A stretch of 64,000 nucleotides of DNA, taken from positions 1,426,001 to 1,490,000 of the forward strand of contig JAQFWX010000006.1 of NCBI GenBank assembly GCA_027605045.1, in the 5' to 3' direction. The notes under the pieces were generated by a model. The model did not search any database. It was not told where the DNA came from and saw nothing but the letters and a program-made list of their open reading frames with translations. Each line of letters opens with the position of its first letter. The first letter of the stretch is position 1. A program made the translations under genes and the position numbers. The DNA comes from Phallus indusiatus. Its lineage: Eukaryota; Basidiomycota; Agaricomycetes; Phallales; Phallaceae. This document shows positions 1 to 64,000 of the stretch, piece after piece.

Positions 1-2
1 GT

Positions 3-3000
3 AAGTCCGTAATACAGTACGGAACGTATACCCGAATAGAATTTGGGGATATTAGTGTATTAGAATACTTTGATATAGTCAACATTGACTACTACGACGT
101 CATAATTGGCGTACCATTCCTGAAAAGGTATGACATCTGCCTGGATTTTGGCAACGGAATAATCACCCGGGATGGAGGAGTAATCACTCCAGTGGAACGG
201 TTCACTGAAATACCTAACACCACGGACGAGCCCACCGAGTCAAGTGAAAGCTTAGCCATAGCATCAGCACGCCCCATAACCACTACGTCTAACGCAGTAG
301 CAGTGAGACAGAAGATCCGAGTACCGGAACTTAAGGATGAGAACCTACCCGCGCTACGCGAGTACTGGAAGGAGGAGTACAACGACTTATTCGGGCCAGT
401 GCCGAATAGACTCCCTCCATTTAGGGATGTAAATCATCATATCCCATTAATAGAACCTAACAAGGTTATCCGGTACAGACTACCGAAGTGCCCAGACGCC
501 CTCAAGCCACTGCTGGCTGAAAAAATAGAGCGCTACACGCAAGCAGGTTGGTGGGAACCGACTGTCGCACAGCAAGCCATCCCCATGCTATGCCTGTTTA
601 AAAAGGCATTATCAGGACTACGCACGGTATTTGACCTGCGTCAGCAGAATGATAATACGTTGAAAGACGTGACCCCGTTTCCAGACCAGGAGACCATTCG
701 CCAAGACGTGGCGAGACACAAGTATAGGTCGAAAATTGACCTAACGGAAGCTTACGAGCAAGTCAGAATTGCTCCGGAAGACGTGGACAAGACCACGTTC
801 TTGACGATATATGGCACGTTTAAAAGCCATGTTATGCAACAAGGTGATTGCAACGCGCCTTCGACATTCCAGAGATTGATGACCCATATATTCCGGGACC
901 ACATCGGAAGAAACATACACTCGTACATCGACGACGTGTTCGTCTACTCAATGACGATCCAACAACACCAGGAACATCTGGAGATTGCCTTCTCGAGATT
1001 GAGGAAGGAACAACTTTACCTAAGTCAGAAGAAAGTTGACTTATACTCCAAACGATTGGAGTGCCTAGGACACATCATCGACGACGATGGTATCCACCCA
1101 GATATGGATAAAATGGATAAAATTCGCGATTGGAGAACCCCACGTACGTTCAACGACGTTCAGAAGTTCTTAGGACTGGTGCAATACGTTGCCGCCTACC
1201 TTCCGGGAGTCGCTACTTACACTTCCCCATTGTCGGGATGTACCCACAACAACAGGCAATTTGAGTGGACACCGGCACTAGAACGCTGTTTCAATGCAAT
1301 CAAAGCGTTGACGAAGAACGCCCCAGTTCTTAAACCTATCAATCCTGATAGCAACGAGCCAATTTGGCTTGTAACCGATGGATCCAAGTGTGGCGTCGGT
1401 GCGTACTATGGTCAAGGCGCAAGGTGGCAAACCTGCAGACCCGCAGGGTTTATGTCTAAGAAATTTACTCCGGCACAATACAACTACCAGACTCATGAGC
1501 ATGAGCTCATTGCAGTACTTGAAGCACTGAATAAGTGGGAAGACAAACTACTAGGTCGTAAATTCACCCTAGTAACGGACAACGAGGCCTTGAAACACTT
1601 CAAGACACAGCCCCGTATGTCGCCTAGACAGGCGAGATGGTACGAGTATCTCTCTCGTTTCGACTACGAAACGATTCACATCAAAGGTGAGACCAATACG
1701 GTCGCAGATGGACTCTCGAGATACTTCGAGGATGACCTACCTAACGAGATACACCCACCTGAGAACTACGTCAACATCGACGTGAAACTAGATCCAACAG
1801 GGGATCAGCTACCTCCTGAAAGGAAAAGCGAACTCAGAATCAGTGCGGCGAGACGCATTAACACTCGGGCGAAAGCTAGAGTCCAACAACAGACGGCTGG
1901 ACAAGCATCCATTGAACAACGATCAGCGTCCATCGAAGAAGTGGATACAGACGACGAAGATGTACTGGCAGTCACAGCACAACATAGCGGTAAAACGCTT
2001 AAAGCCAAAATCGAAGGCTTTGAAGGATTAGCTGATCTGATAAAGAGCGGCTATAAGGACGACACAACACTGAAGAAAGTGTTAGAAAACCCTGATGCAT
2101 ACAAAGGGTTTGGGATGAAAAACCAGCTACTATACACGAAGAATCAGTTTTCCCGTGACGTGGTTTGCATACCCCATCACTTATTTTACCAGGGGAGGAA
2201 GCTGGTAGAGATCATAATTAGTGAAGCACACGAAATTGTGGGACACTTTGGACGCTATAAAACGTCGCAATACATTAGACAAGTGTATTGGTGGAGAACG
2301 ATGGCAGAGGACATCGAAGAATACTGCAAATCGTGCGGTAAATGTCAAACGAATAAGGATGACAATAGACATCCTAGCGGTCTACTGAAGACGCTACCCA
2401 TTCCCAATAAACCATGGGAATCAGTCGGAATGGACTTTATAGGCCCATTACCAGTATCGAAAGGACACGACTTCTTACTAGTCATAATTGACAGATTAAC
2501 GTCAATGGTGAGACTCATGCCCACCACCACGAAGCTAACTGCGAAAAGCGCAGCACACCTGTACTTCGAAGGTGTAGTTAGGCATCATGGCGTGCCAGCT
2601 TCTATCGTCAGTGATAGAGATACCAGATTCACCGCGAAATTCTGGAAAGAACTACAGCGACTAATAGGGACAAAACTCCTCATGTCCACTTCATTCCATC
2701 CACAGACGGATGGAGCAACAGAGCGGGCGAACCGCTCCATAGGACAAGTATTACGTTCTATAATAGATAATGACCAAAAGGATTGGGCTGAACGTATCCC
2801 GATGGCGGAATTCGCACTGAACAGTAGCACGAGTGAAATGACTAAGTTCACGCCATTCGAACTTAACTACGGATACACCCCTGCACTAGGGCGACAGCTC
2901 AACACCGACACCAAGTTCAATGGTGTGAAGCAATTCGCATTACAAGCGAAATGGAATCTTATGGCCGCACACGATGCCATAATCGCGAGTCGCGTGAAAC

Positions 3001-3527
3001 AAACCATGCACGCGAACACTCACAGACGAGATGCGCCTGTCTATAAAGAGGGTGACCTCGTGTACCTTTCTACGAAGAACATATCTCTACCAAAGGGTAG
3101 ATCCAGTAAGTTGGTACCGCGTTACGTCGGTCCTTACAAAGTATTGTCAGTCAAAGACAATATTAACGTCAAACTCGACTTGCCTGACGAGTTGAAGAAG
3201 CGTAGGATAAATCCAATATTCCACGTGGACTTAGTGAAACCACATATCGCCAATGATGACGATAGATTTCCACGTCGTGAGTCATTAACGGCGTACGACT
3301 TTGGACAACCGGACAATGCCGAATGGCATGTAGATGAACTACTAGCCCATCGCTGGACTGGGTCTAAAGACACGGACATTGAGTTCCTAGTGCAATGGAC
3401 GCTAGGCGATACGACCTGGGAGCCGTACGAACACTGCAAAGACTTGCAGGCATTGGATGAGTATCTCCAATTACGCGGGGTTACCCAATTAGGGAAATTG
3501 CCGCGTCTCCGCACGACGCGTAAATGA
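3..3527 (+). CDS. pol: Pol polyprotein (protease end, RT, RNase H, integrase, chromodomain), partial
   Basis: The frame is open from the left edge, so the true start lies outside; the first internal in-frame GTG near 192 is not a start. Bases about 90-150 encode a retropepsin-like end (VIIGVPFLKRYDICLDF). RT follows, with the catalytic Asp of the KIDLTEAY block at about 738 and the YIDD box at 924-935 (most relatives have YVDD). RNase H has TDGSKCGVG near 1378 and TDNEALKHF near 1575. Integrase has an HHCC zinc module at about 2225-2350 and the DDE core: D in GMDFIGPLP (about 2431), D in VSDRDTRF (about 2608) and E in TDGATERAN (about 2719). A chromodomain (FLVQWTLGDTTWEPYE) at about 3310-3470 would guide integration toward modified histones. 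The stop is TGA at 3525-3527. All catalytic residues checked are present, so the enzyme is probably functional. Confidence 0.93.
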   Translation, partial: KSVIQYGTYTRIEFGDISVLEYFDIVNIDYYDVIIGVPFLKRYDICLDFGNGIITRDGGVITPVERFTEIPNTTDEPTESSESLAIASARPITTTSNAVAVRQKIRVPELKDENLPALREYWKEEYNDLFGPVPNRLPPFRDVNHHIPLIEPNKVIRYRLPKCPDALKPLLAEKIERYTQAGWWEPTVAQQAIPMLCLFKKALSGLRTVFDLRQQNDNTLKDVTPFPDQETIRQDVARHKYRSKIDLTEAYEQVRIAPEDVDKTTFLTIYGTFKSHVMQQGDCNAPSTFQRLMTHIFRDHIGRNIHSYIDDVFVYSMTIQQHQEHLEIAFSRLRKEQLYLSQKKVDLYSKRLECLGHIIDDDGIHPDMDKMDKIRDWRTPRTFNDVQKFLGLVQYVAAYLPGVATYTSPLSGCTHNNRQFEWTPALERCFNAIKALTKNAPVLKPINPDSNEPIWLVTDGSKCGVGAYYGQGARWQTCRPAGFMSKKFTPAQYNYQTHEHELIAVLEALNKWEDKLLGRKFTLVTDNEALKHFKTQPRMSPRQARWYEYLSRFDYETIHIKGETNTVADGLSRYFEDDLPNEIHPPENYVNIDVKLDPTGDQLPPERKSELRISAARRINTRAKARVQQQTAGQASIEQRSASIEEVDTDDEDVLAVTAQHSGKTLKAKIEGFEGLADLIKSGYKDDTTLKKVLENPDAYKGFGMKNQLLYTKNQFSRDVVCIPHHLFYQGRKLVEIIISEAHEIVGHFGRYKTSQYIRQVYWWRTMAEDIEEYCKSCGKCQTNKDDNRHPSGLLKTLPIPNKPWESVGMDFIGPLPVSKGHDFLLVIIDRLTSMVRLMPTTTKLTAKSAAHLYFEGVVRHHGVPASIVSDRDTRFTAKFWKELQRLIGTKLLMSTSFHPQTDGATERANRSIGQVLRSIIDNDQKDWAERIPMAEFALNSSTSEMTKFTPFELNYGYTPALGRQLNTDTKFNGVKQFALQAKWNLMAAHDAIIASRVKQTMHANTHRRDAPVYKEGDLVYLSTKNISLPKGRSSKLVPRYVGPYKVLSVKDNINVKLDLPDELKKRRINPIFHVDLVKPHIANDDDRFPRRESLTAYDFGQPDNAEWHVDELLAHRWTGSKDTDIEFLVQWTLGDTTWEPYEHCKDLQALDEYLQLRGVTQLGKLPRLRTTRK

Positions 3528-3608
3528 GGATCTGCAAGCAGATCTGCCCCGTGCCCCCGGCGGCACAGCAGCCACGAGAAAATCCTACTCGGGCGCTACT
3601 CTGATACA

Positions 3609-3628
3609 AGAGTAAATAAATACTCTTT
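3609..3628 (+). promoter_or_regulatory. Hairpin with AATAAA loop between pol and the accessory ORF
   Basis: AAGAGTA and TACTCTT arms flank a loop containing AATAAA. It lies 82 bp after the pol stop and about 40 bp before the downstream ATG. AATAAA resembles a polyadenylation signal. Whether it ends a pol transcript or separates two messages is not known. Confidence 0.35.
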
Positions 3629-3666
3629 CTTACGACCCCGTCTCAGCCACCTGAGCACCGTCAACG

Positions 3667-5472
3667 ATGTCTGCAGAACCTTCACGACCTACCTCTTCAT
3701 CTACGAAGCCCTCGACCCGCAAGGGACGATTTGACGATATCAAGCAAGCGTTGCTTGAAGCACAAAAAGAATGGAGTATGGATTCCATGCCTGGCTGCGT
3801 AGCCATCACCCACGAAAGTGGGAAATGTACCCACTGCGATGAGTATATCTCGCACATTAGTACCGCTGCAAGCAAGCGTACCATTGTTCTTGACGAGAAA
3901 GACGTCAAAGAGTGCCTACTCGAGGCATTCCCGTTCCTGCAAAAAGAGTGGGATGATTTACGAAAGCGCCTCGAAGACGCTAACGACTACGCCGACCAGA
4001 CCGTCCAAGAACTCAAGGACGTTGAGAGACGAGAGGACGACCTTCGAGATCGTATACGGGAACTCGAGGACAAGTTGAAGCAAGCCCCACAGGCAGCATC
4101 GCCTGTGTCATCTAGGAAACGACCTCGGTCAGAGGCCAAGGGCCCCACGAATCATGGGCCCGTAGGATTCGACGCGTACGACGACGACGACGACGATGAT
4201 CTAGACGACCACGATTGGGCGGACTCCTACAATGACGAGTCGGTACTCGACTCCAACGGTCAACCCGTTCCTCCCCATTCTGGGGACGATTTCGGCCTAA
4301 TGGACAGGCTGGACCCTGAAGAGGAGTCATTATTGTCTCGGCGACAACTCGCTGAGAAAGTCCTCGCTGAGTTCCCAGGAACTCCCCGTATCTCCAACCA
4401 GGCCAAGTACCACGATACGTGGCCCGCTTATGCAAGGCCACGACCCCACAGCGTCTCGAGCAGGAAAACCCCTGTACCTGGGCCAGTTCCCGACCCACTC
4501 GCGTGGTACATGATGTGTCCACTGGATGATCCCTCATTCGTACTCCAGGGGAAGCAGATCTGGAAGAAACCACCCATATTGGACACACCTCAAAAAGTTG
4601 CAATGCACGCGCGCATTAGACTTGCCTGGGATGTAGGCATGATGTTCATCAATAGAAAGAAGAAAGAGCGAGACTACGCTCGCCTCACTATCGGGGAGCG
4701 CCCCGAAGCTTTTCCATACCCAACAGAAGGGCAAATGGACCTAGAAACGGGTCGCCTCTATGAGACGTGGTATAAGGACCCCGCCTCCGTACCCTTTTAT
4801 ATAAGGGTTGAACCATCGGGATCGCTGAATATCAGCGATGTTGAAGTCGTAGCGTGGCTTCGAAAAATATTCCCGAATCGGGAAACAAGGAAGACTGTAT
4901 TCCCCATTGTAGCGGAGATATGTACTGAGCCCGGGCTATCCACCTGGCTCAACGCCGCTGGCATCAACGCCGACAAGACGGTGAATAACTCCCCATCCAT
5001 AATCGAAGGATGGCGTCGAGCATATACCCTGCCTCAGGGTAACATTCCAACCAAGGAAGAAGTTGTCGGGATGCTGCGATATAACTGTGTGAATACCCGA
5101 TTAATCGAAACTCGATTAGGACCACTATTTGAGCGGTGGCGATCACACACTAACAGCAATACCATCGCCGTGAAGTGGCGAGAATCTCAACCCACCATTT
5201 CGTCGCTGTTACCAGGACGTCAGTATCGAAGACGACGTCGCAACAATCGTCGTGACGCCGCCCCTGCAGCTCCTATTGCTGGACCTTCGAAGGAGACTCC
5301 TTATGTGGAGTCCACCGCTAATTCGCCTCCCTCGGCGAAAGCACCACTCCCAGCAGATATCGCTGAGAAAGAACTCGTGATCGACCCCGATCAATACGAG
5401 GTCCTGGATAGACCAGGAGCGGGCCCTCAAGGTGACATTGAGATGGCCATGGATTATACCGCGGACGACTGA
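3667..5472 (+). CDS. Retrotransposon accessory ORF downstream of pol, unknown function
   Basis: This 601-aa ORF lies 139 bp after the pol stop and 53 bp before the LTR, on the same strand, so it belongs to the element. I do not recognise the family. Visible features are a Cys/His cluster at residues 44-63 (C44, H49, CTHC at 54-57, H63), a strongly predicted coiled coil at about 90-140 rich in Glu/Lys/Arg/Asp heptads, an Asp run near residues 170-185, a long central region rich in Trp, Pro and Tyr, and a basic run (RRRRRNNRR) about 75 residues from the end. It has no retroviral zinc knuckle (CX2CX4HX4C), so it is not an obvious displaced gag. No transmembrane segments are evident, which argues against an env-type product. 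The coiled coil plus acidic and basic tracts suggests a nucleic-acid or Gag-interacting protein; this is inference only. Confidence 0.75.
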   Translation: MSAEPSRPTSSSTKPSTRKGRFDDIKQALLEAQKEWSMDSMPGCVAITHESGKCTHCDEYISHISTAASKRTIVLDEKDVKECLLEAFPFLQKEWDDLRKRLEDANDYADQTVQELKDVERREDDLRDRIRELEDKLKQAPQAASPVSSRKRPRSEAKGPTNHGPVGFDAYDDDDDDDLDDHDWADSYNDESVLDSNGQPVPPHSGDDFGLMDRLDPEEESLLSRRQLAEKVLAEFPGTPRISNQAKYHDTWPAYARPRPHSVSSRKTPVPGPVPDPLAWYMMCPLDDPSFVLQGKQIWKKPPILDTPQKVAMHARIRLAWDVGMMFINRKKKERDYARLTIGERPEAFPYPTEGQMDLETGRLYETWYKDPASVPFYIRVEPSGSLNISDVEVVAWLRKIFPNRETRKTVFPIVAEICTEPGLSTWLNAAGINADKTVNNSPSIIEGWRRAYTLPQGNIPTKEEVVGMLRYNCVNTRLIETRLGPLFERWRSHTNSNTIAVKWRESQPTISSLLPGRQYRRRRRNNRRDAAPAAPIAGPSKETPYVESTANSPPSAKAPLPADIAEKELVIDPDQYEVLDRPGAGPQGDIEMAMDYTADD

Positions 5473-5512
5473 GACTCACTCGTCGTATCATGTATTGACT
5501 TGACGCTCAAGT

Positions 5513-5525
5513 CAGCGGGGGAGGA
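5513..5525 (+). promoter_or_regulatory. Polypurine tract (plus-strand primer)
   Basis: A purine-rich stretch (AGCGGGGGAGGA) directly abuts the TGTAACGG start of the LTR, the normal position of the plus-strand priming site in LTR retrotransposons. Confidence 0.7.
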
Positions 5526-5894
5526 TGTAACGGTTCCGCTATGACCAGCGGACTACTATTACCCATAGTACATATTAGTATATATATACAATTGCATGCA
5601 GACGATCGTCGTCTGCACAAGTACCTAGTATTATGTAATGTACATAGGCGCCGTCACACCAGTAAATACCGCGTAACGGTAAAGGCGCCGGTAGCCTTTC
5701 TTACCTGCACTTGCAAATATACAGCTTTATACTGTTTGTTGTGAGTCCGTAAGAACCGGGCTAATCGTAAACTGTAACGAAACGTTACATCGACTTAGGT
5801 CAGACGAACTGGATGGATCGCTAGCGGGGCCCATAACCTAACAACAGCTAGGAGTAATATATGTATATTACGATGAAACGGAATGCACTAAGAG

Positions 5895-5990
5895 GTTCAA
5901 GGCGAAGCCTTGAACGTCAGAAATATACAAATGAATAAATAAGGAAAATAGCGCACCTAAGAGGTTCAAGGCGAAGCCTTGAACTCTTAG
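5895..5990 (+). repeat. Paired hairpin-forming repeats in the LTR
   Basis: The sequence GTTCAAGGCGAAGCCTTGAAC, with perfect 9-bp arms around GAA, occurs at 5895-5915 and 5964-5984. The second copy extends with CTAAGAG...CTCTTAG flanks to a stem of about 15 bp. Both are preceded by CTAAGAG, so this is a local duplication inside U3. Confidence 0.7.
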
Positions 5991-6084
5991 CGAGCGCGTG
6001 ACTAAGCTAAAAACTATCTACGCAAGCGCCCACACTTAGTGTCGCTGACTCTACGTTCGACAGTACTTACTGAAAGTCAACTTT

Positions 6085-6100
6085 CGGGTATAAATACCCG
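6085..6100 (+). promoter_or_regulatory. LTR TATA box (U3 promoter)
   Basis: TATAAATA at 6089-6096 sits inside a near-palindrome (CGGGTATAAATACCCG). In an LTR this is the expected core promoter, with RNA starting about 30 bp downstream and marking the U3/R border. Confidence 0.6.
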
Positions 6101-6235
6101 CGCGCGTGTAGGCACAAACTAGCTAACAAACTGATTCCCCGAAGGTGACCTGCACACTCGTGACTCGCGCTCAACAGTCTCCGAGTAAGAGTAAAGGACC
6201 AGAACAGAAGTATTGTTCAAGTCTACCAGCAACTA

Positions 6236-6592
6236 CGAGAGTTACTGATCTCAAAAGTGTATTTTCGCTGAAGGGAAAGAAATGAAATTGAAGTGACTTG
6301 TCTCAGCTCGTCAGACGCCGGATGCGTCATTGTTTCCACCGAGCCTTTGTTGGAAACAACCGAATAAAACTCAAGACGCTCTTCTCTCTGTCGCCAAATA
6401 CTCCCAAGAAATCCATACACTTGGTGTTCGTTTACATGATGAAAATTATTCACGTTTGTTCGATGAAGTATCTGAGTTGTCTTCACAATTGAAACCCCAG
6501 CGAACAAATGAAAACGAATATCCAAACTCAAGTAAAGCCCATGGCTCAACTTGAACGAGCGGGATTTTCCCTGCCCTTTCTTTCCACCATCA
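6236..6592. other. Gap between LTR and foldback element
   Basis: There is no supported gene. One + frame (6297-6554) stays open for 86 codons without a good start and reads as mildly acidic, Ser/Glu/Leu-rich protein-like sequence. It may be an exon remnant of a gene cut by the retrotransposon. Confidence 0.3.
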
Positions 6593-7274
6593 TACAGTGG
6601 CGATCAAAAGTAATGCACGCGATATAACCTGTAATATCTCGCGAAAAAATAAAATTCATGACAAATACATTATATGAGAGTTGTAGATGAGCAACTTGGC
6701 GATGAGTGGATAAAATTAGTATAAATGTCTGAGGTCTGTAAAGATATGAAGGGTTTAAAAAAACCCCAAAAATCAACTTTTTCCAGGGCTTTCTAAAAAA
6801 TTTGGTAAAATGCTATTATTATACTTTTTGATCTTCTTTTTCATTTGGGCTTAGAAACCATGAGCTGAATTTTCCTCCCCAGCGAGATATAAGGCTTGCA
6901 ATGTGGTCATTTTGGCCCCAAAAGCGCTAAAAAAGCGCATTTTTAAGTACTTTTGGGCAAAAGTGACCACATTGCAAGCCTTATATCTCGCTGGGGAGGA
7001 AAATTCAGCTCATGGTTTCTAAGCCCAAATGAAAAAGAAGATCAAAAAGTATAATAATAGCATTTTACCAAATTTTTTAGAAAGCCCTGGAAAAAGTTGA
7101 TTTTTGGGGTTTTTTTAAACCCTTCATATCTTTACAGACCTCAGACATTTATCCACTCATAACGTTGCCAAGTTGCTCATCTACAACTCTCACATAATGT
7201 ATTTGTCATGAATTTTATTTTTTCGCGAGATATTACAGGTTATATCGCGTGCATTACTTTTGATCGCCACTGTA
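6593..7274. mobile_element. Foldback MITE with TA target duplication (Tc1/mariner-like ends)
   Basis: Two inverted arms of about 330 bp meet near 6934 with a short spacer. The outer 75 bases of the arms are identical (CAGTGGCGATCAAAAGTAAT inward), and inner differences are only small indels, for example about 10 extra bases near 6712 in the left arm. The element is flanked by TA on both sides, matching the TA duplication of Tc1/mariner transposases, whose ends often begin CAGT. There is no internal ORF, so it is non-autonomous and would need a transposase supplied elsewhere. Transcription through it would give a long double-stranded RNA hairpin. Confidence 0.88.
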
Positions 7275-7937
7275 CTACGCTCGAGTGTATGTACCTCGAA
7301 TCTATAGGACCCATGACTTCTCTTTTTTTGGCTGTCTGTCAATGTAACTGGAACCAACCGAAGGATCTCTTCATAGACAATTCAGATCTGGAATCCCGGA
7401 TCAGTCGTAGGATGAAGAAATACTTCCACGCCGGAAACAGTAGACGGCAACTAATGTTAATTCTGGTTCTCCGTAGTAATAAACGATGTTGATTTATTCC
7501 ATCGCTTCCGAGTCGGTCTCACACCACTCTGGCAGCCACAGTACGAATATTTAATACCTTCATAAAATAAATCATTCAAAGTTGGCAGTTTTCTGCTTCA
7601 CGATGGAACTTGCGTACCAAGTAACAGGTCATTTATATAATGAAACTGCAACGTGCTACAAAAAAAGTGATAAGGGGCATTGTATATGGAGATGTGCGAT
7701 ATGTACAAAGAAACTTGAAATAGACGAGGGTCTGAAAACAAAGGACGTGATCGCGCGGGTACTGGGACCGACCTTGTACATTTTTAGAATATATGTACAA
7801 AGGAAGTACGTTATTATTGACAACACGTTGTCGTTGTTAGCGTGCTATGTAAGATCCATTTGTCTAACAGAAAACGGCGACGAATTCTTTATCCAGTCAT
7901 AGAGACAGAAACGAACGAGGAGACATATTTTGATTTG
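7275..7937. other. Intergenic, nothing recognised
   Basis: AT-rich spacer between the foldback element and the 3' end of the F-box gene. Short open frames on + (for example 7603-7902) lack a recognisable domain or a splice-supported structure. Confidence 0.5.
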
Positions 7938-9521
7938 TTAATCTTGACACGAAGTAATGATAAGATGCACATCGTCGTTTTCTTGCACCTGTAAAACACG
8001 TTTAACCACGTCGTTTATTTCTGGAAAATGTGTTTGCAAAGGACCCTCTGTACTCCGAAATGATCCAGCCAATACGAGAACTCGTTCTACGTGGACTTCC
8101 CCCAGTGCATTGAGCAATTGCACATTCATTACCTTGGCTAACGAGAGAAAAGGAAATACGGCCATCTCCACCACCGTTAAATTTGTGACATTACAATAGT
8201 GGTACTTAATTTCACTCACATCATATATAGTCCTTATCAATGCCTTCAGGCCCGATCTTTCATTGTCTTCATCAGATATATAACAGGTTTGTCTGAAAGC
8301 AAGGAGCTTCAGACTTGACGTTGAGGTGAGGACCGTCGGAAATATATTTCCGCATTCGAAAGGATTCTGTAGATTGATGGAAACATGAGTGATGCGAGAC
8401 GAATCAACCGCGCGCAATAACAGATCCCAGATACCCGTGATCTCCTCCGTTTTCTGACAACCATAGACAAACGCATTGGCATCAGATCGGTTGATATCGT
8501 TGATCCGTTTTTCTTCAAAGGAGAATTTTATGAAATGTGCGACTTCAATATGAAGATGCGTGAAGCGAGTCTGAGACAGGATCTGAAGCAGCGGCAACGG
8601 CAGTGGCTCTTCGAAGTTCGAGGGCCGATGTATAACCACAAAATGCCACCTCACACTCGGAGGAAGAACTATGTGTTCTAAAACTATGTTCACAAGTTCC
8701 GTTATAACATCTGCCTCGAGAATGAGCTTTTTTAGGCACGATAAATTGATCCTACGATCAAAAGGGGTGTCCTGGAAGTGGGTGTGACACTCTGCGCAAA
8801 TGTGAAGGAGTGTGAGATTGGGTGATAGCGCCAGGAGTTCGATTAAAGAGTCAAATTGCATGCTGTAGAGCACATTGAGATGAAGCTCAGATAGGTTATG
8901 GAATGCAGGACAAGAGATTTCTTGGAATTCGAGAGACAGTCGGTGATGTATTCGCGTGAGATTAGGGGCAACTCCCGAAAATAGGTTGTTCATAAGCCTG
9001 TAGTCAGGATTGAACTCTTCGTCTATATCGAGATAGTCGTAGTAAAAAGAGAAAGTTTGCAGCTTTGGCGCGGGTAGTTGAAGGTACGACATGACTTGTT
9101 GAGCCGACGACCGTGTACGATCCAACTGGGAACTGTGCCAATATTCAAGCTGCATGCGCAATATCTTGAACCGATGGATTTCTTTGAAAAGAGCGGAAAG
9201 CATATTCTGTGTTTTATCACATATCAGCTGATCAGGATTCAATGTGATGAACACTTTTAACACAGAACAATCCGACCGACGAAGCAGTTCCATGATTCCA
9301 CCTGGATTCATATCAGGAAATAGAAGGTTGGTCCACATTTTTGGATCAGATAAGAGAGCGTGTCTCCATGAACGGCAGACATGGGACACGGGTACGGGAG
9401 GTGATAAAACGTGTAAATCCAATTCGGGTTTATATTCAATGAGAGAGGGCTTGAACCTATGCGTATATGTGTATAGCACAATTTCCCTTAATATATCGTA
9501 GGGATATTGGTGGAAAGTCAT
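7938..9521 (-). CDS. F-box domain protein (527 aa)
   Basis: This single-exon gene belongs to a family of seven loci in the window. The N-terminus holds the F-box: YPYDILREIVLYTY at about 6-19, a short insert, then PPVPVSHVCRSWRHALLSDP at about 41-60 and MW. The F-box binds Skp1, making the protein the substrate-recognition subunit of an SCF ubiquitin ligase. The remaining ~450 residues are Leu-rich with irregular repeats (LSELHLNVL, LSPNLTLLHICAE), consistent with a leucine-rich-repeat-like binding face. The start was chosen at the ATG just before the F-box, as in the paralogues. It lies apart from the main + strand array and on the opposite strand. The substrate is unknown. Confidence 0.88.
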   Translation of the reverse strand: MTFHQYPYDILREIVLYTYTHRFKPSLIEYKPELDLHVLSPPVPVSHVCRSWRHALLSDPKMWTNLLFPDMNPGGIMELLRRSDCSVLKVFITLNPDQLICDKTQNMLSALFKEIHRFKILRMQLEYWHSSQLDRTRSSAQQVMSYLQLPAPKLQTFSFYYDYLDIDEEFNPDYRLMNNLFSGVAPNLTRIHHRLSLEFQEISCPAFHNLSELHLNVLYSMQFDSLIELLALSPNLTLLHICAECHTHFQDTPFDRRINLSCLKKLILEADVITELVNIVLEHIVLPPSVRWHFVVIHRPSNFEEPLPLPLLQILSQTRFTHLHIEVAHFIKFSFEEKRINDINRSDANAFVYGCQKTEEITGIWDLLLRAVDSSRITHVSINLQNPFECGNIFPTVLTSTSSLKLLAFRQTCYISDEDNERSGLKALIRTIYDVSEIKYHYCNVTNLTVVEMAVFPFLSLAKVMNVQLLNALGEVHVERVLVLAGSFRSTEGPLQTHFPEINDVVKRVLQVQENDDVHLIITSCQD

Positions 9522-10180
9522 TTTTTCTGGGTGCAGGTGGAAATGGTCGAAAGCGTGAAAATTAAGAGACGCGCGCAGGGTAGCATCTCCAGCGTGGCGG
9601 CTGCCTCGTGTACTTATGTAATGATATTCAGTAATGGAAATAGCAGACTTATTAATGTACAGTGATCAATGATTTAATAGAACAAGGTATGAGAATTAGG
9701 TCCTGACGACATAGTGTCAAATAGGTTGAAAATATCGATATGAACGAAAAGTAACAAGTGTTTGAATCTGTTACAGCACAAGGCGGAGGAGGAATTTAAC
9801 TTAAATAAAGGAATATTGTTCGTGATTTCACAGCTGTAATGTTTTTTTAACACCTTGCCTGCCTGCAAACAATGAATACAAACCTAAAAGGAGTATCGGC
9901 ATCCTGTGGGAAGTCTCGTTAAAGTGGAATACACACGACATCGTTCAAGCCACATTGACCGCTAAACACAATACGCCTTTCTTGTCGCCGCGGAGACGCG
10001 ACAATTTATTGAAAAGGAATACGCAAAAGCTTGGATTGAAGAGTCGAAGAACCGAGACAACCTGAGTACGAATATTAGCTGTCAAGGTAGAAAGAGGGAT
10101 AGGTAAAAACGAAATGCATACCCCATTGTTCACGGAGTTTATAACGTGAAACAATAGCTAAATTTCTTTTCAAGAATGAG
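9522..10180. other. Intergenic, nothing recognised
   Basis: No coding or RNA feature could be supported. It contains the promoter of the minus-strand F-box gene at its left edge. Confidence 0.5.
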
Positions 10181-10553
10181 GCCTTAAGCTTCAAGTTCCG
10201 CGAGGAGCATGAGAGTTCAGTGGAGGTGCGTTTACGAGTCGGAGTCCAGTGGTCGGCGCTGCAATGTCGCCTGCAGTAGAAGGGCTGAAGCGTCATGCGT
10301 GAACGCATGAGGCACGCTATGTCTGAGTTAAACTAGTTAAACTGGTGGCGGCTCTGCGGAAAGTTATTCACGAGAAAAGAGGCGGCGATTCGACATGAAT
10401 CACATGATCTACAGATGAAAGCTTGCAAAAAGCTTCCTGCGGGTAGACCTGAGATCCTTGTGGCTTGTTGTGGAAGATGAAGGCGAGATTTTCGTCAGAA
10501 TTGTTTTTTTAAAGTCGGTTGAAGATGAAGATGGTAACGAGGAAGATGGATAG
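10181..10553 (+). pseudogene. Decayed partial copy of the C2H2-type zinc-finger gene
   Basis: This stretch aligns, with many indels, to the last ~370 bp of the intact zinc-finger gene 2 kb downstream. Clear blocks are GGTCG-GCTGCAATGT-GCCTGCAG, CGTCATGCGT, GCATGAGGCAC, CTGGTGGCGGCTC, CATTCGACATG-like and a final GAGGAAGATGGATAG matching the gene's GAAGAGGATGACTAG stop. The frame is broken repeatedly. Similarity continues past the stop into the 3' flank (GGCAGACG...GAAGGAAG...CGCCGA), so this was a DNA-level tandem duplication and not a retrocopy. Confidence 0.75.
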
Positions 10554-11137
10554 ACTTCGTGTTTTTTCTTGGGTACAAGTGAATAGTGAAATCGACGATG
10601 TACAACTTCAAAGTTCATTGAGAATCAATACATGCATATGTATATTTTAAGACTCACGAGTGCATAAAATAGACAATGGCAGACGGTGTACAAAGAAGCA
10701 AATACATCGTGATGAAGGAAGGGACTCGCCGAGAGTCTAGGTAACCGACAGCCGACATACAATCTTGGTTTAGACACCTATGTCTGTAATATAATAATAT
10801 GCACTTGTACGAACCAGACTTACAATAATATCAAGTCAGATAAAGAACATTTGTCGCTGAGCTGAAGAATAGCCTAAACCCACAGAGCAGTTGAAGAACA
10901 AAGACAGCGTTAGTAGTTTTCAAGACATCAAAAATAAGAACAGCGGAGACGCACATCGCATTGTTCACGATTCGACGGCGTTCTTGACGTTAGACAAAAA
11001 CATGAATAAAAATATTCAAGCTCACCATGTGAAGGAGAGTTACCCCGGTATGTCCGCGCGTCCGAGCTGTATGTCCGTTGAAAAATTTTCGCTTTTGTTC
11101 CATGTCCTTTTCTATATTTTGGGTCCTTGAGGTTTTG

Positions 11138-11145
11138 TATAAATA
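11138..11145 (+). promoter_or_regulatory. TATA box of the zinc-finger gene
   Basis: TATAAATA about 190 bp before the proposed ATG, followed by a CT-rich stretch typical of fungal transcription starts. Confidence 0.45.
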
Positions 11146-11333
11146 CCGAGAAATACCTCTATTCGAGCTTCCCCCATCCTTTGTTTCATTCCCAGTCCAG
11201 CGTAACTTCCCTCGCTGAACATTTTCTCAACGCTTTATATTTCAACCCGACTCCTCGCGAAACCCATAGCTCTTCCCATTTCAAAGACGCCTTTTCTTTC
11301 CTGTCTCGACTAAAGTATATCTCCCCATCATCC

Positions 11334-12511
11334 ATGGAGTACAAATACACTTTGGTGCGTATATTTTACACATTGTCTGCTGTGTTTTGTAACAATTCCT
11401 TCACGTCTAGAGGCCCTTTACCAACGCCATGTGGACGGCATTGGAGATGGCGAAACAAGCCTCTTCTTCAAACATAGATCCCGCGCCGTCGCCACGACCC
11501 ACGGGGCCAGAAGCCTCAGCTGCGCCGCCCCGACAGATGATACCGGAAGAAGGTCCTGATAATTCAGACCTTCTTCAAAGTCATATTCATGTTTCGACAA
11601 GAAACACGATATGCACAAGAAATTCGGAATCACCGTTGACGGGGCAGGACGAGGAAGGCTCAGAAGGAGGAAGAGTAGAACACGAGAGCTTGGATTCATG
11701 GCAACCTCCGCCACATCACAGAAAAAGTCCTCGGACTCATGGGAATCGTCGTACTCAACAAGCGCAGAAAACTAAACGCGAAGTCGATCCCCGAACATCA
11801 CGTGGCAACACTCGTCAAAGGGGGCATCGTCAGCTTCAAGCACAGTGTGAACGAGGAGAGTCGTCGCCGGTAGCTTCATCGTCGAAGCAATCCTACAAAT
11901 CTCTCTCTCCTCTCACCCCGTTGCCATCATCCTCCCCCATTCAACCTCAATCTGCATCGCTATCGCAATCCATCAGTGGTAGTCCATCCACTTCCGTATT
12001 ACCCTCCGAAGACCATCATGAAATAGTCGTTCGCCATCCGCAGACGACGGGATCTCGTCGTCCAGCTCTCGATATATCATCCGAGAGACTACGCTCCTCG
12101 TTGCGAAACCAGCTCCATCAAGGCCAACTTGAAGGCTACGCGATACCCCATCCAAAGCGTGACGGATCCGTCACAAGCAAAAAATGGCGTTGCGCTTACG
12201 AGTTGGAGGCTGGTCGCTGCAATGTAGCCTGCAGCAGGAAGGGTGAAGCTCGCCGTCATGCGTTCACTCATGAGGCACAACTACGATGGATATGTCCCAG
12301 CTTAGCTGGTGGTGGCTCGTGCGGCAAGCTGTTCGCACGACAAGACTCGGCCATTCGACATGTCCTCAAGTCAAAAACATGTAAAACCCTCGCTGCGAAT
12401 AGAGCCGAAGGAATACCTGTTTTGGTAACTGAAGAGGATGGTGAGACCGTTGTCAAGATCATTACTCTGGAGTGGATAGGAGGTGGAGAGGACAACGAAG
12501 AGGATGACTAG
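11334..12511 (+). CDS. C2H2-like zinc-finger protein
   Basis: The preferred model has exon 1 at 11334-11354, a 56-bp intron at 11355-11410 (GTGCGT...TCTAG) and exon 2 at 11411-12511, giving about 373 aa. The alternative is an unspliced start at 11429 (360 aa). The N-terminal two thirds is Ser/Pro/Gln-rich and probably disordered. The C-terminal part has two finger-like units. The first begins WRCAYELEAGRC and is C-X8-C-X12-H-X3-H. The second begins WICPSLAGGGSC and is C-X8-C-X12-H-X6-C. The X8 spacing in the Cys pair is much longer than the usual X2-4, so DNA binding is plausible but not assured. The protein ends in an acidic tail. A nuclear transcription-factor role is inference. A decayed tandem copy lies upstream. 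Confidence 0.75.
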
Positions 12512-13256
12512 CTACAGATCTTCCCCTTGCTACTTCAACGAGATTAACAGTGAACTTGTACAAATATGTAGCTCAGAAAAAAGCGCGTTTTTATATATCA
12601 TCCAACGGCTGTGCAAAAAGGCAATGGCCGACGAACAAAGAAATGGAACATAAAGGAAGGAAGTTGCCGACTCAAATGTAAATCACATGAAAACCTTACC
12701 AGACAGATCAGTATTCTAAAATGACACAAAGAAACGTAAAAACAGGTGAACACAGGCTCACGTCCACAAGAACCATACCCGTGCTTTTCGTACGCCTTTT
12801 GTTACTTTGTTCTGGATTGTCGTTATTCATCAGCGGTCTTCCCCTCGTTTTCCATAAAGATTAATATTTGGAGACACATCTCGGTTGTAGAGTGGGTGAT
12901 AATGACATGCATATGCGCGCGCGAAAGTAAAGACGAAGAATGATTATGATTCATATACACGAATGTATGGTGACCGGTGACCGGTAACATGTGATCACAG
13001 TCGGTCTAAACGCGTATCCTCCTGCTCCAACTGAAAGCGGACGTGGTCTTAGTCCTTTCTCGCCCAAATCCCAAGTGCGGGGTGAAAGGATAGGACCGTG
13101 GTAGGAGGGAAACGATTACCGTATAGTTCACTCACAGTCGTCTCACTATCAGGCTAAATTAGAACCTTTCCATTCTATCGAAAATCACTTTAAACCAGTG
13201 TTTAAATTTGTTATCAAAAGTTCATTTGTTTTACTATCGTGTAAGCACGGATAATT
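12512..13256. other. Intergenic with an imperfect hairpin
   Basis: No gene seen. Positions 13045-13065 and 13079-13097 are imperfectly complementary (GGTC-TA-TCCTTTC-CGCCC against its partner), forming a GC-rich hairpin between the convergent 3' ends of the zinc-finger gene and the aldo-keto reductase. Confidence 0.4.
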
Positions 13257-14678
13257 TCACATACAGTCAAAAATCTGGGGACCGACCCAAAAAGCAGCTG
13301 CGACAGTCAAAGAAACAACAACGAGAAGAAGAAGTGAAATGACTCTGGCTCTGGATGCCCCGACAGCGTTCGGGATCACCTCTTCAGTAAACATAGACAA
13401 TGCATCTCGGCTTTTCTCAATAGCTGCGCCGAATTCACCCGCGGAGTCAATTTCGTATATTTCTTCCGCGGTCAATTCTAATAAGAAAAAAAGTCGTGCG
13501 TAAGAAGAATTGCGAATGTTCCTTTACAAAGATTTGATGCATACCTATGTCTCCGGCCTTTCTGTACCCTTCCAAGCGAGAGGCTTTAGAACTTGACCTG
13601 TGAGAAATCTTCATGTATCGATTTAAGAAAAAAATAACAACATTATCTACGTACGTCAAAACGATGGATCCTTTGGCCTTGTTCCAAGCCAACAGGATTT
13701 GATCATACGTCGCTCCAGTGCGTTGCGAGATCTTCTCCAGAGGAACATCAACTCGACCACCAGGGCTGCTGGTAACAGGGCTGAAACAAAAAATTGTTAA
13801 TAAGGCGTTTCCATCGGACCCAAGCAACTGAACGTACATAAGAGGACTATACGCTTCGATAGCAATACCTTCCTTGTGACAGAATTCAATAATGGGCCGT
13901 TGAGTGTGGTAAACATAGGGATGCAAAAGAATCTAAATCAAACAATTAAGAAGTGAAAGACGTCAGAAGAAGAGCTAAAGTTTACCTGATTGACAGCAGG
14001 CTTAATCTTTGCCTCTTCCAACAGAACCTTGAGGTCGTTAACATTGAAGTTACTGACGCCGATATTTCTACAAAGCATCAAAAAAAGCTTATCTGAAATT
14101 TGATATTTGCTTACTTAGCTTGCCCAGATATTTTAATTTTCTCAAATTTCTTCCATAATCCAGGAATATCACCGTTAGCCAATTGAGCATGATGAACCAA
14201 ATATAAATCAACCGCTCTGACACCTAGCTAAATAGCAAACGCATTTTCAGCCTTCGAGAACATAAAGTGAAGTTGTTAACTAACATAATCCAAAGAATCT
14301 TTAATTGATTCTTCTACGCTCTTTCGCCCTGAGTATTTCGTCGTAATCCATACGGAATTACGGGGTAAACCGGCCTCTCTGAGAGCTCGACCCGCCTGAG
14401 TCTCATTACTGTACGATTGAGCGGTGTCTGTTCACAACATTAACATCAAGACAGAATAACTATGTAATGGCACGGTAGATGGCACCTATGTGGTCAAAAC
14501 CGGCCTCAACAGCTTGCGTAACCTGCGTTACGGTATCTGGCTGTGGGATTTTCCAAGTGCCGTAGCCTATTTGAGGGATAGTATCACCTATTTGTGACGA
14601 TGTTAGGTCTTAATTAATGAAGTATCATTTTATGAAAAGGAAGATACCTGTGTTGAGTTTGACACCAGACCAAGGCAT
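13257..14678 (-). CDS. Aldo-keto reductase with C-terminal membrane anchor (321 aa)
   Basis: Exons: 14648-14678, 14486-14587, 14285-14427, 14115-14227, 13986-14067, 13838-13932, 13655-13780, 13545-13597, 13257-13477 (966 nt in frame, all introns 47-67 bp, GT-AG). The product is a TIM-barrel AKR that would reduce aldehydes or ketones with NADPH. The catalytic tetrad is D45, Y50 (DTAQSY), K75 (WITTK) and H104 (YLVHH); NIGVSNF and a QILLHPY strand also fit the family. The last ~28 residues form a hydrophobic segment (ARVISLLLLVVVSLTVAAAF) and a short tail ending DCM, so the protein looks tail-anchored with the barrel facing the cytosol, probably on the ER. That is unusual for AKRs. It lies 19 kb from the terpene cluster, so membership is uncertain. 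Confidence 0.9.
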
Positions 14679-17600
14679 CTTCGACGTGAATTGGGGGGAA
14701 GACAAGCAATGTCAAGCTCAAGAACGTACGCGATAACGAGGGAAAAAAGAAGCCGATGGCGCAACACGGCATCATACATTGCCGGCAGATTCTCCCAGGG
14801 ACGGGCCGTTCTCCCCTAAAAATAGACAAAGATTCAGAGTCTTCAGACGTGTGTAGTGTGCAAACCAATGTTGAAATTGCGAGAGTTCAAACGTTTAAAT
14901 ATGGAACGAAGAACATTTTGTCTTGGGTAAAGGAGGTTTATCACGATACAAATATTGCTTTGAGAAAAGTCTCTAGCGGAGATCTTTATACACACATAGA
15001 TGCCAGGCCTACACGAACCTTCCAAGTTTCCGGTGTAAGTATCTCATACCAAATATACTCCAAACTCAATCTCAACGAGTCAATAACAAAGCCTCGTGTG
15101 AAAGTCGTAATATTAGGTGACTTGATGAGGGAATTGCCGAAATGACAGATCGCCTGCCATCCGCTATAGTGATTCTTTAGACAAGAATTATGTTTCTGAG
15201 ATTTCATAATACTAATCTAGATCAAGCAAGGATCATATTGTCTACTGGTTTTTAATTCGTCCACAAAAAGCTTGCACGTTACCGCGAAAACTACATTTAT
15301 CTATGTTTTCAGATTTCGGCTATACTAAGTTCTCAATGCCAAATTTTGTCCTAGTGCAATCGATAAGCAAATGTGGTGAACCTCAAAGCCATCAAAATAA
15401 TGATAGTGATGCACTTTGACACGAGTGTACCAGTACATATATGCTATACCAAAGGCTTGGGATCTCGAGCGCAATACACGAAGACTTTCATCAACCCACC
15501 GAGATAGCCGATCTCAAAACTTTAAACCTTCATCATTTAAGTCCCATCTGAAATGCAATCATTTCCCAAGTCAGAGTTCAATTCTCCTGGAATCAAGAAA
15601 CGCAAATGCACCAATACTTAGCCACCGTCGACGGTGAAATGAATTCCACGTGCAATGCTTCGATAAGTATAGCGCGATGATCCATTATCGTCGGACCCTA
15701 TCAGGACATATCATGAACCCTTCATGATTGGCATAGTACTGAAATTAAGCTTCGCATGAAAAATTACAATCGGGAGAATCCGATAGGAGAATTTCGAGAG
15801 AATTTGAATCGCACTTTCGCTCCGGAGCTAAGATTGCCCTTTCAAACCATTAAATGCATTTTGTGTTAGTTAAGGTATGACGTTGCGTCATATCCACGTC
15901 TGCGTCTGATCAGGCGGTTTGTTCGCTTTTATCGCTTTAGCATCTCCATGATTCGCACGGCCTGCACTAAAAAGTGACAGACTGTCAGTTTTGAAGGAGT
16001 GGTTATGGATCCACTGTCAAACCTGTAAGATTAAAATAAGGTTTGAAGTTATGAAGTTCTAAATCCATAGATTCTCGCGAGGGCTTACACTCATTGCAAT
16101 ATTGAGAAGAGCGTCACCACCCATAACTGGCATAAGCATTCAAAAGAAACTATCAATGAGATCCCCCGACATCGCGTGGATCTGTCAAACTCAGATTCTT
16201 CACCAAGATTCATAGCAGCCCTAAGACTAAAATTAAAATGCCGGAAATGAAAGTGTAAATGAAAAATGTAACCTGTGCATTGTTTTGATACCTGTTTGTA
16301 CCGATTAGAAAAGCTTTTGGAACGGAGAAAGCCGGCGCCGTTAGAAATTTTGCTTTAGATTTGATGTCACGTTCACGAATCAAAGACTTGTGGTTCACGC
16401 CACACTTAACCAATGCATGCACGTCTCCGACGTGTCAGCTGCGCAGGTCAGTCAGTCAGTCATCTGAGCAGTGGGTTACTATGATTATCCATTTCGCCAA
16501 GGCTTCAGGCCCTCAGGGCTTGGGAAGACTCGGAGAGTGTTTTTTAAAATACAGAAGCCTATTTCTGCATTGAATTCCCAAAGTCCACATTTGGTATCCC
16601 CCATACCACAACTCACGCAAGAAACCACGTGGTTTCAGGGATTGAATTCTAAATCGGAGCCCGGGCTGTCAATATCACTTATTATAAGGGCACTGAAAGT
16701 GGTAAGCTTGTCAGTTATGAGAATAGTGTTGTTCGTCGTGCCAGATTAATTAGAGCTGCAGGATCCAGGTATGATGATGTGTGCATCTTTGTCTGATGCG
16801 ATGTGATATGATGTGGTGCTGGCTGTTTAGGCTGAGGGAAAAGGAAGAAATTTGAGAAAAAAGAAAGGAAGAGAGGAATCACAGCATGGGGTAAGTAGAG
16901 AGAGGTAGCGAGATTAAAAAAAGAGGGGCCCCGCAGTTCGTCAGTACTAGCTCAGGAAATACGGTCAAACCTCAGCTCAGTACACTCTGAATTAGAACGC
17001 GCTTGAGTTTCCGTGCCTGAGCCTTAAGGAAGCCGTTAGTATATAAATATCCGCTGCAGATTGAATTGCCAAAAGAAAAATCAACTAACCCACCCCACCC
17101 CAAGCATTCAAAAATTTAAAAGACCGAATTCCTTCGGAAAGACTTAATATGAAAACAAGGTTTCGCGGGTCAGATGACCAGATGACCAGCACCACCCCTC
17201 TCTTCCCCAGCCCAGCTATCTTCCACGAACACGGAAGATCCGGGACCTTGTTTCTGTTTTTGCAAATGTTAAATAATTAGCGCTATTGGCTATTGAATTA
17301 GTGGTTATTAATGGACACAGCGTTTATTTTGAAATGTGCACTCTGGACCTTACACAATTATAGTGTGATTGCACGTTTTTGCCAACCGTTTATTTTGGCA
17401 AAAAAAAATTACGGAATTGCAATTTACTTTTTTTGATGATATGTCTGGCAGTCCAAGGGGGCTTTGAGCCAGCCTGTGAAAATAGAGATAAAAAAGCCTT
17501 CGGATTCGAATTTAAATTCAAAAGTCTCTTTAACCGGCGTGAAGAAGAAGTGTCAAAAAAAAAAAAACCAATTAATGAGGATTGAAAAGCATACCCGTAT

Positions 17601-20600
17601 ACAAAGTAGTCACCGACATGAAGTTGCGGCTTGTTTGTGTACCATTGTACAACTGGGGATTAGCCACGACAGCCATTCCAAGCCCAAATCCGGGTTAGTT
17701 CCATGAACCTAGTCCCGTCATTAATTGATTTTTACAATTCTAAAAGTAGCAACCCAATATCAACAACTAAAAACGGGTGCCGCATGCGCATATGGCGGAT
17801 TTTGCTGGATATAGTTGCGGGTTCGTGATTATTTGATTTTTTCCTTTCGAAGGCAACAGATTGCGCCGATGCAACCGTTGTTACCAGAACATTCATATTT
17901 TTGCCTGATTCTTCCCAAATGTTAGCGCAGTTTGTTTCCCAGAGACGTTTAATGAAGAAAAGGCTTCGAATCTTGCCGACGGTGGATTATCATCATCAAT
18001 ATGGCGGTGGCATGGTCAACCGTGTACCACTGCCACTGTACGTAAGATGGCAATTTTTCTTTTTTGGTTTTAACTGTGCCATGATATTGTTCTTTTGAGA
18101 ATGTATATGTACACATTTGAGAAAAGGAGAAAACTGCGCGCTCGGATTGTTGCGGTTCAAGGCCCAGATTTTGCCATTCAATTCGCCGAATCGCGAATGG
18201 CGTCATCGTTGCATGTGCATGTGCGTACATTGCCTATTGTGATTCGGTGGCAAGCCGTGCCAACGATTGTCGATAGAGGATGGAGGCTGTTCTGTCGCTT
18301 TGTTGCATGAGAAGTTTTTGAGATGATCGCCGATGAGGAAGATGAGATGATGATCGCGTCTGATCCACTAGGTTGCGCAGTCAGCAAAAAAAAGCCTTCC
18401 TTTGGTTTAGTCTACGTTGGTGCTTGAGTCCGGGTTTGGTGATCGGAAAGAAACGTGCGATTTGGGACATGACATGCACCGCAAAACAAGTGGACGATTA
18501 TATCGAAACGGGGAAGGCGTAATTGTAGGGAAGTCTAAGGACGATTGTGTTTCCACCAGGCTTCTCGCGTCGATCCTCATTTTAGGTTTTCTAGAAAAGA
18601 TAGGAAAGATTGGTCAACAAGATGGTGATATGTAATACTAGTCTGTTGATTTGCATTACGACAAATCTCGTAAAGTGTGGAAACAGAATAGCCTGTTTAC
18701 TTACAACGAACGAACACGGAAAGTGACGAACTAAAGCTGGGATTGGATCCAATAGTCCGCTGAGATAAAAAAAGGTTCGAATTGGCAGGCAATGGACTTG
18801 ATTTCCCTCGAATTGTTCCGGAGTTTGCTGGAGATCGACGTCAGGGCGCGGTATGATGCACGAGATGATGGCTGTATCCGGCACCTGTTATATAGCAAAG
18901 AGCCAAACCATGCCCTGAGCAATGTTCGTGTATGGCAGAGTAAAATTGTTTCGACAGTAATCTTTAGTCTACAAATACTTCTCGTTCCAATGTTGTAGCC
19001 GGTTTTGAAAATAGTGCGAAGGGAGAACCTGATAGAAAACGTCGAAACTGAGACTAAAAACATCATCAGATGTTTTTAGCTTGGAAGACAACAGCAAGTT
19101 TATCGGACTTTATTCAAGTTTAGTGGGATGGCGAACCAGCGGATCTCGGGCCGTCCTTTCCGTCGCCAATTCCGCTGGCGTCGTATCGTCAGCTGAAACG
19201 AGCTCTGCCTTTCAATTTCGGCATTACCAAAAGAGATGATGGATATGGTTCAAGGTACATACATACGTAAATGTGTATGATGCGTGGATCGATGCCGGAG
19301 AATGGAAGAGCTGAAACGAAAGAATGGGGAGAGTAGTTAATTATCATGGATATGCATTCTGCATACTATAAACTTTTTCTTGCCTTTACCTTGGCGAAGC
19401 GTGTATCAAGGTAACCAGTGAACCTGATCTTGTAGTAATTGTCGTGTCATAGGCATGACAATATTACAAGGTCCGTCCTCGACTTCTCGTTCCTTTCTCT
19501 TGTTCCTAGTACACGACTCTCCGGATTTACCGGAGAAAAAAAATGAAAGTAAGCATGGATCCATGGGTTTCATCATGATAGCCTAGTAGTAAAATGGTGA
19601 TTCGGGGTAATATTCCGTAATAATGAATCGTGCGTTTGCGTTCCTAAATACTTTTGTGTTAGCACGGATGACGGTAGCGATTGCGACATTTTGATAATGC
19701 AAGGCTGAGCGAGATGGCTGTCGACGTCTGGATGACTGAATTACCCTTGAGGTCATCCCAAGCTTTTTAAATTAAAGTAATGTGAGTATGTGCTAAACGT
19801 GGGCTGACTGATAATAATAAATTATTATGATCACGCACACTGTCAAAAAATGTATTTGTGTTAAGAGTGTGCTTCTGATCTTCTCCGCTTTTCCATAAAC
19901 TTGTCCGATTTAGCCATGTCTAATCGTCTAATTTGAAAATGAAGAAGAATGACATGGTTCCGCTTATTGGTTCGTGGCCCATGCGTGATTCGGAGAAGAG
20001 TGTGAAGAAGAGTGGGGTGGCACTGGCTTGGTCTGGGATTCTGATGATATTCCTGAGCTGCGAGAATCGAGTTGACATGTCCGAAATTGTTGATACAATG
20101 GGAAATAAAGAAAACAAGGCAAACTGGGGCAACGTCAAGGCGTGTGTGTGTTACGTTACGACCGAGGTGCAATGCAGATAACGAGCCGAGTGCTGGTTGG
20201 TGAACGCGAGAAAATAGCAAACAACCAAGTTTCCGGGGGAAAAGTATGACCAAAAGTCACATGACACTTTCTGCTTAAAAAAACATTTATTTTTGATATT
20301 TTTTTAAATTCGACCCAGACTCGGCTGTGCTGGCCCAGACTTGCCTTGAAGGGCTATCCAACAGGGCTGCAGGGGTTTATATACACACACATGAATACAT
20401 ATATATAAGAGTAAAGGTCACAGTATAAAACGCGTTTGGAGGCGAAGAAACATATGTTTGCGAAACCCGCCACCGCGCTATTTATATAACAAACCCCCAA
20501 CACAACGCAAACAAGTTCGTCTGGCAGTTGGTCCTTTTTTTTGGACCAAATTTTTTTGTTTCCGTCAGCGAACTATTTTCCCGTTTCTCTCACTTTTTTT

Positions 20601-20637
20601 CCTTCCGTCGCCGTCATTTTTCTTCCTGTTCCTCGTC
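14679..20637. other. Gene-poor stretch of about 6 kb
   Basis: AT-rich sequence with only short, unlinked open frames. I found no splice-consistent gene, tRNA, rRNA or LTR structure. Small AT runs and poly-A tracts occur (for example 17557-17570). Genes with very short exons or decayed repeats could be hidden here. Confidence 0.5.
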
Positions 20638-21468
20638 ATGTCATCGAGAACGTCGTCCAAGGCGCAGCCCCCACCATCGTTGTCAGCAATGTCGACGTCG
20701 ACGTCGCTAAAACCGAAACAGAAGACCGCGTCCTCGTCGCTGGCGTCTTCACCCTCTTCCTCCTCAATCGTCGCTCTACCCTCGATGTCAAGTCACCTTT
20801 TCATCCTTCCGCAAGCAAGGCACATGGAAAGTCTACCCGTTTATCCAACCTCGTCTGCACAGAGATACGCAGAGAGCGAAGCTAAGGCACGTCCCACTTG
20901 CCAAAACCCCAGCGTAGCGCCGGTGTCGCGCCAGCCCCAGGGTTTTGCTCTCTCTTCAACATAATCAGCGAGCTGACTTGCCTTCTTTTCTTTGTGTTTT
21001 TCAGCTTAAAAAGGCACTGGAACGCAATGCCGCTAGAGAAGATCTGACAGGTGTTGTTACAGGTACGAGTGCTATGGAAATCATTGTATTTTTCAGTCCA
21101 ACAACAACAACAGCGGCAGGTGCAACGCCAGTTCCAACGCCACCATCACTGCAACCACAACCGCAATCACCAATACCGTCGCTAGTTGGGCAGGGTCACT
21201 ATCAACAGCCACCATATCCCGTTAGTCCCCTCTACTTTTTCTTGCTAAACGAAGCACGTTTGTTGATGACGGGTTTATACTTTGAAACAGCCGAGAACAC
21301 TCGTTCCTCACCCTGTTTACAGTGAACCAAGCTCACCTATTTCTCATTCACCCCCTATCATGATGAGAGTACGTCTCATGTGATCATTTGTAATTCGTTT
21401 TTCTGTTGTTCTTAATTCATTACATCGTTATTGCATCTACCCAGTCACGTCAAAAACCGACATACTGA
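20638..21468 (+). CDS. Hypothetical Ser/Pro/Thr-rich protein
   Basis: The proposed exons are 20638-20886, 21005-21220, 21291-21368 and 21445-21468 (188 aa, in frame). Exon 1 is Ser-rich (SSRTSSKAQPPPSLS...). Exon 2 starts with a charged stretch LKKALERNAAREDLTG, then a Pro/Thr/Gln-rich run. Exon 3 reads RTLVPHPVYSEPSSPISHSP. Intron 1 needs a GC donor (AAG|GCACGT), which is the weakest point. Introns 2 and 3 have GT-AG ends and preserve frame. An alternative last exon at 21503-21724 (NASAAAPGQGYNSM...) is possible. I recognise no domain; low-complexity composition suggests a disordered, possibly regulatory protein. Confidence 0.4.
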
Positions 21469-23472
21469 GGACCCATCTCGTGTGAGAAGGCATATCCTCT
21501 AGAATGCCAGTGCCGCTGCTCCAGGTCAAGGCTACAATTCGATGGACGAGAACTCCGTAATCCTTCAAGATACACCGCTCACCTTTTCAAGTTCCAGGCT
21601 ACATTTCTCGATAAAAAAACCCTGGACGGAGCCTTTAAAACCCAAACACAGCAACTACACGGACGCACGTTCCACATCTTATCTCCACTTTCAGCATTCT
21701 TCCCTATCCGTATCCCTTTTTTAATCTATAAAAGCTTGTGAGGCCCACCCACCGTCTATCACGCGCTTGTGCACGCACCTTCAAACTCCTTTTGGCGTTC
21801 GCAATCTGCCGACAACGCGCGCACACTCTCACACAGCCATAACCCAAACCTAGAAAACAGAGAAAAAAAATCCACAAAGACTTTAGCATGTCCGCATTGC
21901 AACAAGACACTTATCCCACGTCTCGACAAAAATGTCACTCGGGCTTCCCTCCTCTTCTTTCCTCAGCCTCGTGCCCTCTCATGTCATTCATGTTTCTATC
22001 AATTCAAAGAAATTAACGAAACCAAAGAATTGGGAAATGGAAATGCTTTTTTTTATTTTTATTTTTCACAGACAGACAAGGAACGAAAGGACCAAAACGG
22101 GTTCTGAGTTTTTACGGAGGATAACGGCGGGGGTGTGACGCAATTCCGTTCCGCGGGTCTCATCAGGGCTCCTTTGGGCTTCATCCGTTCTTCCGCTCAT
22201 CCCCTCCCGCCCTGTAGTGCGGCATCATATATTATCTGGCATGACATGGCGTGCATCTTTCCTCCTTTGGTCGATGCGACACGAGGGGAACATACGATTT
22301 TGCGAGATCTCTAATAAATCTGGGGTATCTTTTTTCTATCTGCGATGTACGGGCTTTGTAACACAAGTCGCGCCATATGCCATCTCGGGGGGAGAGGGTG
22401 TTTCGGGTTTCGGTGAATAGGGAATCTGCATAGGAAGATTGGGGAAACGGAACTCTTTTTTCCGTATTGCGCAAGTCGGATAAAGTACGATTATGTGCAA
22501 TTGAGGAGGGTAACTCCTTTCAGTCATTGGTTTATCGTTCCTACAATGCCCTGTTACACACTCCTCCCATGTTGTCCGCCCTTTCCGACCCTTACCCTCC
22601 TAATCATTTCCACCCCTTTTCTTTCATAATGAACTCCATATGGTCTCATTCGGGAGTCCAGAACGAAGCTATCCCAAGTCTAGGTCTTTTCGTATCCCTT
22701 CGTGGCGGCGGTTTTTCTTCTCCGGTTCGGATTTCTTCGGTCATTGACGTGACGCTATGATCTTTTGCACGGCGGCGTCGGTCTATTGTCTATTCTCTCA
22801 CACATACCTTGGCATATGCATTCAAAGCATGAGAAACACAGAAATGGGGTTTCGTTTTGGTTTTTTATTGTTGTTTCTTTTCGGGGGGTTGCGTATTTCT
22901 CTTTTGTTCTTGGTTGATCATTTTTTTTTGGTTTCTGCTGTTTCTTCATTTGGGTGATGCAAGTGCGTGTCTGCGGGTTTTTCATATCATATTTTCATTT
23001 TTTTTGGTTCATCGATTCATCATCCCCTCATCTCTCCAAATCATCTTTTCTTTTGTCAATTCCGATCATTTATGTCCATATGTCATATGTCATGCATGCA
23101 TCATCTCATCATCGTCATTATCATCACCGCAATGCTTTCGTTATCTAACATTGATCCGTTTTACTCTACCTCTGCCTCTGCCTTTGCCCCTTTTATTTCA
23201 TATTGTTTTTTGTGTCTTGTAAACATTACCTTTTTCTTTTTTTTGTCGCCTTGCATAGGGTTCTCAGATTATTTAAAATTGTCCTTCGTACATTCGAGTA
23301 CCGGGTTTTCTTTTGGGCTGTTTTTAATGTTCTTTTCACAATTGATGTGTATATGTGGCTATTACTGCTTGTTATGTCAAACACTGAACGTCTCGTTTCA
23401 CGTTAAATATAAAAAACCTCCATCTGTGACACGCGTTACTAGCGTTACTCCTCGTGTTCCAACTACACCACC
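21469..23472. other. Intergenic, pyrimidine-rich
   Basis: Long CT-rich and T-rich stretches, especially 22560-23300, give long but compositionally biased open frames on +. They look like promoter or UTR sequence upstream of the F-box array. No gene is supported. Confidence 0.5.
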
Positions 23473-25065
23473 ATGCAACATGTCCCATACGACGTATTGA
23501 GGGAGATTATCCTTCAAACTGACTATCACACAATGGGCTTGGAACATTGCGAACCCGAATTCAGGCTAAAAGTCCTTGCGCCTCCTGTCACCGCATCGCA
23601 AGTCTGCCGTTCATGGAGACACAGTCTTTTATCAGATCCAGCAATGTGGACGTGTCTTGTGCTTGCAGAAACGGATCCTAAATGGATATTGGAGCTCCTC
23701 CGTCGGTCAAAATCCGCTCCTTTGAATGTGTTTGTTCACCTAAACGACGCTTGCGAGTCCGGTTTCAAGGACACATTGGATATGATTACGACCCTTTTTG
23801 GACAAATTCATCGATTCGCTGTGCTGCGCTTGCAGATCGATGACTGGGGATACCCTCTATTCGAAACTCTCTTTAGATCCTCAATATCGGTGATCATGTC
23901 TTCCATTCAACGACCCGCGCCGATGTTACAGACCTTCTCATATTCGTATGGTTATCCCCAGGTTGACGAGGAAAACGATCCCGACACGGTTATCGAGCAT
24001 CTATTCTCGGGATTTGCACCCAATCTTAAACGAGTGCATTATCGGTTTCCCATGTATTCTCAAGAAATACGTGGTGCGGCGTTCAGCAATGTGTTGGAGC
24101 TTTATCTCGCTCTGCCTTGGATCATGAAGCCCGATTTTTTCCTCAATGTTTTAGAGGCATCTCCGCGCCTCAAAATGCTTCATATGCGTTCACGAGACGA
24201 AGTATGCGTCGACTTCCATGAAGTATTCGATCGCAGGATACATCTACCACACCTCGAAACGCTGGTGCTTGATGTACCCTATGCCCTTTATAATATTGTG
24301 GAGTCGTTCATGATTCACACGACATTCCCCTCTAACATCAAATGGCAGATTTCTGTTTTTCATTCTTCCTATAACTCTCAAGAGCTTCCGCATCTACTCC
24401 AATTCTTGTCACAAACCCGCTTAACATATATCCATGCACAGATCTCAGCTTTTTCATGCTTTCGTTTTGAAACATCAGCACCAACTTTACCCGGGAGGGC
24501 TCAACCTCTTGACAAAACACTCATCTACACATACTACCCTGAAGATGAATTAACGGGTCTTTGGAATCCAATGATGCATGTTGTTAACTCATATATCACT
24601 CACGTGGAACTTGAGCCCGATGGTTTATTGAGTGGCTATGGGATAATACCGTTTGTTTTTGCTAGATTGACGAGATTGGAGTCTTTAACAATCTGCTCGG
24701 CTAAGCTTTCTCCTCATGATACAAACAACATACCCCTAAAATGCCTGGTTGCACTATTGCTAGGTTCGAAAAATATAGAAGGAAGTACGGATCCGCCGCA
24801 GAATCAAAGCGACGCTCTCGCCTCTCAACCTCAGGCTGCGATTCCTTGTCCCCGATTACACACCGTAACACTGCAGTTGCGTAATTCACTCAATACAGAA
24901 CATGTCGAGATAATCACCAAATGCCTTCGCATACGGCGCGAAATGGGACATCCATTGGGTATTTCGCTATTTTGTCCGGAAGTATACGAAGCTGCGCTGC
25001 AGATACTGGAACAATCGAAATTGGGTGGTACCATCAAAGTTCACATCATACCCTCCGAGTCGTGA
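23473..25065 (+). CDS. F-box domain protein (530 aa), array member 1
   Basis: Intronless. The F-box is at the extreme N-terminus: VPYDVLREIILQTDYH, then PPVTASQVCRSWRHSLLSDP and MWTCL. The Leu-rich remainder has family landmarks such as LLRRSKSAPLNVFVHL, IHRFAVLRLQ, RPAPMLQTFS, LFSGFAPNLKRVHYR and LEASPRLKMLH. The start is the ATG immediately before the F-box. It is the first of five + strand copies at 1.7-2.5 kb spacing, closest to the next member. It probably acts as the SCF ligase receptor in cytosol or nucleus with unknown substrate. The upstream block CACGCGTTACT...CGTGTTCCAA recurs before member 2, so promoter and coding region were duplicated together. Confidence 0.9.
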   Translation: MQHVPYDVLREIILQTDYHTMGLEHCEPEFRLKVLAPPVTASQVCRSWRHSLLSDPAMWTCLVLAETDPKWILELLRRSKSAPLNVFVHLNDACESGFKDTLDMITTLFGQIHRFAVLRLQIDDWGYPLFETLFRSSISVIMSSIQRPAPMLQTFSYSYGYPQVDEENDPDTVIEHLFSGFAPNLKRVHYRFPMYSQEIRGAAFSNVLELYLALPWIMKPDFFLNVLEASPRLKMLHMRSRDEVCVDFHEVFDRRIHLPHLETLVLDVPYALYNIVESFMIHTTFPSNIKWQISVFHSSYNSQELPHLLQFLSQTRLTYIHAQISAFSCFRFETSAPTLPGRAQPLDKTLIYTYYPEDELTGLWNPMMHVVNSYITHVELEPDGLLSGYGIIPFVFARLTRLESLTICSAKLSPHDTNNIPLKCLVALLLGSKNIEGSTDPPQNQSDALASQPQAAIPCPRLHTVTLQLRNSLNTEHVEIITKCLRIRREMGHPLGISLFCPEVYEAALQILEQSKLGGTIKVHIIPSES

Positions 25066-25236
25066 TTGAAGAGTTAGTCTCGTGCGCCTTGAAGTAAGAG
25101 GTTGTTTTGTACGCTGTCTTCTGTTTCAATTGATGTATTATTACTGCTTGTCAAATGAATACGTTACAAGTGTCGTCCTTCGTTAAAATCATTTGACCCT
25201 GTCACGCGTTACTCGACGTGTTCCAAACTTTTTTTC

Positions 25237-26904
25237 ATGGCGTACCTTTTTGACACGACGACGGTGCTCAGTCCAGCACGAGTTCAAACACAATCACTCT
25301 CCCCCATGAAACATCTTCCGTACGATGTACTTAGGGAAATCATCACTCATTCCAGCAATCTCACAATGAAATATAACGATCCCGAATTCGAAATACAGGT
25401 ACTAGCGCCTCCCATCGCCGCGTCCCAAGTCTGCCGTTCATGGAGACGTGACCTTTTATCAGATTCTACCATGTGGACGTGCCTCGCGATTCCACAAATA
25501 AAGCCTGACTGGATAATGGAGTTACTTCGTCGGTCGGGATCAGCTCCTTTGAATGTGTTTCTCCATCTGTACGATGCTTGCGAGTCAGGTTACAAGGTCA
25601 CGCTGGACATGATTATTACTCTCTTCGATCAAATCCATCGGTTTAGCGTGTTACGTTTGCAGATTAACTACTGGGAAGATGTTCCCTTTGAAGATCTTCT
25701 CGAAGAATCGGTTTCTGTGATCATGTCTTCCATTCAACGACCTGCGCCGATGTTACAGACCTTTTCGTTTGCGTACGATTGCCTCCAGAATGACAAGGAG
25801 GTCAATCCCGACTACACAGTCATCGAAAATCTGTTCTCGGGGATTGCGCCCAATCTTAAACGAGTGCATCATCGGCTTTCCATCGAACCCCAAGAGACAC
25901 GTACTGGTGTGTTCAGCGACTTGTTGGAGCTCTGTCTCGCCATAGATTTCAGCATGCAGCCCGATCTTTTCTTCGATCTCTTAGAAGCATCTCCCCGCCT
26001 TAAAATGCTTCGTATTTATGCAGAGGATCAAGTCAATTTGGACCAATTCTCCGATCGTAAGGCGCACCTACCATACCTTGAAAGGCTGACGCTGGAGATG
26101 ATCAATGCGTCCGATTTTGTGAATTTGTTCATGAACCATGCAACTTTTCCTCTGAACGTGAAATGGCGTATTTCTATCTTGCACTCTTCCTTCCACTTTG
26201 AAGAGTCCCCAATTCTCCTTCGATTACTGTCACAAACGCGCTTTACATTTCTCTATATACAAGTCAGCCAAACACATTCCCTCCTTCGTTTTGAAGAAAT
26301 AGGATGTTTTTCGAACACGGATCAATCTAATGGCAATGCACTCGTGTGCAAATATCTCTCTTCTGCGGAAATGGTAAACCTTTTGGATCCACTAATGCGC
26401 ATCATCAACTCCCACGTCACTCACGTGGAGCTTGAACCTGATAATCTGTCAATTAAGTACGGGATAATACCATTTATCTGTGCTAGATTGACGTGGTTAC
26501 GTTCTCTAACAATCCTGTCATCCGCATTTTATTCTTGTGCCACAGACGAATCGCGCATAACCTGCCTTGCTGCACTATTGATGTGCCCAGACAAGAATAT
26601 GGTTATGACGAATCTGATGCAAAATTCAGAACCCGACTTGGACGTGGTAGATAGCGCCATTGCCTACAGTCCTCAGACTATGGTTCTTTGTCCCTCATTA
26701 CACACAGTAATACTGCGGCTATCTGAAACAGTCGAAATAAGACACGCGGAGATTATCGCCAAATGCCTCAGCATACGGCGGCGAATGGGACATCCTTTGG
26801 GAATATTGCTGGGTTGTCCAGGGATACACGAAGATGCCCTGCAGAGATTAGAACGGTCGAAATCGGATGGTCCTATTGTGGTTTACATTATGTCCTCAAA
26901 GTAA
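25237..26904 (+). CDS. F-box domain protein (555 aa), array member 2
   Basis: Intronless. The F-box is LPYDVLREIITHSSN followed by PPIAASQVCRSWRRDLLSDS and MWTCLAI. Two starts are possible: 25237 (used here) or 25306, where MKHLPYDV matches the compact N-termini of the paralogues. The LRR-like region shares long blocks with members 1 and 3 (IMSSIQRPAPMLQTFSF, LFSGIAPNLKRVHHRLS, LLEASPRLKMLRIYA). Together with the 170-bp intergenic gap, this points to recent tandem duplication. The C-terminal third (residues about 400-520) differs most between copies, as expected if it contacts the substrate. Confidence 0.9.
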   Translation: MAYLFDTTTVLSPARVQTQSLSPMKHLPYDVLREIITHSSNLTMKYNDPEFEIQVLAPPIAASQVCRSWRRDLLSDSTMWTCLAIPQIKPDWIMELLRRSGSAPLNVFLHLYDACESGYKVTLDMIITLFDQIHRFSVLRLQINYWEDVPFEDLLEESVSVIMSSIQRPAPMLQTFSFAYDCLQNDKEVNPDYTVIENLFSGIAPNLKRVHHRLSIEPQETRTGVFSDLLELCLAIDFSMQPDLFFDLLEASPRLKMLRIYAEDQVNLDQFSDRKAHLPYLERLTLEMINASDFVNLFMNHATFPLNVKWRISILHSSFHFEESPILLRLLSQTRFTFLYIQVSQTHSLLRFEEIGCFSNTDQSNGNALVCKYLSSAEMVNLLDPLMRIINSHVTHVELEPDNLSIKYGIIPFICARLTWLRSLTILSSAFYSCATDESRITCLAALLMCPDKNMVMTNLMQNSEPDLDVVDSAIAYSPQTMVLCPSLHTVILRLSETVEIRHAEIIAKCLSIRRRMGHPLGILLGCPGIHEDALQRLERSKSDGPIVVYIMSSK

Positions 26905-27153
26905 TACAATGTGAGACGAAATCAGAACTACATCTTGTGCATCCCGAAGTAAGCAATTACTTCGTACACTGTCTTCAACCGCATTTAATTTTATAAACCG
27001 CTTACGAAAGTCGATTTGGGCTGCTTGTTTTGTCAGAGACCTCTTTTGATAATTTAGACGATCACTTAATTGCATGTCTGGAACAAGTATCACTAATTTA
27101 GTTAGTCGTTCGCTTGGATATCAACACCTATATCTTCCCTATAAAATACACCG

Positions 27154-28941
27154 ATGCCTAGCCTTGCTGGTTGTAATACCCAAGGAACGCAAGAGTTAGA
27201 TGGCGATTATTATAGAAATAAACACCAGCGAAGCTGCTCGTCATCTCTTCAAGCTGGCCGTGGGAAATATTCCCCGCCAGTCACCATGTTACAGCTTGAC
27301 GACAGCCGGCTCCTGAGCAGAATGGAACGGCTCCCGTACGACGTATTGAGGGAAATCGTACTCTACGCCAAGAATTACAGAATGGAATATGACAAACCCA
27401 AATTCGAGATACAGGTACTAGCGCCCCCCATCACTGCGTCGCACGTCTGCCGTTCATGGAGACGGGCTCTTTTATCAGATTCGACGATGTGGACATGCCT
27501 TGCGATCCCGGAAACGAACGCGGATGGGATAGTGGAGTTGCTCCGTCGGTCGGGATCTGCTCCGTTAAATGTGTTTATCGACCTGTACAAAGCTTGCGAG
27601 CGGAGTCATGATTACGAGGGCACGCTGGATCTGATTTCTATCCTTTCTGAGCATATCCATCGGTTCAGCGTGTTACGCTTGGAGATTGAGTACTTGAGTA
27701 ATATTGAGTGCTGGGAGGGTGAATCCTTTGAAGATCTTTTCGAAAAGTCGGTTTCTGTGATCATGTCTTCCATTCAACAACCTGCGCCGGCGTTACGGAC
27801 TTTCTCGTTTTGGTATGCTCATCTTCAGGTTGACGAGGAACACGATCCCGACCACACAATTATCGAAAACCTGTTCTCGGGGATTGCACCCAATCTTAAA
27901 CGGGTACACCATCGGCTTTCTCTTGAACCCCAAGAGACACGTACTGGTGTGTTCAGTGACTTGTTGGAGCTTTGTCTCGCTGTATGTTCAAGTATGCAGC
28001 CCGATCTCTTCTTCGATCTCTTAGAAGCATCTCCCCGCCTTAACGTGCTTCGTATTTATGCGCTGGATCGCTTCAAATTGGATCAATCCTCCGATCGTAA
28101 GGTACATCTACCACATCTTAAAAGGTTGGCGCTCGACGTGACCGAGGCCCCCGATATCGTGGATTTGTTTATGAGCCATGCAACTTTTCCCTTGAACGTG
28201 AAATGGCGTATTTCTGCTCCTTTTTTCGAAAAGTCCCCGACTTTACTTCAATTACTGTCACAAACGCGCTTGACGTATCTCCATGCAGAACTCGGCCGAC
28301 AATTCTCAAGTCTTCGCTTCGAAGAGTTGGAACCAGCTTTGGACAGGGATAAATTTAACGGGAATGCACTCATCCACGAATACTACTCCATAAAGGAGAT
28401 GGTAGAACTTATCGATCAAAATATGCCTATTATCAATTTCGAGTGCATTACTTACGTGGAACTTGAAGCTAATTTTTTGTTGTCTTATGGGTTAATCCCA
28501 TTTATTTTCGCTAAATTGACTAAGCTAGAGTCTCTAACTTTCTTTCCGGCCCGGTTTGCTCCCATTGCCACAGACGAAATACTAAATTGCCTCCATGCAC
28601 TATCAATAGACCCAGAAGATATGGGCGAGGGTACAGACGACAATATCGATCCAGTGGAAATCCCAGAACTCAATTCGGATTTGGTGGATAGCAATGTTAC
28701 CTTCAATCCTCAGATTGTGGTTCATTGTCCCACGTTACGTACAATAGAGCTGCGGCTGAGTAGTCCACTAGAGATAAAACATGCCGAGATCGTTACCAAA
28801 TTCCTTGGAATACGGTGCAAAGCGGGATATCCTTTAGAAATATTATTGTATTGTCCATCGATACAGGAGGAGGCGGAGCGGGTACTGCAGCAATGGAAAT
28901 TGGATGGCGCCCTCAAGGTTCATATTATTCCTTCAGAGTGA
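27154..28941 (+). CDS. F-box domain protein (595 aa), array member 3
   Basis: Intronless. The F-box begins MERLPYDVLREIVLYAKNY (M at 27322) and continues PPITASHVCRSWRRALLSDS and MWTCLAI. The 56 residues upstream of that Met are open but have no counterpart in the other copies, so 27322 (539 aa) is the more likely start. The protein is most similar to member 2 (shared GVFSDLLELCLAV, MQPDLFFDLLEASPRL). An acidic insert (EDMGEGTDDNIDPVEIPEL) near the C-terminus is not seen in member 1. Confidence 0.88.
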   Translation: MPSLAGCNTQGTQELDGDYYRNKHQRSCSSSLQAGRGKYSPPVTMLQLDDSRLLSRMERLPYDVLREIVLYAKNYRMEYDKPKFEIQVLAPPITASHVCRSWRRALLSDSTMWTCLAIPETNADGIVELLRRSGSAPLNVFIDLYKACERSHDYEGTLDLISILSEHIHRFSVLRLEIEYLSNIECWEGESFEDLFEKSVSVIMSSIQQPAPALRTFSFWYAHLQVDEEHDPDHTIIENLFSGIAPNLKRVHHRLSLEPQETRTGVFSDLLELCLAVCSSMQPDLFFDLLEASPRLNVLRIYALDRFKLDQSSDRKVHLPHLKRLALDVTEAPDIVDLFMSHATFPLNVKWRISAPFFEKSPTLLQLLSQTRLTYLHAELGRQFSSLRFEELEPALDRDKFNGNALIHEYYSIKEMVELIDQNMPIINFECITYVELEANFLLSYGLIPFIFAKLTKLESLTFFPARFAPIATDEILNCLHALSIDPEDMGEGTDDNIDPVEIPELNSDLVDSNVTFNPQIVVHCPTLRTIELRLSSPLEIKHAEIVTKFLGIRCKAGYPLEILLYCPSIQEEAERVLQQWKLDGALKVHIIPSE

Positions 28942-29818
28942 TGTGGAATCAGGATCTCGTACATTTCTAAGTAAGCAATTACAATTAACGCTTTCTTTGC
29001 TGTATTCTCGTTTACAGAGTTCACAAGGGGTCTTGATTCTCCGAGTTGATTCAATAGCGCAGACGACCCACTTAACTAATTGGATGTTAGAAATCAGCAT
29101 CACTAATCTAATATACCAAATATATTCATTTGCTTTGATATCGACACGCGTATCTAGTATTTAATACGCTGGTGGCTATTCGTAGATCTTATTAGCTACT
29201 TTTGACACATTATTGCTTGTAATGAAAATGCACATGGAAACTACCAAAACATGATGAGATATTCCAGCAGGATATCAGGAAAAAATAAATTATCTATATC
29301 AACCGTCAGGCCGTGAAAAACATTCGGCACGCCGGTTCACTACGCGTTCGCGTTACATGTCACATGTCACAAGCACTCTTCACGACGTGAACGGTTGTCC
29401 GCCTATCTTCATCTAGAAATTTTGTCCTGCTGTCAAACAATACGGTCAACAAACTCTCAATCCATTGAAATTTTTTGTTACACGAAGATACTTTTATCCC
29501 TTTTTCCTCCATTCCTGAAGTAATGCATGTGAATATTTGGGTTTTGCATATTGCTCTTCAAGTTTGCTCGTAAGGATTGACTTTATTGGTTTTGTAATAT
29601 TTCTAATGGAGCATGCTTAAAATTCAGTGAATTGCGAGTCCATTTGTACTCAATCCGACCTTTCATTCTCCTCAAACGCTCCGATCGGTCTTCCAGCTGA
29701 GACATGGGGATGCTCGCCGAACATGCACCACTTATGTAAGCCCCATAAACCCAACGAATTAGATGCGACATTGTCTCAACCACCGTCTCACAACATCCAC
29801 CAAAAACCATTCATCAAG

Positions 29819-31453
29819 ATGACTCTCGCACTTGAACGCTTTCCTCGTGAGATCTTTAAAGAGATCATGCATTACACGTTCGGCTATACACTGGAGTTGT
29901 TTGAAGAAGCCAATTTCACTATAGAAGTCCTACCACCCCCCATACTCGCATCGCACGTCTGCCGTTCTTGGAGACGTGCCCTTCTTTCAGACCCTACAAT
30001 GTGGACATGCATTATATTCCCGGAGATGAGCTTAGAGTTGGTTCTGGAGTTGCTTCGTCGATCGGGCACTTCCTTGTTGAATGTGTTCCTCTCCGTTGAC
30101 GATGACTATGCTCCCGAGATGAGTTACGATGTGATGAAGAATTTGCTATCGGTCCTCTTCCAACATATCCACCGTTTTAGACTCTTGCGCGTGGAAATTG
30201 ACGTTTGGGAGCGAGGTCCTCTCCCTTCTCCTTCGGATTCCATGGTAGTAATGGCCCAGCTAGCTGTTTCGTACCTTCAACAACCCGCACCGAATCTGCA
30301 AACACTTTCTTTTTGGTACAACTATCTTGAAAATGACACGGACCCCTCTCCCGATTACACGGTTATCAACAAACTGTTTGCGGGGGACGCACCCCTGCTC
30401 AAGCGATTGCACCATCGGCTTTCTCGTGACTTTGAAGAACTATATTCTCCTGTGTTCCATAATCTATCGGAACTGCGGCTTAACGTGCCTTCCGACTTGA
30501 AATTTAACCGTCTCCTTGATTTCCTAGAAGCATCTCCCCGTCTCAAAATGCTTCTTCTTGATGTCAAGTGGGATCCGGATGACACTGTGTTGGCTTATCT
30601 TGAGCAACCTTCCGACCGTAAGGTTGAGCTGCCATTCCTAATGAAACTCGTACTCGAGGCGGACTTCCGGGTTGGACTGACGGAATTATTTTTGAGACAT
30701 GTAATTCTACCCTCGAACATCCGATGGCAGATTACATCCCTGCATGACCATGATTTTGGTTCATCGCCCTCTGTATCCCAATTTCTATCTCAGCGAGCTC
30801 ACTTCACGTGCCTTTATGTCCGCGCCTTCCCCTCCTTCGTACAGTTGACCTTCCAAGAAGAATTGGGCGGTTGCGCCAACTGTTTCAGTATCTGTATCGT
30901 TGGTATCAACGAAAACATGCAGGACTTGGTGCATCTTTGGGACCCGATGATGCACGCTTTCAAGGCTTCCTCTCGTATCACCCACATGGAGATTGAGATT
31001 GGAGATTCGTCCTACTTCGAACTTTTTCCAACATTCTTCACTTTTATGTCGAACTTGAGGTCCTTAACGATCCGACCGGATATTGACGTACGCAATGATA
31101 GCGGTCCAGACGAAATACGCCTTTTTTGCTTAGTTGCGTTATCGTTGAAGTACGATGAACTAGTATTGGAAGGCTTCGAAAAAAGGAGGCCCGAGAACCC
31201 GATACAAGATCCGGAAATGCATGTGTGGTCTTGTCCTATGCTACAGGACATAACCATAGAATTCCGTGATCCATTACAAATTCACCCAGCACTTATGCTT
31301 TATGCGATTCGTGTTCTGCTTCACCGAGAGGCAGGCTCTTCTCCCCAGATATTTGTTTATTGTCCACAGACAAAACAAGGTGTTGAAGAAAGTTTAAACG
31401 GCATTGGGGCCGATTTCATCAAGATCTTTACTTATGGGCTTGATGAGGAATGA
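29819..31453 (+). CDS. F-box domain protein (544 aa), array member 4
   Basis: The start was set at MTLALERFPREIFKEIMHYT. The frame is open farther upstream to 29627, and another ATG occurs at 29723, but only the 29819 start places the F-box at the N-terminus as in the paralogues. The F-box continues PPILASHVCRSWRRALLSDP and MWTCIIF. This is the most divergent intact copy of the + array (FPREIFKEI in place of LPYDVLREI) but keeps LLRRSGTSLLNVFLSV, QPAPNLQTLSFWY and FLEASPRLKMLLLD. It is followed by GTAAGCAAT-like sequence also found 3' of members 2 and 3. Confidence 0.87.
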   Translation: MTLALERFPREIFKEIMHYTFGYTLELFEEANFTIEVLPPPILASHVCRSWRRALLSDPTMWTCIIFPEMSLELVLELLRRSGTSLLNVFLSVDDDYAPEMSYDVMKNLLSVLFQHIHRFRLLRVEIDVWERGPLPSPSDSMVVMAQLAVSYLQQPAPNLQTLSFWYNYLENDTDPSPDYTVINKLFAGDAPLLKRLHHRLSRDFEELYSPVFHNLSELRLNVPSDLKFNRLLDFLEASPRLKMLLLDVKWDPDDTVLAYLEQPSDRKVELPFLMKLVLEADFRVGLTELFLRHVILPSNIRWQITSLHDHDFGSSPSVSQFLSQRAHFTCLYVRAFPSFVQLTFQEELGGCANCFSICIVGINENMQDLVHLWDPMMHAFKASSRITHMEIEIGDSSYFELFPTFFTFMSNLRSLTIRPDIDVRNDSGPDEIRLFCLVALSLKYDELVLEGFEKRRPENPIQDPEMHVWSCPMLQDITIEFRDPLQIHPALMLYAIRVLLHREAGSSPQIFVYCPQTKQGVEESLNGIGADFIKIFTYGLDEE

Positions 31454-31689
31454 GATTATATTCTTGATGTTTATTTATCATCGTAAGCAATGACAGTTTC
31501 GTCTTATCGTCATTTTACTTGATGCTAAAGTTACTTTCAGGTCCCGACGCTTAGTCTGGGCGCCGTTGACTATTGTATAATACGTTGATTTTAGTCGACT
31601 GAATGGTTTTCAACAACATGACTGTGTGATCCATGCGCGACGTTTTTTTTTTTGGCACCCCCCTTCAGAACCACCATCTGCACCGAAAC

Positions 31690-33342
31690 ATGTCGCGGAA
31701 AACGACCGCCGGGCCCAAACATCTTCCTTAAGACGTTCTCAGAGAGATTATCCTTCACACATATGGGCACTTTCTGGCACTGTTGTACGGAGAAGCTTTA
31801 TTTGATCTATTCGTACTGTCGCCACCCATAGCTGCCTCGCACGTGTGTCGTTCGTGGAGACGCGCTCTTCTCTCAGATTCAACAATGTGGTCGTGCATCA
31901 TGATTCCCCAAATGGAATGCGATTGGATAAAGGAACTACTTCGTCGATCGAATTCTTCACTTTTAAGCGTATTCCTTGAATTAAACGAGGCTGAAGAACC
32001 GGAGCATAATAATAACAAGACGCCAGAGACGCTCTTCTTCCTTTTACAACAAACCCATCGATTCAAGTTATTGCGATTAGAGATTAGCCTTCTAGATGGA
32101 CCTTCGCTCGGTTGTCTGGAACCGTTGGTTCAACTGGTTTCATCGCATTTAGAAAAGCCGGCCCTGGCATTACGAACGTTCTCGTTTTGGTGTAACGGTT
32201 TCAACGACCCCGACTCTGAACTTAATCTCGACCGTGGACATCCAGTGACACTATTTCCGAGAGATGCGCCCAACCTCAAACGATTACACCATCGACTTTC
32301 TATCGACTTACGAGAATCAGTTTGCCCTGCATTCCACAATCTCTCCGAGCTTCACCTCACTCTTCTCTTCGACATCAACTTCGATCGTTTCCTCGATCTT
32401 TTAGAAGCATCTCCTCACCTCAAAGTACTTCTGATCAAGGTTGACTGGGACTCGCTTGACGTCACTACAATTCTCGAATCTTTTAATCGGAATAGAACCG
32501 TTTGTTTACCATGCCTAAACAAACTCGCGCTCAATGTTAATCACACCGTTGAATTGATACCTTTAGTGTTCAACCACGTAATTATTCCATCTGACATTGG
32601 ATGGGATATTGTTTCACCGTACTTTCCTGATCTGATGGGGTCGCCGCATTTACACCAATTTCTATCGGACGCGCATTTTACCTCTCTTTGTCCGGTTCAC
32701 CGAATTCATGACACTGATTTCAATGAATGTCGAGTCACATGCACAAATAATCAACTTGATAAGAATTGGGTTATATCCCGGGACATACAAGACTTCGCTG
32801 TAACTGGCATCTTGTTCATGAACATTCTCAAGTCGTCTCGTATCACCCACGTGACCCTCGAGTTCGAGGATGCATCAGAAGACAATGCAATATTTCTACG
32901 TACCTTCAGGATGTCGCGCATTTTGAATTTATAACTGCCAGGCAGATGATCGTAATTGAGCATGGTTCTCCCAGTGGTTTGATGCCCTGGTGCCGGATGC
33001 CGGTAACTTTCAGTGGAACGGACTTGCACGCTCTATAGTCACAATGGAGACGAAGAGATATGATTGACACCATCTGTGCTTTGCACCTGTCATTTTGCAT
33101 TGGTCGGGCAGCTCTCACTCTATATCCTTTCCCACGCAAGCTAACTTTGGAAATCAAACATTCGCTGAGGAAAACACAAGTCATAAATACATCTTATTCT
33201 CTGCTCTCTAATACGTCGCGAGAGGAAGCGTCCATTGCAGATATATATTCAATGCCCCGAAATGGAGCAAGGCGTTGAAGGTATACTGAAACTGTCCAAT
33301 AGCGACATCCAGGTCTCTTTTAATTTGGACGAGTCTGAGTAG
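31690..33342 (+). pseudogene. F-box pseudogene, array member 5
   Basis: The ATG at 31690 opens a frame whose codon 14 is TAA (31729-31731). The family has Tyr there, so TAC-to-TAA is the likely lesion. The same frame then reads DVLREIILHTYGH, PPIAASHVCRSWRRALLSDS and on to a stop at 32932. Beyond it, family-like C-terminal sequence (IYIQCPEMEQGVEGIL...) reappears and ends at TAG 33340-33342, after a ~300-bp stretch with several stops. The copy therefore carries at least one nonsense mutation in the F-box and further lesions near the C-terminus. Reinitiation downstream of the stop would lack half of the F-box. Confidence 0.85.
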
Positions 33343-33660
33343 ACGTTTTCTAAAAACTCAACGACATAGTAAGTAATGGACGTTAATAACTTTTGTCTAG
33401 TTATTTCGATTTTACAGGGAATTTCTTTGCAGATAAACTCGCTTGATTTGGATACGCAACAAGGCTGTTCGTCCAAAATAATTATGAAGGAAGAGGAAAG
33501 GAAGAGTGAAAAAAGGGAAATGTTGTTGCAGTATGATGGCGGATGTCGAAGAGTTTTTATGGAGTAGCAGGTTGATCAAACCCCACTGTATAGCTTCCTT
33601 AAACTACAATCTACAAAATATCCAATGATCTCTGGCAAACAAGGTCTTGTATTCTAATTG
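33343..33660. other. Intergenic between convergent genes
   Basis: Short spacer between the F-box pseudogene (+) and STS1 (-). It contains a GTAAGTAATGG...TTTTACAG segment resembling the 3'-UTR intron seen after other array members. Confidence 0.45.
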
Positions 33661-34829
33661 TTACACAGCGGCACAATCTGAGTCTTCTAAATCGATCCAT
33701 AGGGACTCTCTGATCCTATCCCGTCTTGTTTCATCGCCGAGATATCTCATGCAAAGGAAACTCCAGTCTAAGTGCCCAATGAACCACATTTCAAGTCCTT
33801 CACAATAAGCCGCTACATCTTTATCCAATTTCGGGCCAAATGAGGGTAGGTTTGCTTTAGCATCCTGAAAGGTTTTGACGGCCGTAACGGCAAGGGAACC
33901 GACGTAATTCGCGGCCGTCTGAAAATCCATTCCATATTTCTTTTGGAGAACAATCAGCATATTATGTGTGTCTGAAGTTTTGTATTCATTCCCATAAGAG
34001 AATACGTCCTATTACAGAGAGCGTGATTAGGATTACACCAGAGGTCAACGAATTGATCAGGGTAAAATCTTACATTTGAGAGGCATACGAAGTCATTTGT
34101 GCAGTCTAGAATGAGACGCATCAACGGATGTGATAGCACCTCGTCAGGAAGTTCCATGCCCAAGCCGAACTCAATCAGAGCAGCAGCAGGAATCACACCG
34201 CCCGTAAGACGACGGTGATGAATATATTCATCGAGAGAGGGAAGATACCCTGATACTCGATTCTCAGCTTGTTTCTTCATAGATTCGATGACCTCTTTGA
34301 TGAGGGAGACCATTCGAGTTTTCCAGCCTTCCGCTGTAGTATGAAGGCAAACTCGAGCCCACCAACTTAAAAAATAAGTAAGCGTCTTTTCAAAGAATGA
34401 TATCACTTACTCTCTGATCAATGTCACAGCAAGCAGCTCATCGGTGGGACTTGAATCCAAATCGAACGCCTTCGAAAAATTAGCCTCAAATGCTTGAGCT
34501 TGGTGGTCATCCATGAGATCCAACAAGTCATCAATTATAAATAGAATCATCAGGAAATCCGATATGAGCTTCAATGCCGAACGAGAGGTCGCGGGAGGAT
34601 AGACCTTTGCCGCTAATTCTCCAGCGGAACATTTGAAGGCAGTTTTCAGTATAGCAGGCGGGGCTTGTGATTTTGCAAGTGTGTTGAACCACTCGCGAGT
34701 CTCATGAGAGACGAGATCACCGTCTTTATGATAACCCGGTGTTGGAAAAGGACACATCTTCCAAAAATCGGGAAAGAAGAAGCCGTGAGCATTAGGCTGG
34801 GATGGCTTAGAAGTAGATACTGGAGACAT
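33661..34829 (-). CDS. Sesquiterpene synthase STS1 (352 aa)
   Basis: Exons: 34411-34829, 34074-34365, 33661-34008; introns 45 and 65 bp. The product is a class I terpene cyclase that would ionise farnesyl diphosphate with Mg2+. Metal-binding motifs are D100-D101-L-L-D104 (FIIDDLLD) and the NSE triad N237-D238-V-F-S241-Y-G-N-E245 (NDVFSYGNE), with the NSE motif split by intron 2. A C-terminal RY pair (WSFLCMRYLG) also fits the family. Length is typical of single-domain fungal cyclases, and there is no signal peptide. The first Asp motif is DDxxD here but DExxD in STS2/STS3, and overall sequence is very different, so STS1 belongs to another clade and probably makes a different skeleton. The product cannot be named from sequence. 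Confidence 0.93.
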
Positions 34830-37306
34830 TGAATGCTGCGTTCGTCAACGAAGACTTATTGTAAATGTGAGGTTAAAAAGACTTCTTATATATATTCGCG
34901 GTGCCACTGGTCTTGTGATTGTTTTTTGAGGGTCAATATTGAACGTCATGGATCTTCGTGAAATCCGACCGAAACATCTATTCCCTTCACATCAGTGTCT
35001 ATACAGGTGAGGGATAGAACCTTGCTGCTGATTCAGAATGAAATGTTGGCAATCGTTTACAAACAGTAGTTTCCGTACCAATGATGGGCCCGGCGATGTA
35101 CAGTTCCCGGCGTACAGCCCCACTGACAGTGCCAACATTGAAGGGTGAACAGGGACCCGAGATATTTGCACTTTTAGCCATACGCATATTTGAATAATCC
35201 GGATGTGTCAATTGTATCTGGCAATTATTGAGCGAGGTCCCGACGTCAATCCCCATACCCATGGTAAGAAGAACGAGGCTCAATCCCGCTTCTTCACGGA
35301 ATTGAGACATCAGAGAATGTTTATCATCAGCTTCAAAGAACCACTCGAATAAACATTTAGAGGTCGGGACACTGAGGTGAGAGGGGATGACCCTACAACG
35401 CTCAGCTCATCTGAATTGGATGAGAGGGATGAACAATTTCGCTTAAGTACCAGAGACTGCTCTAATTGGAAAACATTTTAATAGAGACATCTCAAACATC
35501 AACGTGTTTGATCACCGAACCCTGGACGAAAATTCTTGTGCCGTGAGTTTAGAGATTTTACCTGGCACTAGGTCTGTACCAGGTATGCCGGAACCTTGAA
35601 AGCATCCCAAGGCCATCACTAATTACACAGCTTCACCTGTTTACAGTGTGATTACAATCGAGGATTTGAAACATGAGAAATTAACTGAGAGAGATGTTGG
35701 AATTTGCAGTCTCGCGCGTCAACAGACGCACCCACAACAGTCCATTCCCATCTCGCCGTACCGGACTATTTTTCATTTATATTTTTCCACGGTCATTCTT
35801 CTTATATACTTTGTATTCGATATTTGAGTACTTCAGTTGTTTCCCACAACTGAAGTTTTACTTCGTTTATTCAGATTCTAGAAGAGATAGGTTAAACCGA
35901 GTGTGCGTACCTTTGGCACAATGCTTAGTCGGGATCATGCAGGAAAATCACGCGAACGAGCCCATATCTACACCTCGTCGGAGCCTCAGAAGCCATACCA
36001 TGCGAGGAAAAAATCGGCTGATATTACTTCTTAGCACATATTTAACGAATACAGCAATAGATTCCTAGTGTAAGTCGATGCGGGAGGTAGTCAGGAAACC
36101 CCCAGGTTCAAATCGCGCTGAACACCGCTCAGGAGAAGTTAAGCGGCGTCAATCAACGAAAAACCTGCAGTTCATAGATCATTAGCTCACTGTGAGAAAG
36201 AATTAGTAAGAATTTCAACAGGCAGCCAGATGTGTTTTTCTGGACGGTGTGGTACGGCGTGTCACGAGCGCTCCGCTGTTTGCGGCACCGGTAGCTGGAA
36301 ATCTTTCCTTGCAGTTTCTTTCAGTACTTCCATTGAACCAAAGGAAACAACGGCGAGCTATTCACGAAGTTTTCGGATTCTAAGGTATTAGAAAGTTGGC
36401 TATTGGTTCGACACGCCGAATAGGACTTTCCCAGCCTAGGCCTAACGCAACCGGGGCCGAGACCGACGGCTTCCTTCGACGTTTGTTGTTAGCAAGCGAA
36501 TTCATATCGCCGTTGTTTTTGTCAATGCGGGAGGATGGAGCTGGGAATTGAAGCAGACGCTACCATCATGCACCTAGGAGAGTCACAATATAGACTACTT
36601 GTCAAGCTTGGCAACGTCGTGACGTCAAACCAGCGTAGGCTGCGCGGGCGCTCTGACTTCAAGCTCCGATGTGCGTTTTCGCTGCGAAGCCTGCGATCAT
36701 CATCCAACGAGTCTTAACATCTAAATTGTTACATAGAAACATACCGATGTATAGTTGAAATTTGAACAACTCGCAAGGCCTAAGTAAGGTACGTTATGTT
36801 CCTCTTACACCGTCGGAGTTAACAGGTGCTGTTACTTCTGATCCAGACCAACTGTGAACCTCTTTTCATAGTACGCGTTTTCAAATAACACTCTCGGATA
36901 TGCCGTACCTTTTGATCATACACTCAATACGGAACATGAAAAAATGCTCTCCCTTGTTTTACCTAAACAATTAGGATCCTTGCGCTTGAACTTATTTGAA
37001 TGGGCTATCGTCGCTTCAGGCTGATAAAGATCGCTCTTGTCTCTCAGACGTCGCAAAACGCATGACGGTGATTCACTGGATCTCAAGCTTGCCATTCACT
37101 CTGTCTTTGTCCTAAACGTAACGTCGTTCATTTTTTCCTTCAACCTTTCCTTCGTGTCTCGACTACTTCTATCCATTGTTTGCCAAACATTGCACGCACT
37201 GTCACTCGCTGATGTCTGTGTACTTCTCTCTCTTTTTTGCTTCACAGACTGACGCAGTCCGAATTTGTAGTGTTGAAATCTAAAATAATGTACCTTTCGC
37301 CGACAT
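34830..37306. other. Intergenic 2.5 kb, nothing recognised
   Basis: It holds the STS1 promoter at the left edge. ORFs at 34999-35310 (-) and 35694-36068 (+) have no recognisable domain or supporting splice structure. A GGTTCAAATC motif near 36105 resembles a tRNA T-loop, but no cloverleaf forms. Confidence 0.5.
34886..34894 (-). promoter_or_regulatory. Candidate TATA box of STS1
   Basis: TATATATAA on the minus strand, about 57 bp upstream of the STS1 ATG. Confidence 0.45.
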
Positions 37307-39427
37307 CTAACTGCTTAGTGCCTCCAGAATCATATTTTCCGGAAGTCTCCTTCTCAGTGAAACCTTGTAGGAAGGAGGGAAGCTACGTCAAATAATTAGC
37401 GGTAAGCGGTAAGTAGCCATGATTACTAGAGTCACGAACCTAACCATCGCGTTCGTGTATTCTAGATGGGTCTCGGTAGTAATTGGTCTTCCTTGCTCGT
37501 CAATGGGATTTACAATCTCGTAAGCCGCGAGGAGGTGTGCTGCCATAATCCAGAGCGTATCAAAGGCCATCACTATTTTGTGCAACGGAGGCGATTAGTA
37601 TCGATTCGTACTAAATGACGAGGACCTGATCACTTACAGTGTCCGGGACATTTTCGTCTACCAAAACCAAACGCCAAGACCATCTCGGGAAGGTCCTTGA
37701 CACTCCCGTCTTTTTTCAAAAATCTTTCAGGTCTGAAATGATTGGTATCAGCGCCGAATATTGTTTCGTCTTGAAGGATAGCCCAAAGGTTCGGTATCAT
37801 TATGGAGCCTTTTGGGATAGAGTACTCCTCGTAGAAGTCTTCTTTAGTGCAAAGATGATAAATCGCGAAGGGGGTTACAGGATGCCAGCGCAAAATCTCA
37901 TAAACGACAGCGGTCAGATAAGGCAATTCAGTGACGTCCGAGAATTCTGGGAGACGATTTCCTTCTAAGACGTTATCAATGAAACCTCGAGCTTTTTTCT
38001 GAACTTTGGGATACAGTGCCATAGCCAACGTGAAGTTGAACAGCGCACAAACAGTTGTATCAGCGCCACCTAGTGGTGAGTTCGGTTTGGTTATCATTTT
38101 TTTGTTTGGATATTGTAAATTGACGTACCAAGATAAGCATTTCCGAGCACATTACGGACGGTTTCTACTTCTTTAAGGTTGCTGGTATCACTTTCCTGAA
38201 CGGCATATAAGAGCTTGGACGCGACCGAGGGCACAGCAACGCCATCTTTCTATGACAATCCATGATTAATAACAGAATAGACCAATACAAACATGTTACT
38301 TGCGACTTGGCGTTTCACCTCCTCATAGGGTGCCATAACAAGGGCTTTCGCAAGCGGTCTTCCTTTCGCTGCCACTTTGTGAAATTGAATACCCGGGACC
38401 CACTTGGGAATATGTTTCAGGAACGGAAAAACATCCACTAAGGTATTTGACTTTAATCGCCTTATGCAAAAAATGGCAACAAAATGAGACGAAACCTAAA
38501 TAGCCACCCTTGGCGACGTCTGCAAAAATGGCATTTATCCCCTCGGGAGTTTTGATCAGGGGATGGGAAACGTCAGTTGGCGTAATGCCATAGGTGATTG
38601 ATAATATAGCATCTGCGGCAGCTCTTAAATGATATCGGAAAAGTTAGTCAATGGTTCTTTCAATACAATCGTAAGGTTACCTACAGTCGTAAATCACTCT
38701 GGTGATCAGTCGATGTCAAGAGACGACGCAATAGTCTACGAGCGGCGTTGACTTCATGGCGCTTATTAGTGGTGCTCGCATCGATCGAGTCAAATTCTCG
38801 ACGAAATATACGACGGTGTTCTAAAACACGTGAGTGTTAGAGAGGGAAATTAATGAAATATATGCCTGCCCTTCCATTCGTCATTATAATCCATGAAAGG
38901 AATGATCCACTCGGTTCCGATTCTATTCAATATAATTAAACTCAGGAATCCCCAGCGTATTTTCGTCATGAAGAACCCACAAATCATTTAGCATGGTAGA
39001 CTTTGGCCTGTTTTAAAGAAAGGTATTCTTCTCTTAACCAGTAGAACTTTATCTCATTACCTATCGGAATAGATACCCGCTCGTCTGACAAGTAAATCCT
39101 CTATTACCTTAGGCGTGTTCAGAATAAACATACGAACACCTGGGACTTTTAGGCTCAGAATATCAGATTCTTAATCAAGACATAAAATTTTGTCATAAAT
39201 CAGTGTACTGTGAAATATAATTGTAACTTACTATATTGTTCGCTCCATTGTAGGTACACCTTCCACGATTCTCGTCGCGGAAGGTCGAATATATTACCCA
39301 ATACTGGGAGCCCAGGAGGACCTGGAGGAAAACTTCGACGTTTACGATATATCCATGGAAGTGTAATAATCACCACTACTATCAGTGGGATGACCGTGCT
39401 GCTAGAGTTAATAAGAGCAGGTAGCAT
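37307..39427 (-). CDS. Cytochrome P450 monooxygenase A (514 aa)
   Basis: Eleven exons: 39232-39427, 39061-39169, 38981-39007, 38870-38922, 38685-38820, 38496-38623, 38304-38437, 38129-38249, 37638-38069, 37440-37572, 37307-37382 (1545 nt). An N-terminal ER anchor (IPLIVVVIITLPWIY) precedes the hinge PPGPPG (34-39). The I-helix oxygen site is GGADTT (302-307), ExxR is E359-R362, PERF is RPERF, and the heme loop is FGFGRRKCPGH with Cys442 as the iron ligand. All core motifs are intact. The type resembles fungal O-methylsterigmatocystin-oxidoreductase-like P450s, common in mushroom terpene clusters. Two introns use GC donors (38821-38869 and 38250-38303). The probable role is hydroxylation of the sesquiterpene scaffold. 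It is a paralogue of P450-B, with many shared exon lengths. Confidence 0.93.
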
Positions 39428-40766
39428 TGTGAATGGCTAAGGAGAAGGATAGGACGCCTAAAAATGGGGAAAGCAGATATGTTTTTTTTTTACGAATCCT
39501 CGTGGTCCTTCAGAAGAACAACTGGTTTGTGGTTTAGTCAGGGGCACTTACTGCTCATCAATCATATCGAAGGCTTCCGGCAATGTCCGATGAATAGGTG
39601 GTGCGGACCAACCACGCCGGAGCCGGAGAAGAAACCCAAATAGAGTTAGTTGCTAGTATCCCTCCAAATCACGGGGAAAATCTGAAATTGATATGTCTCC
39701 GTTCAACGGATGTTCGTCATCGTCGAGTAACTAGTCCTCAAAAATAATAAAAAATCAGATAATTTAGGATTAATCCGGAACCAAACTTATGACCAAAGCG
39801 CTCTGGTGGATAATTTAAATATTTACCAATGACTAGAATCCCCTTGGGGCTTTATCCATCGATTTCTAAAGCGAATATACTAAGCGACAAATTTGGCAAG
39901 GTACCATTCAAGTATCATGGCTGTGGATCTTCTTCAAATTGATCATTGAAACAAGAATTCATTTAGCCAGCTCGTAAAGGATCTTCTATCTAAAAATAAT
40001 CATCAGAAAACCCCAAGAGGACTGAAAGTAGATGGAGCCAAGAGAGCCTGATCTGTTTTGCTGATGGGCGGCAAGAAGCCCACAAATTTCTGAATTAGGA
40101 GTTTTATTAATCCCTGGAAAACTTTGAAGACGCCGATGGGAACTAAATCAAAGGCAATTACGAAAGAAGTTTCTTGATTCTTCGCATTCTCCGTAACACC
40201 TATCAAGCCCCAAGACGAGTCCACATCGCCATAGTGAAGATTTAGCCCGTCACGCGTCAACGCCTGCGTCTTCTGATTGATTTTATTACACCCGTTTGCA
40301 AATACTTTCCCCGGTTAATTTCGCTTTCCACTCAGCTTATCATATTATAAGCGAGGTTAGGCGAGAAACCTATTTTGCAAACGACTATGATTCACTTTAC
40401 GATTGCAAAAAATCTGGCGTTTCTGTGAACATATTACTATAATACATAAGCGTTTCTTTCATCATAAAATTTTTTACGTTTCAAAGCATTCAGTGAAGCA
40501 AATTCCAATCTTTCCTATTAGATATTGACGTTTGAATCGTTCGAAGATAACATCCTTTCGTCGCTTATTTGATGAAATTCGATTGTACACCCGTAGGATT
40601 CACATCGTGTTTTAGTTCAGAATTATTATCACAATGAAGCTCTTTTCAGCTTCAGTCTCAACCACTGACTGATCTCGGAATGTATGCATACATAATATTC
40701 TATTAAAAATGGAAATGCTGAAATAGGAAGCTCTTCGTTCACAGAATCTTTCATAATTTGAATTGA
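39428..40766. other. Intergenic between STS2 and P450-A
   Basis: No gene seen. It contains the P450-A promoter side and the STS2 3' flank. Recognisable islands of similarity to 52130-53079 show it was part of the duplicated block. Confidence 0.55.
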
Positions 40767-42022
40767 TTATTCCTTCAAAGCAACAGATCCCTCAAAGGGT
40801 GCCTTAAGTTTGACAATTCGGGTCTCTTTTACGATGTTATTCTCCGAACCAAAATACCGCGTGGTTGCGAAACTCCACCTGTGAAATTCTGTTGATGACG
40901 AGGCCTAAGTGGAATGAATTTCTCAAACTTACGCGTCATTGCCTCGAACCCAGTCTCCAAATGCCTCCAGGCATCTCACCGCGTCTTGAGAGAAAATATG
41001 ATCTTCACGACAAGAAAGTACGTATATCGCATCTAGGAGTTGAAAGGTAAGGGCCTCGCAGTAACCAGCAATGAAGTCGATAGCCGTTTGTAAGTCCATT
41101 TTTTTAGACTTCATAATCACTGTTACGATATTAGCGGCAGCATGGCCTTTCGCTTGCTCCATGTTGTACGAGAACAGATCCTAAAACAAGTTTACGGCTT
41201 TGAACTTTCGAATACTCGAAAGACTTACATTTGCCCAAAATACTAGATCCATAGCAGCGTTGTATCCGTTGATAAACACAGGATCCGTATGAACCTCGTC
41301 GGGAAGGTCGAGATCAAGGCAATATTCAACCAGATCGAAGCATGTTCGAACAGCACTGATTTCACGACGAAGAGCAATATAGCGGGGAATGTTGAGGACT
41401 TGATTTTTTTCACGTAGCTCAGCTTCAGTTCCAACAACTTCTGTGTACTTGCAGAAGTTTTTGATAAAACGACTAGCCACGTTCGGTCCACACTTTTGGA
41501 TATGGTTGAGGTAGAAACTGAAGGTAAGGTTACTGTTCGTATTAAATTAAGTCTTGTTATACTGGATAACGTACTCTCGCATCATATGACAAATCCATGT
41601 ACCGTCGTCATATTCTGGATTTGAAAGTGTCTCGCGTACAATGAGCGCCGCCTTTGCTGCATCTTCGCCTGTCTGAGTATCAGTATACTCGTCGTAAAGC
41701 CATAAAATGTTAGCCTTGAATCCAATCAGTGAAAAGGGTAACGAAAAAGAGGATTGAAATAACATACGAGGTCCATAGTTGCCCTGAGACCAGGAGGTTG
41801 AGCGTACGGATAAACATACGCGTTAGACAGTTCGAAATTACAGTTGTCCATGAAGGCTCGCATTTTGGGACCACAAACTTGTTCGGTATATTTCGTGATC
41901 CACTCTCGAGACTGAGGGCGACATATGTAGTAATTAGAGTTAAAGCCGTTATCAGGAAAAACCGAAAAGGTTTCGTGCAAAAGGGGGAGACGAAAGGTCT
42001 GTGGATGTTGAGGGAAAATCAT
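40767..42022 (-). CDS. Sesquiterpene synthase STS2 (347 aa)
   Basis: Exons: 41768-42022, 41575-41714, 41229-41517, 40933-41180, 40767-40878 (255, 140, 289, 248 and 112 nt); introns 48-57 bp. Class I terpene cyclase acting on farnesyl diphosphate. Motifs are D93-E94-Y-T-D97 (WLYDEYTD), N228-D229-L-F-S232-Y-N-M-E236 split by intron 3, and R318-Y319 (ATTRYF). The N-terminus has the family pattern of short aromatic-rich helices (NPYA-like AYVYPYAQP). No transit or signal peptide. Exon lengths are identical to those of STS3, with closely similar protein, so the two are recent duplicates. It is divergent from P450-B across a 1.4-kb shared upstream region, which suggests possible co-regulation. Confidence 0.93.
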
Positions 42023-43436
42023 GAAAAGATACCAAGGATAAAGGCGTCAAAGTGGTGAGGCTAAATTACTAGGCTAGTACTAGCAATTGAATAGAAGTTT
42101 CGTAAATTCGTTGCACCACCGAGCTAACAAAGTCCTTTATGTATCGATGATGCTCTGGATTCTTCCTACTTTCACTCGAAACGAAACAGCGTGCTGTGAT
42201 AAGATAAAATCAAAAAACACAAATTCTCTCGTTCTCTTACCGTTAAAAGGTTGGCTTATGAGCGTTATCTGTGCTCTCGGGCATATATCGCCGGTACGGT
42301 TTCCGGATCAGTACCCCATTTTGTGTTCAGAAGAAAGAAAATATCACTTATTTCATCCCACAAGCTAGAATATTTTTCACGTTACCCGTTCCTTGAAAAT
42401 CAAAAGGGTGGGGTATCATGATGAGTCGTTATCTTACACAGTCATGTATTAATAATATTTCGGGGATGATGATAAACTCGGATTCGGTTTTTTTTTTTTT
42501 TGAACTTTCACGGTTTATTCTCCTAATATGAAACACTCCAAACCCAAATTTAGGACTTAACCGTTTACAGATTACCCCCCTGAAATGAGTACAAGTACTT
42601 TAACGCGTCGTATTCGCCGGTGCCAATCAGTGAAATAAAAGTTTATCCAGGCAACTCCTAGAAAACCTTTAATAAAAAAAGATCATCTGAAGACACAGAA
42701 CACTGGGAGTACATGGAGAACCCGATCCGTTTTGCTGATCAGTCCGCTTCGGTCTAAAAGTACTTGTGCAATTCTGCGTGTTTCAAGTCAAAACGGGCTT
42801 TGCGACGTGGTTTCTATATAAGCGCCAACGGATTCAGGAATCAGGACCGAAAGGTGCGGAAAGTCTAACAGCGATTCCGCATACAAAAGTTTGACAGGAA
42901 AGACAGCATAAACAATTAACTATCCTTAATTTTTCCCTATTATCACAACACACTTAAGGTGACTACCAATAAGCATCAGTAACGACGGTTTACTAAATTT
43001 AGGTTGTGAGCCAGGCACGATGTTGAGTCGGTGATGCCGCGGCCTGACGCGGACGCCAGCAGTAGTCTAGGCTGCAACGCGCTTAATATTGCATGTGAAT
43101 TTCACATTCCTTATGTAATTTCAATTTTTTCCCTTCTTCTCTCATATTATCTGGATCCTTTTTCTTTTCCCTATTGGGGTTTTTATATGTGATTGCACAA
43201 ATGAATCATGATATTTCCAAGTTCGATTACCCACAGCGCTAATCCAGTAGATACTCAGAAGTCATGCACGCCTCGATAGCACTATGCTGACAACATTTGT
43301 GGCTCACACCAAGCTCGCACATACTCGCGATCCCCGGAATAGAGAAAAAGAGAGATACTTTGATTCAGACGAAAAGTGAAAATCCTCAGTGTTTTTTTCT
43401 CTCCCTTACTATCGCTCTCTGTCTCAGTGTCTCGTC
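42023..43436. other. Divergent promoter region STS2 / P450-B
   Basis: 1.4 kb between the ATGs of two outward-facing cluster genes. No gene. A T-run occurs at 42489-42501. The STS2-proximal part is shared with the upstream region of STS3. Confidence 0.5.
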
Positions 43437-45544
43437 ATGTTTGAAGCCATTTCATCCTCCAAACCTCGCTTCTTTTCAATTATACATGACAGAGTGGGTG
43501 ACTTGCCTATTCAATCGCCCGGTTGGATAGTAGTGTTCGTGGTTATTTGTATTGCATGTTCAAAAGTATTCCGTTCCAAACCCATATATCCTCCTGGCCC
43601 CCCCGGTATACCTTTGTTTGGCAATCTCTTCCAGTTGCCATCGCACGAGTCTTGGAGGGTCTACTTACAGTGGTCAAAGAACCACAGTACGTCTGTTGAC
43701 ATCGTATCATAAACATAGTTCTCATCACACTACTAGACAGTGATATTTTGAGTTTGAAATTCCCCGGTACTCGTTTTGTCATCCTCAATAGCGCAAAGGT
43801 CGTGCAAGAACTGCTCGTTAAACGCAGTAGTATTTACTCAGATAGGCCTCGCTCGACACTTCTCTATGACCTGTATGTCCTTCAATTACAAAGTATGCTA
43901 TTCATCACTGACCAGAAGTTCAGAATCAAGACCGGTTGGCTGATCGTCTTCATGAACCAAGACGAGCGCTGGAAGTTGCATCGACACATATTTCGCCGCG
44001 AATTTGACACGCGCGAAGCCACTGCTGTCAATCGTACCCATGAAGTTCAGGCAGCAAGAAGACTTTTGCGTCGCCTCTTGAACAGTAAAGATTACGAGGG
44101 CGAGCTCAGACTGTAAGACATTTTTCCAACTTCAACATACAGCATCCTCTTACAATCTTACCTATAGCGCTGCTGTTGATTCAGTTCTCTCGATTACATA
44201 TGGAATCACACCCACCAGCTTTGAACATCCTTTCATTCAAGTTACTGAGGCCGTCAATGCAATTTTTGCGGACGTCGCAAAAGGGAGGTACCTAGGTGAG
44301 CTGGCTTTACAATGACAAAATGAAGAAGGTTGTGAAATTTTATTCAGTCGATATTTTTCCATCGCTGAAATATCTTCCCAACTGGACCCCTGGCGCCACC
44401 TTCTGGAAGGTCGCAAATCGCGGGAAGCCTTTGGCCAAGTCTGTTGTTACTGGACCTTACGCTGAAGTCCAAGCTAAAGTGGTTTGTACCTTCCTCTTCG
44501 CTATTGTCTATACTATTTTCTAAATTCCATATCTCAATAAGGATGATGGTACTGCTCTTCCTTCAGTTGCATCGCGCTTTCTTTCGATGTTGCAGGATGG
44601 AGAAAAATTTGCTGCAGATGAAGTTGAAGCCACTCGAAATGTCCTCGCCAATGCCTACCTAGGTATTGTATCTCAATTCTTATTATTTTTTTTTGAACCT
44701 ACCTTAATCTCCCCTCATCGCTAGCGGGGTCCGATACGGTACGTTATTATGACCTGTCACCCAACTTGCAGATGACATTAACATCCATTCTTCAGAGCAT
44801 TTGCGCCTTGTATAATTTCGTCCTCGCTATGGCCGTCTACCCCGAAGTCCAGAAAAAGGCTCAAAAAGACTTGGATGCGGTACTTCAAGGTCAACGTCTT
44901 CCCGACTTCTCGGACTTTGAGAAGCTACCTTACCTTGCTGCCATGGTCAACGAAGTCTTCAGATGGCAAGCTGTAACGCCTTTCGCAGTATATCACGTTT
45001 CTACTGCCGACGACGTTTACGATGGCTACTTTATCCCGAAAGGCTCAATTATCGTTCCCAACGCTTGGGCTATTCTACGTGATGAGACAATTTTCGGTCC
45101 GGAGACGGATAGATTCATGCCGGAGAGGTTTTTGAACCCCGAAAAGACAACAGTCTGCGATCTATCTGAAGTTGATATGGCCTTTGGATTCGGAAGACGT
45201 GCTTGCCCGGGCAGATGTCAGTAAATTTTCTGGTCAATTTTCATCCTTTGCTAAATGAAATATGATAGTTATCGCTCGGGACACCATTTGGATAATGGCT
45301 GCTTCGATCCTGGCTGCATACAACATTTCCAATGCGATGACATTGGATGGAGAGTTGATCACTCCTGAAACTAAACTTGAATATACGAACGCTATGATAA
45401 GGTACGATCCTATTTCAAGAAGATTCACATTAAATCTAATGTCACGCTTTCAGTTTTGCTCCTCGATTTACAATCAGCTTCACCCCTAGAATTCCTGAAA
45501 GTGTGATTCAATATGGCGTCAGTCATGAAGATATCAGTAATTAG
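43437..45544 (+). CDS. Cytochrome P450 monooxygenase B (538 aa)
   Basis: Ten exons: 43437-43686, 43737-43872, 43924-44112, 44168-44295, 44348-44481, 44542-44662, 44725-44738, 44796-45216, 45269-45401, 45454-45544 (1617 nt). Start is the ATG at 43437; the membrane anchor (WIVVFVVICIACSKVF) sits about 20 residues later than in P450-A. The hinge is PPGPPG. The I-helix A320-G-S-D-T324-S325 is encoded partly by a 14-nt exon. ExxR is E377-R380, followed by PERF and FGFGRRACPGR with heme Cys461. Exons of 128, 134, 121 and 133 nt equal those of P450-A, while the A-specific intron after IYSDR and its GC-donor intron before the HRRIF-type block are absent. It is probably a second oxygenation step for the terpene product. 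Confidence 0.92.
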
Positions 45545-46898
45545 ACTATATTGAGCGTCCTTGTCGAAATCATCAATGGATAAATTTTGTGTATCTATTC
45601 CAAGGTATCTAGAATATAAGCTGCTTTATGCGCACTTATCTCCATATGATCGCTCCCAATTTAATCCAGTAACTTGATTGGCGCTAATCGGGAAAACAAT
45701 GAACCGTATTAAAATCTCACCCGGGAGACATCAATAAAGGAATTAACATGACATGTCTATGAGAAGTTATAAGGCTAGATACCCGCGATTGCAAGCGCAT
45801 CTGATGTCCTGATTACGCGAAACTTTTCAAGTAGCCTATCAGTGATCTGGTTTCATCTCTGACGCGCACATCCGAATCCGAAGTTTGCTCAAGAGTGCTC
45901 TTCTCGAAGTCCGTTACAAGACGCTTTCAATTTCCCGAATATATAGCGATATCAAAGAAGGTGACTTTAACAAGTGTTCACGATACGCATGATATCGGAT
46001 ACAGTAACTTAGTGTTAATCGCCGGAACTGCGCTGGAGATTCAGTATGGCTGAGGTAGTTTTAACTTTTCCCGCTAACGATAGTTGATTATACCCTAAAT
46101 AGGACAAGTCAAAATGCGACAGAAAAGAAAAAAAATTCTGATCTTAGGAGCATTGAAGCACCGGTGCAATGCTGTAATTCTTGTAATACAAAATGGTGTT
46201 GTCCGAAAACGCACGTGGTTCTCAAATTGGCAAATATAGCATGTTATGATAGGCGATGTTTGACACAGTAGCGGACCACAGCTTGTAATTGCACGTATTC
46301 GAAGATACATAATCACAAAACAACAGCAAACTCCTACATTCGTTTTTTAAGAATTCAAGAACTAGCAATTACATGAAGATACATTAAATTTTAGATCGTT
46401 AATAATACACGGAAATTTATATCACCGGTCAGACCCATGTAATTTCAAATCTCAAAGGAGTTGTTCAAATACGAATTTATTGTCACGTTATGGCAGATTA
46501 TTTCCCAATTCGCAGACTAGTTGGAAAAACCCAGACCGGTTAATAAATGAAGCAAGGCGCTAACCTCGCCTTTTTTTAGTTGATTAACCTTGATTAACTT
46601 GACATTTCAATCACATGTCATGAGACGATCGAAGCCACTGGATCTAGAATTAGGTCGCAAATATGAAAATTTCCAATTTCCAACCAACGCTCAATTTCGG
46701 CAATTTGACGCTAACATGATGATCTTTCTTCTAATGACAATTATCATTCGTCCAAATGCGTCCTCAGATCGGTCTTAGTACTGCAGCTCGATTATCAACT
46801 CATCGAAAATCACATTTGAAAACATCGTTGGCATCGTTGTATAACATTCCATTCTATTATTTAAATGATTGACATTTTGAGAGGAGAAAACATAACAT
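45545..46898. other. Intergenic between convergent genes
   Basis: AT-rich 1.35 kb between P450-B (+) and the aldo-keto reductase (-). No coding or RNA feature supported. Confidence 0.55.
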
Positions 46899-48315
46899 TC
46901 AAGCTTTCCCAGCATGGGGGAGAATGGGACCAGCGTAAGGAGCACGATCGTGCTCCGAGATCATGTTGAGGATATCAATGGTTTTGGTTCCATCGCCCTG
47001 TAGGAAAGAAAAAAAAAGAACATAAAATGATTCTTTTGCAAAGATTTCTGAAGACGTACGCAGACGTTGTGAGGAAAACCAAGGTCGAAGGGTTCAATTG
47101 AGTCCAAAAATTGGAGCTGTTCTTCCGAAAGTCTTATCTTCAGCGCCTGAATATTTGCGTGAAGATGTTCGGTCTTCCTTCCACCAATGATAGGGAAGAC
47201 GTAAGGAGCCTTGTGCAATACATAGGCAATAGCAACAGCCGGAACGGCCCCTTGATCCAGCCCTAATTGCGCAGCGACTTTCTGGAGGGCTCTAGAGTAC
47301 TTCTTCTCTTTTTCGGTACGCTTCCATCCGTTGTTATCGATTTTGAGATCACGGCCCTGTTCACCTGACTTTTCGCGACGTTCCTCTTCTTCGTCAGAAC
47401 GAAGCTTTCCCGACGCAAGAACGTTCCAGGCACAGATTGCCATACCGTGTTCGCGAGCCATGGGGATAATATCACGCTCAAAGGCGCGGTCCATAATGTT
47501 CCAAGAACCCTGATAGACTGCGAAAGGGGTGAGCCCATGATCGATGGCATACTGATTGCATTGGGAAACAATCCAAGCAGGACTGTTGCAAATGCCCTTC
47601 ATTTGATTAGACGTCAGAATCTTCCCAGCAAAAAAGGTTGAAAACATACTAGATATAGAACCTTTCCTTGTTGGATGACTTTGTGAAGGTTGTTCATGAC
47701 CTCTTCTACAGAAGTCTCCCAGTCCCAGCAGTGTACATAAAGGATATCGACGTAATCGGTGCGCAGATTCTTCAAAGATTGATTCAAGGAGTTGAGCAGC
47801 GACTTCGCATTGTTACCGTGGTAATTGATCTTTTGTGGAATAGAAGGATCGCCGACTTTGAAGTTGAATGAATACTATGATTTGCGTCAGCCACAGTGTA
47901 CTAGCGGAATCAACAGATGCAGTCTCTATACGCTTACTTTGGTAGCAATGACCATTTGCTCGCGATTCTTGCGATTTTCCATCCATTCACCAATGAACTG
48001 TTCAGAGGTACCGCTCTGACTATCATCGTAAATCAATCAATCAATATGTTCGTCTCTCGTAGATAGCCAAGAGTCCGGCTAGACTTACTAGTTGTTGGCG
48101 GTATCGATGAAATTGCCACCAGCATCGTAGAAGGCATCTAAAAGCTTGAAGCTCGATGTCTTGTCCATTTTACCCATTCCAATGTGCTGCCAGACGTCTC
48201 CGATGCTCATACCGCCCAGGACGAGTGGAGATACATGGATCGCAGCTTTTTTGGAAAAGGGACGATAGCGACCGAGAAGGGTGGGGGCAGCAGGAGCAGG
48301 AGGGTAGAAAGACAT
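46899..48315 (-). CDS. Aldo-keto reductase, aryl-alcohol dehydrogenase / norsolorinic acid reductase type (389 aa)
   Basis: Exons: 48089-48315, 47938-48019, 47650-47874, 47060-47596, 46899-46997 (1170 nt); introns 53-69 bp. Start is MSFYPPAPAAPTLLGRYRP, as in this fungal family. Catalytic tetrad: D71 and Y76 (FIDTANNY), K103 (IATK) and H151 (ILYVHCWDW). The strand GKVLYLGICNSPAW is recovered only with the 47597-47649 intron, which supports that boundary. Cofactor-site sequence VFPIIGGRKTEHL is near the C-terminus. The enzyme would interconvert an aldehyde or ketone and an alcohol with NADP(H). Its place between P450-B and the flavin oxidase suggests it reduces a carbonyl made by P450 oxidation, as AKRs of this type do in other fungal clusters. 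It is not closely similar to the membrane-tailed AKR at 13257. Confidence 0.92.
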
Positions 48316-49705
48316 GGTGAATGAATTTGTGGTTGCAAAACCCGCGAGCACTGCTTATGAGTTACATATACTACCGCTGTGATTAACCCTGCCCGGTTAG
48401 TTCCTGGCCAAATAACATGACTGAGCAAAAAAGGTTTTTCGAGAACTCCGACGCACCCTGACGCACCCCAAATTGTGAAAGTTTGGAAATTCAGATTCTT
48501 GCACCAAACACCAAAGATATTCAAATTGTGAGAAAGCTAAGTTTAAGTTGAGTTTAAGGATTACGTGGCTACGGCTCGCCCGCTGGCCACCGGCAAAATG
48601 TGACATGCATGTGACAACTTGCCATATACTCTCTGCTTCTGTTCTTCTAAGTTTCTAACCAGACGTTTTACTATTCCCGAATGTACAATGGTATAAATCC
48701 GAGATTCTTCCCACCAGATCGTGAAGGCTTTTCAACTTCTCATAGCGCCACTTAGATCATTAACCTGGCACCGGCGTTACGGAGCATTATCTCTCTGGGG
48801 TATATGTTCAGAAAACCAGAAACCAACGGCCAGAGCCTGGCAACTGCGAGTTCTTAACTGAAAATGAGCTTAACCCGGGGGAAATAACTCCAGGTTTTCA
48901 TTTTGGAGTACACAGCCAAGTCTTCCGAATCCGTAACTTCTTTTATGTGATGGAATAAGTGTGATATCTTTTTCTTTTTTTGGATACTAATTTTTTTTCC
49001 TTACATAGTCAACTTTCCATGTTTGAACTTAAATCGTATTTCCTCCGTTTCTCGGTCGTCTATTTGTGTGTTGACCTGAAAGTGAAGTAACTCCACCGGC
49101 TTAACAGTTGAAAGCGAGAATTGCGTAGCCTGGCGGCGTTGATTTCCCCTTGCGGCTAAGGATCTAAGGTTCATTTAAACCAAAAAAGGTGAAGTTAGCG
49201 CCTTCGTTCATTCATTAACTTATTTAGGCAACCTAGATTCTTCCGACACTGTTATGCAGCCCGAGCTGATGTCTGCGCTTTTTTGCGTGCCATGAACACA
49301 TTTTTATTTTTTGATGGTAACTCGTGGATATCCTCCACGGTGATATCGATTCACCTGTACCACCCAATAACTGACGCGTTTCCAATATATTCTTTTTACT
49401 TCTAAGGGGCCTGGATCACGAGAACAGATTAGGTTCTCCATCTACTTTCAAAGTCCTCTCGGGGGTCTTTTGATGATCATTTTTTAACGAAGGTTCTCCA
49501 GGAGTTACTTGGATGAACTCTTGTTTCACTGATCATGCTAGGAAATTTTCATGTAAGATTTGAAATATGTGGACTCTGTGCTATCCTATCGTCGCTAGTT
49601 CGAGCAAGTGGAGAAGTATAAGAACAGCAACAAAATCCAGTCCACCATTGTTATCAAGTTTCAACTCATTCTGTACCGGCTCCAAGCCTAGAGTTAAATT
49701 GCGTC
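48316..49705. other. Divergent promoter region AKR / FAD oxidase
   Basis: 1.4 kb between two outward-facing genes, no gene seen. A TATA-like AGTATAAGA lies at about 49614-49622, roughly 85 bp before the oxidase ATG. Confidence 0.45.
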
Positions 49706-51599
49706 ATGAAGACCTTCGTCTTATTGTCTTCTTTCGTTCTCTCAGCTCTTGCTTCATCTTCAGTTCTTCCTGCCCTTAATCCGCAGCAAAATGCTCAAAA
49801 AGCCTGTTCTTTGTTGAAATTAGCCTTTCCCAACTTAACGTTCTTCCCCGGTTAGACTGCCACTGTATTTGTTTCTTATCACGCGCGCTAACACGCATCA
49901 CGAAGGCTCATCCCAATATGCTTCTGATATTGCTCATTTTGAGTTCTCCAGCACCCAAAATGCAACATGTAGCGTAGAGCCAACTTCTCCAGAAGATGTT
50001 AGCACTATCGTAAGCGTATTTGGCACTCATCCGTGTTACAATCTCACCAAGAAAAATGTAGCTGAACATCGTGGGTCGTTCTGATATACGCTCCCCCTTC
50101 GCGGTAAGTTTTCACACGTTGCTTGTTAGACATTTGTACATGGCCACTAACATTCACCTGCAAAGGTCAAAGCTGGTGGCCATGCTACCAACCATGGTTT
50201 CAGCTCTACGACTGGTGTTCAAATTTCCATGACCAACTTCAGAAATACCACATATGACCCCGAGACTAACACCGTTACACTACAACCCGGAAAAACATGG
50301 GACCAGATTTATGCTGATCTTTCCGCATTCAACGTGACTGTTGCAGGGGGTCGCGTTCCTGGTGTCGGCAAGTTTCTGTTTTCCCACGCCTTCCAAACTT
50401 TTCGCTCTTGTTCTCATCTCTGTCTTTTCTCATATAGGCGTCGGTCTTTCTCTCGGTGGGGGTTACAGCTGGATCACCGACCAAGTCGGTTTGAGCATCG
50501 ATAACATCATTGCTGCCGACCTTGTTCTCCCAAATGGAACATTCATTCATGTCACGGATGCGAGCAACCCCGAGCTCATGTTCGGTATCCGTGGTGGCCT
50601 CAATAACTTTGGTATCGTCACTACTTTGACCTTTAACGCCATCCCGATTGGAGATTTCTGGGTAGATATGGTAGTTCTTGCTCACCTACATGAACATGCT
50701 AACCGGTTGCTTCGATATTAGGCTGGTGTCATAGACTACGATCCTACCGTTCCCGAAGTGCACGACCAAATCATCCAAGCCATTGAGAACTTTAGCTTGA
50801 ATAATACGAATACCAAAGCTCAGATTGCTGCGGCCTATGTCAACACCAATGGAACTGTAAGAATTTTCACATAATTTTTTTTCTTTCTCTGACGTATTTA
50901 CTTTGTACGATTACAGAACATCTGGGAGCTCATTTTCAGTCATTCTGAACCTCAAGTTCCAGATGTTTTTCTGCCTTTCCTAAACATTTCCAACATCTCC
51001 AGCGACGTCGGTACTCGTTCTTTCGTCGATTTCATATCTATTGTTAATCCTATTAATCCGTACGTTTTTTGAAACTATCGCGTCAAACCGATATTGAATT
51101 TTTGTAATTTTCAAGTGATGCATTCTCTCGTGCTTGGTCCAACATGGTCCCCATCCTCAAATACACAGAAACGGTTCTCCTTGCTATCGAAGACAACGTC
51201 AACGCCGCCTTCGCAGCAGCAGTCTCAGACGGAAGATCCATAGACACTATTATTCTTGGAGTCGAACCTTTCTTCGGGGCAAATGATCATAATTTACCCT
51301 CCGCATTCCCTCACCCAGCTTCCCGTCCTGTTACGCCTTGTAACCCTTGGATGATATATTCCAACCCGGCCGACGACACTTACTTTAACACAGCATTGTT
51401 AAACATTTCCAATCAGATTCAAGCTGTTGCTGTTGCTCAAAACCAAAGTAGTTGGGACGACATCCGTTATATTAATTATGTTCTCGAGAACACACCTTTG
51501 GAGCTTTTATACGGCTCCAACTTACCTCAGTTACGCACTCTGCAGCAAGCCATCGATCCCAATAATGTTATGGGTTTAACTGGTGGTTTCAAGCTTTAA
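49706..51599 (+). CDS. Secreted FAD-linked oxidase, BBE type (492 aa)
   Basis: Exons: 49706-49850, 49906-50009, 50062-50103, 50166-50367, 50438-50661, 50722-50856, 50917-51059, 51116-51599 (1479 nt). A signal peptide (KTFVLLSSFVLSALASS) starts the protein. The PCMH-type FAD domain shows PEDVSTI, VKAGGHATNHGFS with His103 at the position that carries covalent FAD, VPGVGVGLSLGGGYSW and GIRGGLNNFGIVT. The C-terminal BBE segment has the late IDPNNVMGL pattern. The usual second flavin-linking Cys is not seen in the PGVGVG turn, so attachment is probably through His only. Such enzymes oxidise alcohols or carbohydrates with O2. Intron 4 (50368-50437) has a GC donor (GTCG|GCAAGT). It is placed inside the terpene cluster, but a secreted enzyme may act on exported product or be unrelated. 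Confidence 0.9.
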
Positions 51600-51790
51600 T
51601 TGAGATAATTTCGATATTTATCTAAAGTTATACATATGTATCTCTGATTTTTCGAAATAATAGTATTCTCTTGCTCGTTCAGTTTTGCCTGGGTCGTAAA
51701 ACGGTTACCTCCTTTATAGTAATAGATGAAATCGATATCGTGTTCGGTTAATCGGATTGTCTACAGCAATACTGTAATTAATAATGCAAC

Positions 51791-51960
51791 CTTGCTCGAC
51801 ACCGAGAATATGCCATGGAAGTGTCATCCGTCGACCGAGTCAACCGGAAGTTGAGTAGGACTGTCCTTCTCCGGACACTGTATACGTTTAAGGTCGTTAT
51901 CCAAAGCTGGGCAATGAATATACATCTGTAAAGGATATTCCTCTTTGCCGTCTATCAACG
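51791..51960 (-). pseudogene. Relic of an F-box gene 3' end
   Basis: This strongly resembles the last ~140 bp and the 3' flank of the F-box gene at 55707-57362 (shared GAGTCAACCG, CTTCTCCGGACAC, GTTATCCAAAG-TGGGCAATGAATA and ACATCTGTAAAGGA). The coding frame is not maintained. It ends abruptly where P450 sequence begins at about 51961. Confidence 0.82.
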
Positions 51961-52135
51961 CACCTTCCACGACGCATCGTTACTGGAGGTCGAATATATA
52001 CCCAATACTGGGAGTCCGGACCTGGAGGAAAACTTCGACGTTTACAATAGATCAACGGAAGTGTAATAATCACGACCACTGTTAATGGGACGATTGCGCT
52101 AGAGTTGACGAAAGCAGATAGCAGAGCGAATGGTT
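51961..52135 (-). pseudogene. Relic of P450-A exon 1
   Basis: On the minus strand this reads VVIITLPLIYCKRRSFPPGP, matching the P450-A anchor and hinge, then loses frame after PPGP because of small deletions. Upstream flank similarity (GGTTAAGGAGAAAGGTAG against GGCTAAGGAGAAGGATAG) continues, so the copy includes promoter DNA. It is the left part of segmental duplication copy 2. Confidence 0.85.
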
Positions 52136-53079
52136 AAGGAGAAAGGTAGCACGTCCGAAAATGGAGGAAAGCGGATACCTTCTACCTTCCTTTTTTTACG
52201 AATCATCGTAATTAATCAAAACCGATGTGGTGTGCAAGTATTAGTCAAGGACCACCATTTATTCGCCCCGGTAATATCCGAATCGTCCGATGTATATGGC
52301 TGTGCGCCGGACCAGCGACGGAGCCAGAAGAAACTCCGAATAGAGTCAGTCGGTCTTCTCAGCTGCGAATTTTTATTAACTACTTTTTGCAGACTTGAAG
52401 CCACAGCGCTCTGGTGAGGGAATCTAACGTCGCTTGATTGCCGATTAATCTCCTTGGAGCTTTGGCTTTATCCATTAATGGCTCCGGAGAATGTATTAGC
52501 AATGAAAATTCTGGCAAGGCGTCATAGTATGACCGGGGATTTATCTTCAAAAGTTCCCAAAACTTTGAATTACAAGTTATATTACCTTCAAAGACCGAGG
52601 GCCTCGCCTAAAGACGCCAATGAAGAGTTAAAGAAAGTAAGAAGAAAGTAAGAAGATGCTTGGCTCGTTCGGCCCTCGGTGATCGTCAGAATAGGGCCGT
52701 TCTATGTTGTTTGGCTGTTCATTTCGACATCATTTACTATAGTAAGCTATCTCTTCCGGAAGGTTTCTCACGCCTTAAACCAAAAATCAAATTCTCGTGA
52801 CTGCCTAGGCATTGATATTGATATTTACATCAGTGTTTTGGACAGTGGTTATTGAAATTCGACCACGCGATTTGGTTGTACACCCGTGCCTTCAGTTCAT
52901 ACCGTGTTCTCGTTGTTCAATCACAGAGTTATTAGCATAGTGAAGCTCTTTCCGGCTTCAGTTTATCAATGATCATTTTGACAATAATCAGAGCTCGCAA
53001 ATGCTTCAGAGACATGCTAAATTATGCGTTTTCACATTTTTTAAAAGGTAATTAATATTTTATTTATATAATAATATTA

Positions 53080-54648
53080 TTATTCTTTCAAATCAACAGA
53101 TCCTTCAAAGGGAGCTTTTAGCTTTACGATTCGAGTCTCTTTTACTATGTTGTTTTCTGAGCCAAAATATCGCGTAGTTGCAAAACTCCACCTATAAAAA
53201 GATCGTCGGCCAAGGAGTTCTAACGTCATGAATTTTGCGAACTTACGCGTCATTGCCTCGAACCCAGTCTCCAAACGCCTCCAAACATCTCACCGCGTCT
53301 TGAGAGAAAATAGGACTTTCACGACAAGAAAGTACGTATATTGCGTCTACGAGTTGAAAAGTAAGAGCCTCGCAGTAACCAGCAATGAAGTCGATAGCCG
53401 TTTGTAAGTCCATTTGTTTAGACTTCATAATGACCGTTACGATATTGGCCGCGGCATGGCCTTTCGCTTGCTCCATGTTGTACGAGAACAGATCCTAAAA
53501 CAAGTTTACGACTTTGAACTCTCGAATCTTCGAAAGACTCACATTTGCCCAAAATACCAGGTCCATGGCAGCGTTGTATCCACTGGTAAAAACAGGATCC
53601 TTATGAACCTCGTCGGGAAGGTCGAGATCAAGGCAATATTCAACCAGATCGAAACATGTTCGAACGGCGCTAATTTCACGACGAAGTGCGATATAACGAG
53701 GAATATTAAGGACTTGATTTTTTTCGCGTAGCTCAGCTTCAGTTCCAACGACTTTTGTGTACTTGCAGAAGTTTTTGATAAAACGACTAGCCATGTTTGG
53801 TCCAAACTTTCGAATATGATTGAAGTAAAAACTAAAGATAAGGGGGGTGATGGATTAGCGGTACCATCACCGGGGGGTGTCTCTGATTATGTCAGGGGTG
53901 TCCTTCATCCGAATGTGAGTTCGAATCCCCTCACACACGCCGCTATGTAGGCCTCTGTTACCGCAGAGCGGAGTTTTAGTGGGTATTGGGGACGAGTCCC
54001 ACACTACCTACCTAGGTGTGCCTAAATGCATTTCTCCGCTCGGTTAGTTAGGGTAGTGGACCGAGTTGACAAGGGGTGTCAAATGACACTCTCGCTCGAA
54101 AACTATCTTTAAGCTCCACCAAAAAAAAAAAAAAAAAAAAAAAAACTAAAGATAAGATTATTGTTCGTATTTAGTCTTATTATACTAAATAACGTACTCT
54201 CGCATCATATGACAAATCCATGTGCCGTCGTCATATTCTGGATTTGAAAGTGTCTTGCGTACGATGAGAGCGGCGTTTGCTGCATCCTCGCCTGTCTGAG
54301 TATCAGTATACTCGTCGTAAAGCCATAGAATGTTAGCCTTAAAAAACCGAGTCAGTCAAGGGGGAAACGAAAAAGAGGATTGAAATAACGTACAAGGTCC
54401 ATGGTTGCCCTGAGGCTAGAAGGTTGGGCGTACGGATAAACATACGCGTTAGACAGTTCAAAATTACAGCTGTCCATGAATTTTCGCATCTTTGGACCGC
54501 AGACCTGTTCAGTATACTTGCTGATCCACTGTCTGGATTGGGGTCGACACATGTAGTAATTAGGATTAAAGCCATTATCGGGAAAAACAGAGAAAGTTTC
54601 ATGCAAAGGGGGAAGACGGAAGGTCTCTGAATTTGGGGTAACGACCAT
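53080..54648 (-). CDS. Sesquiterpene synthase STS3 (347 aa), SINE in intron 2
   Basis: Exons: 54394-54648, 54198-54337, 53543-53831, 53247-53494, 53080-53191 (255, 140, 289, 248 and 112 nt, exactly as STS2). The ATG at 54648 gives MVVTPNSETFRLPPLHETF. Motifs are DEYTD at 93-97, NDLFSYNME at 228-236 and RY (TTRYFG) near the end; all metal-binding residues are kept and there is no stop. Substitutions relative to STS2 are spread along the protein (for example VARASRF changed to MASRF context, TDPVFING to KDPVFTSG), so the product could differ. Intron 2 is 366 bp in place of about 52 because of the SINE. Activity depends on use of the distal acceptor at 53832; the proximal duplicate acceptor near 54146 would retain SINE sequence. 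Confidence 0.88.
53843..54145 (+). mobile_element. tRNA-derived SINE with poly-A tail
   Basis: About 300 bp with a head containing a box-B motif (GAGTTCGAATCC at 53917-53928), a box-A-like GGATTAGCGGTACC near 53852, a unique body, and a 3' poly-A run (about 54121-54145). It is flanked by a perfect 16-bp target-site duplication, AAAAACTAAAGATAAG, at 53827-53842 and 54141-54156. No ORF; it would be mobilised by a LINE reverse transcriptase. It is absent from the same intron of STS2, so it inserted after the duplication. Confidence 0.92.
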
Positions 54649-55706
54649 GACAGATATTGATAAAGGCGTCAAAGCGTTGAGGCTGATTACTAGTAATGGA
54701 ATAGGAATTGGTATAGTTGTTGCCCTACCGAACTAACGAAGTCCTTTATGTACTGATGATACTATGGATGCATCCTAGTTTAACAACGCGCTATGGCGAA
54801 TTTCGCATCGCAGTCCTCTCACCGCCCTTGAAGGCCAGGCTATGAGTGTCATCTGTGCTCTCCGGGTATCGCCGGTATGGTATTCCGATCATGGCCCTAT
54901 TTGTAGCTCAGAGGAAGCCAAGATTAAATCCCACAAGCTTCGGAATATCGTTATCGCGTCGCTCGTTCCATGAGAATTAGAAGTGTGGCTCAGTTATGTA
55001 AGGTACACGGTACATCATGCGTCATGAGGCGCTGCTATCTTGAATAGTGGTATGTATGTGTTAATAATTCGATAATATAATTTCGGATCTTTCAACTTAC
55101 CTTTTTAATATAGGACCTCCTATAGCGAATTTCCAAATGACGGAACTTGAAGCTGAGTCGTGGTATCGGGGTCGTCGTCGGACTCGCAAATCAATACTGT
55201 GCCGTCTCCGGCGGCGCATTAGTCCAACATGTTACACAGCAGATCTATTATCTTATAAGTATAGTAAATATAAGTTCTACTATAAACCCCATAAAATTGC
55301 ACGTTGTGACAAACTCTTCATAAACATCCCCAAGCCGAATGTAATTACTTTTTGCATACGCCCCTGTGGGGACTTGATGGAGCCCGCTTTGGCCTAATAG
55401 TCCTGCGAAGTCAAATGCAGCGCGCGAGATGCTCTCCATGGGAAGGATGTGGAAAGCTTTATAACAAGCTTCTAGGTTAGCTAACGACTTCACTAGTGAA
55501 AATTTGGTAGAGAAGACAACATAAACCTATCTACAATTCTTTCGTGGAATAGCAAGACAAAGCAGTTAACAATAGGCATTGTAACTATTAACGTACAGGT
55601 AAATGAACATCGGGACCAATACCTGAAGCAGAAAGAAATAGCTTTTATACATACTGCAAAAATGATGAAGCAGCTTTATTGCTCAACACCGAGATCACCT
55701 GAAGTG

Positions 55707-57362
55707 TCATTCGTTGGCGGAGTCAACCGAAACTTGAATAGGACTGTTCTTCTCCGGACACAGCATACGTCTAAGATTGTTATCCAAAGTTGGGCAATGA
55801 ATAGACATCTGTAAAGGACGTTCCTCCTGCCGTAAATCAACGCAAAGACGAAGTAAAATAACCGGCAACTCGCTTAATGGTTGGTTCAGCTTTAAATTCA
55901 GCTTTCGCAAATGGGGACATGAAATTGCAGCGGTGTCGGAAGAGATGGCATCATTATCTAATGACGCAACGACGGAGCGCATGAATTCCAGTCCAGGGCC
56001 TTGCTTTGTATCGATAACACCCGTTCCCGGCACATTCTCCCCAACGTATTCCATAGTTCTTTTGAGAATAGGTGTCAATATCATTATGCAGGCCAGCCAT
56101 GACCAGTCATTGTCGCATTGCTGTTCCACGGTTAGTGACTCCAGGTCGCATACGGGCAGGGTTGCTTGAAGTGCTGTCAAATAGTCCACCGACCAACGTT
56201 GGAAGATAATATGAATATGGGTGATACGAGACGATTGCATACTATGGATGAATGGGGGCCAGAGGCTCTTTAGTTGCGCACCGTCAAGATAAAGGAGCTG
56301 GAGTTCATTGAAACTGGGCTCTTCTTTGTGGATTGCCTTGATAAAACCAGAGTCAAAATCAAGACGAAGAGATGCGAAGTGTGCTCCAGAGAGTAACCGG
56401 AGAACAGACGGCGAGTTATTGAAATCAGCCCAATGGTGTGAAGTAATGGACCATTTAAGATCGGGAGGGAAGGTCACATGGATCAGGAACAAGTGAAAAA
56501 ATTTGGACATGTCAAAAACCGAGAGTGTAAGTGATTGCAAACAGGGTAAATTAAGGTCGGGATATGTCACGTCTGGTAATACATGTTCGTTTCCCAGCCA
56601 GTAATTCGCAGACACATGGATCAGCTTAACGCGCGGAGATGATGCTATGAGCTCGAAGAGAGGTTGCATGTCAAGTCCACGAAGTGAAATGTATAGCTCT
56701 GATAAATTGCGAAATTCCGGACGTCTTGGTTCGGGGGGATGAAGTCGATAGTGTAATTGCTGGAGATTAGGCATATCTCCCGAGAAAAAGACATCCGTAA
56801 TTACGTCTTCACGAACGCCTTCGTGAAGGTCGTGACCGTTGAAAATAACATTCTTGTACCAGAATGAGAAAATCCGCAGCTGTGGTGCCGGAAGTCGGAG
56901 GTATGACAAAACATTTTGAATTGATGCTTGCATACGATCGTATTCGGGGGTAAAAGGAAAGAAACGAGGATTAATCTGCAAGCGCAACACCTTGAATCGA
57001 TGGATTTGCTGGAAGACGATCCGAAGCATGTCATCCGTCTCTTCATCGTCCATATCGGGGGGATCTTTCATTATGAGGAAGACGGTCAGTAGAGCAGAAC
57101 CAGAACGATTGAGCAATTCCAACACTCCACTAGGTTTGGTATAGGGAATGAAAAGCGACGACCACATCGTGGGATCAGACAGAAGAGCATTTCTCCATGA
57201 ACGACAGACTTGCGACGCGGGTATAGGGGGCGATGGGACTTGTAAGTCGAACGAAATTTCCAAGTCACCACCCACGCACTGCATTTTGCGCGTGTAAGTG
57301 TAGAGAACAACCTCTCTGATAACATCGTATGGCAATTGTTGGAAGGCAAATCTCGGTGCCAT
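55707..57362 (-). CDS. F-box domain protein (551 aa)
   Basis: Single exon. The F-box near the N-terminus is LPYDVIREVVLYTYTRK, then PPIPASQVCRSWRNALLSDP and MWSSLFI. The Leu-rich remainder has LLNRSGSALLTVFLIM, IHRFKVLRLQ, RLPAPQLRIFSFWY, MPNLQQLHYRL and LIASSPRVKLIHV. Closer in several blocks to the minus-strand F-box gene at 7938 (YTYT, LPAPxLQ) than to the + array. The 3' end was copied to 51791-51960. Probable Skp1-binding SCF receptor with unknown target. Confidence 0.9.
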   Translation of the reverse strand: MAPRFAFQQLPYDVIREVVLYTYTRKMQCVGGDLEISFDLQVPSPPIPASQVCRSWRNALLSDPTMWSSLFIPYTKPSGVLELLNRSGSALLTVFLIMKDPPDMDDEETDDMLRIVFQQIHRFKVLRLQINPRFFPFTPEYDRMQASIQNVLSYLRLPAPQLRIFSFWYKNVIFNGHDLHEGVREDVITDVFFSGDMPNLQQLHYRLHPPEPRRPEFRNLSELYISLRGLDMQPLFELIASSPRVKLIHVSANYWLGNEHVLPDVTYPDLNLPCLQSLTLSVFDMSKFFHLFLIHVTFPPDLKWSITSHHWADFNNSPSVLRLLSGAHFASLRLDFDSGFIKAIHKEEPSFNELQLLYLDGAQLKSLWPPFIHSMQSSRITHIHIIFQRWSVDYLTALQATLPVCDLESLTVEQQCDNDWSWLACIMILTPILKRTMEYVGENVPGTGVIDTKQGPGLEFMRSVVASLDNDAISSDTAAISCPHLRKLNLKLNQPLSELPVILLRLCVDLRQEERPLQMSIHCPTLDNNLRRMLCPEKNSPIQVSVDSANE

Positions 57363-58264
57363 CTTGGGATTGTTGAAGTGTGCCGTGTGATAGCGTACGT
57401 AATCTTGCTTAGCTCATACAAGCCGCTGTACCTAACCTGGCCCGACTGATCCGTTGTTTCATATTGTCCTCGTTTCCAACACTCATGTCACTAAAAGTTG
57501 ATAAAAGTGATGGAGAGCCGACGTCCAACGGACACCATCACGGAGAGCGAGATGAGATATTCCTTTGCGGCCAATTGGTTACGGGATTACGAATCAAGCC
57601 TTTGTTAAATCTTCGTACACTGGTTTTGTTCGTTTTACAGGAATCAGTTGCGCCACGAAGTTCCAACATATTCTCCTCTCAACTCCGTTCCCTTTGAACC
57701 TACGTTTCACATGTCGATTTCTTCTCTTGGCGCTGTTATTGGCTGCCAAGATTTGAGATGCCCATCTGGTAGACCGTAGCTTTGACGCATTTCCCGATAG
57801 TCCTAATTGAACTTGCCTGATGCTAACAGAACCAACCTCTGATTCCGCTCACACGTCCCCTATCGTCGGACTTGACTAGCTTGATGGCGACGTTTCAAGT
57901 TCCGACGCGGATTTCGACATCTGTCATAAAGCTCGACACAATTGATTTGAATCTGTGTCACGATGATATTCCCATGCTTATTCTGATTCAATCGATGAAT
58001 ACTCCTACTTGGTGTAACCCGCATAAGAATCAGGAGAATACCTTTCTGTGGCGATGTGTAAACCATGGTTTGGCAACCGTTAACCATCACTAGTCACTAA
58101 CGGTAGTGCCATCCGTTCGCACTTTGTGCCATACCTCGACATTGGTGTCAAGATGGATCGGAAATGAAAGTCTCCATATTAATAGCAGCGAACCCGTATA
58201 AATTCTGTATACCGAAGAAGACGAGTTCTCTAATTAGCCTTTCTCTCTGCGCCTATTTCAAAGT
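57363..58264. other. Intergenic, nothing recognised
   Basis: Promoter region shared by the F-box gene (-) and the membrane-protein gene (+). Short open frames only. Confidence 0.5.
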
Positions 58265-59939
58265 ATGAGCAGTGTAAACAACACAACGATGGCCGCGTCC
58301 TTAGCCATTCAAATCCAAGAGGACTATCAAACGTAAGGATTTGTTGCATTTCCTGCCTTGCGTTAAACTCATTTATATTTAGTTACATTTACATCTTGAG
58401 CTTAGCTTCTAACATAAGTAAGCTATAATATATTCAGGGTGAACGAACGCAGATTCATGACTAAAACAACGCTTTGGCAAAGCACTTCTATTCTATACCA
58501 CCTTATTGAGCATGTCGAAGGAGATGGCTTATATTTGGAAAAAGTCATTTAACCATACGACTGTGCTATATATATTCTCGAAATATGCCACCATCACACG
58601 TTTAATCCTGTTTTTCGTCGTCGCTGTTTATCCAACCTTGTTTGTCAGTTAGCCATTGTCTTCACTATTTTTATGTCAGCTGATTGATTAACTCTTCATA
58701 GCCAATACTGTGAGTTCAGCTCAAAACTGAATGGTTACAGTGAACCTTACATGACACAACAGGACCTGTGATATCATCACGGACATTATAAACATTATCC
58801 AAGTTTTGTCATATATTGGTGTTCAAGGTATTTGAGTGTTTCCCCCTCCGAAAAACCATCTAATTCACCGTTTATAGGACTACTAATTGACCGAGCGTAT
58901 GCCATCTGTCGGACAAGCACTCTCCACGCATGGTGTAAATTTATGATCAACACCGTTCTGGCTTTAGGTTTCATTGGGGGCCTATCCTTTCTGATCTTCG
59001 GCAAGTGCTGACGAATATTTTTCCATAGTATCACTTATTGTTCTTGCTGTTAGTTGACATAAAGTTTGGTGGTTGTACATATACCAATAGGTCAGTGTAA
59101 AATGATGTGCCGGGTGCCTTCTCTCTTACCTATTAGGATGTTCTTTTCTAAACATATTCAGCGGTATGTAGCGTTTCTGTGATGAGCGCTATCTCTAATT
59201 TTGAGATATTTCATTATCAGGCGATGAGGTTCTGCTTATTCTCCTCGGCAACTTATGCGTCGTTGTGACCGACTTCTTGGTCTGCTTTACATGCTTGTGT
59301 TACCTTTGGGATATGCGGAAGCTTAAGTTTCAAAAGCTCACGACCTTCACTTCCTTCATTTTCAAAGAAAGTGGGTATATTTCTATGGTAATTTCTGGAA
59401 AGGACATGACGCTGACAAGTTATAAGCTATTTTACAATTTTTGTACGTACTAAGGCCAATTAAATTACAGACCTGACAAGTTGACCAACGCGAAGTTTTG
59501 CGATCTTTGTTATCCTTATCCTTATGATTCTTGCGGCAGTACGTTCAGTATTCAATCAACCAGTATTTCAATGTTTACCATATGTTTAGTTTGTCATAAA
59601 TCAGGTAAAATACACATACCTTAATGCTAGGAATATCAACACTGAATCTCCGGTCTAGTCCGTCGTTGTCGCCACTTTTCAAAATGGGTGAAGCATAATT
59701 TTCACCAGAATTTGGTTAACTTATCTTCTCATGCCTGGATTTTTAGTCTGACAGCGATTTTGGTGACTGAGTTTACGCTCAGTCTTCGCGAATGCGACTC
59801 CGCGAATAAGACGCTTCCCGGTAGTGAATTCCTAAACGAACCGATCTTGAATTTTATGTCGGACTCGGTCGTCAATCCGTCTCAAGAACCCAACGGAAAT
59901 CGGCCCGAGCAGCCGGCCCGGGTTTCAAGTTCAGTATGA
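58265..59939 (+). CDS. DUF6533-like multi-pass membrane protein
   Basis: The partial exon model is 58265-58332, 58383-58417, 58483-58643, 58702-58709 (8-nt exon, tentative), 58763-58827, 58878-59000, 59054-59090, 59137 onward, then an exon ending at TGA 59937-59939. The early part reads TYIYILSLASNITLLFYTTL, then EMAYIWKKSFNHTTVLYIFS and a hydrophobic segment RLILFFVVAVYP. This is the order of the DUF6533 family: a helix, a conserved (E)xxYIWK motif, then several helices. Later segments VQGLLIDRAYAICR, INTVLALGFIGGLSFLIF, LLILLGNLCVVVTDFLVCFT and FAIFVILILMILAAV are further helices; the tail begins LSLRECDS. The intron after 59000 uses a GC donor. Junctions around 59090/59137 and 59400-59490 do not hold frame in my model, so a splice error or a frameshift is possible. 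Function of the family is unknown. Confidence 0.65.
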
Positions 59940-60336
59940 GATGTTCCTCTCGCCTATGTATGCAGTTGGAAATTTCGTGTTTTTTTTCTGCTATGGATAT
60001 GTATAATTGTACACAAATTATCGTTGACAGGATCCAAGGGTGGAATGTAGAGCTAGAGTTAGATCACTTCAGTTGTCACAGAAATATGTACTTGAATGAA
60101 GCAAAATCTTTCCTCTGAATAGTGATCAGTTAGCTATTCAACGAACAAATGTTTCGTCATCGGGGTTCAAGGTGTCATTGTGGGCAAATAACTGGTCGTT
60201 CAATGGGTTCATCAATGCGGGATGGAAGTGGTGCTATGTAAAGATTGATCACCGCAGCGTCAATGACGTCCGAAACACAGTATTATTCCAACATTTAAGC
60301 CTCTTCAATAAAAAATCCTACATAATTTGGGCAACC

Positions 60337-60966
60337 TTAAATGATTTGCCAACCAGTACCACCGCCACCAGGAGCGGCTACTCCGGACAACGGTTTCCAA
60401 AAATGACTCTGAATGGTCATTTCAGAATTTGGCTGGCACGAATTTAACACTATAGTCGATGTAGTGGTCTATATTTCTTTATTTCAATTCGCTGAAACAT
60501 GTAAGAGTTTATCAACACTTCACTTGTCCGCTGGTGGTGCCGGAGGTCCAAAAGTATCCTGATGAACTTTGAATGGTACTTTAGACAGAGGGTAAATGTC
60601 GTGTTATTCATGCATGGTGATTAAATTTGTTCAACTTACCTACTCGAGTTTGTAGGGCTCGGGGTTATGATCCAAGCGTACGGGGTGCTGCCGTACGCGA
60701 TGGATGTTGCGTTTTGAGGAACAAGGTAGGCTTCTAATCCCTGGCTCTGAATTTGGTACCCGTCTGACGGGGAAGCGGGGTTGATTGGTTGAATATTCCA
60801 CTATGAAGTGATTGGATATTTGTATCAAGGAAAACATCTGCTAACCGACCTGCTGTTGAGGATTATCCGGGGAACTCTCCGTTAGAGAGAGACCTTGTTC
60901 ATTAGCAGTGACGTTGAGAGCTGTGTTGCAGAAGAGAGATATGGTACGGAGACCAGCGATAGACAT
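60337..60966 (-). CDS. Small beta-trefoil-like protein 1 (134 aa)
   Basis: Exons: 60850-60966, 60640-60800, 60524-60578, 60337-60408 (405 nt); introns 49, 61 and 115 bp. The protein starts MSIAGLRTISLFCNTALNVT and includes QQQWNIQPINP, DGYQIQSQGLEAYLV, YAWIITPSP, STIQSSSGYFW and a Gly-rich end (PLSGVAAPGGGGTGWQII). Recurrent 'W-x-I ... Y-x-I' strands spaced about 40 residues apart fit a beta-trefoil, as in mushroom I66 protease inhibitors and ricin-B-type lectins. That assignment is inference from pattern and length. No signal peptide, consistent with the cytosolic defence proteins of fruiting bodies. Tandem paralogue lies 0.9 kb away with identical gene structure. Confidence 0.75.
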
Positions 60967-61863
60967 GACCGAGAAAGAATTTGGATCTGTATAAGAAGAC
61001 GATCTCTTCGTTCTTCCGACTGGTGCAGCATGCTTCAAACCTTTTATAAGCAAAAAGCGCACAGTGAAATACCAAACATAAATACAAGTTACAAATACCA
61101 AGGAAAATTCGCTAGTTCTTCGTTTCTCAAGGGTCAGACCGGTCAAGGGTCATCGATAAATAGCAGTGGACTGGCTGTTAAGATTCTGTAGATGAATCAT
61201 TTGACTAGATGGTGCGCCGAGATTTCCAAATTTCACTCTTCTCTACTAAGTTTTTTCCGGTCATCTCTTATCGATTAATATAATTATAGAGATGTGTTTG
61301 TGCGTGTTGTACAAATGTGTTCGTGTACGAGCACTTGTCGGCACTCGTTGCCAAACACGTGAAGAACTGCAAGTGAGTCGCGCTTCGAAAAAATTGGATT
61401 GAGACTGATCGGGCGATCTGAGTTCATTGAACAGTCCCGTAAAATGATAGCAGTTGAAAAGTCAGAGGGATAGTATGACCGAGTGAACACTTGAAATTGG
61501 GAATGAAATAACATGAGCTTTTATATTTACTGTCTTGAGTATTTGCAATTGTACAGTAATGTAGTTCATAAATTCAAGTCGCGTTTTGTTCATGTGGAAG
61601 GGGAGTGTGTTTAGTCGAATAGAATCATATAGCAGGATCATGTGGCATGGAAATGTGAACATATACTTGTTTGAAATGAAGCAAATTCTTTTCCGTAGGA
61701 GCTATTATCAGTCGGATATTCAGTAGATAATTGAAGTCAAAGTTCGACTTTTGTTTCCAATCATAAACCTCATTGGTACTGGTTTGGGTCTGTTAATGCG
61801 AAACAAGTTATCATTCAAATTTTAAGGCTATTCATTCACCAATTCTGCGTGATTGAGAAAACC
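60967..61863. other. Intergenic between the tandem beta-trefoil genes
   Basis: Contains the promoter of gene 1 and the 3' flank of gene 2. No additional gene supported. Confidence 0.5.
61037..61050 (-). promoter_or_regulatory. TATA box of beta-trefoil gene 1
   Basis: CTTATAAAAGG on the minus strand about 75 bp before the ATG. The equivalent site of the paralogue reads CTTACAAAAGA, a weakened match. Confidence 0.5.
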
Positions 61864-62547
61864 TCAATTAATTTGGAAACCGCTACCACCTCGACCAGGA
61901 TTGACTACTCCGGAGAGGGGACTCGGAGGTTGAACCTGACTGCATGAAGGACTACTCTAAGGCTCTCTCGTCAACTCGACCAAGAACAAGAAAGAACGTA
62001 TTAACACCTCACTTGTTTGCTGGATTCATCAGGTGTATAATTCCAAAAGAGTTTTGACTCCGAAGAACTTGAATTTTGAATAGTACTGAAAGTTGAGATA
62101 AAAGGTAAAAGTCGTGTATTGTACATATATTAGTTAGCACCGTCTGGCTTACTAAGTTTTTACCGTTTCTGTGCTGCTCGAGGTATCGCTCGAGGTGTCG
62201 CTCGAGGTGTCGCTTGAAGTTATAATCCAGGTGTAGGGTTTCTGACTTTGCGTGAAGTTCTTCGTATCATCGTCAATCGCGAAATAGCTATCTTTGAGTT
62301 CTTTTGCCACGCTTTGAATTTGGTATTCGTTTGATGGGGATTCGCTGTCTATGCGTTTAATTTTCCACTATGAAGAATTTGACACTAAATCGAGGAAAAA
62401 AATTGCCGGACCAACCTGCTGCCGGGCGTCACTCGAGGAGCTTTTCGCTACAACGAGACTTTGTCCATTGACAGCAGTTACGCTGAGCCCGCTTGTGCCG
62501 GAGGGGGATATGGTGAGCTTTTTACCAGAGATAATAGGATCTGACAT
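61864..62547 (-). CDS. Small beta-trefoil-like protein 2 (163 aa)
   Basis: Exons: 62416-62547, 62153-62367, 62013-62085, 61864-61935 (492 nt), the same intron phases as its neighbour. The ATG at 62547 was chosen to match the paralogue; an in-frame ATG at 62652 lies where the paralogue has its TATA region. It reads MSDPIISGKKLTISPSGTS, QSLVVAKSS, QQWKIKRID, NEYQIQS, YTWIITSSD, a DTSS tandem repeat, YTIQNSSSS, FWNYTPDESSKQ and PLSGVVNPGRGGSGFQIN. It is longer than paralogue 1 because of inserts, including the repeat encoded by 12-bp units near 62177-62215. Probable beta-trefoil inhibitor or lectin; function not proven. Confidence 0.75.
62177..62215 (-). repeat. 12-bp tandem repeat in coding sequence (about 3 units)
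   Basis: Units of the type GACACCTCGAGC on the minus strand encode Asp-Thr-Ser-Ser. A replication-slippage hotspot inside beta-trefoil gene 2, absent from gene 1. Confidence 0.8.
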
Positions 62548-62825
62548 GGCTGAAAGAGAGCTTGAACTTGGAAAAGGAGTCCTTGCTGAAGCTGGAATCC
62601 AGCCGTCTTTTGTAAGCAAAAGCCGCACAGTGAACACTAAAAGGCTAGACATTTAAAGTAGAGAAAATCATAAAAAATCAAAGAACATCATTTTTTACGT
62701 AAAATTTCATTGATAATTAGTTAGCTATAGATTGGCTGTAATTGTCAAGTCAAGTGTTTTTTTCTTGGAGAGCTTGATGGAGTTCCTAGTTACACGTCGC
62801 CCGGCAACTCTTCACGTGTTCGGCA

Positions 62826-63209
62826 ATGAGTGCGCAGTGGCAAATATACTCAGATGCGAAGATGCGAATGAAAACACATATGTTGAATATATCAATATCA
62901 ATCCATAAAAAATGGTCTCAAAAAGAAACACTCGAAGGAGGAGGGTGTGAAGTCATAAAAAGTGTAATAGGTGAGTATTGCGCCATTGTAGGTCTCCGCT
63001 GGGTGATTGAAACGCGTGTCAGTGAAATCGTGCCAGCGTCATTGATGTTTACTAATAAACTACTAAAGCTAGCAGATTTCGCACGTCGTCGCAGCACTCA
63101 CGCTCGAAATATCCTGGCCTCGTTGTCTGAAATTATGGAAGAGCCTAATTCTGACAGATGGGACGCCGTGGGAAGCGATTTGAGTTTCGACAGCTTCGTA
63201 GAGCAATAG
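62826..63209 (+). CDS. Doubtful small ORF (127 aa)
   Basis: ATG-initiated, unspliced, between the beta-trefoil gene and the ubiquitin hydrolase homologue. The C-terminal part (ARRRSTHARNILASLSEIM) is charged and could form helices. No domain recognised, no paralogue in the window. It could be chance or a fragment of a longer gene. Confidence 0.25.
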   Translation: MSAQWQIYSDAKMRMKTHMLNISISIHKKWSQKETLEGGGCEVIKSVIGEYCAIVGLRWVIETRVSEIVPASLMFTNKLLKLADFARRRSTHARNILASLSEIMEEPNSDRWDAVGSDLSFDSFVEQ

Positions 63210-63517
63210 AAGGATCCGTTAAGGAAAATACGTGGCGCTTACCAACTTTGAGTAATTTGAGTAAGAAAATGGTCGAGAGAAAATTTGGCGTTGTAAGAAA
63301 ACGAGCTTTAATTCAAAGAGATAAGGTTCGCTGATTCTGCTTTGCTTGTGTGACGCGCGCTTAAAGTTCAGACGGCGCTCGCCGACTTTTGCCAGCAAAT
63401 TCTCAGCGTGACGAGTACGCAATAATTGCAAATTCAAAGGCCCAAAGTACTTACTACTTTCTTTCAAACACAATCACTGTGAATCACATCTCAAAACCAT
63501 ACAATCAATTCAAAAAC

Positions 63518-63902
63518 ATGGCTGAAGGAACTAAATTTCTTGAAGCTAATCCCATCTCATTCAACAATCTAGCCCAAAAGCTCGATTTGGATACTTCCCA
63601 ATTCTGCATTCACGACGTTCTAGGCTTCGATGAGGAATTGCCCGCACTCATTCCACGCCCAGTCAAAGCTGCAATACTGCTGTATTCTGCCCCCAAACGT
63701 TTTGATGATCCCGAAGCGATCGCTGCTGAAGAAGTGAAGAAAAAGTGGCTTTCCGATGATGATGCTGGCTTAAAGGAAGTCGTGTACAACAGACAGAAGA
63801 CGATGGCACGAGATAGACTGATTTAATAACGATAACGCTAAGCCATTTTTCGTTCGAAGGCTCTTCTGCACAGTTTGCCAGATACGCCTTCTCTTCCATT
63901 AG
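63518..63902 (+). pseudogene. Ubiquitin C-terminal hydrolase (UCH, peptidase C12) homologue, catalytic segment missing, runs off window
   Basis: From the ATG at 63518: FLEANPISFNNLAQKLDLD, FCIHDVLGFDEELPALIPRP and VKAAILLYSAPKRF are classic UCH N-terminal landmarks. In active enzymes the next block, about residue 90-100, is a Gln-containing strand followed by N-A-C-G-T with the catalytic Cys. Here the frame reads VVYNRQKTMARDRLI and stops at 63826. Typical post-Cys sequence (ALLHSLPDTPSLPL) resumes at about 63860 and ends at a GTATGT donor at 63903. No GT donor lies between the two parts; a GC-AG intron (63804-63858 area) would join them but still without the Cys. So this copy looks like a pseudogene or an inactive relative. 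The rest of the gene lies to the right. Confidence 0.6.
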
Positions 63903-64000
63903 GTATGTCACAGTGGCGTATCATTCGCTCGCTGGTTTGTTATTTTCGTTATCAAATCCATCTTTTGAACTTAAAAGTACAATAAGAACTGGGTTTATTA

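What the first reader, a model, noticed from the sequence alone, without database searches (positions are those of the whole stretch)
33661..54648. Sesquiterpenoid gene cluster with three cyclases, two P450s, a reductase and a flavin oxidase
STS1, P450-A, STS2, P450-B, AKR, BBE-type oxidase and STS3 lie within 21 kb with no unrelated intact gene between them. Cyclase plus P450 plus redox tailoring is the known layout of basidiomycete terpene clusters. Having two cyclase clades together (DDxxD-type STS1; DExxD-type STS2/3) suggests more than one scaffold or a dedicated and a backup enzyme. I cannot match it to a named pathway.
Basis: partly seen in the sequence, partly recalled or inferred. Interest (0 to 1): 0.88.

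Follow-up and report, generated by a model that had tools for sequence, protein, structure and literature searches.

The report
Likely viridiflorol gene cluster in mushroom
A stretch of fungal DNA holds seven intact enzyme genes that probably make the scent compound viridiflorol and then oxidise it, and the front end of one of its oxidase genes may explain an unexplained tail on a viridiflorol enzyme used in biotechnology.

Summary
In detail: all seven genes have complete, stop-free spliced models with the expected motifs. STS2 and STS3 belong with clade II viridiflorol synthases: STS2 is 84% identical to Sphaerobolus M422DRAFT_47084, whose number matches the assayed viridiflorol synthase Sphst_47084, and 69% identical to Agr5. 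STS3 is a segmental copy of STS2 under strong purifying selection (dN/dS 0.08-0.11); a SINE-like insert doubles one of its splice acceptors. STS1 is a younger arrival from a tandem array on another contig; its family is far from anything assayed. The two P450s are each other's best match in the genome. The most informative result: the unexplained ~80-residue N-terminal extension of Agr5 resembles P450-A exon 1 of this cluster (best match in the whole genome, P450-B second), which points to an old synthase-P450 linkage; the match is modest (37% over 67 residues). Best reading: a viridiflorol (aromadendrane) synthesis-and-oxidation cluster. Products and co-expression could not be tested. A new member of a known kind.

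The parts
33661..34829 (-). STS1, terpene synthase, 3 exons, 352 aa, DDLLD type; recent copy of the type found in the tandem array on contigs C34/C26
33575..36436 (-). approximate stretch (STS1 plus upstream DNA) with similarity to the C34/C26 array, in pieces; a short repeat found elsewhere in the genome lies inside at 35695-35856
   Evidence: 94% over 33575-35015 (C34), 90% over 33575-35689 (C26), 73% over 35884-36436 (C26)
37307..39427 (-). P450-A, 11 exons, 514 aa; exon 1 (39232-39427) is the best whole-genome match to the Agr5 N-terminal extension
40767..42022 (-). STS2, terpene synthase, 5 exons, 347 aa, DEYTD type, predicted viridiflorol synthase
43437..45544 (+). P450-B, 10 exons, 538 aa; 57% identical to P450-A; divergent from STS2
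46899..48315 (-). aldo-keto reductase, 5 exons, 389 aa
49706..51599 (+). FAD-linked oxidase (FAD_binding_4, BBE-like), 8 exons, 492 aa, His but no Cys at the flavin
53080..54648 (-). STS3, 5 exons, 347 aa, 91% identical to STS2; segmental duplicate
51961..52209 (-). remnant of a second P450-A 5' end (78% to 39257-39503), ending where a segment shared with 55679-55844 begins (51792-51962)
53843..54140 (-). SINE-like insert in STS3 intron 2, framed by perfect 16-nt direct repeats 53827-53842 and 54141-54156 that double the 3' splice acceptor; 32 of the 48 matches listed are to this insert
39931..40068 (-). shared ~130-nt MITE-like element upstream of P450-A
42614..42744 (-). same element upstream of STS2
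49410..49544 (+). same element upstream of the FAD oxidase, same sense relative to its gene

Best explanation
The locus is a small sesquiterpenoid cluster of an agaricomycete fungus. STS2 and its duplicate STS3 convert farnesyl diphosphate to viridiflorol (aromadendrane skeleton, 1,10-ring closure and water capture); P450-A and P450-B then hydroxylate that skeleton, and the AKR and FAD oxidase adjust the resulting carbonyl/alcohol groups. STS1 probably landed at the edge later and is not needed for the core pathway. Shown by computation: intact genes, family membership, closest assayed relatives, duplication history, purifying selection. Inferred: product of STS2/3 (about 0.85), P450 action on that product (about 0.6), AKR and FAD oxidase in the same pathway (about 0.45), STS1 outside it (about 0.75).
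For: STS2's nearest database relative (84% over 98%; 83% over the full length) is Sphaerobolus M422DRAFT_47084, listed as Sphst_47084 with products viridiflorol and viridiflorene (matched by protein number). Agr5 (69%) also makes viridiflorol, and Galma_104215 (63%) makes beta-gurjunene. Tree: window STS2/3 with Sphst_47084 at SH-aLRT 99, inside a 16-row group at 100. STS2-STS3 dN/dS 0.08-0.11 with dS 0.40-0.54, so both were kept working. P450-A and P450-B are each other's best match by score (58-60% over the best exon), and no other P450 match listed exceeds 57% (84 of 519 candidates scored; 80 of 541). The Agr5 N-terminal extension matches P450-A exon 1 best in the whole genome (E 3.2e-7) and P450-B exon 1 second (0.002); on the spliced proteins the match stops about two residues past the exon 1 end of each, which suggests that the synthase-P450 pair is old. 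Bovistol cluster in Coprinopsis: the same four enzyme classes.
Against: No product, expression or synteny data. The third STS2-type gene (C162:1758573-1759822) has no P450 match within the 18 kb read, so the synthase also persists without the P450s. AKR relatives of 48-66% identity over exon pieces occur at several other loci, so it may be an unrelated neighbour. The FAD oxidase starts with a hydrophobic, signal-like stretch (by eye), whereas P450 products arise inside the cell. P450 N-termini are partly generic, and the extension match is only 37% over 67 residues.
Confidence: 0.55

Rival explanations
1. Only STS2/STS3 with P450-A/P450-B form the pathway; AKR, FAD oxidase and STS1 are unrelated neighbours brought together by duplication and insertion in a fast-changing stretch inside an F-box-like gene array.
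For: The array flanks the cluster on both sides (7 of 13 open frames compared are related); STS1 is a recent import; the MITE-like element was found upstream of P450-A, STS2 and the FAD oxidase but not of the other four genes; AKR has relatives at several other loci.
Against: The FAD oxidase has no close second copy (next best by score 34% identity, others 24-40%) and carries the same upstream element as STS2 and P450-A; cyclase, AKR, FAD oxidoreductase and P450 together is a published combination.
Confidence: 0.27
2. Two scaffolds are made here: aromadendrane by STS2/3 and a second skeleton, perhaps cadinane-like, by STS1, sharing the tailoring enzymes.
For: STS1 is intact with all three class I motifs; a seven-row profile of its family scores highest in the PDB against 7OFL, which is Copu9, a delta-cadinol synthase; Copu5 (P0056) is 33% identical to STS1.
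Against: STS1 arrived recently (dS 0.08-0.11, dN/dS 0.30-0.48 against its nearest paralog). Its sisters on C34 have no P450 match nearer than about 90 kb among those listed (where 92 of 655 candidates were scored).
Confidence: 0.13
3. The locus is a decaying volatile-terpene locus: viridiflorol is released as such and the P450s act on something else.
For: A solitary third STS2-type gene and two truncated P450-A copies; SINE-like insert on the STS3 splice acceptor.
Against: P450-A and P450-B are complete, no stops; the Agr5 extension points to a kept pairing.
Confidence: 0.05

Closest known systems
Sphst_47084, viridiflorol synthase of Sphaerobolus stellatus (clade II)
   Same: 84% identical to STS2, sister to STS2/STS3/third copy in the tree; viridiflorol and viridiflorene per the PMC10608071 table, expressed in E. 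coli per a PMC9501842 passage
   Different: Its gene neighbourhood could not be read here; identity of P0001 with Sphst_47084 rests on the protein number 47084
Agr5, viridiflorol synthase of Cyclocybe aegerita
   Same: 69% identical to STS2; its first 65 residues match residues 1-67 of P450-A, i.e. its exon 1
   Different: Agr5 carries that stretch in front of the synthase; here P450-A is a separate intact gene downstream of STS2
Proposed bovistol cluster of Coprinopsis strossmayeri (PMC7135263, passages seen)
   Same: Sesquiterpene cyclase, FAD oxidoreductase, AKR and P450 side by side
   Different: The cyclase there is a putative 1,11-cyclase; here clade II, with two P450s and three cyclases; no sequence comparison made
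Copu5/Copu9, delta-cadinol synthases of Coniophora puteana
   Same: Nearest assayed relatives found for the STS1 family; Asp-rich, NSE and WxxxxxRY motifs shared
   Different: Copu5 is only 33% identical to STS1, and STS1's own 12-row clade holds no outside row in the tree
CryA/CryB of Crossiella cryophila (passage of PMC11430642)
   Same: ent-viridiflorol synthase with a related P450
   Different: Bacterial; no sequence comparison made here

Membership tests
Basidiomycete sesquiterpene biosynthetic cluster | Intact terpene synthase with metal-binding motifs | tested here: met
   3 of 3 synthases
Basidiomycete sesquiterpene biosynthetic cluster | Adjacent intact P450 and redox genes | tested here: met
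   P450-A, P450-B, AKR, FAD oxidase
Basidiomycete sesquiterpene biosynthetic cluster | Co-regulation of the genes | not testable with these tools
   no expression data; a shared upstream element at 3 of 7 genes is only a lead
Basidiomycete sesquiterpene biosynthetic cluster | One pathway product from the set | not testable with these tools
   needs heterologous expression
Clade II viridiflorol synthases (STS2, STS3) | Groups with assayed viridiflorol enzymes | tested here: met
   SH-aLRT 99 with Sphst_47084, 100 for the 16-row group with Agr5, (quick tree, no bootstrap)
Clade II viridiflorol synthases (STS2, STS3) | Makes viridiflorol from FPP | not testable with these tools
   inferred from 84% identity
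Copu5/Copu9-type delta-cadinol synthases (STS1) | Falls in one supported clade with Copu5/Copu9 | tested here: inconclusive
   own-genome group drawn next to P0056 (Copu5), P0054, P0055 with a midpoint root and flagged long branches; Copu9 itself was not in the tree
Bicovalent berberine bridge enzymes (49706-51599) | His and Cys both linked to FAD | tested here: not met
   GGH present, the Cys of the best PDB relative aligns with Val; rule of two links recalled
SINE (53843-54140) | Target-site duplication, A-rich tail, many copies | tested here: met
   16-nt perfect repeat, run of T on the gene's strand, 32 of 48 matches at 71-100%
SINE (53843-54140) | tRNA- or other Pol III-derived head | tested here: inconclusive
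   no Rfam match at E 1, no ARAGORN gene in the window; a B-box-like stretch seen by eye, consensus recalled

The most novel reading that the evidence does not exclude
The unexplained ~80-residue N-terminal extension of the biotechnology enzyme Agr5 is the first exon of a P450 that was once its cluster neighbour. The viridiflorol synthase and this P450 family have therefore travelled together since before Cyclocybe and the lineage of this fungus split, and P450-A/P450-B of this window are fungal oxidases dedicated to the aromadendrane skeleton.
Probability: 0.45. Interest if true: 0.62.

Novelty: new member of a known kind. Interest (0 to 1): 0.5.

Why it matters
Aromadendrane-type sesquiterpenoids are reported from basidiomycete cultures (Cyclocybe, a passage of PMC6541320; Inonotus, a reference title in PMC8705726), but in the listings and passages of my searches I saw no fungal P450 assigned to that skeleton; the only viridiflorol-P450 pair met was bacterial. 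This locus offers two candidates next to a synthase whose product can be predicted. The exon match also gives a concrete, testable origin for the Agr5 extension, which a review calls a possible signal peptide and whose removal, combined with random mutations, tripled the yield: a P450 membrane anchor would fit.

Tried and rejected
Rejected: STS1 as backup for STS2 (25% identical). Rejected: STS3 as a dead copy (full frame, dN/dS 0.08-0.11), with the reservation that the doubled splice acceptor may divert some transcripts to a 143-residue product. Second-haplotype copy of the cluster: searched with three stretches covering 17500-64000; none seen, although many other synthase loci come in near-identical pairs, so collapse, loss in the other nucleus or incomplete assembly cannot be told apart. 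The shared upstream element was first taken for a promoter motif; copies in unrelated surroundings and inverted-repeat-like ends make a MITE-like element more likely. A Pfam scan of ten frames around distant copies gave one LTR copia polyprotein, one weak sub-threshold match and no pathway gene. STS1 alone found 2 proteins in the database, one identical to an own-genome paralog (P0052 = C34:934883); an alignment reached 72. Enrichment of P450s near synthases was not computed, because only 92 of 655 candidates were scored. Structure prediction and fold search were not used. Gene neighbourhoods in Sphaerobolus, Cyclocybe or other fungi could not be read with these tools.
Full report
What is there. 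The window is C162:1426001-1490000 of an assembly of 67.2 Mb in 206 contigs. Hand-built splice models give seven complete genes with no internal stop: STS1, P450-A, STS2, P450-B, AKR, FAD oxidase and STS3, between 33661 and 54648. All seven match the expected Pfam family above the curated cut-off. The three class I synthase motifs are present in all three synthases, and both P450s have the haem-binding motif. The models hold 40 introns; 39 are 45-70 nt and one, STS3 intron 2, is 366 nt. Two introns use a GC donor (P450-A intron 4 and FAD oxidase intron 4, set by me in the script). A protein-to-genome aligner written here recovered the STS2 model exactly from STS3 as query.

Layout. STS2 and P450-B are divergent with 1.4 kb between their starts, as are AKR and the FAD oxidase; P450-B/AKR and FAD oxidase/STS3 are convergent. 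STS1, P450-A and STS2 lie on one strand. The cluster is set inside an array of apparently intronless F-box-like open frames: seven of the thirteen frames compared are mutually related (7941-, 23443, 25159, 27145, 29621, 31732 and 55710-; 31-60% identity), one of them with an F-box-like match below the cut-off (55710-57413).

STS2 and STS3. The database search with STS2 gave 51 proteins; the nearest is Sphaerobolus stellatus M422DRAFT_47084 at 84%, then Mycena, Dendrothele and Clitopilus enzymes and Agr5 at 65-70%. The table of PMC10608071 (passages, part 1 of 2 of the table section) lists Sphst_47084, Agr5 and Denbi1_816208 as making viridiflorol and viridiflorene and Galma_104215 as making beta-gurjunene, all clade II. 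I match P0001 to Sphst_47084 and P0017 to Galma_104215 by the protein numbers in their names; which Dendrothele row is Denbi1_816208 was not settled. In a 61-row tree (3 window rows, 27 of the 35 modelled own-genome synthases, 31 database rows; quick method, SH-aLRT only) STS2, STS3 and the third own copy join Sphst_47084 at 99 and the Agr5 group at 100. I therefore predict viridiflorol for both.

Duplication history. STS3 with its flanks (53079-54988, in pieces) matches 40766-42411, and 51961-52209 matches the P450-A 5' end 39257-39503. A third copy lies about 290 kb away at C162:1758573-1759822 (0.945 protein identity to STS2), followed by a stretch that matches only the first ~60 coding bases of P450-A. 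In the 18 kb read there, tblastn with the seven window proteins at E 1e-5 hit only the synthase. So the unit copied was the synthase plus the P450-A 5' end, or the P450 copies were later cut. STS2-STS3: dN/dS 0.08-0.11, dS 0.40-0.54; STS2-third copy: 0.10-0.16, dS 0.17-0.25 (two methods). Both pairs show strong purifying selection.

SINE-like insert. In STS3 intron 2 an insert of about 300 nt is framed by a perfect 16-nt repeat (53827-53842 and 54141-54156), with a run of T on the gene's strand next to one repeat. Of the 48 matches listed, 32 are to this insert, 71-100% identical, several full-length ones at 96-99%. The duplicated 16 nt contain the 3' splice acceptor, so there are now two equal acceptors; use of the near one gives a product cut at 143 residues. 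STS3 output thus depends on the far acceptor in an intron about six times longer than the others.

STS1. A search with STS1 alone gave 2 proteins, one of them identical to an own-genome paralog. Its close relatives are a tandem array in the same genome: four close genes on C34 and three on C26, plus a more distant synthase beside each. Three fragments on one unnamed 16.8-kb contig (P0111, P0113, P0115) are 63-79% identical to STS1, so the family is not confined to this genome; they were not in the tree. The nearest gene is C34:937355 at 92% protein identity, dS 0.08-0.11. STS1 with about 0.2-0.9 kb upstream, and weaker pieces to 1.6 kb, resembles that array, so it was copied to the edge of the cluster more recently than STS2 and STS3 split. 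A seven-row alignment reached 72 proteins, apart from those named mostly other agaricomycetes at about 22-36%. In the PDB the profile scores best with 7OFL, which PMC9018054 gives as Copu9, a delta-cadinol synthase. P0056 has DDWSD, NDVFSYNKE and WSFETERY at positions 92, 227 and 309, exactly those printed for Copu5. A cadinane-type product for STS1 is a weak guess only; the clade labels of Copu5 and Copu9 differ in the table.

Tailoring genes. P450-A and P450-B are 57% identical over 514 aligned residues, and each is the other's best match by score outside itself (84 of 519 and 80 of 541 candidates scored). The next by score are 40%; a pair at C129/C186 reaches 53-57% over about 110 residues. 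The FAD oxidase has one copy, next best by score 34%, others 24-40% (21 matches, its own exons included). The AKR's other relatives are 48-66% over exon pieces at several loci; a fragment of AKR type lies just beyond the window end (C162:1490128-1490292).

The Agr5 extension. P0006 (Agr5) is 430 aa against 347. A review (PMC11430642, one section read) notes 80 extra N-terminal residues, suggests a signal peptide, and reports that truncation by 80 residues together with random mutations raised the product threefold. BLASTP of residues 1-95 against the seven window proteins gives P450-A 1-67 (37%, E 8e-11, 46 bits) and P450-B 28-85 (33%, E 6e-8); the best of 200 shuffles of the query reached 22 bits. 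In the whole genome, which holds a large P450 family (97 Pfam matches listed), residues 1-86 match P450-A exon 1 best (E 3.2e-7), then P450-B exon 1 (0.002), then C122:223943 (0.005) and weaker ones, 8 in all. There is no PDB match at E 10 and no Pfam match above cut-off for the extension. On the spliced proteins the similarity stops about two residues past the end of exon 1 of both P450s (exon 1 is 65 1/3 codons in P450-A and 83 1/3 in P450-B). The simplest reading is that Agr5 carries the first exon of a P450 of this very family, either truly spliced on or joined by the gene model. Either way such a stretch would lie in front of Agr5 in Cyclocybe. In a tandem array of [synthase, P450-A] units, of which cut-down traces remain here, a P450-A 5' end lies upstream of the next synthase, which is the arrangement needed. 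Against it: 37% over 67 residues in a region with a hydrophobic anchor and a proline-rich hinge is modest evidence, and I could not read the Cyclocybe locus.

Shared upstream element. About 130 nt are shared, in the same sense, upstream of P450-A, STS2 and the FAD oxidase. A profile found it at 11 places (12 hits) in the 309.5 kb read, 3 of them in the cluster, one upstream of the third STS2-type gene and one 0.1-0.2 kb upstream of an array gene of the STS1 family. Most other places were fetched because DNA searches had listed them, and two of them (C56:908 kb and C1:744 kb) are copies of one longer stretch, so 3 of 11 is not an unbiased rate. Near-mirror ends (by eye) and unrelated flanks suggest an old MITE. 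Whether it helps co-regulation is open.

Known or new. Cyclase, FAD oxidoreductase, AKR and P450 together are already proposed for bovistol, so the kind is known. New here are the assignment to viridiflorol, the two candidate aromadendrane P450s, the duplication and insertion history, and the exon match to Agr5. My literature searches covered open PMC papers only. I saw listings with the beginnings of abstracts, passages of eight papers (PMC10608071, PMC9018054, PMC9501842, PMC7135263, PMC11430642, PMC6541320, PMC8097960, PMC8705726), part 1 of 2 of one table section (PMC10608071) and one whole section (PMC11430642); no paper was read in full, and the original Agr5 paper was not seen.

Organism. 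I infer an agaricomycete near Sphaerobolus only from the nearest relatives of STS2; it was not identified.

Noticed in passing
window 23443-32931 (+), 7941-9665 (-), 55710-57413 (-): Seven related, apparently intronless open frames of 400-610 aa (31-60% identity), one with an F-box-like match below cut-off, on both sides of the cluster; relatives recur along contig C162.
   Followed up: partly
L011-L015 (C34:924001-950000, C26:18001-36000): Tandem array of STS1-like synthases, four close genes on C34 and three on C26, apparently two haplotypes with a copy-number difference; few relatives in the protein database.
   Followed up: partly
window 39931-40068, 42614-42744, 49410-49544; L010, L012, L036, L037, L039-L042: MITE-like ~130-nt element with near-mirror ends; 3 of the 11 places found lie upstream of genes of this cluster in the same sense.
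   Followed up: partly
window 53827-54156: SINE-like insert whose 16-nt target-site duplication doubles the splice acceptor of STS3 intron 2.
   Followed up: yes
window 35695-35856: Short repeat with five matches at 94-100% on other contigs, inside the stretch that came with STS1.
   Followed up: no
C162 (window 17500-64000): No second-haplotype copy seen although many other synthase loci in the assembly come in near-identical pairs.
   Followed up: partly
G000, 74 PF19086 matches: About 45 terpene synthase gene places in the unphased assembly by my grouping of the matches; 35 of the 42 outside the window were modelled.
   Followed up: partly
window 63365-63823 (+): Open frame with a ubiquitin C-terminal hydrolase (Peptidase_C12) match above cut-off.
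   Followed up: no
C162:1490128-1490292 (L038): AKR-like fragment with one stop just beyond the window end.
   Followed up: no
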